NCBI GenBank assembly: GCA_023078555.1
Contig: CM041199.1
Coordinates: 5,337,315 to 5,401,314 of the forward strand
DNA from: Ulva prolifera
Lineage: Eukaryota; Chlorophyta; Ulvophyceae; Ulvales; Ulvaceae
DNA length: 64,000 nt
Direction of reading: 5' to 3'
Within the stretch, counting starts at the first letter, position 1. Each line of letters begins with the position of its first letter. Both the position numbers and the translations under genes were made by a program. Of this stretch, positions 1 to 64,000 are shown piece by piece. Under the pieces are notes generated by a model that ran no database searches, was not told the DNA's origin, and saw only the letters and a list, made by a program, of their open reading frames with translations.

Positions 1-1195
1 AGGCGCAGCTGTTAACCCGTACCCCGCAGTTTTACTGATGCCAGCAGGGGCCTCACGCTGTACACAGTTCAGTCTGAGCGACGCACACTGTGGGTAAGCC
101 TACGGCGAGTAAATGTCTAGCCTGAAGCAATAGGCTGCCAAAATTGCACACAGGCATGAACAGCAGCCAAAGCAGCTGTGACGAGCAGCACAAACACCCG
201 AGGCGTATCGCCCACACACGTCCATGGTGAACATTGATGGCATCTGTTGATGCAATGGGGCAGCCTACTCCGCCACAGAGACAACTCGACATGTACAGCC
301 TCCTCATCCAACGGGCGTGATTATAGGAAAACAAAACACAATGGCATGCACCGAGAGAATCCTCACTTCTTGGGGGGGAGATGAGCGGTCCGACAGTGAT
401 AGAACAGCCTGGGTCAGCAAGTGTTCAGGTGAAGCATCACTTCATGGATTAGCTCACCACAGCATGGTCTAATCTGAAGCCGCGGAACTGTGACAATCAC
501 CTGCAGCAGCCAATATGACCAAAGCATCTTTTGCCCTCCACAGAACCTTTCACCTGGCAACATCCAGCTGTAAAAGTTTGCCGGCTGTATGCATCTATAC
601 ATGCAGCCGGCTGCAGGCCGCAGGGTAACAGAGTGCCGTCTTTGGCTGCTTAATCAATCTCCAGGTTGTGGCCTGTGCTTCAGGATCCTGTAGTCCCCAC
701 AGAAGATCCAAACATTAGCACGAGACATTGAGATTGATGCACTTGTCACTTACTGTGGTGCTCAGGCGTTTGTTCAACATTCACCTTCAATGGTGCCTAG
801 CAGTGTGGATATGAATCTCCTGAGATAAGCATAGACATACACAACGTCTGTACGGTTCAAGGAGACAGAAATACGGGTCGCGTTCAGTGCACGGCGTGCA
901 TCGGGTTTGGAGGCTTCCAGAGGGCACCACTGTTACTGTGTACAGCTGTGTCACGCTTACGCTTGATCACCGCCGGAAAACGTGATCCTGACGACGTGCG
1001 GGATACGGAGGTTTCAGCCCTGGTAGCCATTTGCTGCGCAGCGTGCTGCTCACGTCAGCTGTGGACGATCGAGAAGTCTCTACATGTTGTGCCCTCCAGG
1101 CCATGTGTAGTCAGAGGCAGCATTATGTAGCGTTTATGGTATTGTTCAAGCTTCATCTGTGCTGTACAGCGCCCTGATCATCAAAATCGACAACT
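1..1195. other. Non-coding flank upstream of bZIP gene (copy A)
   Basis: No exon with consistent splice phase or recognisable protein motif was found here. Short open frames on both strands lack any family signature. The stretch presumably contains the promoter and 5' UTR of the downstream bZIP gene, but I see no convincing TATA box. The same stretch recurs at 28741-29935. Confidence 0.5.
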
Positions 1196-4100
1196 ATGGC
1201 ACAGGCGGAGAGACCGTCGCTCGCGTCTCTGCCGGACCTTATGGACGTGGACTTCAATGCTGATTTACCGGAAGATCTATTCGAGTTCGACAATCAGTTC
1301 TTGGATGAGTATCTGAAACGTGTTAGAGGTGCGCTGCTGTGTACCTGGGCCAAGTGCACGTAGCGCTGCGTTCCTCGACCGGATGTTTGATAATGCCACG
1401 CAGAAAAAACTGTCAACGTGAGAGGTGCTCGACATGCTTGGTAGCATGGTGAACACCGGCGGAAGTATTCTGTATGCGTAGGATATTCGTACAGCGTGGC
1501 TGGACGCTGCTGTATTCACCCGCTTGGCCTGGGGAGCCGCTGAGCTCCAGTCGATTTTGGAAAACGACTCAATCTGCGTGTTGGCGCATACATTGAAATT
1601 TGTAGCCTCGATGTTGATCTGAATGTCCCATCGCTTGGATTCTCTGCGATTCATCTTTCCAGTTGGGGCCCACATCTGCAGCATGGAAGTCACAAAGAGA
1701 GTATGTGGCAGTTGCCCTGATAGCAGCTATGATAGCAGCTACAGCATGGGGCCTGTCATGCGCGCTGCTGCTTCCACTGTTGTGATCGTCCATCTCTCAG
1801 CTACATCCTCAGATTCACAAAGTGGGATCACAGGTGCAGATGACAAAGGAACGTCTATGCTGTTACCGAGTATAGACCTAGATGATCCGTTGCTCCCCCC
1901 CCAAGCGCCTTCCGTGGGGTTGGCAAGTCACTCGACATCTGCTGGATCACACCCTTCCGGCCACTTGGCAGCAGGCCAGGTGTTTGCAGCACCTTCTTCA
2001 GCCGACGCCAACGTCCCTGCGTCCAATCAATTTGTGCCTGGAGCTGCTGTTGTGCCTCTGACTGCCCAGCCACACACGGCTCAGCCTCAGCAGGTCTTTT
2101 CAGTCCCAGGACCCCATGATCAGGACTTGGCACCGCCTCAATCTGCGGCCCATAGCGCAGCATATGAGGTTAGTCACCCATGTCTGCCTGTAAATGCATC
2201 TGCTGCTGAACGACGCCGTTTGGCTGTCTCTAGCGCTGCTGCATTGACATGACTCTGCCAATTTGTCGTTGAAAGTGTTGTCCCTGTGCGGACTCAGGTC
2301 TTGTGCAATTACATCGCGTGTTCAGAATAAGTGCGACTGATGCAGTCACTACAATGTTTGGTATGATGTCGCCAACTCCAGCATGGATATGGCCCGACAT
2401 GCAGCATGTCGAGAGCGATGCAGCACGTGTGTTATTTCATGTTCCCGCCTGCGCCAGTGGCCAGTGGCTGAATTTGTGGCAGAGCAGTAAACCTCACCAC
2501 TGCTCTCTTCCACAACTTCAGACATTGGCGCCGCCAAAGCCTTGGAACAAGTATCAGCTTCAATAGTATCAACCTGCTGTCTCCAGTGGTGGAGGTGGTG
2601 GCATCGTGCGAAAACTGCTCTGTGCAGCATTCGCAATACCCACAGCGTTGCCTGCCTTCATGCTGGCAGCATAAGTCTGCAGTACATGTGTTACTACAGG
2701 GCAGCACTTCATCAACATCTGCACAGGCCGCTGGTGCTACGTCACCATTTGTTCATTTGTGGCTTGTGCACATGATGCTTCATTTGCGGCTTGTGCAAAT
2801 GGCGTTGATGTTGTCAAAGCTGGAGCTCCATTCGAGCCGGACGTTGAGTAGCTCTACCGCTTCTATAGTAATGATTTTCTGTGGCCCACAGGAGGTGGAC
2901 GGTAGCGATGCACCTGCAGTGCACAGTAGTGGAACAGCTGGCAGTGCCCGAGCGAAGAAGGGTGCGACTGGACCCCGCAAAGCGACTCCGCAGCGCAAGC
3001 AGAACAACCGCAAGGCACAGCAGCGGTACCGCGAGAAGCGCAAGATGCAGGCAGTCGAGAGGGAGGAGCAGGTGTGGCCAAACTGCAGCTTTGTAGATGA
3101 AGACTGATAAAAAGAATCATCAGACCATGGCACAAGCCTGCTCTCAGCCTGTTGCGTAGCGTGTTCAGTGGTGGCTGGACAAAAACCCACAACAAATGAG
3201 ATAAACATTGATCGGCTATGGGTACACTGCAGGTGAAGCTGCTCTCCGCGCAGCTCGCAACGATGCAGGAGCTGCAGGAGCAGAACCAGAAGCATGCATC
3301 GGAGAACGACGAGCTGCGCAGCCAGCTGCAGGAGAAACAGGGCGAGATCGAGGCGCTTCGGGTACGCCCCGTCTGCAATCCACAAACGAACAGCAGCTCA
3401 CACACAACACCAGTCTGCATGTCTCTTGAATGTCAGAACCCCTTTCTGATATGTGCTGTGAATCTCCTCACATTCAACCTGCGAGTTTCAGTCAGGTGGT
3501 GTTCTGACAAGCGACCCCTTGGAGGTCACGTACTCTGCGCACCTCGTCCAGTTGGCAGACCTGGTGGGGTGGTGCAGAAGATGATGGAGGCGGGCTTTAT
3601 AGACCTCGGGGCGCGCTCCCACAGCGAACACAGTAGTGAGGGCCGCAACGGCTTCCGCGTCGACAGCGGCGGCGACGGCGGCGGCGGGGACAGCCCGATG
3701 GCCCGGGAGGAGCGCCCGGTCACCCAGCCGCAGCATGCGCGCCTCACGCACGACGATGCGGCTGCGCGCCTCAAGCAGCTCGTCGGCGAGATGCGCGCTC
3801 TGCTGGAGGCACACGGCCTGCCCGGCACCAGCTACCTGTGCGCCACCACTGCTTGTTCCCGCTGCTGCTCTGTCTCACAGCTCTGTCTCGTGGCACTGCA
3901 TCAACGCAGCAAGGTCTTGATATCGCTGTTCTAGTGCCAGACGTCTCGTGTGTTTCTGCCTTGGACACGGGAGTGGGCGCTGTTGTGGCTGCAATGGCGA
4001 TGTACCGATCATGAAACTTTCAGGTCACCATGATGGGTATTGGTCGCTACCTGTCATCCTGAGGCCCCGCATGTGGTGTGATCTGAGCAATCGCCTTCAG

Positions 4101-5362
4101 GGATCAGCGAGCCAGCAGGCCTTGCGGTCCTGGGGGTTTGGGAAGGGTCGGCTTGCCGCAGCTTGCACACGGGCGCGTCATGTGAAGACCACTCGTGCAG
4201 GAGGGGGGACCCCCGGTACTCCGACCCAGCGCTCGCGGCGGCGCTGCGGCCGCTCGCACAGCACGTCGACCGCCTCTCGATGCAGCGCCTGCTGACCGCG
4301 CCGGCGAAGCCGCAGGAGCGCAGCAAGTGCGACAGCAGCCGCTTCGCGAGCGCGCACCCGTGCGCGCTCTTCCGGGCGCGTTGGACCGGCGCCCTCGAGG
4401 CGATGGGCGTGAGCGAGGAGCAGGTGGACACGCTGCTCGCGGCGCGCGCGCAGACGCTCGAGCGGCTGCGGGCGCTGTACGAGGAGCGCGCGGAGCTGAA
4501 CAACATGACGATGGCGATCATGCTGCCGCGGCCCGCGCCAGAGTCGTTCTACGACGGCAGCACGGCGCGCAAGCTCGAGCTGATGGGCCAGTTTGGCGGC
4601 AAGTGCGCGCTGTCGCACAGCCAGCAGCTCGCGGAGGCGCTCGATGAGATCCGGGAGAACCTGCGCCAGGAGCAGCGCATCATGGTGCAGCTGCACAGCG
4701 TGCTCGTGCTCAAGGTGCCGCCCGGCTGTTGCGTGAGTACTGGCGTATGTTGATGCCCTGCACCGCCGCGTCACTGGCATGCGCTGCTGTAGCAGCACCA
4801 TCAGAACCCATGGGCGGGCACACGTCCACGCATCTGAGGAGTGAAGCTCTGCAGTGTATCGCAGCGGACAGCTTGCACCCGCCCCTGCCCTATATGTGTG
4901 CCACACTGTGCCCTGGCTGGGCTCGTCTCTGCTGCACCCACCGTTCGTGTGGCCTATGCTGTACTCTTGGCTGCAATCGCGATTCTCTAGCGGCAAGTTC
5001 TGTCGGGCTACTATCACGACCGCTTGACAGTAGGGTATGGCGTGCAGGTGCTCTCACCGGCGCAGGCCGCCGTGATGTTCACACTCGCCGACGATGAGCT
5101 CGTGGAGCCGCTGCACATCACAAACATCGCCGCGCTCAACCGCGGCGTCATCCAGCTGCTGCCGATGTGCCGTGGCGAAGTCGGTGACGGAGCGGCTGTC
5201 TGCAAGGTGGAGGCGGAGGAGCCTGCAGGGAGCACCAGCGCCGCGGCGACACACATGGCGGCGCCGCCGGCCACGGCGGCAGCACATGATGATATCCGGG
5301 CCTGCGAGACCACACGAGCGGACCCGTGGTGGCGCATCGGGGCGGTGTCCTTGCATCAATGA
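1196..5362 (+). CDS. bZIP transcription factor, seven-exon model (copy A)
   Basis: Nuclear DNA-binding regulator expected to dimerise through a leucine zipper; targets unknown. Exon model from splice sites and phase: 1196-1328, 1834-2168, 2892-3071, 3233-3361, about 3492 or 3512-3837, 4201-4714, 5048-5362. Exon 1 starts MAQAERPSLASLPDLMDVDF and is acidic; exon 2 is rich in P, S, A and Q, like an activation region. Exon 3 holds the basic region NRKAQQRYREKRK, which fits the N-x7-R rule. Exon 4 (43 codons) is a coiled coil with leucine heptads. Exons 6 and 7 form a helical C-terminal domain joined across the intron as LHSVLVLK-VLSPAQAAV, a style seen in green algal bZIPs (recalled, not searched). 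Most junctions agree in phase. Weak point: near 3540-3575 the frame needs a one-base change to join the two conserved-looking parts of exon 5, and copies A and B differ there by one C. The C-terminus is longer than in copy B. Confidence 0.82.
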
Positions 5363-8300
5363 CGCCGGAGCGGCTGAACCAGAGGGCACAGGGCGGTTAA
5401 TCTCATGGTTGTTCACTCCCATGTTCGAGACAAATGGCTTGAGATTTGGCGCCGGGGGTGAGGCAGAACGGCAGGAGTTGCTGTGTTTGCGGCGGGGCTA
5501 TGTCAGCGCGAGGCTGCATGAGCTGACACGCTCATGGATGAGAAACTGCACCTGTTTTGAGGAGATTGTGGCACTAGCCTGCGGAAAGGCTTGAGGTTGC
5601 TGTGTACCTTGTGCTCACCTTTGCTGGGTCATAATGCGCCGTATCGTGGCAGCCAAGTGGTGGCTGGCATCGATGCGTGAGCATGCCTGGAACACACGGC
5701 GTTGGCTAGAAGGGCATGGGGCACCCGCACCTGGACAGGGGAGTGCGGATGAGGTTGTGACGATGTATACTTAAGCTGCTGCCTGCGGCATTAGCCGCGG
5801 CATTGGCCCGGCTGTGGGTTGATCTTGTATCTGATATCTTTGTGGCGGTGCTGCTGCTAATACTAATGACCATGATCGGCGCAGCGGCTGTGGGTCGACA
5901 ATCTGAGACCTGCATGTACGACTGTTGGGAGTTTGCACAATCATGATCTGAAGAGTGTTCTGTACGCGTCTGCGTGTTTGACCTTTGCAGCTGTGTAACG
6001 GCGTATAATGATGGTGTGAGCGGTTGTTTGAAAGTGTCCTTGAATGCGACATGTTGTTGACACCTGCAGCTTTTGTGCCATAGTGAAGCCGTTGAGGCGC
6101 AGTGCGTGCAATCAATACGGACCTTGCCGATACCAACTGCAGCCCGCGGAGGGTGTATACGACATAACGATTAGAATACTGAGTCGAAACCTGCAGGTAA
6201 ACTGTGGCGTCTAGCCTTATGTATCTGTTGTGCTCAGAACAGTGTCAGCTTTGCCTGCCTAGTGCGGGCTGCCTAGTGGCAGCCCGCACCGCTACAGTGC
6301 TCGAGATAACGAGGTATAGTGCAGCTGCAGCGAAATGGCATCACATAGGGACACATGTTTGCATGTGCTGCTGGTGTGGGGCAGTGAACCACACCCCGAA
6401 ATCGCATATCACGCATTAGCAAGGAGCAAGATGACACGGTGCACTATGGACTCTCAAAATTATTGCCGGTGGTCCTTCCTGTGCCCTTCGTGGCTGTGCT
6501 GTAACCTCTCCACATTTTAAAGAGTCAGTACGTGTGAGTGAGGAATTGCAAACCGCCAACAACCTACAGCTAGGTTGTAAACTATGTCAGCTCCACAATT
6601 AGGCATTACTGCATGTTCGACGCATATCTCGCACGATACGCTGTCACCCAAATGGGATGGCGGTTCATCTGAGGTCTGTCCAGATCGGCCGTTGGAAACA
6701 TGCAACAGGCGATTATGCCAATGTATGCAACGTCCGCAGTGTATATGATTATGAGCGCCAGGATGTGTGATTGTCGGTTACATCCGTTCGACTGGACGCA
6801 TGACATTTTGAACGTGAACGCAGCATAGCATCATCGTATGCGGAGGATCACACGACCGTCGCCAAAAGCGTCAGCACCTACGATGACAGAACTGTGAGAC
6901 ATGAGTCTGTAAGTGTCTCCGATTCGATGAAGTGTTTCGCACCTGCTTTGGAGCAAGGCCTGGCGCACGTAGCGTCCCTGCACAGGACCGTCCAGGCTGC
7001 TCCGATTGACGTCCTATGATTGGTGGAGGAGACAGGGCGCCACATGATGCAGCGCTCACAACTTCAGGGACTTTGTGGTACTGTTATACTGTACGTTGAC
7101 TTGCCAAACAAGCGCACCACGTCGTACGGCCACATCGCCCATCACCTCAAGCCTGCCAGCATCGGCATCGCCCTGATTGTCGGATAACCGGGAACCACAT
7201 ACACAGGCGATAAAGGCGATCCGAAGCAACAAATTAAATCATGTAAGCCTGATCAAACTTGATTGATGTACGCTCTACCATGGACAGGCTGCACTCACAC
7301 CGATTCACAGCTGCAGTGGCAAAATTCATCAAGACTATTTGCATGCGCACGTATCAGTACGTCAACACAGCAGCTCAAATGTAAACTCTCATCATTGCAT
7401 CTGCCAGCGCTGATCTCAGGTGGAGACACAGAGCTCCAGGGCACGCTTCTGGAAGTGGCTGAAGTGCGTAGCTTCACCGCTGCAGCGTCAGGCAAGCTTT
7501 GGCTCGCACGGGTCTCCAAGGTCGTGCCAAGCATGTGCATAGCGCCCTCTGTTGTCCGAGTAGCGTGGCAACATATTACTGACTGGTCCGGCAACGGCAG
7601 CGTTTGCGTCAAGCATGGCCTGTCCAGTCCTACGCTGTTCCGCTGTGCTTGTTCCTCGCCCATGAGCTCGCGTTGACCGAACACCCCAAAATCATGCATA
7701 GATCTACCTTCCCAATTTGGGCTTGTTTATTATGTCTGTCCAAGTCTGCTTACAGCCAATCCGCTCCTGCAGTTGTCACTAAATGCAGTACGGCGTTTAC
7801 ACAGGAAGGGGTGCGCTTCGGCCGGAAGCCCCACGCATGTGCAACTTGATATGATTTGCGCTCTCTGTGGCTGAATGCGTTAGCGTCGTCCTGCACGCTC
7901 CAGCCGTAGCTATCTGTTGAATCTCGTAAAACAGTAGCCGCATGCCTCACAAGCACATCGCTGTGATCACACTGTCAACATAATGTCACATACCAGCAGG
8001 TCCAATATCCGACATACAGCTGCGCAGCTGGGGGGGCTGCTGGCGAGAAGCACCCACCGTGCTCGAGGCTTGCTTCCCGTGTCACAGCATAGTCTCGTTG
8101 GGTTGTCATCAGTCCTTGATGCCCGGGATACAGTGAAGTGGGGACAATGCCTTCGTGTGGTGTCTAAGAGTATGCGGCGTTAAGATCTGCACTGTAGCCA
8201 TGGTCGTCATCGCAGTGTGCTCTTCGAACACACGTAACCGAGCCGAATAACTTCCCCGCGTGCATGCCTACATCCACTCCCTGAGACTGATACAGTAGCC

Positions 8301-9732
8301 TTCGGATCTCATCGCTTTTACTGGTCCGCTTTCTGTGATCTAGGCGGAATGGCCACAGCTCACGGCCATTCACTCACTAGCATGTTCGGGACCGAAGACA
8401 AGGTGCCCCCACGCTCATACGTGAAACACCGCCACCAAAAACACTAAACGTGAGTTGTGTAGCCATGTCAGCGTAAGAGGATCTAACTGCAGGCCTGTGC
8501 GTGGACTGGGGACTGCCTGGTTGAAGGGTGCGCCAAGCGTTGTGTTGCAGACCTTGGCGCAGGCGCATCAGCAACGGTCCTCGAGGATCGGGCCTTCTCA
8601 GAGACCTGGTATGCGCTATGTCCTCGGCTGGCGAACGTCGTAGACATCGTCGTGCGTGCGACGACTCCTGACACCACTACCTCCCCTCCCCCACAGATAG
8701 CCTCGGGGCAGAAGGCTCACTCACAGCCAGGCACAGATGGCGACGCCACAACACCAGATGAGGCAAGCTCACGGTCTCTGCTGAGCTCTGGCCACCACGA
8801 AGAGGTGTTGTCGGAAGTGCGATCCCCCAGCCTCAACCTGCACACGCACGAGAACCTACAGCAGCTCAGCTTGTTCCCATGGCTGCGATTTCACCATACA
8901 TCTCAAGTTGTCTCTCTACCTGAGCGATCTGAGACTGTTGTTGTCTGGCTGGATCGTGCAGCCGTGCACTGTCCAGCCCTGTGCATGCCGTCCAGCTCTA
9001 CTAGCCACCACGTAGTCAGTGACAGGCGACTGAGCTCGGGCAATTGCATGGCAGAGCACCAGCCCGAACTACCACACATTGCAATCCCGCAGAACCGCAG
9101 AGACTGCACGCCTGCACGCTGATGCACAGAACACATCCAGACGAGTGCCATCCCGCCCTCTAGCATGCACATGTCACAGCAGTGTTGAGTCGCTTTGCTG
9201 CATATCCAGGACTGCCACCCCGAAAGTAGATCTGAATATTCGGATTTTTTCTATGTGATCGGGCCCGATGACCCAACACTGCTCCACAGGACGCTGATCT
9301 GACGTCTGAGTGTCTCTGATCGCACCCGAAGCTGACGCAGTCTCTCTCTCCTGGCCTTCCCGTCTGCAGCGAGCTCGCGCAGCTTCCATGCCTCCCTTGG
9401 CCGGCCCTCTGCTGAACCACGGTGTCCCGGGCTGGACTGCCAACAGAGCCGGATCCTGAGGAGAGCCTGTGCAGCATCGAGCACAGGCTGCTAGGCCGCG
9501 GTCGCACTGGGTCATGGCAAGACCCGCATGCCTGAGCATTGGCTGACCCATGCATGCTCACATTGGAATAGCTCAATCGATGCCTTGCTGACGCTGCCCG
9601 GCCCGAAGCATGCCCCCACCCCGCTGCGAATGCGCCGCTCTGGGGAGCCTAGCATCATTCGCCGCACTCTTGCGCGCGCGCGACCGGCGGTTTTTTGGGT
9701 CCTCCGCTGAGGTTGGCCGGACTGCTGCGCAG
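5363..9732. other. Long stretch without a supported gene (copy A)
   Basis: About 4.4 kb between the bZIP stop and the first supportable exon of the next gene. It holds the bZIP 3' region (a TGTAA at 5994-5998 could end that transcript) and a perfect hairpin at 6262-6289. Several open frames (for example 7263-7676 and 8652-9122, both +) show no recognisable domain, and some are broken in the other copy by one-base changes. The first exons of the unknown surface protein probably lie in the right half, but I could not identify them. Confidence 0.45.
6262..6289. other. Perfect 12-bp-stem hairpin (copy A)
   Basis: GTGCGGGCTGCC (6262-6273) is followed by a TAGT loop and then its exact reverse complement GGCAGCCCGCAC (6278-6289). 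It sits in the non-coding stretch downstream of the bZIP gene, on either transcribed strand. It is conserved unchanged in copy B at 34992-35019. The role is unknown; a small structured RNA, a 3' UTR element or chance are all possible. Confidence 0.7.
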
Positions 9733-11778
9733 GAGGTGCTGTTCCGCGTCGCGCACGCGGTCGCATCCAGCGCCGGCCGCGCGGGCACGCCCGGCGCGCC
9801 GGGAACCCTGAACATGCGGCGCTCGCTGCTCGACGCCGCCGCTCCCGCCCCGGCCGCCGCCGCGGAGGCGGGGGATGTGCGGCAGGAGTGCCCGTCGCCC
9901 GACACAGTGCGGCAATACGGCCGCTTCCTGCCCACGCTGGCGGACGAGTACGAGGCAGTGTTCCAGGCCGACGCCTCGGGTGCGGCTCCGCCCGCCTGCT
10001 GCCAGGATGAATGATCATGTGTGTGTATGTAGTTACAAAGGATAGAGGCTGCGAGCCTCAGGCCAATGCCCGCAACTTACCACCTACTCGATGGCGATGG
10101 TGATGCTTTGCGCTCCAGTGGTTCGGGCATAGTTCTGGTTTTCTTTGCTGGTGCAACGTTCCACGCTTGTGTATCAGAGACACATGGGGTCATCATTTGC
10201 TGAACGGCACTTATGCAGCGCCTCGAAACTGTTTCAGCCCCCTCCCCCCCCCCCGCCCCTTCGTTTGTTGAATGATGCACGCGCGGCCACCATGGACCTG
10301 CCACAATGCATGATGTGCATGTGTGCAGGCCAGCCGCTGACACAGCGGCAGATCCAGCTCGCGCCGTTCGTCCTCGACAAGCCGAACGAGTTTGCGGTGC
10401 TGGTGTCGTTCTTGCGGGACCCGGCGCGGCTTGCGGCGTACGTGCGCGATGCATGCACGACGTCGGCCATCCCCAACGCGGCGTTCCCACTATACGCCAG
10501 GTTCCTGCTCGACATCACACGACCGCAGCCCGGCACGGACGTCGTGGTGTGCCGGGACAACTTCCTTGCCATGGAGCAGCACGTGCGGTGTGTCCTCCAG
10601 GCCCGGCACAGTATCTGCGGTCTGTGAATTTCTGTGGCGCGCGTGTGCTCAGAATGAAATTCCAGTTACCACAGGTATCTAACTTGCCTCACTCTTAATT
10701 CAAGCAATGTGATTCTGGATTAACCGAGCCAAATCCTTAAGAGGACTTTCACAGGTCCGGACGACCAGGACCACGTGCCGAAGGGAATCAACCACTTGGA
10801 AAACCCGTACAGTACCATGGCATCCCCCCGCCCCCGGCAGACAGCTTCATGCATGTGCAGGGGTATCGTCGATGCGAACGAGGAGTGAGTGCCGCCGTTC
10901 GGCGAGCGGCCGGACTGCTTCGGCACGTCGTTCGACATCCCGTGGACGCCGACGACGGCGCGGTGCGCGGCCGCGCTCGCCACGGCGTACAACACCTCCA
11001 CCCCCCGTGCCCCTCACCACCGTGGCCACGTCGATGCAGGACCTGCATGCGACCTGCACCGCCGCCCAGTCCAAGGTGTGCCCCCTACCCCTTCTCGAAG
11101 CACCGTCCAAGTATCCAGCGGCGCGGCGGCAAGCCTTGGTGCTCCGCCAAGACATGGCCGGTGGCTGTCATTTGTCGTCGGCCCAAAACACAATACGCAC
11201 GGCGAGTCGGCGCAGCGGCCGGCCACTCGCGCGGAAACCTGGAGTGGGTGACACCCTGTCTGCAGCTCTTGCACGACAACCATGCTGTGCGCTGCCGTTA
11301 CCACCTGGCCCTGAGGCGCTCACACCAGCACAGCACAGCACAGCACGGAGCGCCCAGCCGCATCAGTAGACCCTGTGCAGGTGAGCTGCGACGCGGTCGA
11401 CGGAAGCACACAGCGCAACGCGATCGGCAATGCGTGGACGATGTTCCCCCTGCGCGCGCCTCTGCCGGGGGGGCTGCCGCCCTCCGCCCCCGCTCCGCAG
11501 GGCACGCCGCCGGTGCTCACTCTTGAAGGGAGTGGCCCGGCAGATGCCCCTGCTGCCGCTGGCGCCGGCGGAGGGCCGCTGGTGGCCACTGCCGCGGCAC
11601 CCACCAGCATCCCCGCTCTGTCACCACAGGTGGTTGCGGCGGCGGGAGGAGGCGGGGCAGTGACATTCGCGGAGGAGGATGCGCCCGAGGAGACTAGTGT
11701 GGCCGGGACGGTGTGGCACCATGCATGGGAGTGCTTGCGGGTGGAGTGGCTGTGGTGGCGCTGCTGGTGCATGCGTAG
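9733..11778 (+). pseudogene. Unknown cysteine-containing surface-like protein gene, disrupted in copy A
   Basis: Counterpart of the gene at 38460-40499. Exons are 9733-9979, 10329-10589, 10755-11075 and 11381-11778. Compared with copy B, the third exon has TGA at 10886-10888 where B reads TGC (Cys). A run of C near 11003-11008 is one base longer. A GT/TG dinucleotide is inserted near 11711-11714, which throws the hydrophobic C-terminus out of frame. Two further bases differ in the intron near 11183. Either copy A is a decaying duplicate or, more likely given the error pattern, it is a poorer consensus of the same locus. Function is not recognised; see the copy B entry for a description of the protein. 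Confidence 0.55.
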
Positions 11779-14072
11779 CATGCATCAAAAAGCGGAATTA
11801 AACGGGGGGGGCACGCAATTGCGACTGCCACTGCCGGCCCGACATGTGTGACCTTGAGGGAGCGCCCTGTGCGCTATGCTCATGCACACCCGCTGTGCAT
11901 GCTGTGGCAGCGAGCCTGGCAGCGCCAACGTGCCTGAGACTACCTGGAGGGGCACAGCAGTGGCCTGTGACTGCCACCAGCATGCTATCAAGCAGCGCTG
12001 CATGTGCTAGCCTGTCTTTCAGTGCAGGTGGCAGTCTCGATGGGAGTTCGGCGCAAGAGGGATTGCCCCTTGTGGCGACGGGCCGGTCGCCAACAGGCCT
12101 GCTGTGACGGCAGCTCATGCCGCAAGCCCCGCCTTTCGTTTGCTTGTCATTTGGACGCAGCGAGGTGCCGCAGTGGCCACAGGGGCGACATCTGCAGGGC
12201 CCGGAGGGTTACCTTGCAGATTTAGATTAGCTGCTATTGTATGACTGCAGCCCCGCAGCAGCTGCGCCGCGTCTGCAGTGCTAGGCATTGATTAGCGGTG
12301 TACGGCATACGGGGGCAGCGTAGCTGCCTGGTAGAGGTGCATGCATTGGCGCCCGTAGGGCAGCCAGTCGGGCGGGCATTGAAGCTGAGATGTTCACGAG
12401 CTGGCCGTTCATTCTCGTGAGGCCATGCACCGGAGGTGCACATGCAAGGTACGTGCAGGACAGCCTGACGAATGTCATGAGTGTGTGCAGAGCTGGCGAG
12501 CTTTGTAACTTGGGGTCTCGTCGCCCTGCATGGTGAACAAGATACGATGCACTGCGTGGCGGAGCAACAACCGTACCGCTAAAAGCAGACTGTATGGTCT
12601 GTGATTCTCCCACCCGGAGGCGCGTGATGTCCGGCAAAGAATATCACACTGTAGCCCTGAGTGGCAACAGGATGTGTGCGATAGACTGGGCTGTCCCCGC
12701 GGCTCAGCCCTGCAGGTGGCAAGATGCAGCATAAGCCTGAGCCCTGCTCCTGAACAAGGCTGTATCCGGCAATGAGTCATCCTCTCAAGCGCATCTACGG
12801 AACCCGGTCACCAGCGCATACCATGTATGGCATCGTCAGTATCCCGTTGTGACCCATAGCATCGCCACCCTTGAAAAAATAAGTGTGACACTGCCGAGGC
12901 TTGGCGGCCAGCAATGCATGTGAGCGTGTGCTGCAGCCGGCAGCAGCAACATCATCCTTTGGCCACCGTGGTCTGTGGTGCATGTGGGTCGCCCTGTACT
13001 GCAGGAGCACGCTCAGCAACCGTGCGCTGACTGTGATCCATGTGCATCATCCGTATCTCAGGTCCACCGCCATGTCTGTGGTATCATGGAGAATGCGGTT
13101 TGTTCCAGTGGCTCAGCCGCCACCGATGCAGAGGGGTGGAGGCATGCAGAGTTAGCCCTGCCCGGCACACTAGCACCATGGCAACATCGCTGAGAGCTTT
13201 CCAGCTGTGGCAGGCCCCACCAAGCGCCATCACCACTCCGCTGAAACACGTCAACGCTGCGTTGCACCGCAGATGTGGTGACCGAAGTTCTGCAGTCCTG
13301 CCTACCATGTGCCCCAGACAAGCATCTGAACACTGGATTTTCAACGTTGCAATGGCTTGTGATGTGAAGCTTTCATAACAGCACTTGACACCTAGATGTA
13401 ATGTCAACAACAAGAACGTGTGCAATTTGTTTTTAGACAGCCACAATGTAGGTACCAGTTCTTATCTGTCAAAACATTGCAAACGTTAAAATTTTGTCTG
13501 GGCAGAAAGGCATAGCGGTGACATGCAGAAATGGACAATGGAAGATAACATAGTCTGTGCGTGATTGCAAGCAGCATATATGTTCACAATCAGATGTGTG
13601 TAACAGGCTCATCAACTGTCGCTGTCCTGCTGAAGCGCATGAAATAAATGGCAATTGCGAACTGGTGGTGTGAAATCTTTGCTGATGTCCACACCCAGTT
13701 GGAAAAATACTTGTATGCAACTGTTTTAGTATGGTCATTATTGGGTGAGTAAAAATTTTGTTTTCACATGATGTAAGATGATACATCTGTAGATGCAATT
13801 TGACTCTACAAAACATGACTCTTGGTCCAGATACACCATATCTGTGGACACTTCTGGATGCTCCACATAGTATTAATTGAGACAAAAGAACAGACTAGCT
13901 GCTGCATATGTTTACATTGCCTCTACTCACTCGGAGAAAACACGGCATAGATTTGCCACTGAAGCCCTCACACTCCAGGCCAACTCCACGTCGCGGCATG
14001 CTCTCTCGGGGTACACACTCAGGACCATGCTATGTATGGTAGTACTGGGGTAGTGAAGGGTGCGACCAAAGC
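11779..14072. other. Intergenic stretch between convergent genes (copy A)
   Basis: This 2.3 kb stretch separates the unknown + strand gene from GapA on the - strand. Base composition turns AT-richer towards GapA, as expected for 3' UTR and intergenic DNA. The only element I can support is a TGTAA on the - strand at 13912-13916. Open frames here have no recognisable domain. Confidence 0.5.
13912..13916 (-). promoter_or_regulatory. Putative polyadenylation signal TGTAA for GapA (copy A)
   Basis: TGTAA on the minus strand, about 157 nt beyond the GapA stop codon. TGTAA is the known polyadenylation signal of chlorophyte green algae. The pentamer is short and can occur by chance. Conserved in copy B at 42641-42645. 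Confidence 0.4.
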
Positions 14073-16185
<2,113 letters not shown>

Positions 16186-16259
16186 GGTGAATAGATGAGT
16201 ATTGACCTGTTCAGCAGCCGGATACAGAACGCAAGGTAATCATGCAGTGACTTAGCTGG

Positions 16260-16267
16260 CATATATG
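16260..16267 (-). promoter_or_regulatory. TATA-like element upstream of GapA (copy A)
   Basis: CATATATG lies about 75-82 nt upstream of the GapA start codon on the minus strand, a plausible distance for a TATA box with a short 5' UTR. Based on sequence and spacing only. Same element in copy B at 44989-44996. Confidence 0.3.
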
Positions 16268-16448
16268 TGGAGTGCGTGTACTCGCGTGTCCAGGAAGGCA
16301 TGCTGTGCACTCGGTGTAAGGGGGCGATCCGCCACGGCGGCCACGGCGGCGCTTGAGATTGCGCGACTATTCCGCCAAGCCTGCGGTCGTCGTGAGACGC
16401 ACTTGATACTGTCGATTTGACTGGAATGTGGCACGTAGGCCCGGCGCG

Positions 16449-16548
16449 NNNNNNNNNNNNNNNNNNNNNNNNNNNNNNNNNNNNNNNNNNNNNNNNNNNN
16501 NNNNNNNNNNNNNNNNNNNNNNNNNNNNNNNNNNNNNNNNNNNNNNNN
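16449..16548. other. Assembly gap of 100 N
   Basis: A run of exactly 100 N, the conventional length for a scaffold gap of unknown size. Copy A of the large repeat ends at its left edge and a retroelement open frame starts at its right edge. Any distance or linkage across it is unproven. Confidence 0.99.
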
Positions 16549-17475
16549 CAAGCAATTGCATTTAATTTGCCGGAATCACACCGACTGCACACATCTGTAC
16601 TACATCGCATGTATTATCACTTAGCCAAACAAGCATTGTGTGAGGCAAAACAAAGCATGTGGGCTGGTGCCATCAAAACATCTAGTGAATTTACTGTGGG
16701 GAAACCTGTCCTGCTGTCTCTGTCCAAGGTCGCACTACACCACCCATCACTGCGCCGCAAGTTCACAGCACGCTGGATTGGTCCGTGTCAGATACTCGAA
16801 CTGGTCGGCTCCCGCGCCGCAAGGATCCAACTTCCGGAAACATTACAAGCATTGCGAATGCATGATGTTTTTCATTTTTCGTGCCTCAAGCCGTATAAAG
16901 AAGCATATTATCATGAGTGCACGACTGTACCAGACCACACGGCACACACTGATTCTGAAGCAGTGTTTGAGGTAGAAGCGATATTAGATTACCGCCGCAC
17001 CCACTGCCCTGCGTCACAATCTTCTGTCACAGGCCCCACACGAAGCCCACACTTCCTCGTTCGATGGAAGGGTTATTCATCACAACATGACTTGTGGTTA
17101 CCACCGAGTGAGCTTAACAGTTGCCTAGAAAAAGTAGCCGATTATCTGTTCCAGAACGCATCCACGGCACAACGTGATATCATCATAGATCAATTCCCGA
17201 AAACATCACGACTTAAGCTCACACACCTGTTACAACGGGCACAACGCACCAGGAGCAATCATCCTGCTGCGCCAACCACCATGTCACGGCCGCCACGGCT
17301 CAAAACCCGGACCCGCCGACAGTCAAAGAGGCTGAACACAAGCCCCACACATAAGGCAGCAGTCAGCAGTTTGCGATATTGCAACTGCTGCTCTAGTTTG
17401 ATTCATTGTGCTGCACCCCGCAGAGTCGTTAAGGAGACGTCCGGACACGATGCCTGCATTACAGGGGAATCTTAG
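16549..17475 (+). CDS. Chromovirus integrase C-terminus with chromodomain (5' truncated)
   Basis: The open frame enters from the N gap in the frame whose stop ends at 17475. The first part matches the integrase C-terminal signature: a run of K/R-rich residues, then RWIGPCQILELVG and HDVFHFSCLKPYKE. The second part, near 16965-17150, is a chromodomain: FEVEAILDYR, then FLVRWKGYSSQHDLWLPPSE, followed by a basic tail. In this family the integrase inserts cDNA and the chromodomain targets chromatin. No stop or frameshift interrupts the visible 300-odd codons, so the element may be fairly young. The N-terminal zinc finger and the catalytic DDE core are not in the window. Confidence 0.9.
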   Translation, partial: QAIAFNLPESHRLHTSVLHRMYYHLAKQALCEAKQSMWAGAIKTSSEFTVGKPVLLSLSKVALHHPSLRRKFTARWIGPCQILELVGSRAARIQLPETLQALRMHDVFHFSCLKPYKEAYYHECTTVPDHTAHTDSEAVFEVEAILDYRRTHCPASQSSVTGPTRSPHFLVRWKGYSSQHDLWLPPSELNSCLEKVADYLFQNASTAQRDIIIDQFPKTSRLKLTHLLQRAQRTRSNHPAAPTTMSRPPRLKTRTRRQSKRLNTSPTHKAAVSSLRYCNCCSSLIHCAAPRRVVKETSGHDACITGES

Positions 17476-17785
17476 TGGTCGATAGGAGTCGGGGATGACG
17501 CAGGGTGACATCGACCTTGCCCTGCCCGCTCCGCCAGACATATTGTTTGGTCCCAGGTGGATTCATACCAACACCTAATCTATTGATATCCAGGCACTTG
17601 TTGGATATTCAGGCCTACTCCTCACGCGTTCGTCCCGCGAGGCCGCAACTGGTTTTTAAATTTTTTTATTGCCCGTTGCATGGCTCATAATGTCACCCAT
17701 TCAGGCGCAGGGTGATACGCCACATCATGAGGTTGCGCAGTTATATCCCTTGTGCACAACGATGCATGGATTCTGTCAATTCTGA

Positions 17786-18344
17786 CTACGTCATTATTAT
17801 GCAGTATCATCCCTCCCGTCTTTCGAAGATGGTCAGCACTCAGGCGACACCAGGCCTATCCACCTGTTGGCACAAGTCAAGAAGTTACTACAAGACATTG
17901 GGCAGATGCCAATGTTCGGTGTCAGCATCAATGCCTTCAGAGAGCAGCTGGCACTGCTAATCGAAGCTGACGAAGCAGTCACCGCAGCATCTAATCGCCG
18001 CGCTCTCATGTTCACAAATTTCACCAATTGGGCTCTGTCCAGCAGGGGCAGAGTCATAGGTACATATATGGATGACCTAATCTGTGAGTTTTATCAATCA
18101 TAACCTTCTTTATTATCATGATCAGATTCCTTCTCTTTCTTTCTTCTTTTTAGCCTCATTGCAGGGCAATCGCGGCCTGGCACCTGTTACAAGGCCCAGA
18201 GTCGCCCCCACCATGTGGGCCATCCAAGAGTCAGTGTCACGCACATCAGCTTGCTTGAACACTCTGACCACATATCTGCCTTACACCTGCATATGCCTTC
18301 ACCTGCATATGCTGATTGCGATATTCACAAGAGCAAGGGTATGA
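17786..18344 (+). CDS. Spliced ORF of unknown function between chromovirus pol and LTR
   Basis: An open frame from just after a stop at 17783-17785 runs to 18083. It includes FGVSINAFREQLALLIEADE and RRALMFTNFTNWALSSRG and ends at a textbook donor (TCT|GTGAGT). A long pyrimidine tract and TTTTTAG close a 70-base intron at 18153. The next exon (18154-18344) continues in phase and stops at TGA. No start codon is obvious upstream; a further upstream exon from ATG 17495 with donor at 17557 is possible but not phase-proven. I recognise no domain. It could be an accessory ORF of the element, captured host sequence, or the remains of a host gene interrupted by the element. Confidence 0.4.
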
Positions 18345-18422
18345 TGCATGACTGCATTAGGTCCACCTGTCCTTTCACCAGCCTTTGCATTTTTGGTCGC
18401 TCGCCGGCATCGCTCCTCTGTT

Positions 18423-18433
18423 AAGGGGGGAGG
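18423..18433 (+). promoter_or_regulatory. Polypurine tract of the chromovirus
   Basis: AAGGGGGGAGG lies immediately before the TG that starts the LTR. In LTR retrotransposons such a tract primes plus-strand DNA synthesis and defines the 5' edge of the 3' LTR. Position and composition are textbook. Confidence 0.75.
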
Positions 18434-19353
18434 TGTTGTGAGATGTTCATCTCACCTCCGGCGCAGGCTGGTAGATGCGCACATGCATAATGACCTCCAG
18501 GTGCTTCCAAGCACGTACATGACCGAATAAGATAAAACGGTCCGGATATTGCATCATCACATAGTCATCAGATTATAATCATTTGTCATTTCGCGTTGTC
18601 GAATACCCGGACAGCGATACATTATTTGGCCTTTCAACATCATGGGCCTCAGTCGCGCACTGCTCACCATGTGGCTACGAGGGCGTCGCGCACCAGTCAT
18701 ATCACTCTTCACTAACATCTTCATATATCTCATTATTAAGCACTGATATCATCGTGCATTTAGACGTGCGCACGAACACAACTTAAGATCACATCAAACG
18801 ACACAGCATATCAATAGTTAGCTACGTCATGATCGTGCACTGGTCATGGGACATGCATGATGACACATTCATAGTCACACGTCATCAGTCATACTCAGCA
18901 TGCACATGGTCAACTGTGCACAGGCCATTCGGAGGCGCTAAGTCACCTATGCCCCGAACCCGCTACGCGGTGGCCACGCTAGAGTACTACACGAAATTGT
19001 TATAAAGTCACATTTGGGGTTAAACTCCGACATGCACGTTATACTCCGAGACGCGCTGTTATCGCACCGGAAGCTACATGCATATGTCAGTGAGCACAAT
19101 CATACTCGTCACATCATAACGCTGGCACCGAGTCCGGTGTCCATTGCTTGTCAGCCAATCATATTATATATCCCGCGATTATTAGGGATTCCATTCAGTG
19201 TGCTCCACTTTTGTGTAGCACTTTAGCGTGGCCAGCCTTAGCAGGGGTGTCCTGGGTGCATTCCAAACGGTATTTATACCGTGCACTTGCTGGGATTCGT
19301 CCTTCTGTTTTCAGAGTTCGAATTGGGGAACCTATTTCCACTCTGTCGTAACA
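18434..19353 (+). repeat. Probable 3' LTR of the chromovirus
   Basis: Begins TGTTGTG right after the polypurine tract. Its first bases contain a perfect 8-bp palindrome arm pair, GTGAGATG (18438-18445) and CATCTCAC (18448-18455), separated by TT. A TATA-like stretch (GTATTTATACC) near 19270 could be the LTR promoter. The right edge at 19353 is a guess from the terminal TGTT/AACA pairing; no second LTR is available for comparison. Confidence 0.5.
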
Positions 19354-19922
19354 CATTTCTGTCTGACACCCATTTTGTTGACCCTGTCTTACTCCATAGT
19401 TGATTACAGTCTCCGCACTGCAACGTAAGGCCCTCTTCATCCACGCCAAGTCATATACAGGTGCTCGTCAGCGCCCCGGAGGCTTCTACCTCTCTCGACA
19501 CATGAACAATCAAGATTGTTCTCGGTGACCCGGCCCAACAGTACAACACTGCTGACGACGACCGGCGCTCTCGCGCACACCCTATAATGCAAGCATCACC
19601 GTGCGGGTGGAGCATGGCGGCGTCGTCCGGCCGAGCACACATGAATCAGCTGGATATCCTGCAGCAGTATCGGCCTGCTTGTGGTGAAACCAGGAGTTTC
19701 AGGAGAATCATAAGCATGGCTCAATAGGAGACTGCTGTGTGAGAGAGCTAGAAGCTAGCATATCAAGAGGTGGTTGTACGCATGGTTGCTGTACACGTGC
19801 TCGACGCGATCCCTGAGATAAAGGGACTCAGAAAGCGGGAGCGTTTGTTGTTTTGCACATAGGTAGACATTATGTGTCTGTGTGCTTGTTTGCATATAAG
19901 CCTTGTGTTGACTCCAGTAGGA
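19354..19922. other. Stretch without a supported gene, repeat-rich neighbourhood
   Basis: No coding exon recognised. A TATA-like GCATATAAG near 19893 lies just upstream of the nested repeats that start at 19923. This suggests the segment may be the left half of a second LTR-like element, but I could not define ends or target-site duplications. Confidence 0.35.
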
Positions 19923-20225
19923 CATCTTGTCTATTGGAGTTAAACACAGGTATGGTGTCCTCTAGCTGACATGCATGGATATGTGGTTGGTTTGTGCTTG
20001 TGGACACATAGTCTGCTGAGTTGGTATAACTCAACATGTTGAATGCAGGCTGCATGAATCTGTGAGCACTCTAGAGGGAGACACTCACAGCAGCTGTGTT
20101 CTTTCACAGGTATACTTCTACTTAGTGTATACCTCTGTAATCTTGTCTATTGGAGTTAAACACAGGCTGCATGAATCTGTGAGCACTCTAGAGGGAGACA
20201 CTCACAGCAGCTGTGTTCTTTCACA
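19923..20225 (+). repeat. Nested direct repeats, possibly part of another LTR element
   Basis: A 63-bp block occurs at 20046-20108 and again at 20163-20225 (period 117). A shorter block containing CTTGTCTATTGGAGTTAAAC occurs at about 19923-19950 and about 20140-20167, so the second short block runs straight into the second long block. The block copies look identical by eye. This pattern could be local duplication inside an LTR or leader region. No coding sequence nearby supports a specific family. Confidence 0.75.
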
Positions 20226-22405
20226 CTGCTTCACTAACGTGGCAGCTCACACTGGGGCCCGGCCGGCAATGTGTCCTCATGTTCCCCCTCTGTAAGCGAC
20301 GGTGATCCGTACGGCGTGCCCGCAAGGCGTCAACCGGCGTGGGCATCGAGTGACGGCGCGGCACAAGATGGACCACGCTCCGCAGCAAATGACCGGCTTG
20401 GCACAGCAGGGATGCGAGCTGCGTGGTGTGGGGAAATGCTAAAATCGAGCGTCGAAGTGCCTGAGATCGACACGTGGTGTTGATCGTATGCGGTTGATGT
20501 ATACGGCACATGGCTCACACACCGTGTGACATTACACATTGACACGCTGTGTGGCCACTTGCTGATCGCTTGTCCGTACACCGATAGTGCAAAGGGAAAG
20601 CCTGCTGCAGAGCAGTAGACCAAAGCGAATATATGCATACATCGCTGGAGCCTCGGTAAGACGGTCGTTGCTCAGAAGCGTAGCTCTCTGCGCCCCACAA
20701 ATGCGCAAGCGCCTCCCCCCCCCACAACAGTCGGCCCATACCTGACCTGGCCATGGCCGTGGAGCATGCCATGGCCCAGGGCCCCCCCCGCTACTAACAA
20801 AACCACGCAGTAGGTGCATGACAGGGCGGGACCGCTGCTAACAGATGAGGCAAGATACCCGATTAGCACGCTTGAACACTGCCATGGTTTGCGTGACAGC
20901 GGCGTGGCGTCTCCTGCACGATCATTGCGGATGTTGTATGCATGGCGTACACACTGCTTGAGACGACCGTTCCTGCCTCGAGATAGAACGGCATGTCGAC
21001 GCTCATGTTGTCCGTTGTTGCACCAGCCTCATCGTCACGGTAAAAATATCGTTCCGACGTGTGATTGTCGAGCCCGCCAAGCTGCCTGCGAATTGAATCC
21101 GTCTCGTCCCTGATCATGCTGTCCCATCATCTGAAGCATGTCGGCGTCCGTCTTGGGCAGACACGTCCGCACCGCCAGTCAGATAACCTGGCAGGACAGT
21201 GAAGACGTGTTTTGTGAATTATCCGGCTGGATCTCACAGCGTTGCAACTCGTCCCAGCAAGCCAACATCCACGAGTTATCCCCATCGGCCTCCGATGGTG
21301 CTTGCCCCGGAGTCAACGTCCAATTCGATGCTGGACACGAGATCCGGAGAAACTCTTCGTTTGGACAATCTAGGGCCCATCGTTGGCATGTTCCCGCAGC
21401 TAAGCTTGGTCTGTTGCAAGTGACCACCAGAGCATTCACACGACATGTCGATACCGGAGTGCAGCGATGTATTTGACCTGTTCTTCGGCCTACACATTAC
21501 ATTCATGTCTGCATTGTTAAGTATGATACTACGATCGTATGATAGAACTGCTCAAAGTGTCGGCTGATTCAGGTGGATATGCCGAATGTATGCGGTGTAT
21601 TCGGCACAAAACGGCATGTGTATTGCACGCGGGCCCACAAGCGCAACATACATTGACCCAGCTGAAATCAAGTTGCGTATGCAGTAAATGGCGACGGGTC
21701 GATGTCGCGCATCAGCAACTGGCAGCAGATGACGGAGGTGGAACAAGACAGCACGTACCGCCGGGTTCGCAAGCGAAATCAAGAACGCTTAGACGAGCTT
21801 TGGGCTACGCAGAAGAACTCGCACTGAGCACATTTCCTTCTACGATCTAGCCAATTTTATGCAAAACAAGCTCAGCGCACGCCTCCACCGTACGTGGAGC
21901 CTCTCAACATGTTGTTCAACGGCAGCCTCTTGCAGCTGCAATTTTGGTTTATTTTACGATTGCAACCATGACATGGACTTTGAAATCCCATTGTGTTCAA
22001 ACGCCTTGTAACGTTCGGCTGAAAATGCCATCGTGTTCTGCTTCTCCTTCGTTATTGTGTACCTGTCAGACTACGGTCTCGCGCGCGCAGCATCGAACGT
22101 TACAGTCTGCTGTCCCCCAGATGTCTCAGGGAACTTACAGTCCTGTTGCCATGATGGCTTTCGGGTGCACACTTCCGTTTCCCGTCAGCGTTTGAAGGTG
22201 CTGAGCATGTGGATGAGTTGACGCGGCGATCCGATGATGTGTTGCCTCATGGCCACACGACGACGCGCGCAGCTTGCATCAGAAACCAGTGAGATTGGCC
22301 ACTACAGAAAATAGGCTTCAATTGTCGATTGTCATCAGCACAGCTACTCGCGATTTCAACGAGAGCCTGACTCGTAACCACTCACTCCGATACAAATTGC
22401 GCAAC
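20226..22405. other. Stretch with no confidently supported gene
   Basis: About 2.2 kb before the Rab5-like gene. Short frames at 21138-21476 (+) and 21539-21850 (+) and an overlapping 21702-21824 frame containing STYRRVRKRNQERLDELWAT look somewhat protein-like (charged, low in stops). However, they overlap in different frames, no consistent splice model joins them, and I recognise no domain. A small unknown gene here cannot be excluded. Confidence 0.4.
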
Positions 22406-23490
22406 ATGGCTCAGCCCAAACCGGTGAAAGTATGCACGCTCGGTGAATCTGGAGCTGGGAAAAGCTCCCTGATCATGCGTTTGACCACCGGTAATTTCTC
22501 ATCGAACCAGGTGCGCGCATTTCTCTCTGTCTCTCCCGTTCGCGTATGGTCGCGTGCCGAACCTCAAATTTCGCACTAAATGTGTGAAACCATACAGCAA
22601 ACAACAATTGGGGCAGCGTTCGTTGCTTGGACGTCTCCTGACGGCAAAAACTCGTCTGGAAATATGGTGAGCTCCCATTACCCTCGTGGCCGCGAGGCTT
22701 CTGGAATAAACGTATCCTTCCCAAGCTTGACGCATTTCCGTGCTATGTAGGGATACAGCAGGGCAAGAACGCTACGCAACTCTCGCTCCCATGTACTACC
22801 GGTGAGCCCCGATGTGTCTGTCGGTGTTACACGGAGGACGTGCTAGGGCGTGCTTCCGCAACGCAAACAGCATCTGGCGCACCTCATGGCCATGCATCGA
22901 GTATCCCAGCGTACCTTGTTGTCCTATCTCAGGCTGCGGACGGGAGCCGTTGTACATGGACCAGTGTATGCAGGAATGCCGCCGGTATTTGGTGGTTTAT
23001 GATATGACAGAGCGAAGTTCCTTTGAAAGAGCAATCAGATGGCTCACAGAACTACCAAGCACCATGCCAGCTGATACCGTGCTCATGCTGGTCGGTGCGA
23101 AGCCACTGTTGCTGACAATGTGCGGACATGTAGCAATGTAAACCCAGCCTCTCACACATGTGTGCCGGCTTGCAGCAAACAAAAGTGATTTGGCAGAGTC
23201 TCGGGAGGTCACAGAAGAAGAGGGCCGTGAGGCTGCAGAGCAGCACAAGTGTGCGCGATACGCAGAGACGAGTGCAAAAACCAGTGATGGCATCCAAGGT
23301 GCAGAAACGATTGCCACAATGACCGCTTTTGCTGCTTCCGCAACATGGAAATGATAATTAGACAATAGCTTTGTTTGTGCTTGCTGCGCGTTCTGCTCGT
23401 TCTTCAGATGCTGCCATCGCTTTGGACTTGTTGCTTCAAGCATGTACACTGAAGCACAGATTATCAAGTTGTTCCTGCCCCGAGGTCTGA
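22406..23490 (+). CDS. Rab5-type small GTPase, six exons, two single-base frame breaks
   Basis: Membrane-traffic GTPase, expected on early endosomes. Exons: 22406-22510, 22598-22666, 22751-22801, 22974-23094, 23176-23298, 23409-23490. Motifs in order: P-loop GESGAGKSS, switch I TTIGAAF (Rab5-like), switch II DTAGQERYATLAPMYYR, NKSD guanine specificity, ETSAK. The C-terminus ends SSCSCPEV; the CxC cysteines are candidate prenylation sites although not at the extreme end as in most Rabs. As written, the frame breaks twice. The A run at 22646-22650 is one base too long to read into the conserved LEIWDTAGQ. Near 22983-22985 one G is missing to pass from NAAG into LVVYDMT. Both sit in short homopolymers, so sequencing error is likelier than a pseudogene; every other residue is well conserved and all splice phases then agree. 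Confidence 0.85.
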
Positions 23491-24487
23491 ATGTTCATCT
23501 GCAGCCTCTGAAGGATCCGCCCTGATTTGCAGATGTGTTTGAATACCTTTGTGACCAAGTACAAAGCACAGAAGCACCACCCGCACATGAGCGGATTGTG
23601 ATGCAGCCAGCGGCGCCGCAGCAACAGAAGAGTGCCTGCTGCTAGTGCTGACAGGCTCATGCCAATTGACAAGAATGCAAGCCAGGAATTTTGAGTCGCA
23701 CAGCCATCAGCATATGCCGCTGTCTGCACAGTCTTGAAAGCATTGTGTCGATGCACCGGTGTGTTGATTGGTGGTCTGTACATGGTGTTGGGGGCAATGT
23801 CAGATGTAGCAATGCTTACTGGGTGTGGCCGTGTGGTAGTGCAATGCAGTAGCGGCGCAGGTATTTTTTCTGTTATTCTATTCGCTGTAGTAATGTTGGC
23901 TGAAATGTCAATGTGCAATACGACAGCAGTGGTTGCGCGATGTGTGGCAATGTTTGGCCCGCGCGTTAGGTGCTCTTACAGATCAAAACTCTGCACAGTA
24001 CATCGTTTGAGACTCGGCAAAAATATATCACAGCTGTTGCAAGGTCAGCATTGTGGATGATCCCGCCTGGGCGAGCATTGCGCGCGCTCGCGTGTGTGGG
24101 TGTGTGTGTGTGTTGCAGGACAGCCTTGTAGCCACAGTTCGTCTATGTGAACAGTTCAGACCTGGATACTCACTGCCAAGTTGATCAGCTCACACATAAT
24201 CTGCATAGATTGATTCATTGCGTATGTTGGCAGCTGTTCACAGGTCGGGATATTGTCGTCAGTGTCCTTGGGTGGCGATCGACAGCTCCAATATTCAAAT
24301 ATCAAGAAGTGTCAATGCACGCATAAACACGCGCGTTTGGAAACAGAGATCTTCGAAGACTGCCTGAAAGTCTCCCCGGAGAATGACATTGTTGTATCTG
24401 ATTCGCTAGAGTTGGAGACCAAGACCAGCTTGCCTGCAAGCGCTGATCTCTGCCCCGTCGTGCATACGGATATCATAATTAAAGCAA
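23491..24487. other. Intergenic stretch between Rab5-like and ARMC6-like genes
   Basis: Contains a short GT microsatellite (about 24091-24115). A minus-strand frame at 23436-23918 encodes one hydrophobic segment, but it overlaps the last Rab5-like exon in antisense and has no recognisable domain. I do not support a gene here; it probably holds the Rab 3' UTR and the promoter of the next gene. Confidence 0.5.
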
Positions 24488-27400
24488 ATGAACGACGATG
24501 GTTCAGAAAAGGTTTTGAAAGCGCTGAATTGGCAGGCGAAGAAGAAGGTGTCGCAGGTGGGACTCTTCGAATGCCTGGTGTGTCAGCAGCGAATGAATGG
24601 TACATGATGGTGGAGTGAATATTCAGGATGCTTTCTATGCTGCTGTCAAGGACACGATTGACTCATTGGGATTGGAGGTATGCAACGGTTCAACTTTACA
24701 TTTCACTGCTGCGCCGGACGCGTCCATGTGTACACGCCGATTCTTGCAGGAGGACGAAGCGATCGAGTCTGTTGTCGAAGAATTTCAAATTCAGAAAGTT
24801 GATATGTCGGATGTCGTGCTGTTGAGCGACGCTACTCAGCTCAACAGGTGAGCTTTGCTAGTTCATGTGAGCACTTTGACTCTGGAAACGAAACTGGGTA
24901 AGACAACTGATTGATCAACAGGCACCTATAATTTTGCAAACCTCGCCTTCAGTCGTGAAGAATCTATGTTCTTTGCAGCCACCCCACGTATGGCATTCTC
25001 CGACAGTTCAAGTCTGCCTGTGCCCCCTCAGGAGACATCAGTGATGCTGCTGCGAAAGTAACAGACTCAATGTCTTCGAAGGACGCCCGGCAGAAGCAGC
25101 AAAATCTAGCTGTTGCGCTGCAAATGGGCTTTTTGAAGGAGCTTTTGACGACGATATCCAATGAGGACCTCTCTGATTCCTGCGTAGCAGCCGTGCTCAG
25201 AATAAGCACCTTACTGATGCAGTCTGAGTCAATACGCGACTCTTTTCCCGACGCGGTGCGAACCTGCGTATTCAATAGCACCCCTAAAACATCTTGACTG
25301 CGGCGTGGTGGTGAAATGGCGAACCATAAATGGCAGACTGTATGGTTGTTCAGTTTGGACTGGTAGTATGGGGTTGACATGTGCACGGCTGCGCCAACAA
25401 AGCATTCAGCGGCAGCCATGAAACAACAGCAGCTGCAGCCATGGGCCAACAAGTCATTTCATGATGCAGAGATGAACATGCTGTCCTAGATGCAATCAGA
25501 CACAGTGTGGTGTGAGTGTCCCCATGGCTAGTATCTTGTGTGTGTGCTAAGCGCGAACGTCAGACAGAACAGTACATCAGTCATCGCTGCAGCTCCCATC
25601 AGCCACCCATGGCTTCTCCAATCACTGCGTGTCTTCCCAAGAAAGAAAGATAGCACCGCATAAGGGTCTTGCCCCAACGGACGCACGGGTTGGTCACTGC
25701 TTTGTTGCATTCAGCATCTCCTCCATCTCGCCATGGCGGCCAATAGCAGCTCTCGACCTCCTGCACTTTGCAGGTGCAAGCTTTGGACCAGCCCACCACA
25801 GGCCCAGCTCTAATGGCCCGCCTGCTCTCCCAAGAGCCAGCCGTGTCTGCCGAGGTAGCTGAAGCTGTGGGGAACCTCTGCACGGCAGCTACTCGAGCGT
25901 CCGAGGACACCAAAGGCGCTCTCATGGACTCAGCCTACCCAGATGTCGCCCTAGTCGTCGCCGGTACGTGTCTGGACCTGTCCAGCGGGGCCGCTAGCTC
26001 CCACTGGACTCGTTGCTTTCATGCGATTGCATCCGTTCTCTGCTGGTCCATTGTGCAACTCACATCTCGTCTACATAAGCGCAGCAGATTGTACTGTGAG
26101 CGCAAATTTTGCAGCGCAGATGTCGGCGGTGTAGTTGTCGCACCACAGCAGGCATGTCAGTTGGCATGCGCCCAGTTGTCCATTAGTGCGCCCTAGTGCT
26201 GGCACGCCTGTACAGCACTCTGCAAAGGCGCTGCCATTGCTGTGCGTTGCTGCGGCTGCAGGCGCGCTTCAGCAGAAATGGTCGAGTCCAACTTCTGTCT
26301 GAGTCATGTTTGCGAGTTGCCTTTCGAGTCGAGAGCTCAGTGCAGCATACGGTATTGGGGCGAGTCCCCCAGCTCCGGACCACAATGCATCGAGGCCCGT
26401 GCTGGCTGTCCAGGCAAGGACGAGACGCCGCTGCACGTCGCGGTCGCGCTGCTCACGTCTCTGCGCGCGATGATCACGCACGACGACGACCGCCCGCCGG
26501 CCTCGAAGGCCTTCATGCATGCACGCATGCTCGCGCTCAACCGCGGCGCGGTGCCCGTCTTCCTCTCGGTCCTCCGCCGCGCCCTCGCGAGCCCGCCCGA
26601 GCTGTGCGCTGCGATCTCGGCGCTGCAGGCGCTGTGCGCAAACGACGACGTCTGCAAGCAGGTGCGCCGTCGGCCCGTCTTCTGCATCGGGTGCCTGGCA
26701 TCTCACCAGGCACTACGTTGGGGACGACACCTACACAAGGGGAAGATGCATCCGGATGTGGCCACATAGCACCTGCGTGCAATCGCTTGCTGCTCATCGC
26801 TCGGGAAATCCGACATTTCCACTGGCAAGTATGTAGCTTCCCCTCACACCAATTCCTGTGGCACACGTGGAGCAGTTTCGAGCGGGGCTGGTGTGGTGAT
26901 CGGGTTCCATCCCGACATCGCGAATGCTCCAGCGGCAGGGCGGCGGCCGTGATGCAGGTGAGCGACGCGCGGGGCGTGGAGACGCTCGTGCGCGCGACGG
27001 ACGACCACTTTGGCGACGAGGCGATCGTGGCCGCGGCGTGCGGCCTGCTGCGGCACCTCGCGAAGAGCGACACCGTCAAGGAGCTGTTCGTCGAGATCGG
27101 AGGCCTCACGCACGCCTCCAAGGTGCTCGAGGCGCACAAGCAGAGCGTCCGCGTCTGCACGCAGGTGCGCCCCCCCGCGCCCCTGGTGCCGTGCCGGAGC
27201 CTCCAGCTCGAGGAAGGGCGATGGTGCACAATGCATGTATCCTGCCAGTGGCTAGGGCATGCGGGAAGTCGCCCTGGTCGCCTGGTGCTGTCTGGGACCG
27301 TGCGGAGGATGCAGAGATTTACGGGCACTGCTGAGGGCGCAGTGTATTCGTACATGCATGCTGTCACCCTCGTCTCTGTCCGGGGTGAGTTGCCTCTGGG

Positions 27401-28008
27401 CTGTCCACAGAGCATATGTGCACCGATGATGGCGTCAGAACACTGTGCATGTGTCTGAGGCCTGAGGCGCGGCCTGCGCAGCGCAGCGACTGGGAGCCGG
27501 TGGCACACAGCAACTCAACCACCCGCATGACACTGCATCGTGTCGTGTGGGGTATATGTGTGCACGATGTGTGCAACTCCAACCCTCCCGTCTGTAGTGC
27601 CAGCCGGCCGCCCAGCGCTTGTGCGCTGCGTGTTGAGCCCGGCACGATATCACACAGCCATCACTGAACGTTTCATCAGGGGAGTGCGGAGTGGTGCAGA
27701 TGCTGGGCCTGCTGGCGACGGTGCTGCTGCGGCAGCCAGAGCACTGCGAGGCGCTCGCCGCCGACGCCACGCTGTTCGCCCACGTCGTCGACACCATCCT
27801 CGCGCACCGCGGTAGCCCGGCCGTGATGCGGCAGGCGGCGCAGCTCGTGCGCAACCTCGTCGTGCGCAGCGAGCACCTGCGGCCGCAGGTGCTCGGCGCG
27901 CAGGGCGTCGAGCCGGCGCTGCGCGAGGGCCGCCGCCTCCCGGACTGTGGCGACGTGTGCTGCGCTGCGCTGCGCGACCTCGGCCTGAACGACTACCTCA
28001 CCCCATAG
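24488..28008 (+). CDS. ARMC6: ARMC6-type armadillo-repeat protein, eight exons
   Basis: Exons: 24488-24556, 24627-24677, 24750-24847, 24979-25255, 25774-25963, 26414-26661, 26958-27164, 27700-28008. All phases agree and total 1449 bp (482 aa); human ARMC6 is about 501 aa. Family landmarks (recalled): the N-terminal block reads VSQ then FYAAVKDTIDSLG and VVEEFQIQKVDMSDVV, matching the ARMC6 start. Mid-protein LRAMITHDDDRPP followed by HARML matches the family's DDDIR...HAHNHAK region. Helical armadillo repeats follow (LLRHLAKSDTVKELFVEIGG; QAAQLVRNLVVRSE). The end reads CGDVCCAALRDLGL, the family's final signature. Molecular function is poorly known; armadillo repeats usually bind proteins. 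It stops at TAG, with TGTAA 239 nt later. Intron 5 (about 450 bp) and intron 7 (about 535 bp) are the largest after intron 4 (518 bp). No disruption seen. Confidence 0.92.
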
Positions 28009-28740
28009 CTGCGCCCGGGAGCTGCCGAGCAGGTGGCTGCGGGACAGGGGGCTCGGCTGTTTGGGGTGGTGTGCGGAGCCGTGGCTTTGACATGCGTGGT
28101 CACCGGCACCAGGGCTGCGCTGATTGCAGTGTCATCAGGTGCAGCCGGGCAGCGCTGTGCGCTGACGTGCGGGGTCTCGTCACAGCGGCAGATGTCGCAG
28201 CTGCATGAGTGCCAGGTCTGGGCGACGTCAATCACAGATGAGCGCGTGTAAATCCATTGTGTCTGTTGAGACGGCACAGCGGTTGACCCAGCGGTTGGAA
28301 CATGGTGGTTGTGTGCAGGCATTCTTGTAACATTATGTATTGCATACTGCGGAAATGATCACTCACCAGTGGTGGCAACGCCAACTGGCTGCACACTGCG
28401 GCTCGGGCCACTGCTGGTTCTCATGGCTGGTGCCCACCTCGCCTCGCCGCTGCTTGTCCAGATTGTTGCCGTTTCGCATGTTGCCAGAATCCTAATTCAA
28501 ACGATCCCGGCATGTTCATGGGCTGTCGTGGTGGGCCATGCTGACGTGGGCAGCCATTGGGTGCATGCTTGGGCTAATTCAACTGGCTGTGTGCTGGCGG
28601 GTCGTGTGATGTCTGTTGACTCTCACAGCAGCACGTGCTTGCCGATGCTCAGGTGCACAGAACTGCACAGCGAGTCACACACTGCTGAACTGTATGAAGC
28701 CAAATCTCAGTCACAGCCGGCTGGGGACATGCTTGATGCC
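28009..28740. other. 3' flank of ARMC6-like gene up to the copy B boundary
   Basis: No further exon is supported. The stretch contains the putative poly(A) signal at 28247. The junction at 28740/28741 is where the match to base 1 of the window begins; because base 1 is simply the window edge, the real left end of the repeat may lie further left in both copies. Confidence 0.5.
28247..28251 (+). promoter_or_regulatory. Putative polyadenylation signal TGTAA for ARMC6-like gene
   Basis: TGTAA on the sense strand about 239 nt after the stop codon, in the range expected for a chlorophyte 3' UTR. Short motif, so chance occurrence is possible. Confidence 0.4.
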
Positions 28741-29935
28741 AGGCGCAGCTGTTAACCCGTACCCCGCAGTTTTACTGATGCCAGCAGGGGCCTCACGCTG
28801 TACACAGTTCAGTCTGAGCGACGCACACTGTGGGTAAGCCTACGGCGAGTAAATGTCTAGCCTGAAGCAATAGGCTGCCAAAATTGCACACAGGCATGAA
28901 CAGCAGCCAAAGCAGCTGTGACGAGCAGCACAAACACCCGAGGCGTATCGCCCACACACGTCCATGGTGAACATTGATGGCATCTGTTGATGCAATGGGG
29001 CAGCCTACTCCGCCACAGAGACAACTCGACATGTACAGCCTCCTCATCCAACGGGCGTGATTATAGGAAAACAAAACACAATGGCATGCACCGAGAGAAT
29101 CCTCACTTCTTGGGGGGGAGATGAGCGGTCCGACAGTGATAGAACAGCCTGGGTCAGCAAGTGTTCAGGTGAAGCATCACTTCATGGATTAGCTCACCAC
29201 AGCATGGTCTAATCTGAAGCCGCGGAACTGTGACAATCACCTGCAGCAGCCAATATGACCAAAGCATCTTTTGCCCTCCACAGAACCTTTCACCTGGCAA
29301 CATCCAGCTGTAAAAGTTTGCCGGCTGTATGCATCTATACATGCAGCCGGCTGCAGGCCGCAGGGTAACAGAGTGCCGTCTTTGGCTGCTTAATCAATCT
29401 CCAGGTTGTGGCCTGTGCTTCAGGATCCTGTAGTCCCCACAGAAGATCCAAACATTAGCACGAGACATTGAGATTGATGCACTTGTCACTTACTGTGGTG
29501 CTCAGGCGTTTGTTCAACATTCACCTTCAATGGTGCCTAGCAGTGTGGATATGAATCTCCTGAGATAAGCATAGACATACACAACGTCTGTACGGTTCAA
29601 GGAGACAGAAATACGGGTCGCGTTCAGTGCACGGCGTGCATCGGGTTTGGAGGCTTCCAGAGGGCACCACTGTTACTGTGTACAGCTGTGTCACGCTTAC
29701 GCTTGATCACCGCCGGAAAACGTGATCCTGACGACGTGCGGGATACGGAGGTTTCAGCCCTGGTAGCCATTTGCTGCGCAGCGTGCTGCTCACGTCAGCT
29801 GTGGACGATCGAGAAGTCTCTACATGTTGTGCCCTCCAGGCCATGTGTAGTCAGAGGCAGCATTATGTAGCGTTTATGGTATTGTTCAAGCTTCATCTGT
29901 GCTGTACAGCGCCCTGATCATCAAAATCGACAACT
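28741..29935. other. Non-coding flank upstream of bZIP gene (copy B)
   Basis: Identical, as far as I compared by eye, to 1-1195. No supported gene. Separates the ARMC6-like 3' flank from the bZIP start. Confidence 0.5.
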
Positions 29936-32900
29936 ATGGCACAGGCGGAGAGACCGTCGCTCGCGTCTCTGCCGGACCTTATGGACGTGGACTTCAATGC
30001 TGATTTACCGGAAGATCTATTCGAGTTCGACAATCAGTTCTTGGATGAGTATCTGAAACGTGTTAGAGGTGCGCTGCTGTGTACCTGGGCCAAGTGCACG
30101 TAGCGCTGCGTTCCTCGACCGGATGTTTGATAATGCCACGCAGAAAAACTGTCAACGTGAGAGGTGCTCGACATGCTTGGTAGCATGGTGAACACCGGCG
30201 GAAGTATTCTGTATGCGTAGGATATTCGTACAGCGTGGCTGGACGCTGCTGTATTCACCCGCTTGGCCTGGGGAGCCGCTGAGCTCCAGTCGATTTTGGA
30301 AAACGACTCAATCTGCGTGTTGGCGCATACATTGAAATTTGTAGCCTCGATGTTGATCTGAATGTCCCATCGCTTGGATTCTCTGCGATTCATCTTTCCA
30401 GTTGGGCCCACATCTGCAGCATGGAAGTCACAAAGAGAGTATGTGGCAGTTGCCCTGATAGCAGCTATGATAGCAGCTACAGCATGGGGCCTGTCATGCG
30501 CGCTGCTGCTTCCACTGTTGTGATCGTCCATCTCTCAGCTACATCCTCAGATTCACAAAGTGGGATCACAGGTGCAGATGACAAAGGAACGTCTATGCTG
30601 TTACCGAGTATAGACCTAGATGATCCGTTGCTCCCCCCCCAAGCGCCTTCCGTGGGGTTGGCAAGTCACTCGACATCTGCTGGATCACACCCTTCCGGCC
30701 ACTTGGCAGCAGGCCAGGTGTTTGCAGCACCTTCTTCAGCCGACGCCAACGTCCCTGCGTCCAATCAATTTGTGCCTGGAGCTGCTGTTGTGCCTCTGAC
30801 TGCCCAGCCACACACGGCTCAGCCTCAGCAGGTCTTTTCAGTCCCAGGACCCCATGATCAGGACTTGGCACCGCCTCAATCTGCGGCCCATAGCGCAGCA
30901 TATGAGGTTAGTCACCCATGTCTGCCTGTAAATGCATCTGCTGCTGAACGACGCCGTTTGGCTGTCTCTAGCGCTGCTGCATTGACATGACTCTGCCAAT
31001 TTGTCGTTGAAAGTGTTGTCCCTGTGCGGACTCAGGTCTTGTGCAATTACATCGCGTGTTCAGAATAAGTGCGACTGATGCAGTCACTACAATGTTTGGT
31101 ATGATGTCGCCAACTCCAGCATGGATATGGCCCGACATGCAGCATGTCGAGAGCGATGCAGCACGTGTGTTATTTCATGTTCCCGCCTGCGCCAGTGGCC
31201 AGTGGCTGAATTTGTGGCAGAGCAGTAAACCTCACCACTGCTCTCTTCCACAACTTCAGACATTGGCGCCGCCAAAGCCTTGGAACAAGTATCAGCTTCA
31301 ATAGTATCAACCTGCTGTCTCCAGTGGTGGAGGTGGTGGCATCGTGCGAAAACTGCTCTGTGCAGCATTCGCAATACCCACAGCGTTGCCTGCCTTCATG
31401 CTGGCAGCATAAGTCTGCAGTACATGTGTTACTACAGGGCAGCACTTCATCAACATCTGCACAGGCCGCTGGTGCTACGTCACCATTTGTTCATTTGTGG
31501 CTTGTGCACATGATGCTTCATTTGCGGCTTGTGCAAATGGCGTTGATGTTGTCAAAGCTGGAGCTCCATTCGAGCCGGACGTTGAGTAGCTCTACCGCTT
31601 CTATAGTAATGATTTTCTGTGGCCCACAGGAGGTGGACGGTAGCGATGCACCTGCAGTGCACAGTAGTGGAACAGCTGGCAGTGCCCGAGCGAAGAAGGG
31701 TGCGACTGGACCCCGCAAAGCGACTCCGCAGCGCAAGCAGAACAACCGCAAGGCACAGCAGCGGTACCGCGAGAAGCGCAAGATGCAGGCAGTCGAGAGG
31801 GAGGAGCAGGTGTGGCCAAACTGCAGCTTTGTAGATGAAGACTGATAAAAAGAATCATCAGACCATGGCACAAGCCTGCTCTCAGCCTGTTGCGTAGCGT
31901 GTTCAGTGGTGGCTGGACAAAAACCCACAACAAATGAGATAAACATTGATCGGCTATGGGTACACTGCAGGTGAAGCTGCTCTCCGCGCAGCTCGCAACG
32001 ATGCAGGAGCTGCAGGAGCAGAACCAGAAGCATGCATCGGAGAACGACGAGCTGCGCAGCCAGCTGCAGGAGAAACAGGGCGAGATCGAGGCGCTTCGGG
32101 TACGCCCCGTCTGCAATCCACAAACGAACAGCAGCTCACACACAACACCAGTCTGCATGTCTCTTGAATGTCAGAACCCCTTTCTGATATGTGCTGTGAA
32201 TCTCCTCACATTCAACCTGCGAGTTTCAGTCAGGTGGTGTTCTGACAAGCGACCCCTTGGAGGTCACGTACTCTGCGCACTCGTCCAGTTGGCAGACCTG
32301 GTGGGGTGGTGCAGAAGATGATGGAGGCGGGCTTTATAGACCTCGGGGCGCGCTCCCACAGCGAACACAGTAGTGAGGGCCGCAACGGCTTCCGCGTCGA
32401 CAGCGGCGGCGACGGCGGCGGCGGGGACAGCCCGATGGCCCGGGAGGAGCGCCCGGTCACCCAGCCGCAGCATGCGCGCCTCACGCACGACGATGCGGCT
32501 GCGCGCCTCAAGCAGCTCGTCGGCGAGATGCGCGCTCTGCTGGAGGCACACGGCCTGCCCGGCACCAGCTACCTGTGCGCCACCACTGCTTGTTCCCGCT
32601 GCTGCTCTGTCTCACAGCTCTGTCTCGTGGCACTGCATCAACGCAGCAAGGTCTTGATATCGCTGTTCTAGTGCCAGACGTCTCGTGTGTTTCTGCCTTG
32701 GACACGGGAGTGGGCGCTGTTGTGGCTGCAATGGCGATGTACCGATCATGAAACTTTCAGGTCACCATGATGGGTATTGGTCGCTACCTGTCATCCTGAG
32801 GCCCCGCATGTGGTGTGATCTGAGCAATCGCCTTCAGGGATCAGCGAGCCAGCAGGCCTTGCGGTCCTGGGGGTTTGGGAAGGGTCGGCTTGCCGCAGCT

Positions 32901-34027
32901 TGCACACGGGCGCGTCATGTGAAGACCACTCGTGCAGGAGGGGGGACCCCCGGTACTCCGACCCAGCGCTCGCGGCGGCGCTGCGGCCGCTCGCACAGCA
33001 CGTCGACCGCCTCTCGATGCAGCGCCTGCTGACCGCGCCGGCGAAGCCGCAGGAGCGCAGCAAGTGCGACAGCAGCCGCTTCGCGAGCGCGCACCCGTGC
33101 GCGCTCTTCCGGGCGCGTTGGACCGGCGCCCTCGAGGCGATGGGCGTGAGCGAGGAGCAGGTGGACACGCTGCTCGCGGCGCGCGCGCAGACGCTCGAGC
33201 GGCTGCGGGCGCTGTACGAGGAGCGCGCGGAGCTGAACAACATGACGATGGCGATCATGCTGCCGCGGCCCGCGCCAGAGTCGTTCTACGACGGCAGCAC
33301 GGCGCGCAAGCTCGAGCTGATGGGCCAGTTTGGCGGCAAGTGCGCGCTGTCGCACAGCCAGCAGCTCGCGGAGGCGCTCGATGAGATCCGGGAGAACCTG
33401 CGCCAGGAGCAGCGCATCATGGTGCAGCTGCACAGCGTGCTCGTGCTCAAGGTGCCGCCCGGCTGTTGCGTGAGTACTGGCGTATGTTGATGCCCTGCAC
33501 CGCCGCGTCACTGGCATGCGCTGCTGTAGCAGCACCATCAGAACCCATGGGCGGGCACACGTCCACGCATCTGAGGAGTGAAGCTCTGCAGTGTATCGCA
33601 GCGGACAGCTTGCACCCGCCCCTGCCCTATATGTGTGCCACACTGTGCCCTGGCTGGGCTCGTCTCTGCTGCACCCACCGTTCGTGTGGCCTATGCTGTA
33701 CTCTTGGCTGCAATCGCGATTCTCTAGCGGCAAGTTCTGTCGGGCTACTATCACGACCGCTTGACAGTAGGGTATGGCGTGCAGGTGCTCTCACCGGCGC
33801 AGGCCGCCGTGATGTTCACACTCGCCGACGATGAGCTCGTGGAGCCGCTGCACATCACAAACATCGCCGCGCTCAACCGCGGCGTCATCCAGCTGCTGCC
33901 GATGTGCCGTGGCGAAGTCGGTGACGGAGCGGCTGTCTGCAAGGTGGAGGCGGAGGAGCCTGCAGGGAGCACCAGCGCCGCGGCGACACACATGGCGGCG
34001 CCGCCGGCCACGGCGGCAGCCACATGA
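29936..34027 (+). CDS. bZIP transcription factor, seven-exon model (copy B)
   Basis: Same gene as 1196-5362. Exons: 29936-30068, 30572-30906, 31630-31809, 31971-32099, about 32230 or 32250-32574, 32938-33451, 33785-34027. Basic region NRKAQQRYREKRK, leucine zipper and C-terminal domain are identical. Two differences matter. First, one C is missing near 32280 compared with copy A, which changes the frame of the early part of exon 5. Second, an extra C near 34019-34022 shifts the last exon so that it stops at 34027 after ATAAAT-type residues, 112 bases earlier in copy A coordinates than the TGA at 5362. Which end is right cannot be told from sequence alone. Likely a nuclear DNA-binding regulator; targets unknown. 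Confidence 0.82.
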
Positions 34028-37000
34028 TGATATCCGGGCCTGCGAGACCACACGAGCGGACCCGTGGTGGCGCATCGGGGCGGTGTCCTTGCATCAATGA
34101 CGCCGGAGCGGCTGAACCAGAGGCACAGGGCGGTTAATCTCATGGTGTTCACTCCCATGTTCGAGACAAATGGCTTGAGATTTGGCGCCGGGGGTGAGGC
34201 AGAACGGCAGGAGTGCTGTGTTTGCGGCGGGGCTATGTCAGCGCGAGGCTGCATGAGCTGACACGCTCATGGATGAGAAACTGCACCTGTTTTGAGGAGA
34301 TTGTGGCACTAGCCTGCGGAAAGGCTTGAGGTTGCTGTGTACCTTGTGCTCACCTTTGCTGGGTCATAATGCGCCGTATCGTGGCAGCCAAGTGGTGGCT
34401 GGCATCGATGCGTGAGCATGCCTGGAACACACGGCGTTGGCTAGAAGGGCATGGGGCACCCGCACCTGGACAGGGGAGTGCGGATGAGGTTGTGAAGATG
34501 TATACTTAAGCTGCTGCCTGCGGCATTAGCCGCGGCATTGGCCCGGCTGTGGGTGATCTTGTATCTGATATCTTTGTGGCGGTGCTGCTGCTAATACTAA
34601 TGACCATGATCGGCGCAGCGGCTGTGGGTCGACAATCTGAGACCTGCATGTACGACTGTTGGGAGTTTGCACAATCATGATCTGAAGAGTGTTCTGTACG
34701 CGTCTGCGTGTTTGACCTTTGCAGCTGTAACGGCGTATAATGATGGTGTGAGCGGTTGTTGAAAGTGTCCTTGAATGCGACATGTTGTTGACACCTGCAG
34801 CTTTTGTGCCATAGTGAAGCCGTTGAGGCGCAGTGCGTGCAATCAATACGGACCTTGCCGATACCAACTGCAGCCGCGGAGGGTGTATACGACATAACGA
34901 TTAGAATACTGAGTCGAAACCTGCAGGTAAACTGTGGCGTCTAGCCTTATGTATCTGTTGTGCTCAGAACAGTGTCAGCTTTGCCTGCCTAGTGCGGGCT
35001 GCCTAGTGGCAGCCCGCACCGCTACAGTGCTCGAGATAACGAGGTATAGTGCAGCTGCAGCGAAATGGCATCACATAGGGACACATGTTTGCATGTGCTG
35101 CTGGTGTGGGGCAGTGAACCACACCCCGAAATCGCATATCACGCATTAGCAAGGAGCAAGATGACACGGTGCACTATGGACTCTCAAAATTATTGCCGGT
35201 GGTCCTTCCTGTGCCCTTCGTGGCTGTGCTGTAACCTCTCCACATTTTAAAGAGTCAGTACGTGTGAGTGAGGAATTGCAAACCGCCAACAACCTACAGC
35301 TAGGTTGTAAACTATGTCAGCTCCACAATTAGGCATTACTGCATGTTCGACGCATATCTCGCACGATACGCTGTCACCCAAATGGGATGGCGGTTCATCT
35401 GAGGTCTGTCCAGATCGGCCGTTGGAAACATGCAACAGGCGATTATGCCAATGTATGCAACGTCCGCAGTGTATATGATTATGAGCGCCAGGATGTGTGA
35501 TTGTCGGTTACATCCGTTCGACTGGACGCATGACATTTTGAACGTGAACGCAGCATAGCATCATCGTATGCGGAGGATCACACGACCGTCGCCAAAAGCG
35601 TCAGCACCTACGATGACAGAACTGTGAGACATGAGTCTGTAAGTGTCTCCGATTCGATGAAGTGTTTCGCACCTGCTTTGGAGCAAGGCCTGGCGCACGT
35701 AGCGTCCCTGCACAGGACCGTCCAGGCTGCTCCGATTGACGTCCTATGATTGGTGGAGGAGACAGGGCGCCACATGATGCAGCGCTCACAACTTCAGGGA
35801 CTTTGTGGTACTGTTATACTGTACGTTGACTTGCCAAACAAGCGCACCACGTCGTACGGCCACATCGCCCATCACCTCAAGCCTGCCAGCATCGGCATCG
35901 CCCTGATTGTCGGATAACCGGGAACCACATACACAGGCGATAAAGGCGATCCGAAGCAACAAATTAAATCATGTAAGCCTGATCAAACTTGATTGATGTA
36001 CGCTCTACCATGGACAGGCTGCACTCACACCGATTCACAGCTGCAGTGGCAAAATTCATCAAGACTATTTGCATGCGCACGTATCAGTACGTCAACACAG
36101 CAGCTCAAATGTAAACTCTCATCATTGCATCTGCAGCGCTGATCTCAGGTGGAGACACAGAGCTCCAGGGCACGCTTCTGGAAGTGGCTGAAGTGCGTAG
36201 CTTCACCGCTGCAGCGTCAGGCAAGCTTTGGCTCGCACGGGTCTCCAAGGTCGTGCCAAGCATGTGCATAGCGCCCTCTGTTGTCCGAGTAGCGTGGCAA
36301 CATATTACTGACTGGTCCGGCAACGGCAGCGTTTGCGTCAAGCATGGCCTGTCCAGTCCTACGCTGTTCCGCTGTGCTTGTTCCTCGCCCATGAGCTCGC
36401 GTTGACCGAACACCCCAAAATCATGCATAGATCTACCTTCCCAATTTGGGCTTGTTTATTATGTCTGTCCAAGTCTGCTTACAGCCAATCCGCTCCTGCA
36501 GTTGTCACTAAATGCAGTACGGCGTTTACACAGGAAGGGGTGCGCTTCGGCCGGAGCCCCACGCATGTGCAACTTGATATGATTTGCGCTCTCTGTGGCT
36601 GAATGCGTTAGCGTCGTCCTGCACGCTCCAGCCGTAGCTATCTGTTGAATCTCGTAAAACAGTAGCCGCATGCCTCACAAGCACATCGCTGTGATCACAC
36701 TGTCAACATAATGTCACATACCAGCAGGTCCAATATCCGACATACAGCTGCGCAGCTGGGGGGGCTGCTGGCGAGAAGCACCCACCGTGCTCGAGGCTTG
36801 CTTCCCGTGTCACAGCATAGTCTCGTTGGGTTGTCATCAGTCCTTGATGCCCGGGATACAGTGAAGTGGGGACAATGCCTTCGTGTGGTGTCTAAGAGTA
36901 TGCGGCGTTAAGATCTGCACTGTAGCCATGGTCGTCATCGCAGTGTGCTCTTCGAACACACGTAACCGAGCCGAATAACTTCCCCGCGTGCATGCCTACA

Positions 37001-38459
37001 TCCACTCCCTGAGACTGATACAGTAGCCTTCGGATCTCATCGCTTTTACTGGTCCGCTTTCTGTGATCTAGGCGGAATGGCCACAGCTCACGGCCATTCA
37101 CTCACTAGCATGTTCGGGACCGAAGACAAGGTGCCCCCACGCTCATACGTGAAACACCGCCACCAAAAACACTAAACGTGAGTTGTGTAGCCATGTCAGC
37201 GTAAGAGGATCTAACTGCAGGCCTGTGCGTGGACTGGGGACTGCCTGGTTGAAGGGTGCGCCAAGCGTTGTGTTGCAGACCTTGGCGCAGGCGCATCAGC
37301 AACGGTCCTCGAGGATCGGGCCTTCTCAGAGACCTGGTATGCGCTATGTCCTCGGCTGGCGAACGTCGTAGACATCGTCGTGCGTGCGACGACTCCTGAC
37401 ACCACTACCTCCCCTCCCCCACAGATAGCCTCGGGGCAGAAGGCTCACTCACAGCCAGGCACAGATGGCGACGCCACAACACCAGATGAGGCAAGCTCAC
37501 GGTCTCTGCTGAGCTCTGGCCACCACGAAGAGGTGTTGTCGGAAGTGCGATCCCCCAGCCTCAACCTGCACACGCACGAGAACCTACAGCAGCTCAGCTT
37601 GTTCCCATGGCTGCGATTTCACCATACATCTCAAGTTGTCTCTCTACCTGAGCGATCTGAGACTGTTGTTGTCTGGCTGGATCGTGCAGCCGTGCACTGT
37701 CCAGCCCTGTGCATGCCGTCCAGCTCTACTAGCCACCACGTAGTCAGTGACAGGCGACTGAGCTCGGGCAATTGCATGGCAGAGCACCAGCCCGAACTAC
37801 CACACATTGCAATCCCGCAGAACCGCAGAGACTGCACGCCTGCACGCTGATGCACAGAACACATCCAGACGAGTGCCATCCCGCCCTCTAGCATGCACAT
37901 GTCACAGCAGTGTTGAGTCGCTTTGCTGCATATCCAGGACTGCCACCCCGAAAGTAGATCTGAATATTCGGATTTTTTCTATGTGATCGGGCCCGATGAC
38001 CCAACACTGCTCCACAGGACGCTGATCTGACGTCTGAGTGTCTCTGATCGCACCCGAAGCTGACGCAGTCTCTCTCTCCTGGCCTTCCCGTCTGCAGCGA
38101 GCTCGCGCAGCTTCCATGCCTCCCTTGGCCGGCCCTCTGCTGAACCACGGTGTCCCGGGCTGGACTGCCAACAGAGCCGGATCCTGAGGAGAGCCTGTGC
38201 AGCATCGAGCACAGGCTGCTAGGCCGCGGTCGCACTGGGTCATGGCAAGACCCGCATGCCTGAGCATTGGCTGACCCATGCATGCTCACATTGGAATAGC
38301 TCAATCGATGCCTTGCTGACGCTGCCCGGCCCGAAGCATGCCCCCACCCCGCTGCGAATGCGCCGCTCTGGGGAGCCTAGCATCATTCGCCGCACTCTTG
38401 CGCGCGCGCGACCGGCGGTTTTTGGGTCCTCCGCTGAGGTTGGCCGGACTGCTGCGCAG
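34028..38459. other. Long stretch without a supported gene (copy B)
   Basis: Counterpart of 5363-9732. Most of the one-base differences between the copies fall in its first kilobase (near 34122, 34147, 34213, 34553, 34728, 34761 and 34875), typically as a base present once here and twice in copy A. Contains the hairpin at 34992. Probably includes unrecognised 5' exons of the next gene. Confidence 0.45.
34992..35019. other. Perfect 12-bp-stem hairpin (copy B)
   Basis: Same GTGCGGGCTGCC / GGCAGCCCGCAC stem with TAGT loop as at 6262-6289. Unchanged between copies although neighbouring bases carry length differences. Confidence 0.7.
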
Positions 38460-40499
38460 GAGGTGCTGTTCCGCGTCGCGCACGCGGTCGCATCCAGCGC
38501 CGGCCGCGCGGGCACGCCCGGCGCGCCGGGAACCCTGAACATGCGGCGCTCGCTGCTCGACGCCGCCGCTCCCGCCCCGGCCGCCGCCGCGGAGGCGGGG
38601 GATGTGCGGCAGGAGTGCCCGTCGCCCGACACAGTGCGGCAATACGGCCGCTTCCTGCCCACGCTGGCGGACGAGTACGAGGCAGTGTTCCAGGCCGACG
38701 CCTCGGGTGCGGCTCCGCCCGCCTGCTGCCAGGATGAATGATCATGTGTGTGTATGTAGTTACAAAGGATAGAGGCTGCGAGCCTCAGGCCAATGCCCGC
38801 AACTTACCACCTACTCGATGGCGATGGTGATGCTTTGCGCTCCAGTGGTTCGGGCATAGTTCTGGTTTTCTTTGCTGGTGCAACGTTCCACGCTTGTGTA
38901 TCAGAGACACATGGGGTCATCATTTGCTGAACGGCACTTATGCAGCGCCTCGAAACTGTTTCAGCCCCTCCCCCCCCCCCGCCCCTTCGTTTGTTGAATG
39001 ATGCACGCGCGGCCACCATGGACCTGCCACAATGCATGATGTGCATGTGTGCAGGCCAGCCGCTGACACAGCGGCAGATCCAGCTCGCGCCGTTCGTCCT
39101 CGACAAGCCGAACGAGTTTGCGGTGCTGGTGTCGTTCTTGCGGGACCCGGCGCGGCTTGCGGCGTACGTGCGCGATGCATGCACGACGTCGGCCATCCCC
39201 AACGCGGCGTTCCCACTATACGCCAGGTTCCTGCTCGACATCACACGACCGCAGCCCGGCACGGACGTCGTGGTGTGCCGGGACAACTTCCTTGCCATGG
39301 AGCAGCACGTGCGGTGTGTCCTCCAGGCCCGGCACAGTATCTGCGGTCTGTGAATTTCTGTGGCGCGCGTGTGCTCAGAATGAAATTCCAGTTACCACAG
39401 GTATCTAACTTGCCTCACTCTTAATTCAAGCAATGTGATTCTGGATTAACCGAGCCAAATCCTTAAGAGGACTTTCACAGGTCCGGACGACCAGGACCAC
39501 GTGCCGAAGGGAATCAACCACTTGGAAAACCCGTACAGTACCATGGCATCCCCCCGCCCCCGGCAGACAGCTTCATGCATGTGCAGGGGTATCGTCGATG
39601 CGAACGAGGAGTGCGTGCCGCCGTTCGGCGAGCGGCCGGACTGCTTCGGCACGTCGTTCGACATCCCGTGGACGCCGACGACGGCGCGGTGCGCGGCCGC
39701 GCTCGCCACGGCGTACAACACCTCCACCCCCGTGCCCCTCACCACCGTGGCCACGTCGATGCAGGACCTGCATGCGACCTGCACCGCCGCCCAGTCCAAG
39801 GTGTGCCCCCTACCCCTTCTCGAAGCACCGTCCAAGTATCCAGCGGCGCGGCGGCAAGCCTTGGTGCTCCGCCAAGACATGGCCGGTGGCTGTCATTTGT
39901 CGTCGGCAAAACACAATACGCACGGCGAGTCGGCGCAGCGGCCGGCCACTCGCGCGGAAACCTGGAGTGGGTGACACCCTGTCTGCAGCTCTTGCACGAC
40001 AACCATGCTGTGCGCTGCCGTTACCACCTGGCCCTGAGGCGCTCACACCAGCACAGCACAGCACAGCACGGAGCGCCCAGCCGCATCAGTAGACCCTGTG
40101 CAGGTGAGCTGCGACGCGGTCGACGGAAGCACACAGCGCAACGCGATCGGCAATGCGTGGACGATGTTCCCCCTGCGCGCGCCTCTGCCGGGGGGGCTGC
40201 CGCCCTCCGCCCCCGCTCCGCAGGGCACGCCGCCGGTGCTCACTCTTGAAGGGAGTGGCCCGGCAGATGCCCCTGCTGCCGCTGGCGCCGGCGGAGGGCC
40301 GCTGGTGGCCACTGCCGCGGCACCCACCAGCATCCCCGCTCTGTCACCACAGGTGGTTGCGGCGGCGGGAGGAGGCGGGGCAGTGACATTCGCGGAGGAG
40401 GATGCGCCCGAGGAGACTAGTGTGGCCGGGACGGTGGCACCATGCATGGGAGTGCTTGCGGGTGGAGTGGCTGTGGTGGCGCTGCTGGTGCATGCGTAG
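38460..40499 (+). CDS. Unknown cysteine-containing protein with hydrophobic C-terminus (copy B, 5' end not found)
   Basis: I do not recognise this family. Four exons join in phase: 38460-38706, 39055-39315, 39481-39800, 40104-40499 (about 407 residues; earlier exons missing). Visible features: an alanine-rich start, then RQYGRFLPTLADEYEAVFQA, then IQLAPFVLDKPNEF and FLRDPARLAAYVRDACTT. A central part with spaced cysteines follows (RCPDDQDHVPKGINHLENPY; ECVPPFGERPDCFGTSFDIP; HATCTAAQSK; VSCDAVDG). After that comes a P/A/G-rich spacer, then a final hydrophobic stretch CMGVLAGGVAVVALLVHA right at the stop (TAG 40497-40499). Paired cysteines plus a short hydrophobic C-terminus without a charged tail suggest an extracellular protein with a GPI signal or a single membrane anchor; this is inference. 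The expected signal peptide should be in an unidentified first exon upstream. Copy A carries a stop and frameshifts. Confidence 0.65.
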
Positions 40500-42801
40500 C
40501 ATGCATCAAAAAGCGGAATTAAACGGGGGGGGCACGCAATTGCGACTGCCACTGCCGGCCCGACATGTGTGACCTTGAGGGAGCGCCCTGTGCGCTATGC
40601 TCATGCACACCCGCTGTGCATGCTGTGGCAGCGAGCCTGGCAGCGCCAACGTTGCCTGAGACTACCTGGAGGGGCACAGCAGTGGCCTGTGACTGCCACC
40701 AGCATGCTATCAAGCAGCGCTGCATGTGCTAGCCTGTCTTTCAGTGCAGCGTGGCAGTCTCGATGGGAGTTCGGCGCAAGAGGGATTGCCCCTTGTGGCG
40801 ACGGGCCGGTCGCCAACAGGCCTGCTGTGACGGCAGCTCATGCCGCAAGCCCCGCCTTTCGTTTGCTTGTCATTTGGACGCAGCGAGGTGCCGCAGTGGC
40901 CACAGGGGCGACATCTGCAGGGCCCGGAGGGTTACCTTGCAGATTTAGATTAGCTGCTATTGTATGACTGCAGCCCCGCAGCAGCTGCGCCGCGTCTGCA
41001 GTGCTAGGCATTGATTAGCGGTGTACGGCATACGAGGGGGCAGCGTAGCTGCCTGGTAGAGGTGCATGCATTGGCGCCCGTAGGGCAGCCAGTCGGGCGG
41101 GCATTGAAGCTGAGATGTTCACGAGCTGGCCGTTCATTCTCGTGAGGCCATGCACCGGAGGTGCACATGCAAGGTACGTGCAGGACAGCCTGACGAATGT
41201 CATGAGTGTGTGCAGAGCTGGCGAGCTTTGTAACTTGGGGTCTCGTCGCCCTGCATGGTGAACAAGATACGATGCACTGCGTGGCGGAGCAACAAACCGT
41301 ACCGCTAAAAGCAGACTGTATGGTCTGTGATTCTCCCACCCGGAGGCGCGTGATGTCCGGCAAAGAATATCACACTGTAGCCCTGAGTGGCAACAGGATG
41401 TGTGCGATAGACTGGGCTGTCCCCGCGGCTCAGCCCTGCAGGTGGCAAGATGCAGCATAAGCCTGAGCCCTGCTCCTGAACAAGGCTGTATCCGGCAATG
41501 AGTCATCCTCTCAAGCGCATCTACGGAACCCGGTCACCAGCGCATACCATGTATGGCATCGTCAGTATCCCGTTGTGCACCCATAGCATCGCCACCCTTG
41601 AAAAAATAAGTGTGACACTGCCGAGGCTTGGCGGCCAGCAATGCATGTGAGCGTGTGCTGCAGCCGGCAGCAGCAACATCATCCTTTGGCCACCGTGGTC
41701 TGTGGTGCATGTGGGTCGCCCTGTACTGCAGGAGCACCGCTCAGCAACCGTGCGCTGACTGTGATTCCATGTGCATCATCCGTATCTCAGGTCCACCGCC
41801 ATGTCTGTGGTATCATGGAGAATGCGGTTTGTTCCAGTGGCTCAGCCGCCACCGATGCAGAGGGGTGGAGGCATGCAGAGTTAGCCCTGCCCGGCACACT
41901 AGCACCATGGCAACATCGCTGAGAGCTTTCCAGCTGTGGCAGGCCCCACCAAGCGCCATCACCACTCCGCTGAAACACGTCAACGCTGCGTTGCACCGCA
42001 GATGTGGTGACCGAAGTTCTGCAGTCCTGCCTACCATGTGCCCCAGACAAGCATCTGAACACTGGATTTTCAACGTTGCAATGGCTTGTGATGTGAAGCT
42101 TTCATAACAGCACTTGACACCTAGATGTAATGTCAACAACAAGAACGTGTGCAATTTGTTTTTAGACAGCCACAATGTAGGTACCAGTTCTTATCTGTCA
42201 AAACATTGCAAACGTTAAAATTTTGTCTGGGCAGAAAGGCATAGCGGTGACATGCAGAAATGGACAATGGAAGATAACATAGTCTGTGCGTGATTGCAAG
42301 CAGCATATATGTTCACAATCAGATGTGTGTAACAGGCTCATCAACTGTCGCTGTCCTGCTGAAGCGCATGAAATAAATGGCAATTGCGAACTGGTGGTGT
42401 GAAATCTTTGCTGATGTCCACACCCAGTTGGAAAAATACTTGTATGCAACTGTTTTAGTATGGTCATTATTGGGTGAGTAAAAATTTTGTTTTCACATGA
42501 TGTAAGATGATACATCTGTAGATGCAATTTGACTCTACAAAACATGACTCTTGGTCCAGATACACCATATCTGTGGACACTTCTGGATGCTCCACATAGT
42601 ATTAATTGAGACAAAAGAACAGACTAGCTGCTGCATATGTTTACATTGCCTCTACTCACTCGGAGAAAACACGGCATAGATTTGCCACTGAAGCCCTCAC
42701 ACTCCAGGCCAACTCCACGTCGCGGCATGCTCTCTCGGGGTACACACTCAGGACCATGCTATGTATGGTAGTACTGGGGTAGTGAAGGGTGCGACCAAAG
42801 C
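40500..42801. other. Intergenic stretch between convergent genes (copy B)
   Basis: Counterpart of 11779-14072. Several length differences from copy A cluster between about 40650 and 41770 (for example one extra base near 40652, 40749, 41294, 41578 and 41737), after which the copies align without length change. No supported gene other than the putative poly(A) signal. Confidence 0.5.
42641..42645 (-). promoter_or_regulatory. Putative polyadenylation signal TGTAA for GapA (copy B)
   Basis: Minus-strand TGTAA about 157 nt beyond the GapA stop, identical in position to the copy A element. Confidence 0.4.
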
Positions 42802-44914
<2,113 letters not shown>

Positions 44915-46013
44915 GGTGAATAGATGAGTATTGACCTGTTCAGCAGCCGGATACAGAACGCAAGGTAATCATGCAGTGACTTAGCTGGCATATATGTGGA
45001 GTGCGTGTACTCGCGTGTCCAGGAAGGCATGCTGTGCACTCGGTGTAAGGGGGCGATCCGCCACGGCGGCCACGGCGGCGCTTGAGATTGCGCGACTATT
45101 CCGCCAAGCCTGCGGTCGTCGTGAGACGCACTTGATACTGTCGATTTGAACTGGAATAATGTGGCACGTATGCCCGGGCGCGGGTTTACGCATCGAAAAG
45201 TCTTGTTTCATAAGGGTTATGATGAATTTGTGACTCGTAGGCTAGCATTGCACATTGACATGTGAGCGCGTAGGGCTGCTGGACGGACACATGCACGTTG
45301 TTGCGCAACACCAATGTTCGAACGTATCTGAGTACAATTGAGTCGAAGCTAGTTCAAACGTGCATATTTGGGCCACTACTAGCATACAGGTGCTCATAGG
45401 CATAGCGCGCAGTCGAACAGAAGCCTCGTAAGAAGGCGCGTCTTCACAATCGCCTGGCCTCATTTCTGTTGGCGTTAGCTGTTGCTATCACAGTATCTGA
45501 ACTCTTCAACATGTTATGTTGCACTGTATGCTGCTATGTCGGCGAACGTGCCTCGCAATTGGAACACGACATCAACGTGGCATCTTGACTCGGAGACCTG
45601 ACGCTGAGGCAGACGCTGAGCTAGCGCTCGGGCTGACACGTACCGTCTGGCTACATGAATGACGGCACAAACTTCCTGAATCATGTCGCTCTACCTGTTG
45701 CTGCGTGTCGATATCGCTTTGTTCTATTCTGTTGTTGCATCATGTCATCCACACAGATGCTGTGTGGTGGACAGCGTACACCATCGCCCGTCGTCTTTCT
45801 GTGTTGCGTCTTTGGAACACTCAGGCTGAGCTTTAGAAGCAATGTTCTTCTCCAGAACCCTTTATTTTACACCTGGAGCCACGAGACTGTGCCCTGCAGC
45901 TGTCCTCTTTACACCACGCCACCAGCAGCGTGCCAGAGATGCAACCACGTTTGCTGGCCCTGACCATTATGCTATGCAGGTGAAATTCAGGGGATACAGC
46001 TGAGTCGCAGTCC
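44915..46013. other. Divergent intergenic region between GapA and aminotransferase
   Basis: About 1.1 kb between two start codons facing away from each other. The left 270 bases are shared with copy A; the rest is single copy. It must contain both promoters. I see a TATA-like CATATATG for GapA at 44989-44996; nothing clear for the aminotransferase. No coding exon recognised. Confidence 0.5.
44989..44996 (-). promoter_or_regulatory. TATA-like element upstream of GapA (copy B)
   Basis: CATATATG about 75-82 nt upstream of the GapA start on the minus strand. Spacing is plausible for a TATA box; no experimental support. Confidence 0.3.
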
Positions 46014-49000
46014 ATGTGTCCGGGGTCCGACCAATCAAATGAATTTAGCCTGGACGCATTCTTCAGCCAGGAGGCGCAGCATCGCAGCGGTGGCAACTTG
46101 ACCCGGGTGGTCCAGAAGTTCCACGGCATGCCCCTCTTTCTTTACATCTCCCTCTGCCGATCTGTCTGCTGAAGCAGTTCTGCCGCTCCACCTTGAGCAT
46201 GCCTTCACGTTAGTGTCTGCACCAACTGACAAGATCGCACCAGATGTTTGTCATCGAATATGTCGTACCATCATTCATCATTGTTGGCCTGTAGCAGGCC
46301 CCTGGTAGTGCGTTGTGCCTGGCTTGCACAGCAGGTCACGTCTGTCAATGCCAGAGAGCACGATCAAATAATCCAGCTGGCCTCGCTGCCCACTGTCTCC
46401 TTCCACATCAACCACCTCTGTTTCACATCCATGGCAGCCCTTGACAACACACAGAGCGCCTGATGCCCCGGCGCACCTCATCAGACCCACCAGAACAAGT
46501 CAGCAGGTCGCTCAACATGCATGCCCACACAGAACCGCCGTCCTGCTGTGGCCGATTGCACCGCTGACCAACGTATCCGGTGGAAAAATTTTAGACTTCC
46601 GGCTGTCTCCACACCACCGTCGTGTCTTGGAGTTCTCTGATTGCAATCTCAGACAACCGCATGATTGCTGAGGTTTTCGTACCCATGCCAGGAGCTCGCC
46701 TAGATAGTTCGGGTGCTTCTGATAGGGAAACGACCGGTGAAGTCCGTCGGTGCAACCGATCGCCTCCCTAGATAGTAGGGGTACTTTGGACAGGGCGACG
46801 ACCGGTTGCACCGCCAGACTGAACCGGTCGCCTGTGAGACCCACACGTGGGGGGATACTACAGTACTAGAGGGATGCCACGGTGCCCATGAAGGGCTGCG
46901 GTGCTTGGCCTCACCCTACCTCTAGCACGCACACTCTCGCATCAAGCTGTGTCTCAGTGGACGCGCCCCTCTCCTCGCCTCCCCCCGGTGCGACCGCATT
47001 CGTATCCAGGTCAACCGGATGTGATCGGCATGCATGGTGGCCTCCCCCCGGCCTCCATGTTCCCCTTCACCTCCCTCTCCTTCACCTCCCTCGACCCCTT
47101 CGCAACCGACCACGAAGCCCAGCACGCGCAGCGCGCAGCGGCACACAGCGCGTCCACGGCGGAATCCACGCCCGCGGGCCCCGCGGACGCGTGCGCCGCG
47201 GCCATCGACAGCCCCGCCACGATGGCCGCGCTGCAGCAATACGCCGTGACGGGCGCCGGTTCCGCTGCGCTGCGGGAGTGGCTGAAGGACCTGATGCTGC
47301 GCATGCATGCGCCGGCGCGCGCCGACGCGGACGTGCTCGTGACGCCCGGCAACTCGACGGCGATCGACCTCGTGTTCCGCATGCTCCTCGACCCCGGGGA
47401 CACGGTGCTCGTGGAGTCGTTCATGTACTCCCAGGTGCGCGCCTGCTGCCGCGGTCCCCCCTGCTGAGCTGCTGCGCTCCCCCCTGCTGAGCAGCCGCGG
47501 CCCCCCCTGCTGAGCTGCTGCGCTCCCCCCTGCTGAGCAGCCGCGGCCCCCCCTGCTGAGCTGCTGCAGCCCCCCCCCGCTGAGCTGCTGCGCTCCCCCC
47601 TGCTGAGCTGCTGCGGCCCCCCCGGCTGAGCTGCTGCGGCCCCCCCTGCTGAGCTGCTGCGCTCCCCCCTGCTGAGCTGCTGCGGTGCCTCCTGCTGAGC
47701 TGCTGCTCCTGGGCCTCCGTCTGCTCGTCGTGGCGCACACGCATGGTGCGCATGGCATGGTGCGTGAGAGCATGATGGTGACTGGCAAACTGGTAAAGTG
47801 GTAGTCGCGGTTGAACCGATCGTTCACCAGATCTGCTGCTGCTGCTTCGGTCTGCTGCGAGGTGGTTCGTGCATGTGCCGTGAGAACAGCTCTGGCAGCC
47901 AGACACGCGGCCGCTTGTGTGGCTCTCGGGACGTCGCCGGTGCCGCAGGCATGACGTCGCTGCGGCGCTGTAGCGTGCGCTGCACAGTCACAGCATCGCG
48001 GCCGCGCACACGCAGCGCGGCTGCAGGGCAGCAGAGCACACGCAGCACACAGCACGCAGCGGCTGATCGTGAGGGGGCGGGCGCAGGTGTACGAGGTCAA
48101 CATGGCGCCTCGCGGCGTCGCGGCCGCGCCGGTGGACATCGACCGCGACGGCCTCGTCCCGGAGAGCCTCGAGGCGGCGATCCGGAGCTGCATCGCGGCC
48201 ACCGGCGCGGCGCCCAAGATGCTGTACACCGTGCCGGCCGCGCACAACCCGACCGGCTGCAGCACGACGATGGCGCGCAAGCGCGCGGTGTACGCGCTGT
48301 GCCGCCGGCACAACGTCTTCATCGTGGAGGACGACCCGTACCTCTACCTGCAGTTCCCGGAGACCGGGGACGAGATGTGTGGTGCGCCGCACCGCCGATC
48401 TGCTCCGTTCTGCTGCTACCGCGGGCTGAGATGCGGGGGAGCTGTGTAGCTCGTGCTGGTGTTTGAACCTGGGCGGCACAACCCTCGTTACGTGCGAACA
48501 CATGCATGGCTGGGCCGGGGTGAAAGCATCCTGGCATTTGAGGCGTGAGCTGTGCCGGTCACGGCGCCGTCTGCCCACTGCGCCAGACACGGCGCCGTGC
48601 CGCTGCTGTGCGACGCGGTCGGGCCGTGCTGTGGGTGCCGTCTGCTGCTGCGGTGACTCTGGAGTGTGTTGGGGAGGTGTGAGAGGCGCAGCCCCGCCGA
48701 GGTGGCGCTCGGACGCCGCGGGGCGAGCGCGCGATGCTCTGCTCTGTGCGGTGGTCACACTCCGCATGCATGCAGGGCTGGATGTGGAGCCGGGGTACCT
48801 GCACCTGGACAGCGACGGCCGCGTGCTGCGGCTCGACACCTTCTCGAAGATCCTCGCGCCCGGGCTGCGCCTCGGCTGGGCCACCGGCACCCCTGCCACC
48901 CTCGCCCACCTCCGGTGCGCCCCTCACGCCCCCATAACCGACCCCCCTCGAGATTGTTTTCGGGGTGCTGCATACTCGCTGAGCCCTGCGGGCCCACCAT

Positions 49001-50639
49001 GGGCGCCCCGGCACAGGCAATTGCGTCCTTTTTCTTTCTGTCTTTTTGCGCGCGTCGCCCACCGTACACCAGAACCAGTGGTCGCCTGCTGCCGCCGCAA
49101 GTGCCAATGCCCCTGGCGCGCTGCAGCCACAGGCTGCAGCCGCAGTCATCCCGGGACGTCGCGACCGCAAGCAAGCGCACTCCCGGGGGGTTGTCATCGC
49201 TCGTATGCACCCCCCACGTGTGTGACTCTGCACCCACATGCATGCACGCATGCAGGAACGCGATGATGGGCGCAACCTTCGGGCCGTCGGGCGTGTCGGT
49301 GGCGCTCGTGACGCGCCTGCTCGAGCAGTGGGGCGTGCCGGGCTTTGACGCGTACCTCCGGCGGCTGCAGGCGGTGTACTGCCGGAAGGCGCGCGTGCTC
49401 GCGGCCGCGCTGCGGCGGCACTGCGGCGCCGACGCTGCGGTGCAGTGGCCCGCCGGCGGCATGTTCCTCTGGGTGAGCGTGCCGCTGGTGGAGGAGTGCG
49501 AGGAGCTGATGCCCGACATGGAGCGCCACAAGGTGTGCCGCGCCGAGCGCGCGAGCTTCTGCTACAGTTGTGATACAACGAGTACGTATGCATGTAGTTA
49601 CAAAGGACAGAGGCCGGGCATGGAGCCGTTTCCCGGAATCCACACGCGAATCCAGTCACTCATTCATGGCACTAGGCCGCGTACCTTCGCCCTGCCGGTA
49701 ATACCAGCCCGTATGCATACAGCTCATGCATGCAGCTCGTGCATACAGCTCGTATGCATGTATGTGTGCACTGACGAAGGACAGAGGCCGGGCATGCTAC
49801 CGGTTCTCAGAAGCCATTCTCAAACCCATTCACGCATTCATGGCACTAGGCCGGGCACGAGCTCGCACCACCACCCTACGTATGCATGATTGAATAGCGA
49901 TGTCCATTTGGCGTTGGCATTGACAGCTCCAGATTCCAGCACTATTGATCGTCGTTGTCATTAAAGCAGTGACAGTCTGGCCGCTGGTTCATGGCTGAAC
50001 TGCTGCCGACGTTTCTGTTCCCCGCCGTCCGGTGCCGCTCACATTGCAGCAGCGGACCAGGAGGGCGCTGCTGGAGGCACCGCCGTGCTGCTCTCCCGTG
50101 CGCGGGGGCTGAGGGTGCCGCCTGATGCCCGAGGCTGCGCCTGCCGTTGTGATGCGCCGGGTGGTGCTTCTTGTGGCGTGCTCACTCCAGACGCCAGCCC
50201 CCCGCCTGCGCTGCGCCAACTTCCTGCATCCATGGCGTGCTCCGTGTACCGGCTTGAGCTGTTTGTTCCAGGTTGAGTCACGTCCGCCGGCGTCAAGCTC
50301 TCGCATGTGGCCTGTTGTTGCAGGTACAGCCCGTTGCTGTGGCCCGTAGCAGCTGTGCTGCTGCAACTGATCAAGCACAAGCAACTGAACGAGGACGGTG
50401 CAGAGGCGTGACGCTGAGTGTGGCTGCAGGTGGTGGCAGTCCCGGGGCGGTACTTCAGCCCGCGCTCGGCGGATCCCAGCTTCAAGTGTAACAGCCTGCG
50501 CATGGCCTTCTGCACGTTGAGCGACGAGCAGTTAGAGGAGGGGGCCCGCCGCTTTGGGGCCCTGCTGCGGGATGTCGCCGACCGCGGGTCGGCCCCCTCC
50601 ACCGCCAGCGGCACTTGTGCCGCTGGTGAGGAGCGGTGA
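46014..50639 (+). CDS. PLP-dependent aminotransferase, ARO8/AADAT (kynurenine/2-aminoadipate) type
   Basis: Fold-type I aminotransferase transferring the amino group of aromatic amino acids, kynurenine or 2-aminoadipate to a 2-oxo acid; exact substrate unknown. Exons: 46014-46106, 46958 or 47010-47434, 48087-48378, 48776-48914, 49256-49532, 50430-50639; phases agree and give about 495 aa. Exon 1 ([20 protein letters not shown]) resembles the family's N-terminal arm. Then [14 protein letters not shown] (matches the AADAT substrate-arm GGLPNPxMFPF), [34 protein letters not shown], and [15 protein letters not shown] with the PLP lysine codon at 48847-48849. [10 protein letters not shown] follows, and the last exon has VPGRYFSP and [12 protein letters not shown] with the substrate-carboxylate arginine. 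Exon 1 and the left edge of exon 2 are the least certain: residues between them do not resemble the family, so an exon may be missing. No targeting signal was identified. Confidence 0.9.
46690..46850 (+). repeat. Degenerate tandem repeat in aminotransferase intron 1
   Basis: Two related blocks about 70 bp apart both start CCTAGATAGT and end ACGACCGGT with TTTGGACAGG/TTCTGATAGG-like middles (about 46698-46738 and 46768-46808). GGTTGCACCG and AACCGGTCGCC motifs alternate after them. Inside the predicted first intron. Origin unknown. Confidence 0.55.
47455..47706 (+). repeat. Minisatellite of about 24 bp units in aminotransferase intron 2
   Basis: About eleven tandem units built on GCTGAGCTGCTGCG plus a C-rich run (variants with GCTGAGCAGCCGCGG). 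Starts some 20 bases after the exon donor at 47434. On the minus strand it creates long QQGG-rich open frames that are repeat artefacts, not genes. Repeats of this kind often vary in length between individuals. Confidence 0.9.
49579..49861 (+). repeat. Direct repeat pair in aminotransferase intron 5
   Basis: Two blocks of roughly 105-115 bp (about 49579-49684 and 49746-49861) share GACAGAGGCCGGGCATG near the start and CATTCATGGCACTAGGCCG near the end. Between them lie short CATACAGCTCGTATG-like motifs. A related string, GTAGTTACAAAGGA, also occurs at about 10028 and 38755 next to an exon of the unknown surface-protein gene, so this may be a dispersed family. Confidence 0.65.
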
Positions 50640-52740
50640 CGATGAGGCGGCGTGCTGCCTACCCCCGCCTTCTGAAGAGTCGAGCGCTGCTGTGGCGAGG
50701 CTGTGGGGTGGTGATGGCGGAGGCGGATCAACATAATACACGAACGTGCAGCTGTGAGTTCGTCGTGGACGCGACAGGGATGTAGGCCCAGGGATGCAGA
50801 GTGCCTGTGGTCCCACGTTCCGCTGCAGAAGTGTTTTTGTGGGATCATGATGTGTACCGACGGCGATGACTGGTCTGCAGTCGGGCATGTGGTTGCGTCG
50901 GGCTGTTGTGCATGACATACACAGCGGTCAAAGAGAAGTATTGGGGAAAAGTAGCAGCCGCGACGCAGTTGCATGAGACCTCATTTGCGTGAGATTTTGT
51001 TTGCGTGAATACATGGTCACACCTGGCGGGGACTGGACGAAAGTGACGAGTTTGTGTAAGAGGTTGCAATTTATCCAGCAACCTGTTTTTTCATGCCACC
51101 ATAAGTTGCTCCAGTCCATGTACCGCTTTACAGTACCACATGCGTGCACCCCTCCCAAGTACTCTTTGCCATTCTTTGACTGAGCAACGTGTGGCACATT
51201 ATGGCTGTCACTTGTTAAGTCAGATTCTCTCTAGATTATGGCAACATAAATATATATATGTATCATATTTCACATGTTGAAATTGAAGTGAAGTTGCGCC
51301 AACTTAGATTGACGGAGCAGTATTTGTGATCTGACTGTAATGGATGCTTCAATTCTGCTTCTACAGAAGCTCAGCCTTCAGATCCTTCTGTGCTTGGCAC
51401 TGTTGGTGGCGACCTGTAGAGAGCTGGAATGCTCCATCACAGCGTAGGTGGTGCAGGGGGAGACGGAGCACGGCTATGGCACTTGGTTTAAAGGCTTCTC
51501 GAGCACATGGCCAGGCAATGGAATACTTGAACTCGTCGCCGTGAAACAATCATCTGTAACTGGGGGAAACAACCAGGAGGAGGCCCTGTGAGTTGCGTAC
51601 GGTCGTCTGAGGGGGGTTTCCCGGTGGTTTACCCCTTCGGCGTATGTGGTCCCGTTAATTCGGAGCTGTAAATGTCCTTTCAGGATACGGCTCAGTAAAT
51701 TCAAGTATACTTTAGGCTCTCACAGCACTGCATGCTAATCTGCTTCTCTCATGCTGGCTCAGTTCAAGTGACCACCATCAGTACACGTTCCACAGACGCC
51801 AGCGGTTGTACTGTCTCAGGAAGAAGTTACACAATTGCCAAATTCCTGTGCCAGATATTATCGCAACCTCGATGACCAGTCCACGTCGGTTGCATGTTCG
51901 ATCACCAAGTTACTGTTGTTGTGTATGTGGGTGAATGAGTTCTCAATTTTGTGTCAGGTGGATCTTTGCATCGGTATAATCCTTGTAGTCGCATGCACCG
52001 CATTGTGGTGCTCTGACATGCATTGGCCCGGGCCAATATAGTTTCTTACCATGCTTATGTGGATATGAAACCTAACACGAGGGTGTCTCGGGTGTTATTC
52101 GAGCTACATGAAGCCACCTGCTCCACTCAAGACTGCTGACAGGAACAAGCAATGTCGCTAATGCAGCCCTGCACCAGCCAGATGTTCTCCAACTGCACAG
52201 CACTCACTCCCACACACAACAGCGGAAGTGGTTTACTCCCTCTGGTGGCCTTCCCTTTTCAATATTACAGGAAGCACTGAAGTGCTTCGCCGATCAAGGC
52301 CATATCAACAAAGCAAAGGTATGCGAGCTGACTAATGCGCGAACTGCACAAACTACACACACATCAACGCATGCACCTCAAAAGCATGCACTACTGGCAA
52401 AACAGCAGCTCTATCCCAGCTGACGCCCTTTTCAAACAGAAAAGAGCGTAGGAGCTGCCCTTCAAACAATGGCATGCACCACGGCCCTCTATCCCGCATC
52501 AGGGCCTGAATCCTTCCTGTGGTGCAGCCATCTTGCATCCCCTCCTTCACTGGTGCCTCAGCACGCACGTGTCCCTGTACATCCCAGAAGCCCAACACAT
52601 CCCGACTCGGGCATCCCTTCAAGCAATTTATCTTTCCCATTCAGCAGCACAGACGTGACTGTGGTGCACCAAAGCCACACAGGAGCCTCATACTGCAGCC
52701 ACATCACAGGCAACTGAAGCAGGGCTGAGGCAGCTGCAGC
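50640..52740. other. Intergenic stretch between convergent aminotransferase and UPL1-like genes
   Basis: About 2.1 kb with no supported gene. It contains the 3' UTRs of both neighbours; TGTAA at 51055-51059 (+) and its minus-strand form at 52265-52269 are possible poly(A) signals. AT content rises near 51240-51270. It carries one copy of a dispersed repeat at 51636-51713. Confidence 0.5.
51636..51713 (+). repeat. Dispersed repeat, copy 1
   Basis: Contains TATGTGGTCCCGTT and TTCAGGATACGGCTCAG followed by an AATTCA/ACTTTA tail. The same ordered motifs occur at 60784-60865 with similar spacing, so both copies descend from one sequence. No coding capacity; a short non-autonomous element or an exonised fragment are possible sources. 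Confidence 0.7.
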
Positions 52741-55700
52741 TCACGCAAAGCCAAAGCCAGTGGCGCCCTCATGGATGGCCAGCACGAGGCGGTCCCTCAG
52801 CTGCTCCTTCGATTCGTATTTATGCAGGTCGAGCTGGTTGAAGCATGTGTGCGCTGTCGGCAGGCGGTCCGGGCCGCCGTTGCCCTTCTGGATGGTGAAC
52901 TTCTGTTCACCAGCAATGCCAAACAGCTGGCCAAAGCCACCCAGCGGCACCTTGGACGTTCCTGCACATCCATGCATATCAGCACACAGACGCGCATCAA
53001 GCTTCACGGACCTAGTTCTGTGATGCCTGTGTTTGGATGCCGCCGATTGCACACAGATTGACCTCGCAATATTCGAGAGGGAGGTGAATCTGTTTCCACT
53101 GGAAAGGAGATAGCCTCCGAAATCCCACAACCAATGCAACGTGTGCCAGCATCACTCCAGTAGGAGAGAATTGACCCGACCGCGACCGTGTTAATCTGGG
53201 TGGCTGCAAGCACCCATCACAGCAGCGCGTCCTTGCGACGTCACACACAACACCGCCAAGGCACGCATCAGCCTCGCAGCCGCAGCCGAAACAGCCAGCG
53301 CCGCACCGGTTACAAACTGCAGCAGCAGCGCGACGTCCTGCTTGTCCATGTCCTCCACGATCGACCAGAACCACTGCACGAGGCGGTCCGTCGCGGTGAG
53401 GCCGCCGGCGTACGCCGTGTTGCGGCGCAGGTCGTGCACGTCGATGTCCGGCAGCCCCGACAGCAGCAGCTCGAGCTCCGCGTGGCTCAGCAGGCGCAGC
53501 AGTGACAGCGGCACCACCTCCCAGAGGCCCGCCTGGAAGGCCTCGATGGGCTCCTTGATGGACGTCGTCATCTTCTGCCGTGCCGCGAGGTTCGCATACT
53601 CCTGCTTGTTCTCGTTGGTCACCTGCGCGCCGCAGTTTCACAGTCAGGCCCCCCCGACTGAGAGTTGCCAGTCAGTCAGCTGGTGCTGCTCCAGTGACAA
53701 GGCCGACGAGAAGGAGGAGAGTTGGGAAAGAAGGCTCACAACAAGACACGGTAGCTCTGGGCGTCTCATTGAAAGTACAGCACTGTGTCAGCCACTGCCT
53801 GTGACGCCACGTGCCGGGAAATATCACAGCGGCAGGCCGGGCTGAATTCCACGCATCGACCACACAAGCAGCGAAGCAGCACAGCGGCGGGCACGCAGCT
53901 GCCGCTGCTTCTGGGACGGCGCGACAGAGTACAATGACTCGGGCCATTGCATGGCAGAGCACCAAATCACACTTGCGGGCATTGCATCAAAAGCAGCAGT
54001 CCGAGAGAGCGCTGCTCCTGGGCCCGCACCATGATGTTGGCGCCACCGGGCTTGAGCTCGACGAGGTCCTTGCGGCCGAAGAAGTCGACCTCGGTGACGA
54101 AGGGCGTGTCCGGCAGCGCCTCCTCGACGTCGTGCTCGAGCAGGTACTGCAGGCTCTTGTAGTAGTCCGGGTCGACGTGCTCGAGGTCCTTCAGCGTGAG
54201 CGGCACGGCGAGCATGTGCTTGTAGAAGCTGCGCGTGAAGTAGCAGCTCAGCTGCTGCCCGTCGAGGAGCGCCTTGCCGACGAAGCGGCCGCAGAAGCGG
54301 AAGTAGTCGCGGAAGGACACCATCGACTCGTCCTGGATGACGGCGTTCTTGCTCGGCTGGTACGTCTGCGCAAACTCGGGCTGGCTCGCGAAGAGCGCAA
54401 GGTTCGGGTCGCAGATGGCCTTGGCCATGACCTCGTACCACTCGCGCGTGAGGCCGCCCATGTCGATGCCCTCCTCGCCATGGAAGCGGACCTGCACCAC
54501 CGGCGCACTCTCAGTCCAGACCAAGGCCCTCTCAGGTACACCCTACCGCCTCTGCTTCAGTGGGATGCGCCGCAGCGGCCTGAGGTGATGTAGGTTGGCG
54601 TGACGTGTACAGAGTGCAGAAGCCAGCCGCTCGGAGGCGGTACGTGCAGGCACCGATGGCACACAGCTCCACAAGCGGTGCGCAACCACGCACAAGGCCG
54701 CCAGATCAGTGCAGCCATCCATGCGATATGCTTACCTCTCAGTGCACAAGAGCACGTGTGTTGTACGGCAACAGGGGCACCTCAAGGCCTGCAGTGGAAT
54801 GGACACACTGTCCAGTGGTGTAATTGACTCGTGTCGCACCTGCAGCGGTCCACGCATCTCTGACGCAGGCTTGGGCTTGAGCTGCCGGAAGGACTCCTCG
54901 AAGGCGCGCGAGCGGTGGATCGCGATACTCACCGGCGGCATGCGCTCGCGGCCCTTCAGCTCCGTGACCTTGGCGCGGAAGTATGCGACCTTGTTCGCAA
55001 AGTCGATGAGCCTCGGCGTGTGGAGGAGGAACGCAAACGCGCCCTCCAGGAGCTTCGGGTCGTGCGCGAGGTAGGCGTTGAGGCACACGCGGTGCCGCTC
55101 CATGAAGCGCTGCGGGCTGCTCACGCAGCTGCCGCTGCCGGGCCTGTCCCCTCTGCAGCACCAACACACGTGTCACCCACGGTCATGCCTTGCGTTCTGC
55201 CACGCAACAGCCTGTGCCCGATTGATTTACAGATCTGCAAAGACAGCCCCCTCCCCCCCACTCCCCCCCCGATTGTGACGCAGACAGCAGCACGCTCACA
55301 GTTACTGTGAAAACAAATGATCTGTTCCGGACGGATTTGGTGTGAGGGTGGACCAGAGCATGGCAGGTGGTGCATATTGAACAGTGGGATCGGGGCTGGA
55401 GGGTAGTTCGCCAGAACCACACAATGCGGAACGAGGCGGCAGCGCACTGTGAAAAGGTGGGTGCCACGTCCTGCGTCGCACGCGGCGACTCGGGCTGCGG
55501 CAGCGCTGCATGCACGGCGGTCTGCCCCTCCACGTCAAGCGGCGTGACCGTGTCAAACGACGGCGGCTGCGGGGGCGCCCCCAGCAGGCCGCACACAGAG
55601 CACAGTGCAAAGTAGCACTCCACCAGCGGCTGCAGCGCCGAGAGCACAGCAGGCAGCGGCGTCCGCGTCGTCCGGCTCGCGGGGTTGGCGGGGGCCTTCG

Positions 55701-58700
55701 GGAGGCTGCCCTCTGCCGCCGCCAGCCGCGCCGACACCGAGTCCCACAGGTCCCCGGACTCCAGGATCTGCAGCACAAGCACAGCTGTCCAGCCTTGCGA
55801 ATGCGCTCATTCGGGCTGATCCTCTCCCACACTCCGAAATGGGTGAAAGTGTGCGCCAAACACACTGCCACAATACAGGTTCTCGCAGGAATGCCAGGTC
55901 GCCTTGGGTCACAATGCATGGACGAACCAGCGGCAACAGCGGTCCGGAAGCGACAGTAGGGTCATGAACGTGCCACCGGCAACAAGGGACCTGCAGGGCA
56001 TGGGACTGGCATCGAAGAGCACGGTGCGCACGCCCTGGAGCTTGGTGACGAGGGTGTTCGCCTGTGGCAACGGCCCCGACTGGACCTCTGCATCGATCGC
56101 CTGGGGTATCAACAGCGTCATCGAGGATTGCCACCGCTCCTCGGCGGCTGCCGCCTTGCTGGTCGACGCGCCAGAGGTGCCCGTAGCTGCGGCTGCAGCA
56201 CCGTCCCCGTTCTTTGCCTCGGCACCACCTGCATGCATGCGCCTTCCTGACGGACTGACTTCCTGAGCGACCGGGCCGATGTTCTTTCACACACTGTGTG
56301 ATACATCATTCAATTCAGGACTGGATGACGTGGATCTCAACAGGCAGAAGGCAAGCAAAATCAGGTCATGGACCTGATGTGCCACTACCTACGGTGTATC
56401 AGCGAAAGGCCGATGAACAGCGGACACCTGGTGGTCAGAGAACTTCAATGCCGTCAGCAATGGCCCGGAGGCCCTCTGAGTAGATAAGGGATTGAAAATC
56501 ATCATTCCACCAGGATGTTAACCAGCAAAACTTGCGACAGCACAGAGAGACAACACGGCGCAGACACCGCCACTCAAACACGCACCAGCAGCCTCGTCGG
56601 CTGTGCTAGCCTCCGCCGTGGCAGCACTTGCCCGCGATGACTCCGCCAGTGACTTCAGGTGCGACAGAAGCTGGCAGTGCGCCTCGCCATGCACCCGCGC
56701 GATGTTCCCAGCCACCACGTCCTCAGCGAACGCCGCCTGCACCACCTTGCGCTCCGGCAGCGCTTCCACCTCCCCGAGCTCCATCTCTGCCAGCACACGC
56801 GCGCGCTCAGCTGCGGAGACTGTCCCGTTCTCCGCCGCCTGCGCGCTCTGAGCCGCTGTGACGGCCCCGCGCACCAGCGCCGCGTAGTGGCTGTAGCTCT
56901 GCAGCACAGTCAGCAGCGTGCGCAGCGTGGCCACGACCTCGAGCAGCACCCGTGCCGCCGACCCGATCTGACTAATCGCCGACGCGGACAGCTCGGCGGA
57001 TGCGGCGGCTGCGGCCTCCGCGTCCGCCGAAGTCGACTCCCCGCCGGCCGGCTTCTGGTGTACGGCGCCCTGGAGGCCCCCGCGCACACTCTGGAAGACC
57101 TTGACGACCTCCTCAAACACCGGCTCGATGAGCTGCGGGGACAGCTGGCACAGCAGCACGAGCGTCCGCCGGACCTTCTGCGACGCGCTCACGTCATACA
57201 TGCACACTTGCGATGCCGCCTTGGACTGTTGCAACGATGTGCGGCTCGGGATCTTGTATGCCAAGCTCTGCGTGAAGAGCACCACCGGGGCCGTCGGCAA
57301 ACTGCGCAGCGCAGCAATGGACGGCCGTGGGGGGCCCGGGCAGATGATCTCAGCTTCCAGCGCGTCGAGTTTTTGAGGCGCGGGCGCCGAGCCTGCAGCA
57401 GCTGCCCTTGGGGCAGTGTCAGATGTGGCTGCGCTAGATGACGGCCCCGCCCCATCGCTTGCCGGGGCTGCTGTGGCGAGCGTGGCTTGTTCGGCAGCAG
57501 GCGCATCTTCGCCGCTGTTCAGGCGGCGGCGTCTCCGCGTCACCGGGCCTGCATGAGCATAGCAGCAGCTGTGTCATCTCCGCCTATTTGGTGCACCTAG
57601 CATGTATCCGGTGGCCCTGGCGTGGCTGGACACTGATGACGTGAGCCAGGACATGGGCGAGCTCTCAACCGACGCACGCAACAAAAAAACTGAGGGACAA
57701 TGCGTGCATGCGAACTGATGCGACCACACACCTGATGCGGAATCTGGCCCAGCCCCCGCTGCAGCGGATGTGCCTGCGTCAGGCGTGGCGACAGTAGCAG
57801 GCGCTTCAGGCGCGTTTGCGGCTGCTTCCCCAGCCGCCGCGCCCGCCTGGCGCTCACCCTGGTCCATATCAGCATCCGATGCCGCCTGTGCATTGATCTT
57901 TGCAAGGGCCGCTGCTGCGGAGGCAGTGGCGTGATCCCGCACAGTGGCTGTGCGGGGCCGACGGTACGTGTCGGAGATGTGCTGCGTGGCGACAGATGAG
58001 AGGAGGGACTCGAGCAGGCTGAGGATGGCGCTCCTTGCGATCGGGCTGACTGTGCCAACATCGCTCTGCAAGAGCTGCATCAGGCAGAGCACTGCTGGCG
58101 TGCCCTGCTCAGAGCCCCGGCCGCGCTTCCCGGAGCCTTCTGCCTCTGATACTGTCGACTCCATCAGACCCCTGCATCGGCGGCCCGGGGTTGCAGACGC
58201 GCCAAGGGAGTGTTCTGCAGTGGCGACCAAAGCATGCCGCGACGAACATCGCATGGCAGGGCACCGTGAGGATAGAGAGAGGCACCATGAACAAACACCG
58301 CGCCTGGGGTCAAGAGCATGTGTGCCAAGTTTGGACAACAATTCACTTCCCGGCAGCATCACCCCAGTCGCTATGGACACTGAGAAACAGGCCGGGTTGG
58401 GTAGCAGCACAATGCATGTGCGGCGGGACTGGCAGGGAGAGAAGGTCGTACTGCGCCACATGGCCATCAAACTTGCTCAGGTCGCTCAGCATGCCCAGAA
58501 GCCCCGTCAGCACCAGCGCCGCGTCATTCGCCTGCGGGCACATCGCCGCCCGCGTTGTGTCCAGCCCCAGCACGAACCTCCGCACCGGCGCGGACGACGG
58601 CGGCGCGACTGCACGCGGCTGCACAAGGAATGAGCTCACTGCCTCCATAAAGAGCGAGCACACTCGCGCGACGCTCCTCTGAGTTGGCAGGCACCCGACG

Positions 58701-61700
58701 AGGATCGCCGTGACGCCGTCGTGGATGTCTGGCCGGGAAGAAGACGACAGCACAGAGCTCTCGCTCTCCAGCACCGCAGCACACGCGTTCAGCTTGATGA
58801 GGGTCCTCACGGAATCCACGCCAAGCTCCTCACACTGGGCTGTGTCAGGTAGCTGCGCAAGCGGCGCCGGCATGCGGTCCAGTGTCCCCGACAGCAGGGC
58901 CGACAAGGCGCCATCGCCTCGTCTGCCGTCGCCGTTGGTCCGGTGTGCGGCCACGCCGCCGACCCCGGCACCTATCCGGCCGAGGGTGTGCCCCATCGTC
59001 TCGCGCAGGCGCCCGGGCACCACGCGCCGGCCCTGCAGCCGCTGCGCCTGCGAGCGCAGGCTCGCTGGCAGCTGCTCAACCACATCTGCGGGGAGGCTCG
59101 CAAGTGCATCCTCCCGCACATCTGTCGGGAACGACATGATCATGGTCGCAAAGTCCTGCGCCGCATCTGACGCTGCAGCCGCCGCACGGCCGCCGTCGGC
59201 CGCTGGCGCCCCGGTTCCCCCTGCATCTCCGGCCGCAGCCCGTTGCCGCGCCCCGGAAAACTCCCGCAGCCGCCGGGCGGCGCGGTCGCGCTCCGCCTGG
59301 AGGCCCTCATTGAGCAGCTCCGGTGGGATGACGCCCTCCAGTGCAGCACGAGTGTCCTCTGCGGCTGCGGCGGCCTCCGAGGCATCCCCGCCAGTGTCCC
59401 GGATGTCTACGCCGTACGCCAGCAGCGTCTCGCGTACCATCTCAGATGGGAGGGCTTCCAGCATTGACACGTCAAGCCCAGCAGCAGTCGCCCGCTCACG
59501 CATGCGCGCCGTCAGCACCCCCTCTTCCGGGTTCTCTGCGGTCGCTGCCGCCGGTGCGCCGGCGTCACCAGTGGCAGCTACATCCCCTGCCGCAGCCGTT
59601 GCTGGCGCAGCCTCGGGTTCGCCTCCAGCACTGGGGGCAGTTGCAACAGTGGCCGGTGCAGATGTCCCGGCGGCTGGCGTGGCTTCTGGTGTGGCACCAG
59701 CCACATCAGCATCTGCGCCTGGAGCCGGACGCTGAGCAGGCTCAGCCGCTGAGGATGCCGGAGGCTCTGCAGGCGCCGCGGTGGCCGTCGACGCAGGTGG
59801 GGTTTGCTCGCGCACCCCATCCATCGGCGCATGCCCATCTGGGGAGGCTGCGAGAGGCTCCGACACATCATCTTGCCGTGCCTCCGCCGCAGGCCGGGGC
59901 GGCTCGTCCGCCGCATCGGCCATATCAGTGTCAGCCGCCGCAGCCCCTGCGGTCGGCGGCGCCTCTGGGCCTGCGTCTGCCGCAGGCGCCTCTGCCGCTG
60001 GCGCCTGAGCCGCTGCACGGTTGAGCAGAACGCTGATCGACTGGCCTGAGGAGTCTACCTGCGTACCGGTCATGCGCAGCAGCCAGGACACAGGATCCTC
60101 TTCAGCGTCAGGCTGGCCTGACGGCGCTCCCTGCTCACGCGCAGGCACTGGCCCTCTACCAGCATCTGCTGCTGCCGCAGCCTCCCCTTCAACACGGGCT
60201 CCACCAGCTCCGCCTTCATTGGGACCCTGCAGGGCCTGGACCAGGTCCTGCAAAGCCTGCACGATGCTCCTCGCCTCCGGTCGTCCAGGGGCGCCCTCAA
60301 CACCCCGCGCAAATCGTGCAAAGGTCGCAGATACATCTGCCGGCAGCGCCGGGTCACCATGGTCGCGATGCAGTTCATCGATGGCCTCGTCAAAATTGCG
60401 ATCCAGCTCTTCGCCGGCCATCTGCCGCGTGCGCGGTGAGAACAGAGGCATCAGGCGAGGGCCACGGCCGCCGACGCGAGAGGGGTCCTGTGCCGCCTGG
60501 TCCCCGGACGCCGCCTCGTCCTCTGCCGTCATCACCTCCGCGATGGCCGTCTCGATGACGCTCGGTCCTCCCGGCTGTAATAGACACACATCAGTCGCTC
60601 AGTCACCTCAATTGCCCACCGACAGTGCTTGCAGAACGTAAAACGTGCTGACTGGTGTGCTGATGGACACAGCACCACCACGAACTCGGACATGGTGAAA
60701 GGCGCAGATGACCCGCTGCCAGATAGCAGGAGTAACTGTGTCATACTTGTGGACTCAGTCGAGCAGCTGTACTGGCAGTGACCCTCGGCATATGTGGTCC
60801 CGTTGACTCGGGGGAGTTGTCAATGTCATCTTCAGGATACGGCTCAGCGAATTCAGATTTACTTTACTTTACCATCTGAGGCCAGGTGGAACATACCTGT
60901 CGAGTCGTCAGTGGGTGCTCTGGAAGGCGCGCCTGGCCGTACATCATGTCATGGAACCGTCGCTGACTCACCGACACCTCCGGCGCTCCGGGTCCAGCTC
61001 CAACACCGACGCCAGCAGGCACGTGTGCCAGCGCATCCTGCAGGAGGCTTCGTGTCAGCGCGCTCGTTCGCACGAGTGCCCCGGTGCCGCTGCGGGCCTC
61101 ACTCTGGTGGCCATCAGCCCGGGCCCCAATGTCGCCGTACGGCAACACCGACGCCGTCAGTGCCGCAGCCTGTGCAGCGCTAGATCCCGCGGACGCTGCA
61201 GAGTTGCCGCTGGGGCTGAGCAGCATCACGCTCACGCCCGTGCTGCCGCGGCTCCCTGCCGCCGGCACGTCGGGCGGCGTGCGCTCCAACAGCAGCAGGC
61301 GCTGCACCTCAGTGTTGATTGTGCCATCCCCCGCGGGAACGGTCTGCAGTGCCCGCATCCCGCTGCTGTACAGGGTGCGCATCGCGTGGCCGATGTGTGA
61401 TGAGCCACCGGCAGCTGCGCTGCTGCCGCCGGCATCCCCAGCACCAGCTGCTGGGAAGAGCGGCAGCGCTGGAACGGGGCCGACACTGAGGAGGGCGGCC
61501 GCGGGGTCAGATGCCGCTGAGGATGTGAACGGGCCGCCGCCCATGCCCATGCTCCCGTCAAACAGGCGAGACATCAGCTGGCCTGCGACGGTCGTGCCAC
61601 CACTGGCGCCGCGTAGGCCCTCAGTGACGAATCGGGCAAACTCGGCCCGGCTGCCTGCGCTGCGGGGGTCTACGGGGGAGACGCGGATCTGCATGCGTGC

Positions 61701-64000
61701 GCGCGAGAACAAGCCATTACCCAGGCCGTTGAAGACCTCCATTCCTGTGAGCGCCTGGGCGTCGCCATCTGTCACCTCAAAGCTGAACTGGCTGTTGTTG
61801 AGGAGCCGCATGAAGTGGGAACGGGCGCGGATGGCCGGGGTGCCCTCGCCCCCTTCGCCACGCTCTCCGCCAGCGCCACCGCCTCGATCGCCGCCGGCGC
61901 CGTTGAAAAAGAAACGGCCACCGTTGCCGATAGCAGCGGCAATCTCGTTGCTGGACGGCACCCCGAGACCGGGGAATGTGTGCAGGGGCATCCCGTCCAT
62001 CGCCATGGGGTGCTCCACCATGTCTGCAGGCCAAAACAGTTGTGGCGAGAGTGCGCACGCACGAATGCTCCTTGGAAAGTAAATGCATGCAGCGCATGGG
62101 GTGCAGGTACATATATGTAGCAGCATGCCGCCATCCATGAGATCACGACCACACTTGCAGCGCACAGCTTCTGGTCACACAGCATGAACATGGCACTGTG
62201 ACACGGTTGAGGTGACACACGGAGAAGGATCGAGGTGACACGACCAATAGCTACATCAACACCTCGCGTCAGCAATCCCAGAGCAGCAAGCGCACCGTCA
62301 ACGTCGTCCAGGAACGCTGCATCGTGCTCTGCCTGGAGATCCGCGTCGATGTCGTCATCCAGGAAAGCCGCGTCGTGCTCTGCTTCGAGGTCTGCCATAT
62401 GCTGCTCAGCCTGCACCTGCTGATCAGCTGCCGCCATCTCCGCGTCCTCCTCTTCGAGCTCGTCATCAGCCATAGGGAATGGCAGGGCAGGGAAGCGCTC
62501 TGGGACATTGGCATGCATGTCGGCCTCCATCTCCGCAATCATCGCCTCAGTCTCCTCCATCGCCATCTCAGCATCCCCATTGTCCACGCCACCGGCCTCC
62601 CCAGCCACGCCGCCGTGGCGCACCGCGCCCACGTGGTCATGCAGCTCCTGAGCAGCCGCATGCATGTCGGCGAGCTGCGCCTGCGCCTCCTCGAGATCCA
62701 TCTCGTCACCTTCGCCTGGGGCCAGCACATCGTGCGCTCCGATCCCGCCGTCATCCTCTGCAAGCATCGCGTCGATCACGTCGTCCGGCACATCGCCGGC
62801 GCCGTCGTCATCGCTGCTGTGCGCCTCCACGTAGCCGCCGTTGTCGCCATTGAGGTCCCCGTTGCCTCCGGCAGCAGCACCGCCGCCTTCGCCGTCCGAG
62901 TCATCGTCGTCATCCTCCTCATCATCATCCTCTTCGTGCGCGGCATGCATTTCGTCCTCGCTCGAGTCGCCGTCGCCGCGGTGGCCGCCGTCGGGGTTGT
63001 TCATGCCCTCGGCGAACTGCGGCGGGTCAAGTGCTTCATCGTCGTCCTGGTCAGCATCCTCCAGGACGCTGTCCATGTACTCCCGGTGCTCCTCGAAGTC
63101 GGCGTCAAAGCCGCCGTCCAGCTGCGCATCAAGAGCCGCGTCCATCTCGCCACCGTCCCCGTCCCGCCCGTCGCCAGCGACACCATCGTCGCCAATGTTC
63201 GGGAAGAGTTCTCGCAGCCCAGAGAGCGGCATTGCCTGCGACGCGTCCGCGGTGCCGACGCCGTAGCGCAGCGACTGGATCATGCCGGACAGGCCAGCCC
63301 CTCTGCCTCCGTCACCATTGCCTGGGGTGGTCGTGCCGCCGGCAATCAGGTGTGCCATCGCCGGATGAAGACTGGTGAGGTCGTTTGCGGCTGCGGAGAT
63401 CGCCGTGAGCACCGCGGCTGCAAGGTCTGTCGGCAACGGGGCCGCAGGCTGCGGCGAGGCGGCGGTGCCAGCCTCTGCCCGGCCGCCAGAGGCAGTCCAG
63501 CGCTCGAACGCTGGCAAGCTGCCGGCAAGCCGCAGCGCTCTCTGGGACTCCTGAAAGTCCCCCGCGCTTGCCGCAGCGCGCCCAGCTCGCATCAGCTGCC
63601 GCGCAAAAGAAGCGATGCGAGCGGGCAGCGTTGCCTGACCGGCACGCAGCAGCCTGGAGAGGACTGCCAGGAGCACAACTGCGGCCATCCTGCCTTCCTT
63701 GCGGGCATAGTTCACTGCCTCCAGTGCCAGTGGCAGCGCCTGGACACCGCCAGCGCTCCGCACAAGAGCGACAGCAGACTGCGACAGTGCCGGGCAGCGA
63801 GTGCCGTCGGCGGTCATGTGGAAGAGGATGCTCGCAAAGAGCTGCAGCCTGTGCGACGCCATCGCGTCACCGGCAGGCAGGAAGGCCAGGTGCTTCGTGG
63901 CCAGGGTCACCAGGGTATCCGGTGTCGGCTTGAAGTTGGCGTCGAGGGATCCGCGGTAGACATGCATCTGGGACATCGCCAGGGCGACGATCTGCGAGCT
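52741..64000 (-). CDS. UPL1: Giant HECT E3 ubiquitin ligase, UPL1/HUWE1/TOM1 type (N-terminal part outside window)
   Basis: Transfers ubiquitin to substrates through a thioester on the HECT cysteine. Exons in transcript order, edges approximate where noted: 64000-62263, 62023-60897, 60574 to about 58460, 58171-57732, 57548-56586, 56228 to about 56040, 55767-55468, 55116-54840, 54491-54030, 53622-53307, 52961-52741. The first visible exon has a helical part, then a very acidic D/E-rich region (about 62900-62950). The large exon has ubiquitin-binding-motif-like helices [14 protein letters not shown] (about 59430-59470) and [20 protein letters not shown] (about 59060-59160). The HECT N-lobe shows [19 protein letters not shown], and the C-lobe [10 protein letters not shown]. 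The catalytic Cys is in [14 protein letters not shown] (codon 52843-52845), with end ATGFGFA. The join 55468-55116 is off by phase, so a small exon or a one-base error is hidden there. Coding continues past base 64000; DUF908/DUF913 and UBA regions are expected beyond. Confidence 0.95.
60784..60865 (+). repeat. Dispersed repeat, copy 2, inside a UPL1-like intron
   Basis: Same ordered motifs as 51636-51713 (TATGTGGTCCCGTT, TTCAGGATACGGCTCAG, then an ATTTACTTTA tail). Lies in the intron 60575-60896, antisense to the host gene. Copies differ by a few substitutions and short indels. Confidence 0.7.

Follow-up and report, generated by a model that had tools for sequence, protein, structure and literature searches.

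Genes and features of the locus

The window analysed here is a stretch of 64,000 nucleotides of Ulva prolifera DNA (C4:5337315-5401314), taken from an assembly of 88.9 Mb in 44 contigs. Positions are those of the window, and negative numbers denote the DNA to its left. A long direct repeat, with copies A and B on the two sides of a gap, occupies most of it, and its features are as follows.

1 to 16448, plus strand: right part of copy A, with which the left contig ends; about 12.2 kb more of the copy precede the window
14073 to 15214, minus strand: copy A's part of GapA (chloroplast GAPDH) without the first exons; the upstream limit was transferred from copy B by offset
16449 to 16548, no strand: gap of 100 N between two contigs of overlapping sequence; the sole N run in the window
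16549 to 45182, plus strand: copy B, the opening 28.6 kb of the right contig; matches -12174 to 16448
16549 to 19500, plus strand: remnant of a chromodomain-type LTR retroelement with which copy B begins: its 3' part, comprising the end of pol (Tf2-1-like SH3 and chromo domains) and the 3' LTR
18434 to 19500, plus strand: 3' LTR of 1067 bp, followed by CATGA
42802 to 43943, minus strand: same part of GapA in copy B, given as a span only and not as exon ends
45183 to 64000, plus strand: right flank past the overlap, probed with 45100-47000

The best match of GapA was 7zq3, which we take to be a Chlamydomonas entry. Across the assembly, 12 matches to the GAPDH C-terminal family group into five places, three of which are this GapA. 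The Pfam scan covered 50 stretches, two of them nearly identical, four from the right flank and one from the retroelement. Three passed the cut-off (two GapA exons and the retroelement fragment), two gave weak matches below it, to a coiled-coil family and a luteovirus VPg family, and the other 45 of the 50 were without any Pfam match. Therefore, of the three genes that an earlier note on this DNA had assigned to each copy, GapA could be recognised in part, while the other two were not recognised among the scanned stretches. No Rfam family reached the gathering score anywhere in the window. The 45100-47000 probe matched itself, the ends of copy A and of a further copy on C3 through its first 83 bases, and one weak minus-strand stretch of 100 bp in the same region; over this probe the start of the right flank is otherwise single-copy. 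Besides, a GC-rich tandem array with a 23-bp unit in about 11 copies lies at 47445-47706.

Extent of the repeat around the gap

The repeat had earlier been described as the pair 1-16448 and 28741-45182, with a retroelement and other DNA lying between the copies. The pair itself is real, and its pairwise alignment runs over 16,462 columns with 3 mismatches and 28 gap openings; the starts at 1 and 28741 were found to be wrong. After 50 kb of left flank had been added to the window, copy A was read as -12174 to 16448 and copy B as 16551 to 45182, aligned over 28,660 columns at 99.752% identity with 6 mismatches and 56 gap openings. Two bases ahead of 16551 also belong to the copy B match, behind a small gap, placing the true starts at -12174 and at 16551 or two bases earlier. 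The final 28.6 kb left of the gap are thus the initial 28.6 kb right of it, a suffix-prefix overlap visible only from sequence beyond the window edges. Since copy A starts at -12174 and copy B directly after the gap, 16549-28740 is not inter-copy DNA and forms the first part of copy B. A tandem duplication with a retroelement between its copies was accordingly rejected, the intervening DNA belonging to copy B.

Differences between the two copies

Over -12170 to 16443 (28,586 aligned bases), copies A and B are distinguished by 6 substitutions and 54 indels. One-base indels make up 46 of the 54, and in 42 of those a run is lengthened or a letter doubled, in agreement with the predominance of one-base length changes proposed before. 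As a yardstick, the 5' parts of the retroelement copies on C4 and C3 were compared, and 54 substitutions and 27 indels were counted over 6.5 kb; the balance of substitutions to indels differs sharply from that between A and B (Fisher p = 4e-12), the yardstick being one pair of mobile elements aligned with a different program. The A-B differences are unlike those of diverged copies.

A third copy on C3

Two places on C4 and one on C3 were hit by a 2 kb probe taken from copy A, and the same three by a probe from the opposite end of the repeat. The C3 copy matches -13021 to 16448 and ends at 9339410, the base ahead of its own gap of 100 N, so that it and copy A stop at the same base. In the last 30 bases copy A carries four changes against B, which upholds the noisy tail reported earlier, but not its attribution to one contig end, as the C3 copy is identical there. 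Private noise at a single contig end was rejected for the same reason, the A and C3 tails agreeing letter for letter. Because the two copies have the same end letters and the four tail changes in common, it is suggested that both ends derive from a single assembly product. Right of the C3 gap, no segment of more than 150 bp matched the C4 stretch; elsewhere, a 2 kb probe from this DNA was matched only at 68-72% identity.

In the three-way alignment, 92 difference events could be sorted by the copy that is odd, namely 33 for B, 32 for C3 and 27 for A. These events form 7 runs by odd copy, as compared with 62 on average and no fewer than 43 in 20,000 shuffles. Along the repeat the odd copy is at first C3, next B and afterwards A; near the end there are also one block of B and two short ones of C3. 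This block pattern would be accounted for if three drafts of one sequence had been polished unequally. Open frames of at least 100 aa were counted in the zones where one C4 copy is odd. Where A is odd, there are 57 in A (8,427 aa), 53 in B (8,035) and 53 in C3 (8,059); where B is odd, A and C3 each have 28 (4,035 aa) and B has 29 (3,977). In both zones the counts gave no sign of which copy is in error.

Over the same stretch as was used for A and B, 12 substitutions and 50 indels were counted for A-C3 and 14 substitutions and 55 indels for B-C3. These are less one-sided than the A-B differences, mostly owing to a noisy zone at the entry of the C3 copy; without it, 6 substitutions and 27 indels are left for A-C3, and 7 and 30 for B-C3. 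This junction zone, -13022 to -11425, is dense in small indels against A; on C3 the junction lies at 9309892-9311542.

LTR retroelements at the junctions

The remnant with which copy B opens is the 3' end of a retroelement; on the copy A side this element is whole and extends over -19594 to -9225. This C4 element has identical LTRs of 1067 bp and is flanked by CATGA on both sides, as expected of a target-site duplication, and the identity of its LTRs suggests that it is young. Its long frame matched RVT_1, RT_RNaseH, RT_RNaseH_2, Integrase_H2C2, SH3_Tf2-1, Chromo and Asp_protease_2 above the cut-off, and the integrase core (rve), gag-asp_proteas and zf-H2C2 below it. The domain search of its first frame (769 aa) returned no match, gag included.

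In the element preceding the repeat on C3, the LTRs are 96.2% alike (21 mismatches and 9 gap openings), and the flanks are CTTCA on one side and CATGA on the other. A further C3 element, at 9254072-9264456 on the minus strand, is bordered by CTTCA at either end. The junction element on C3 is, to judge from its two ends, a hybrid. Because of the unmatched flanks, the unlike LTRs and the noisy junction, the C3 copy looks like a mis-join from a C3 element into the C4 locus, and it is probably false.

A palindrome ahead of the C3 copy

Ahead of the C3 copy, C3 is palindromic about 9283866 with zero spacer. Alignment of C3:9280000-9287727 to its own reverse complement gave 6 mismatches and 86 gap openings, a count in which each difference appears twice. 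A locus approximately 20 kb left of the centre is the mirror image of its right-hand counterpart, the two aligning over 4,072 columns with 1 mismatch and 12 gap openings. Foldback artefacts in long reads have been described (PMC12870357), and the C3 palindrome is probably such a fold-back artefact. The palindrome region recurs on C5 and on the small contig C34; C34:1-6186 carries it in both orientations and is possibly a redundant copy.

Interpretation of the repeat

The reading that we favour, with a probability of roughly 93%, is that one locus lies on two neighbouring contigs, which share about 28.6 kb at their ends and were set side by side, unmerged, with 100 N between them. The earlier note had likewise proposed one locus placed twice by the assembler, and it is borne out in this. 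Three observations make a false duplication the best reading: the repeat abuts the gap from either side, indels far outnumber substitutions among the differences, and copy A and the C3 copy, each at its own gap, break off at an identical base. That the duplication is an ordinary assembly artefact and not a real feature is, as judged from these data, well supported.

The proposed course of events is as follows. A single locus would have been assembled on two neighbouring contigs. The right contig would open inside the young LTR retroelement, while the left contig would cross the element and stop 28.6 kb further on. Had copies of the retroelement interrupted the assembly graph, contig ends such as these would be expected. 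The scaffolder would then have placed the contigs next to each other with a 100-N gap, leaving the overlap unmerged and the locus shown twice. Through another copy of the retroelement, the same stretch may also have been joined to a C3 contig, giving a third, probably false, copy. The individual assembler steps, and the unequal polishing of three drafts, are what we infer from the pattern of ends and differences.

A true tandem duplication, recent and with a period of 28.7 kb and a breakpoint in the retroelement, at whose junction of real copies the assembler broke, would explain why sequence and order are unchanged between the copies; moreover, a gap with identical sequence to its left and right could likewise result from the collapse of a true tandem array. 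Nevertheless, 54 indels against six substitutions are not what such a duplication would lead one to expect, the end of copy A does not continue into the start of B, and the C3 copy stops at the same base, all of which makes it very unlikely. The two contig ends could also represent the alleles of one heterozygous locus, that is, a haplotype false duplication, for which the same layout of adjacent overlapping contigs is on record (PMC2864568). Yet with merely six substitutions in 28.6 kb, and with differences arranged in blocks private to one of three copies, this is very unlikely.

On C3, a real interchromosomal duplication by recombination between two LTR retroelements would be compatible with an artefact in the C4 pair, and unmatched flanking 5-mers and unlike LTRs would be expected from it as well. 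It would leave unexplained the noise of the junction and the contig end in common with copy A, where the C3 copy stops at a gap, at the same base and with the same tail; furthermore, this copy is preceded by the zero-spacer palindrome, between whose arms most of the differences are indels. We regard such a recombination as quite unlikely. Very recent copying of a 28.6 kb GapA segment mediated by the retroelement, in tandem on C4 and onto C3, is a further reading that would cover all three copies, if it had taken place before substitutions arose and consensus errors had been added later; its chances appear very slim.

Comparison with described false duplications

Duplicated overlapping contigs (DOC) have been defined as adjacent contigs that align over more than 300 bp at more than 95% identity, not more than 300 bp from both ends (Kelley and Salzberg, 2010; PMC2864568). 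Here, with contig ends taken from the N gap, the 28,660 columns at 99.752% lie 0 bp and 2 bp from the gap, and nothing but the 100 N stands between the contigs. The DOC cases are ascribed in that account to divergent haplotypes and were judged by mate pairs, which should agree better once the contigs are merged, whereas substitutions are nearly absent here and the assessment draws on sequence alone. Homotype false duplications at contig boundaries, linked to sequencing error in the accounts of Rhie et al. (2021; PMC8081667) and Ko et al. (2022; PMC9516828), offer a further likeness: there, as here, a dovetailing overlap of contig ends becomes a tandem duplicate with a gap after scaffolding, and in the present case the gap lies between the duplicated pair on one scaffold. 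In those accounts the differences within a pair stem from sequencing error and not from haplotype variation, a picture that the six substitutions and the many run-lengthening indels here would fit; further marks of such pairs are low read depth and a lack of heterozygous k-mers, whereas the present comparison draws on assembled sequence. A third copy joined elsewhere through a retroelement sets this case apart from them.

If the favoured reading is true, a single chloroplast GapA gene is shown three times in the assembly, and about 58 kb of it would be false (28.6 kb on C4 and 29.5 kb on C3). Anyone counting gene families, studying copy number or dating retroelements from this assembly would be misled. 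In addition, retroelements with different 5-mers on their two flanks may mark such mis-joins without reads.

Flanks of related retroelements

In a survey of related elements, 40 of 138 candidates were scored and 50 matches listed; of 30 loci taken from these, 24 were checked for their flanks, and 23 of the 24 had a readable start. Paired by position, these 23 make up seven full-length pairs, six solo LTRs and three single ends. The flanks are equal in five of the seven full-length pairs listed, one of which, on C5, spans 14 kb as against the usual length of about 10.4 kb. The two that fail are the C3 junction element and a pair on C5 that also has CTTCA on its left flank. The flanks of the solo LTRs, among the matches listed, are exact in five of six and off by one base in the sixth.

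At C5:9158480-9200293, the retroelement is flanked by CTTCA on the left and GTGGC on the right, and GTGGC also stands to the left of a truncated LTR at a distance of 31 kb. Compared with the C3 flank, the 1.5 kb to the left of the CTTCA end on C5 show 1 substitution and 8 indels. This arrangement suggests a further mis-join on C5.
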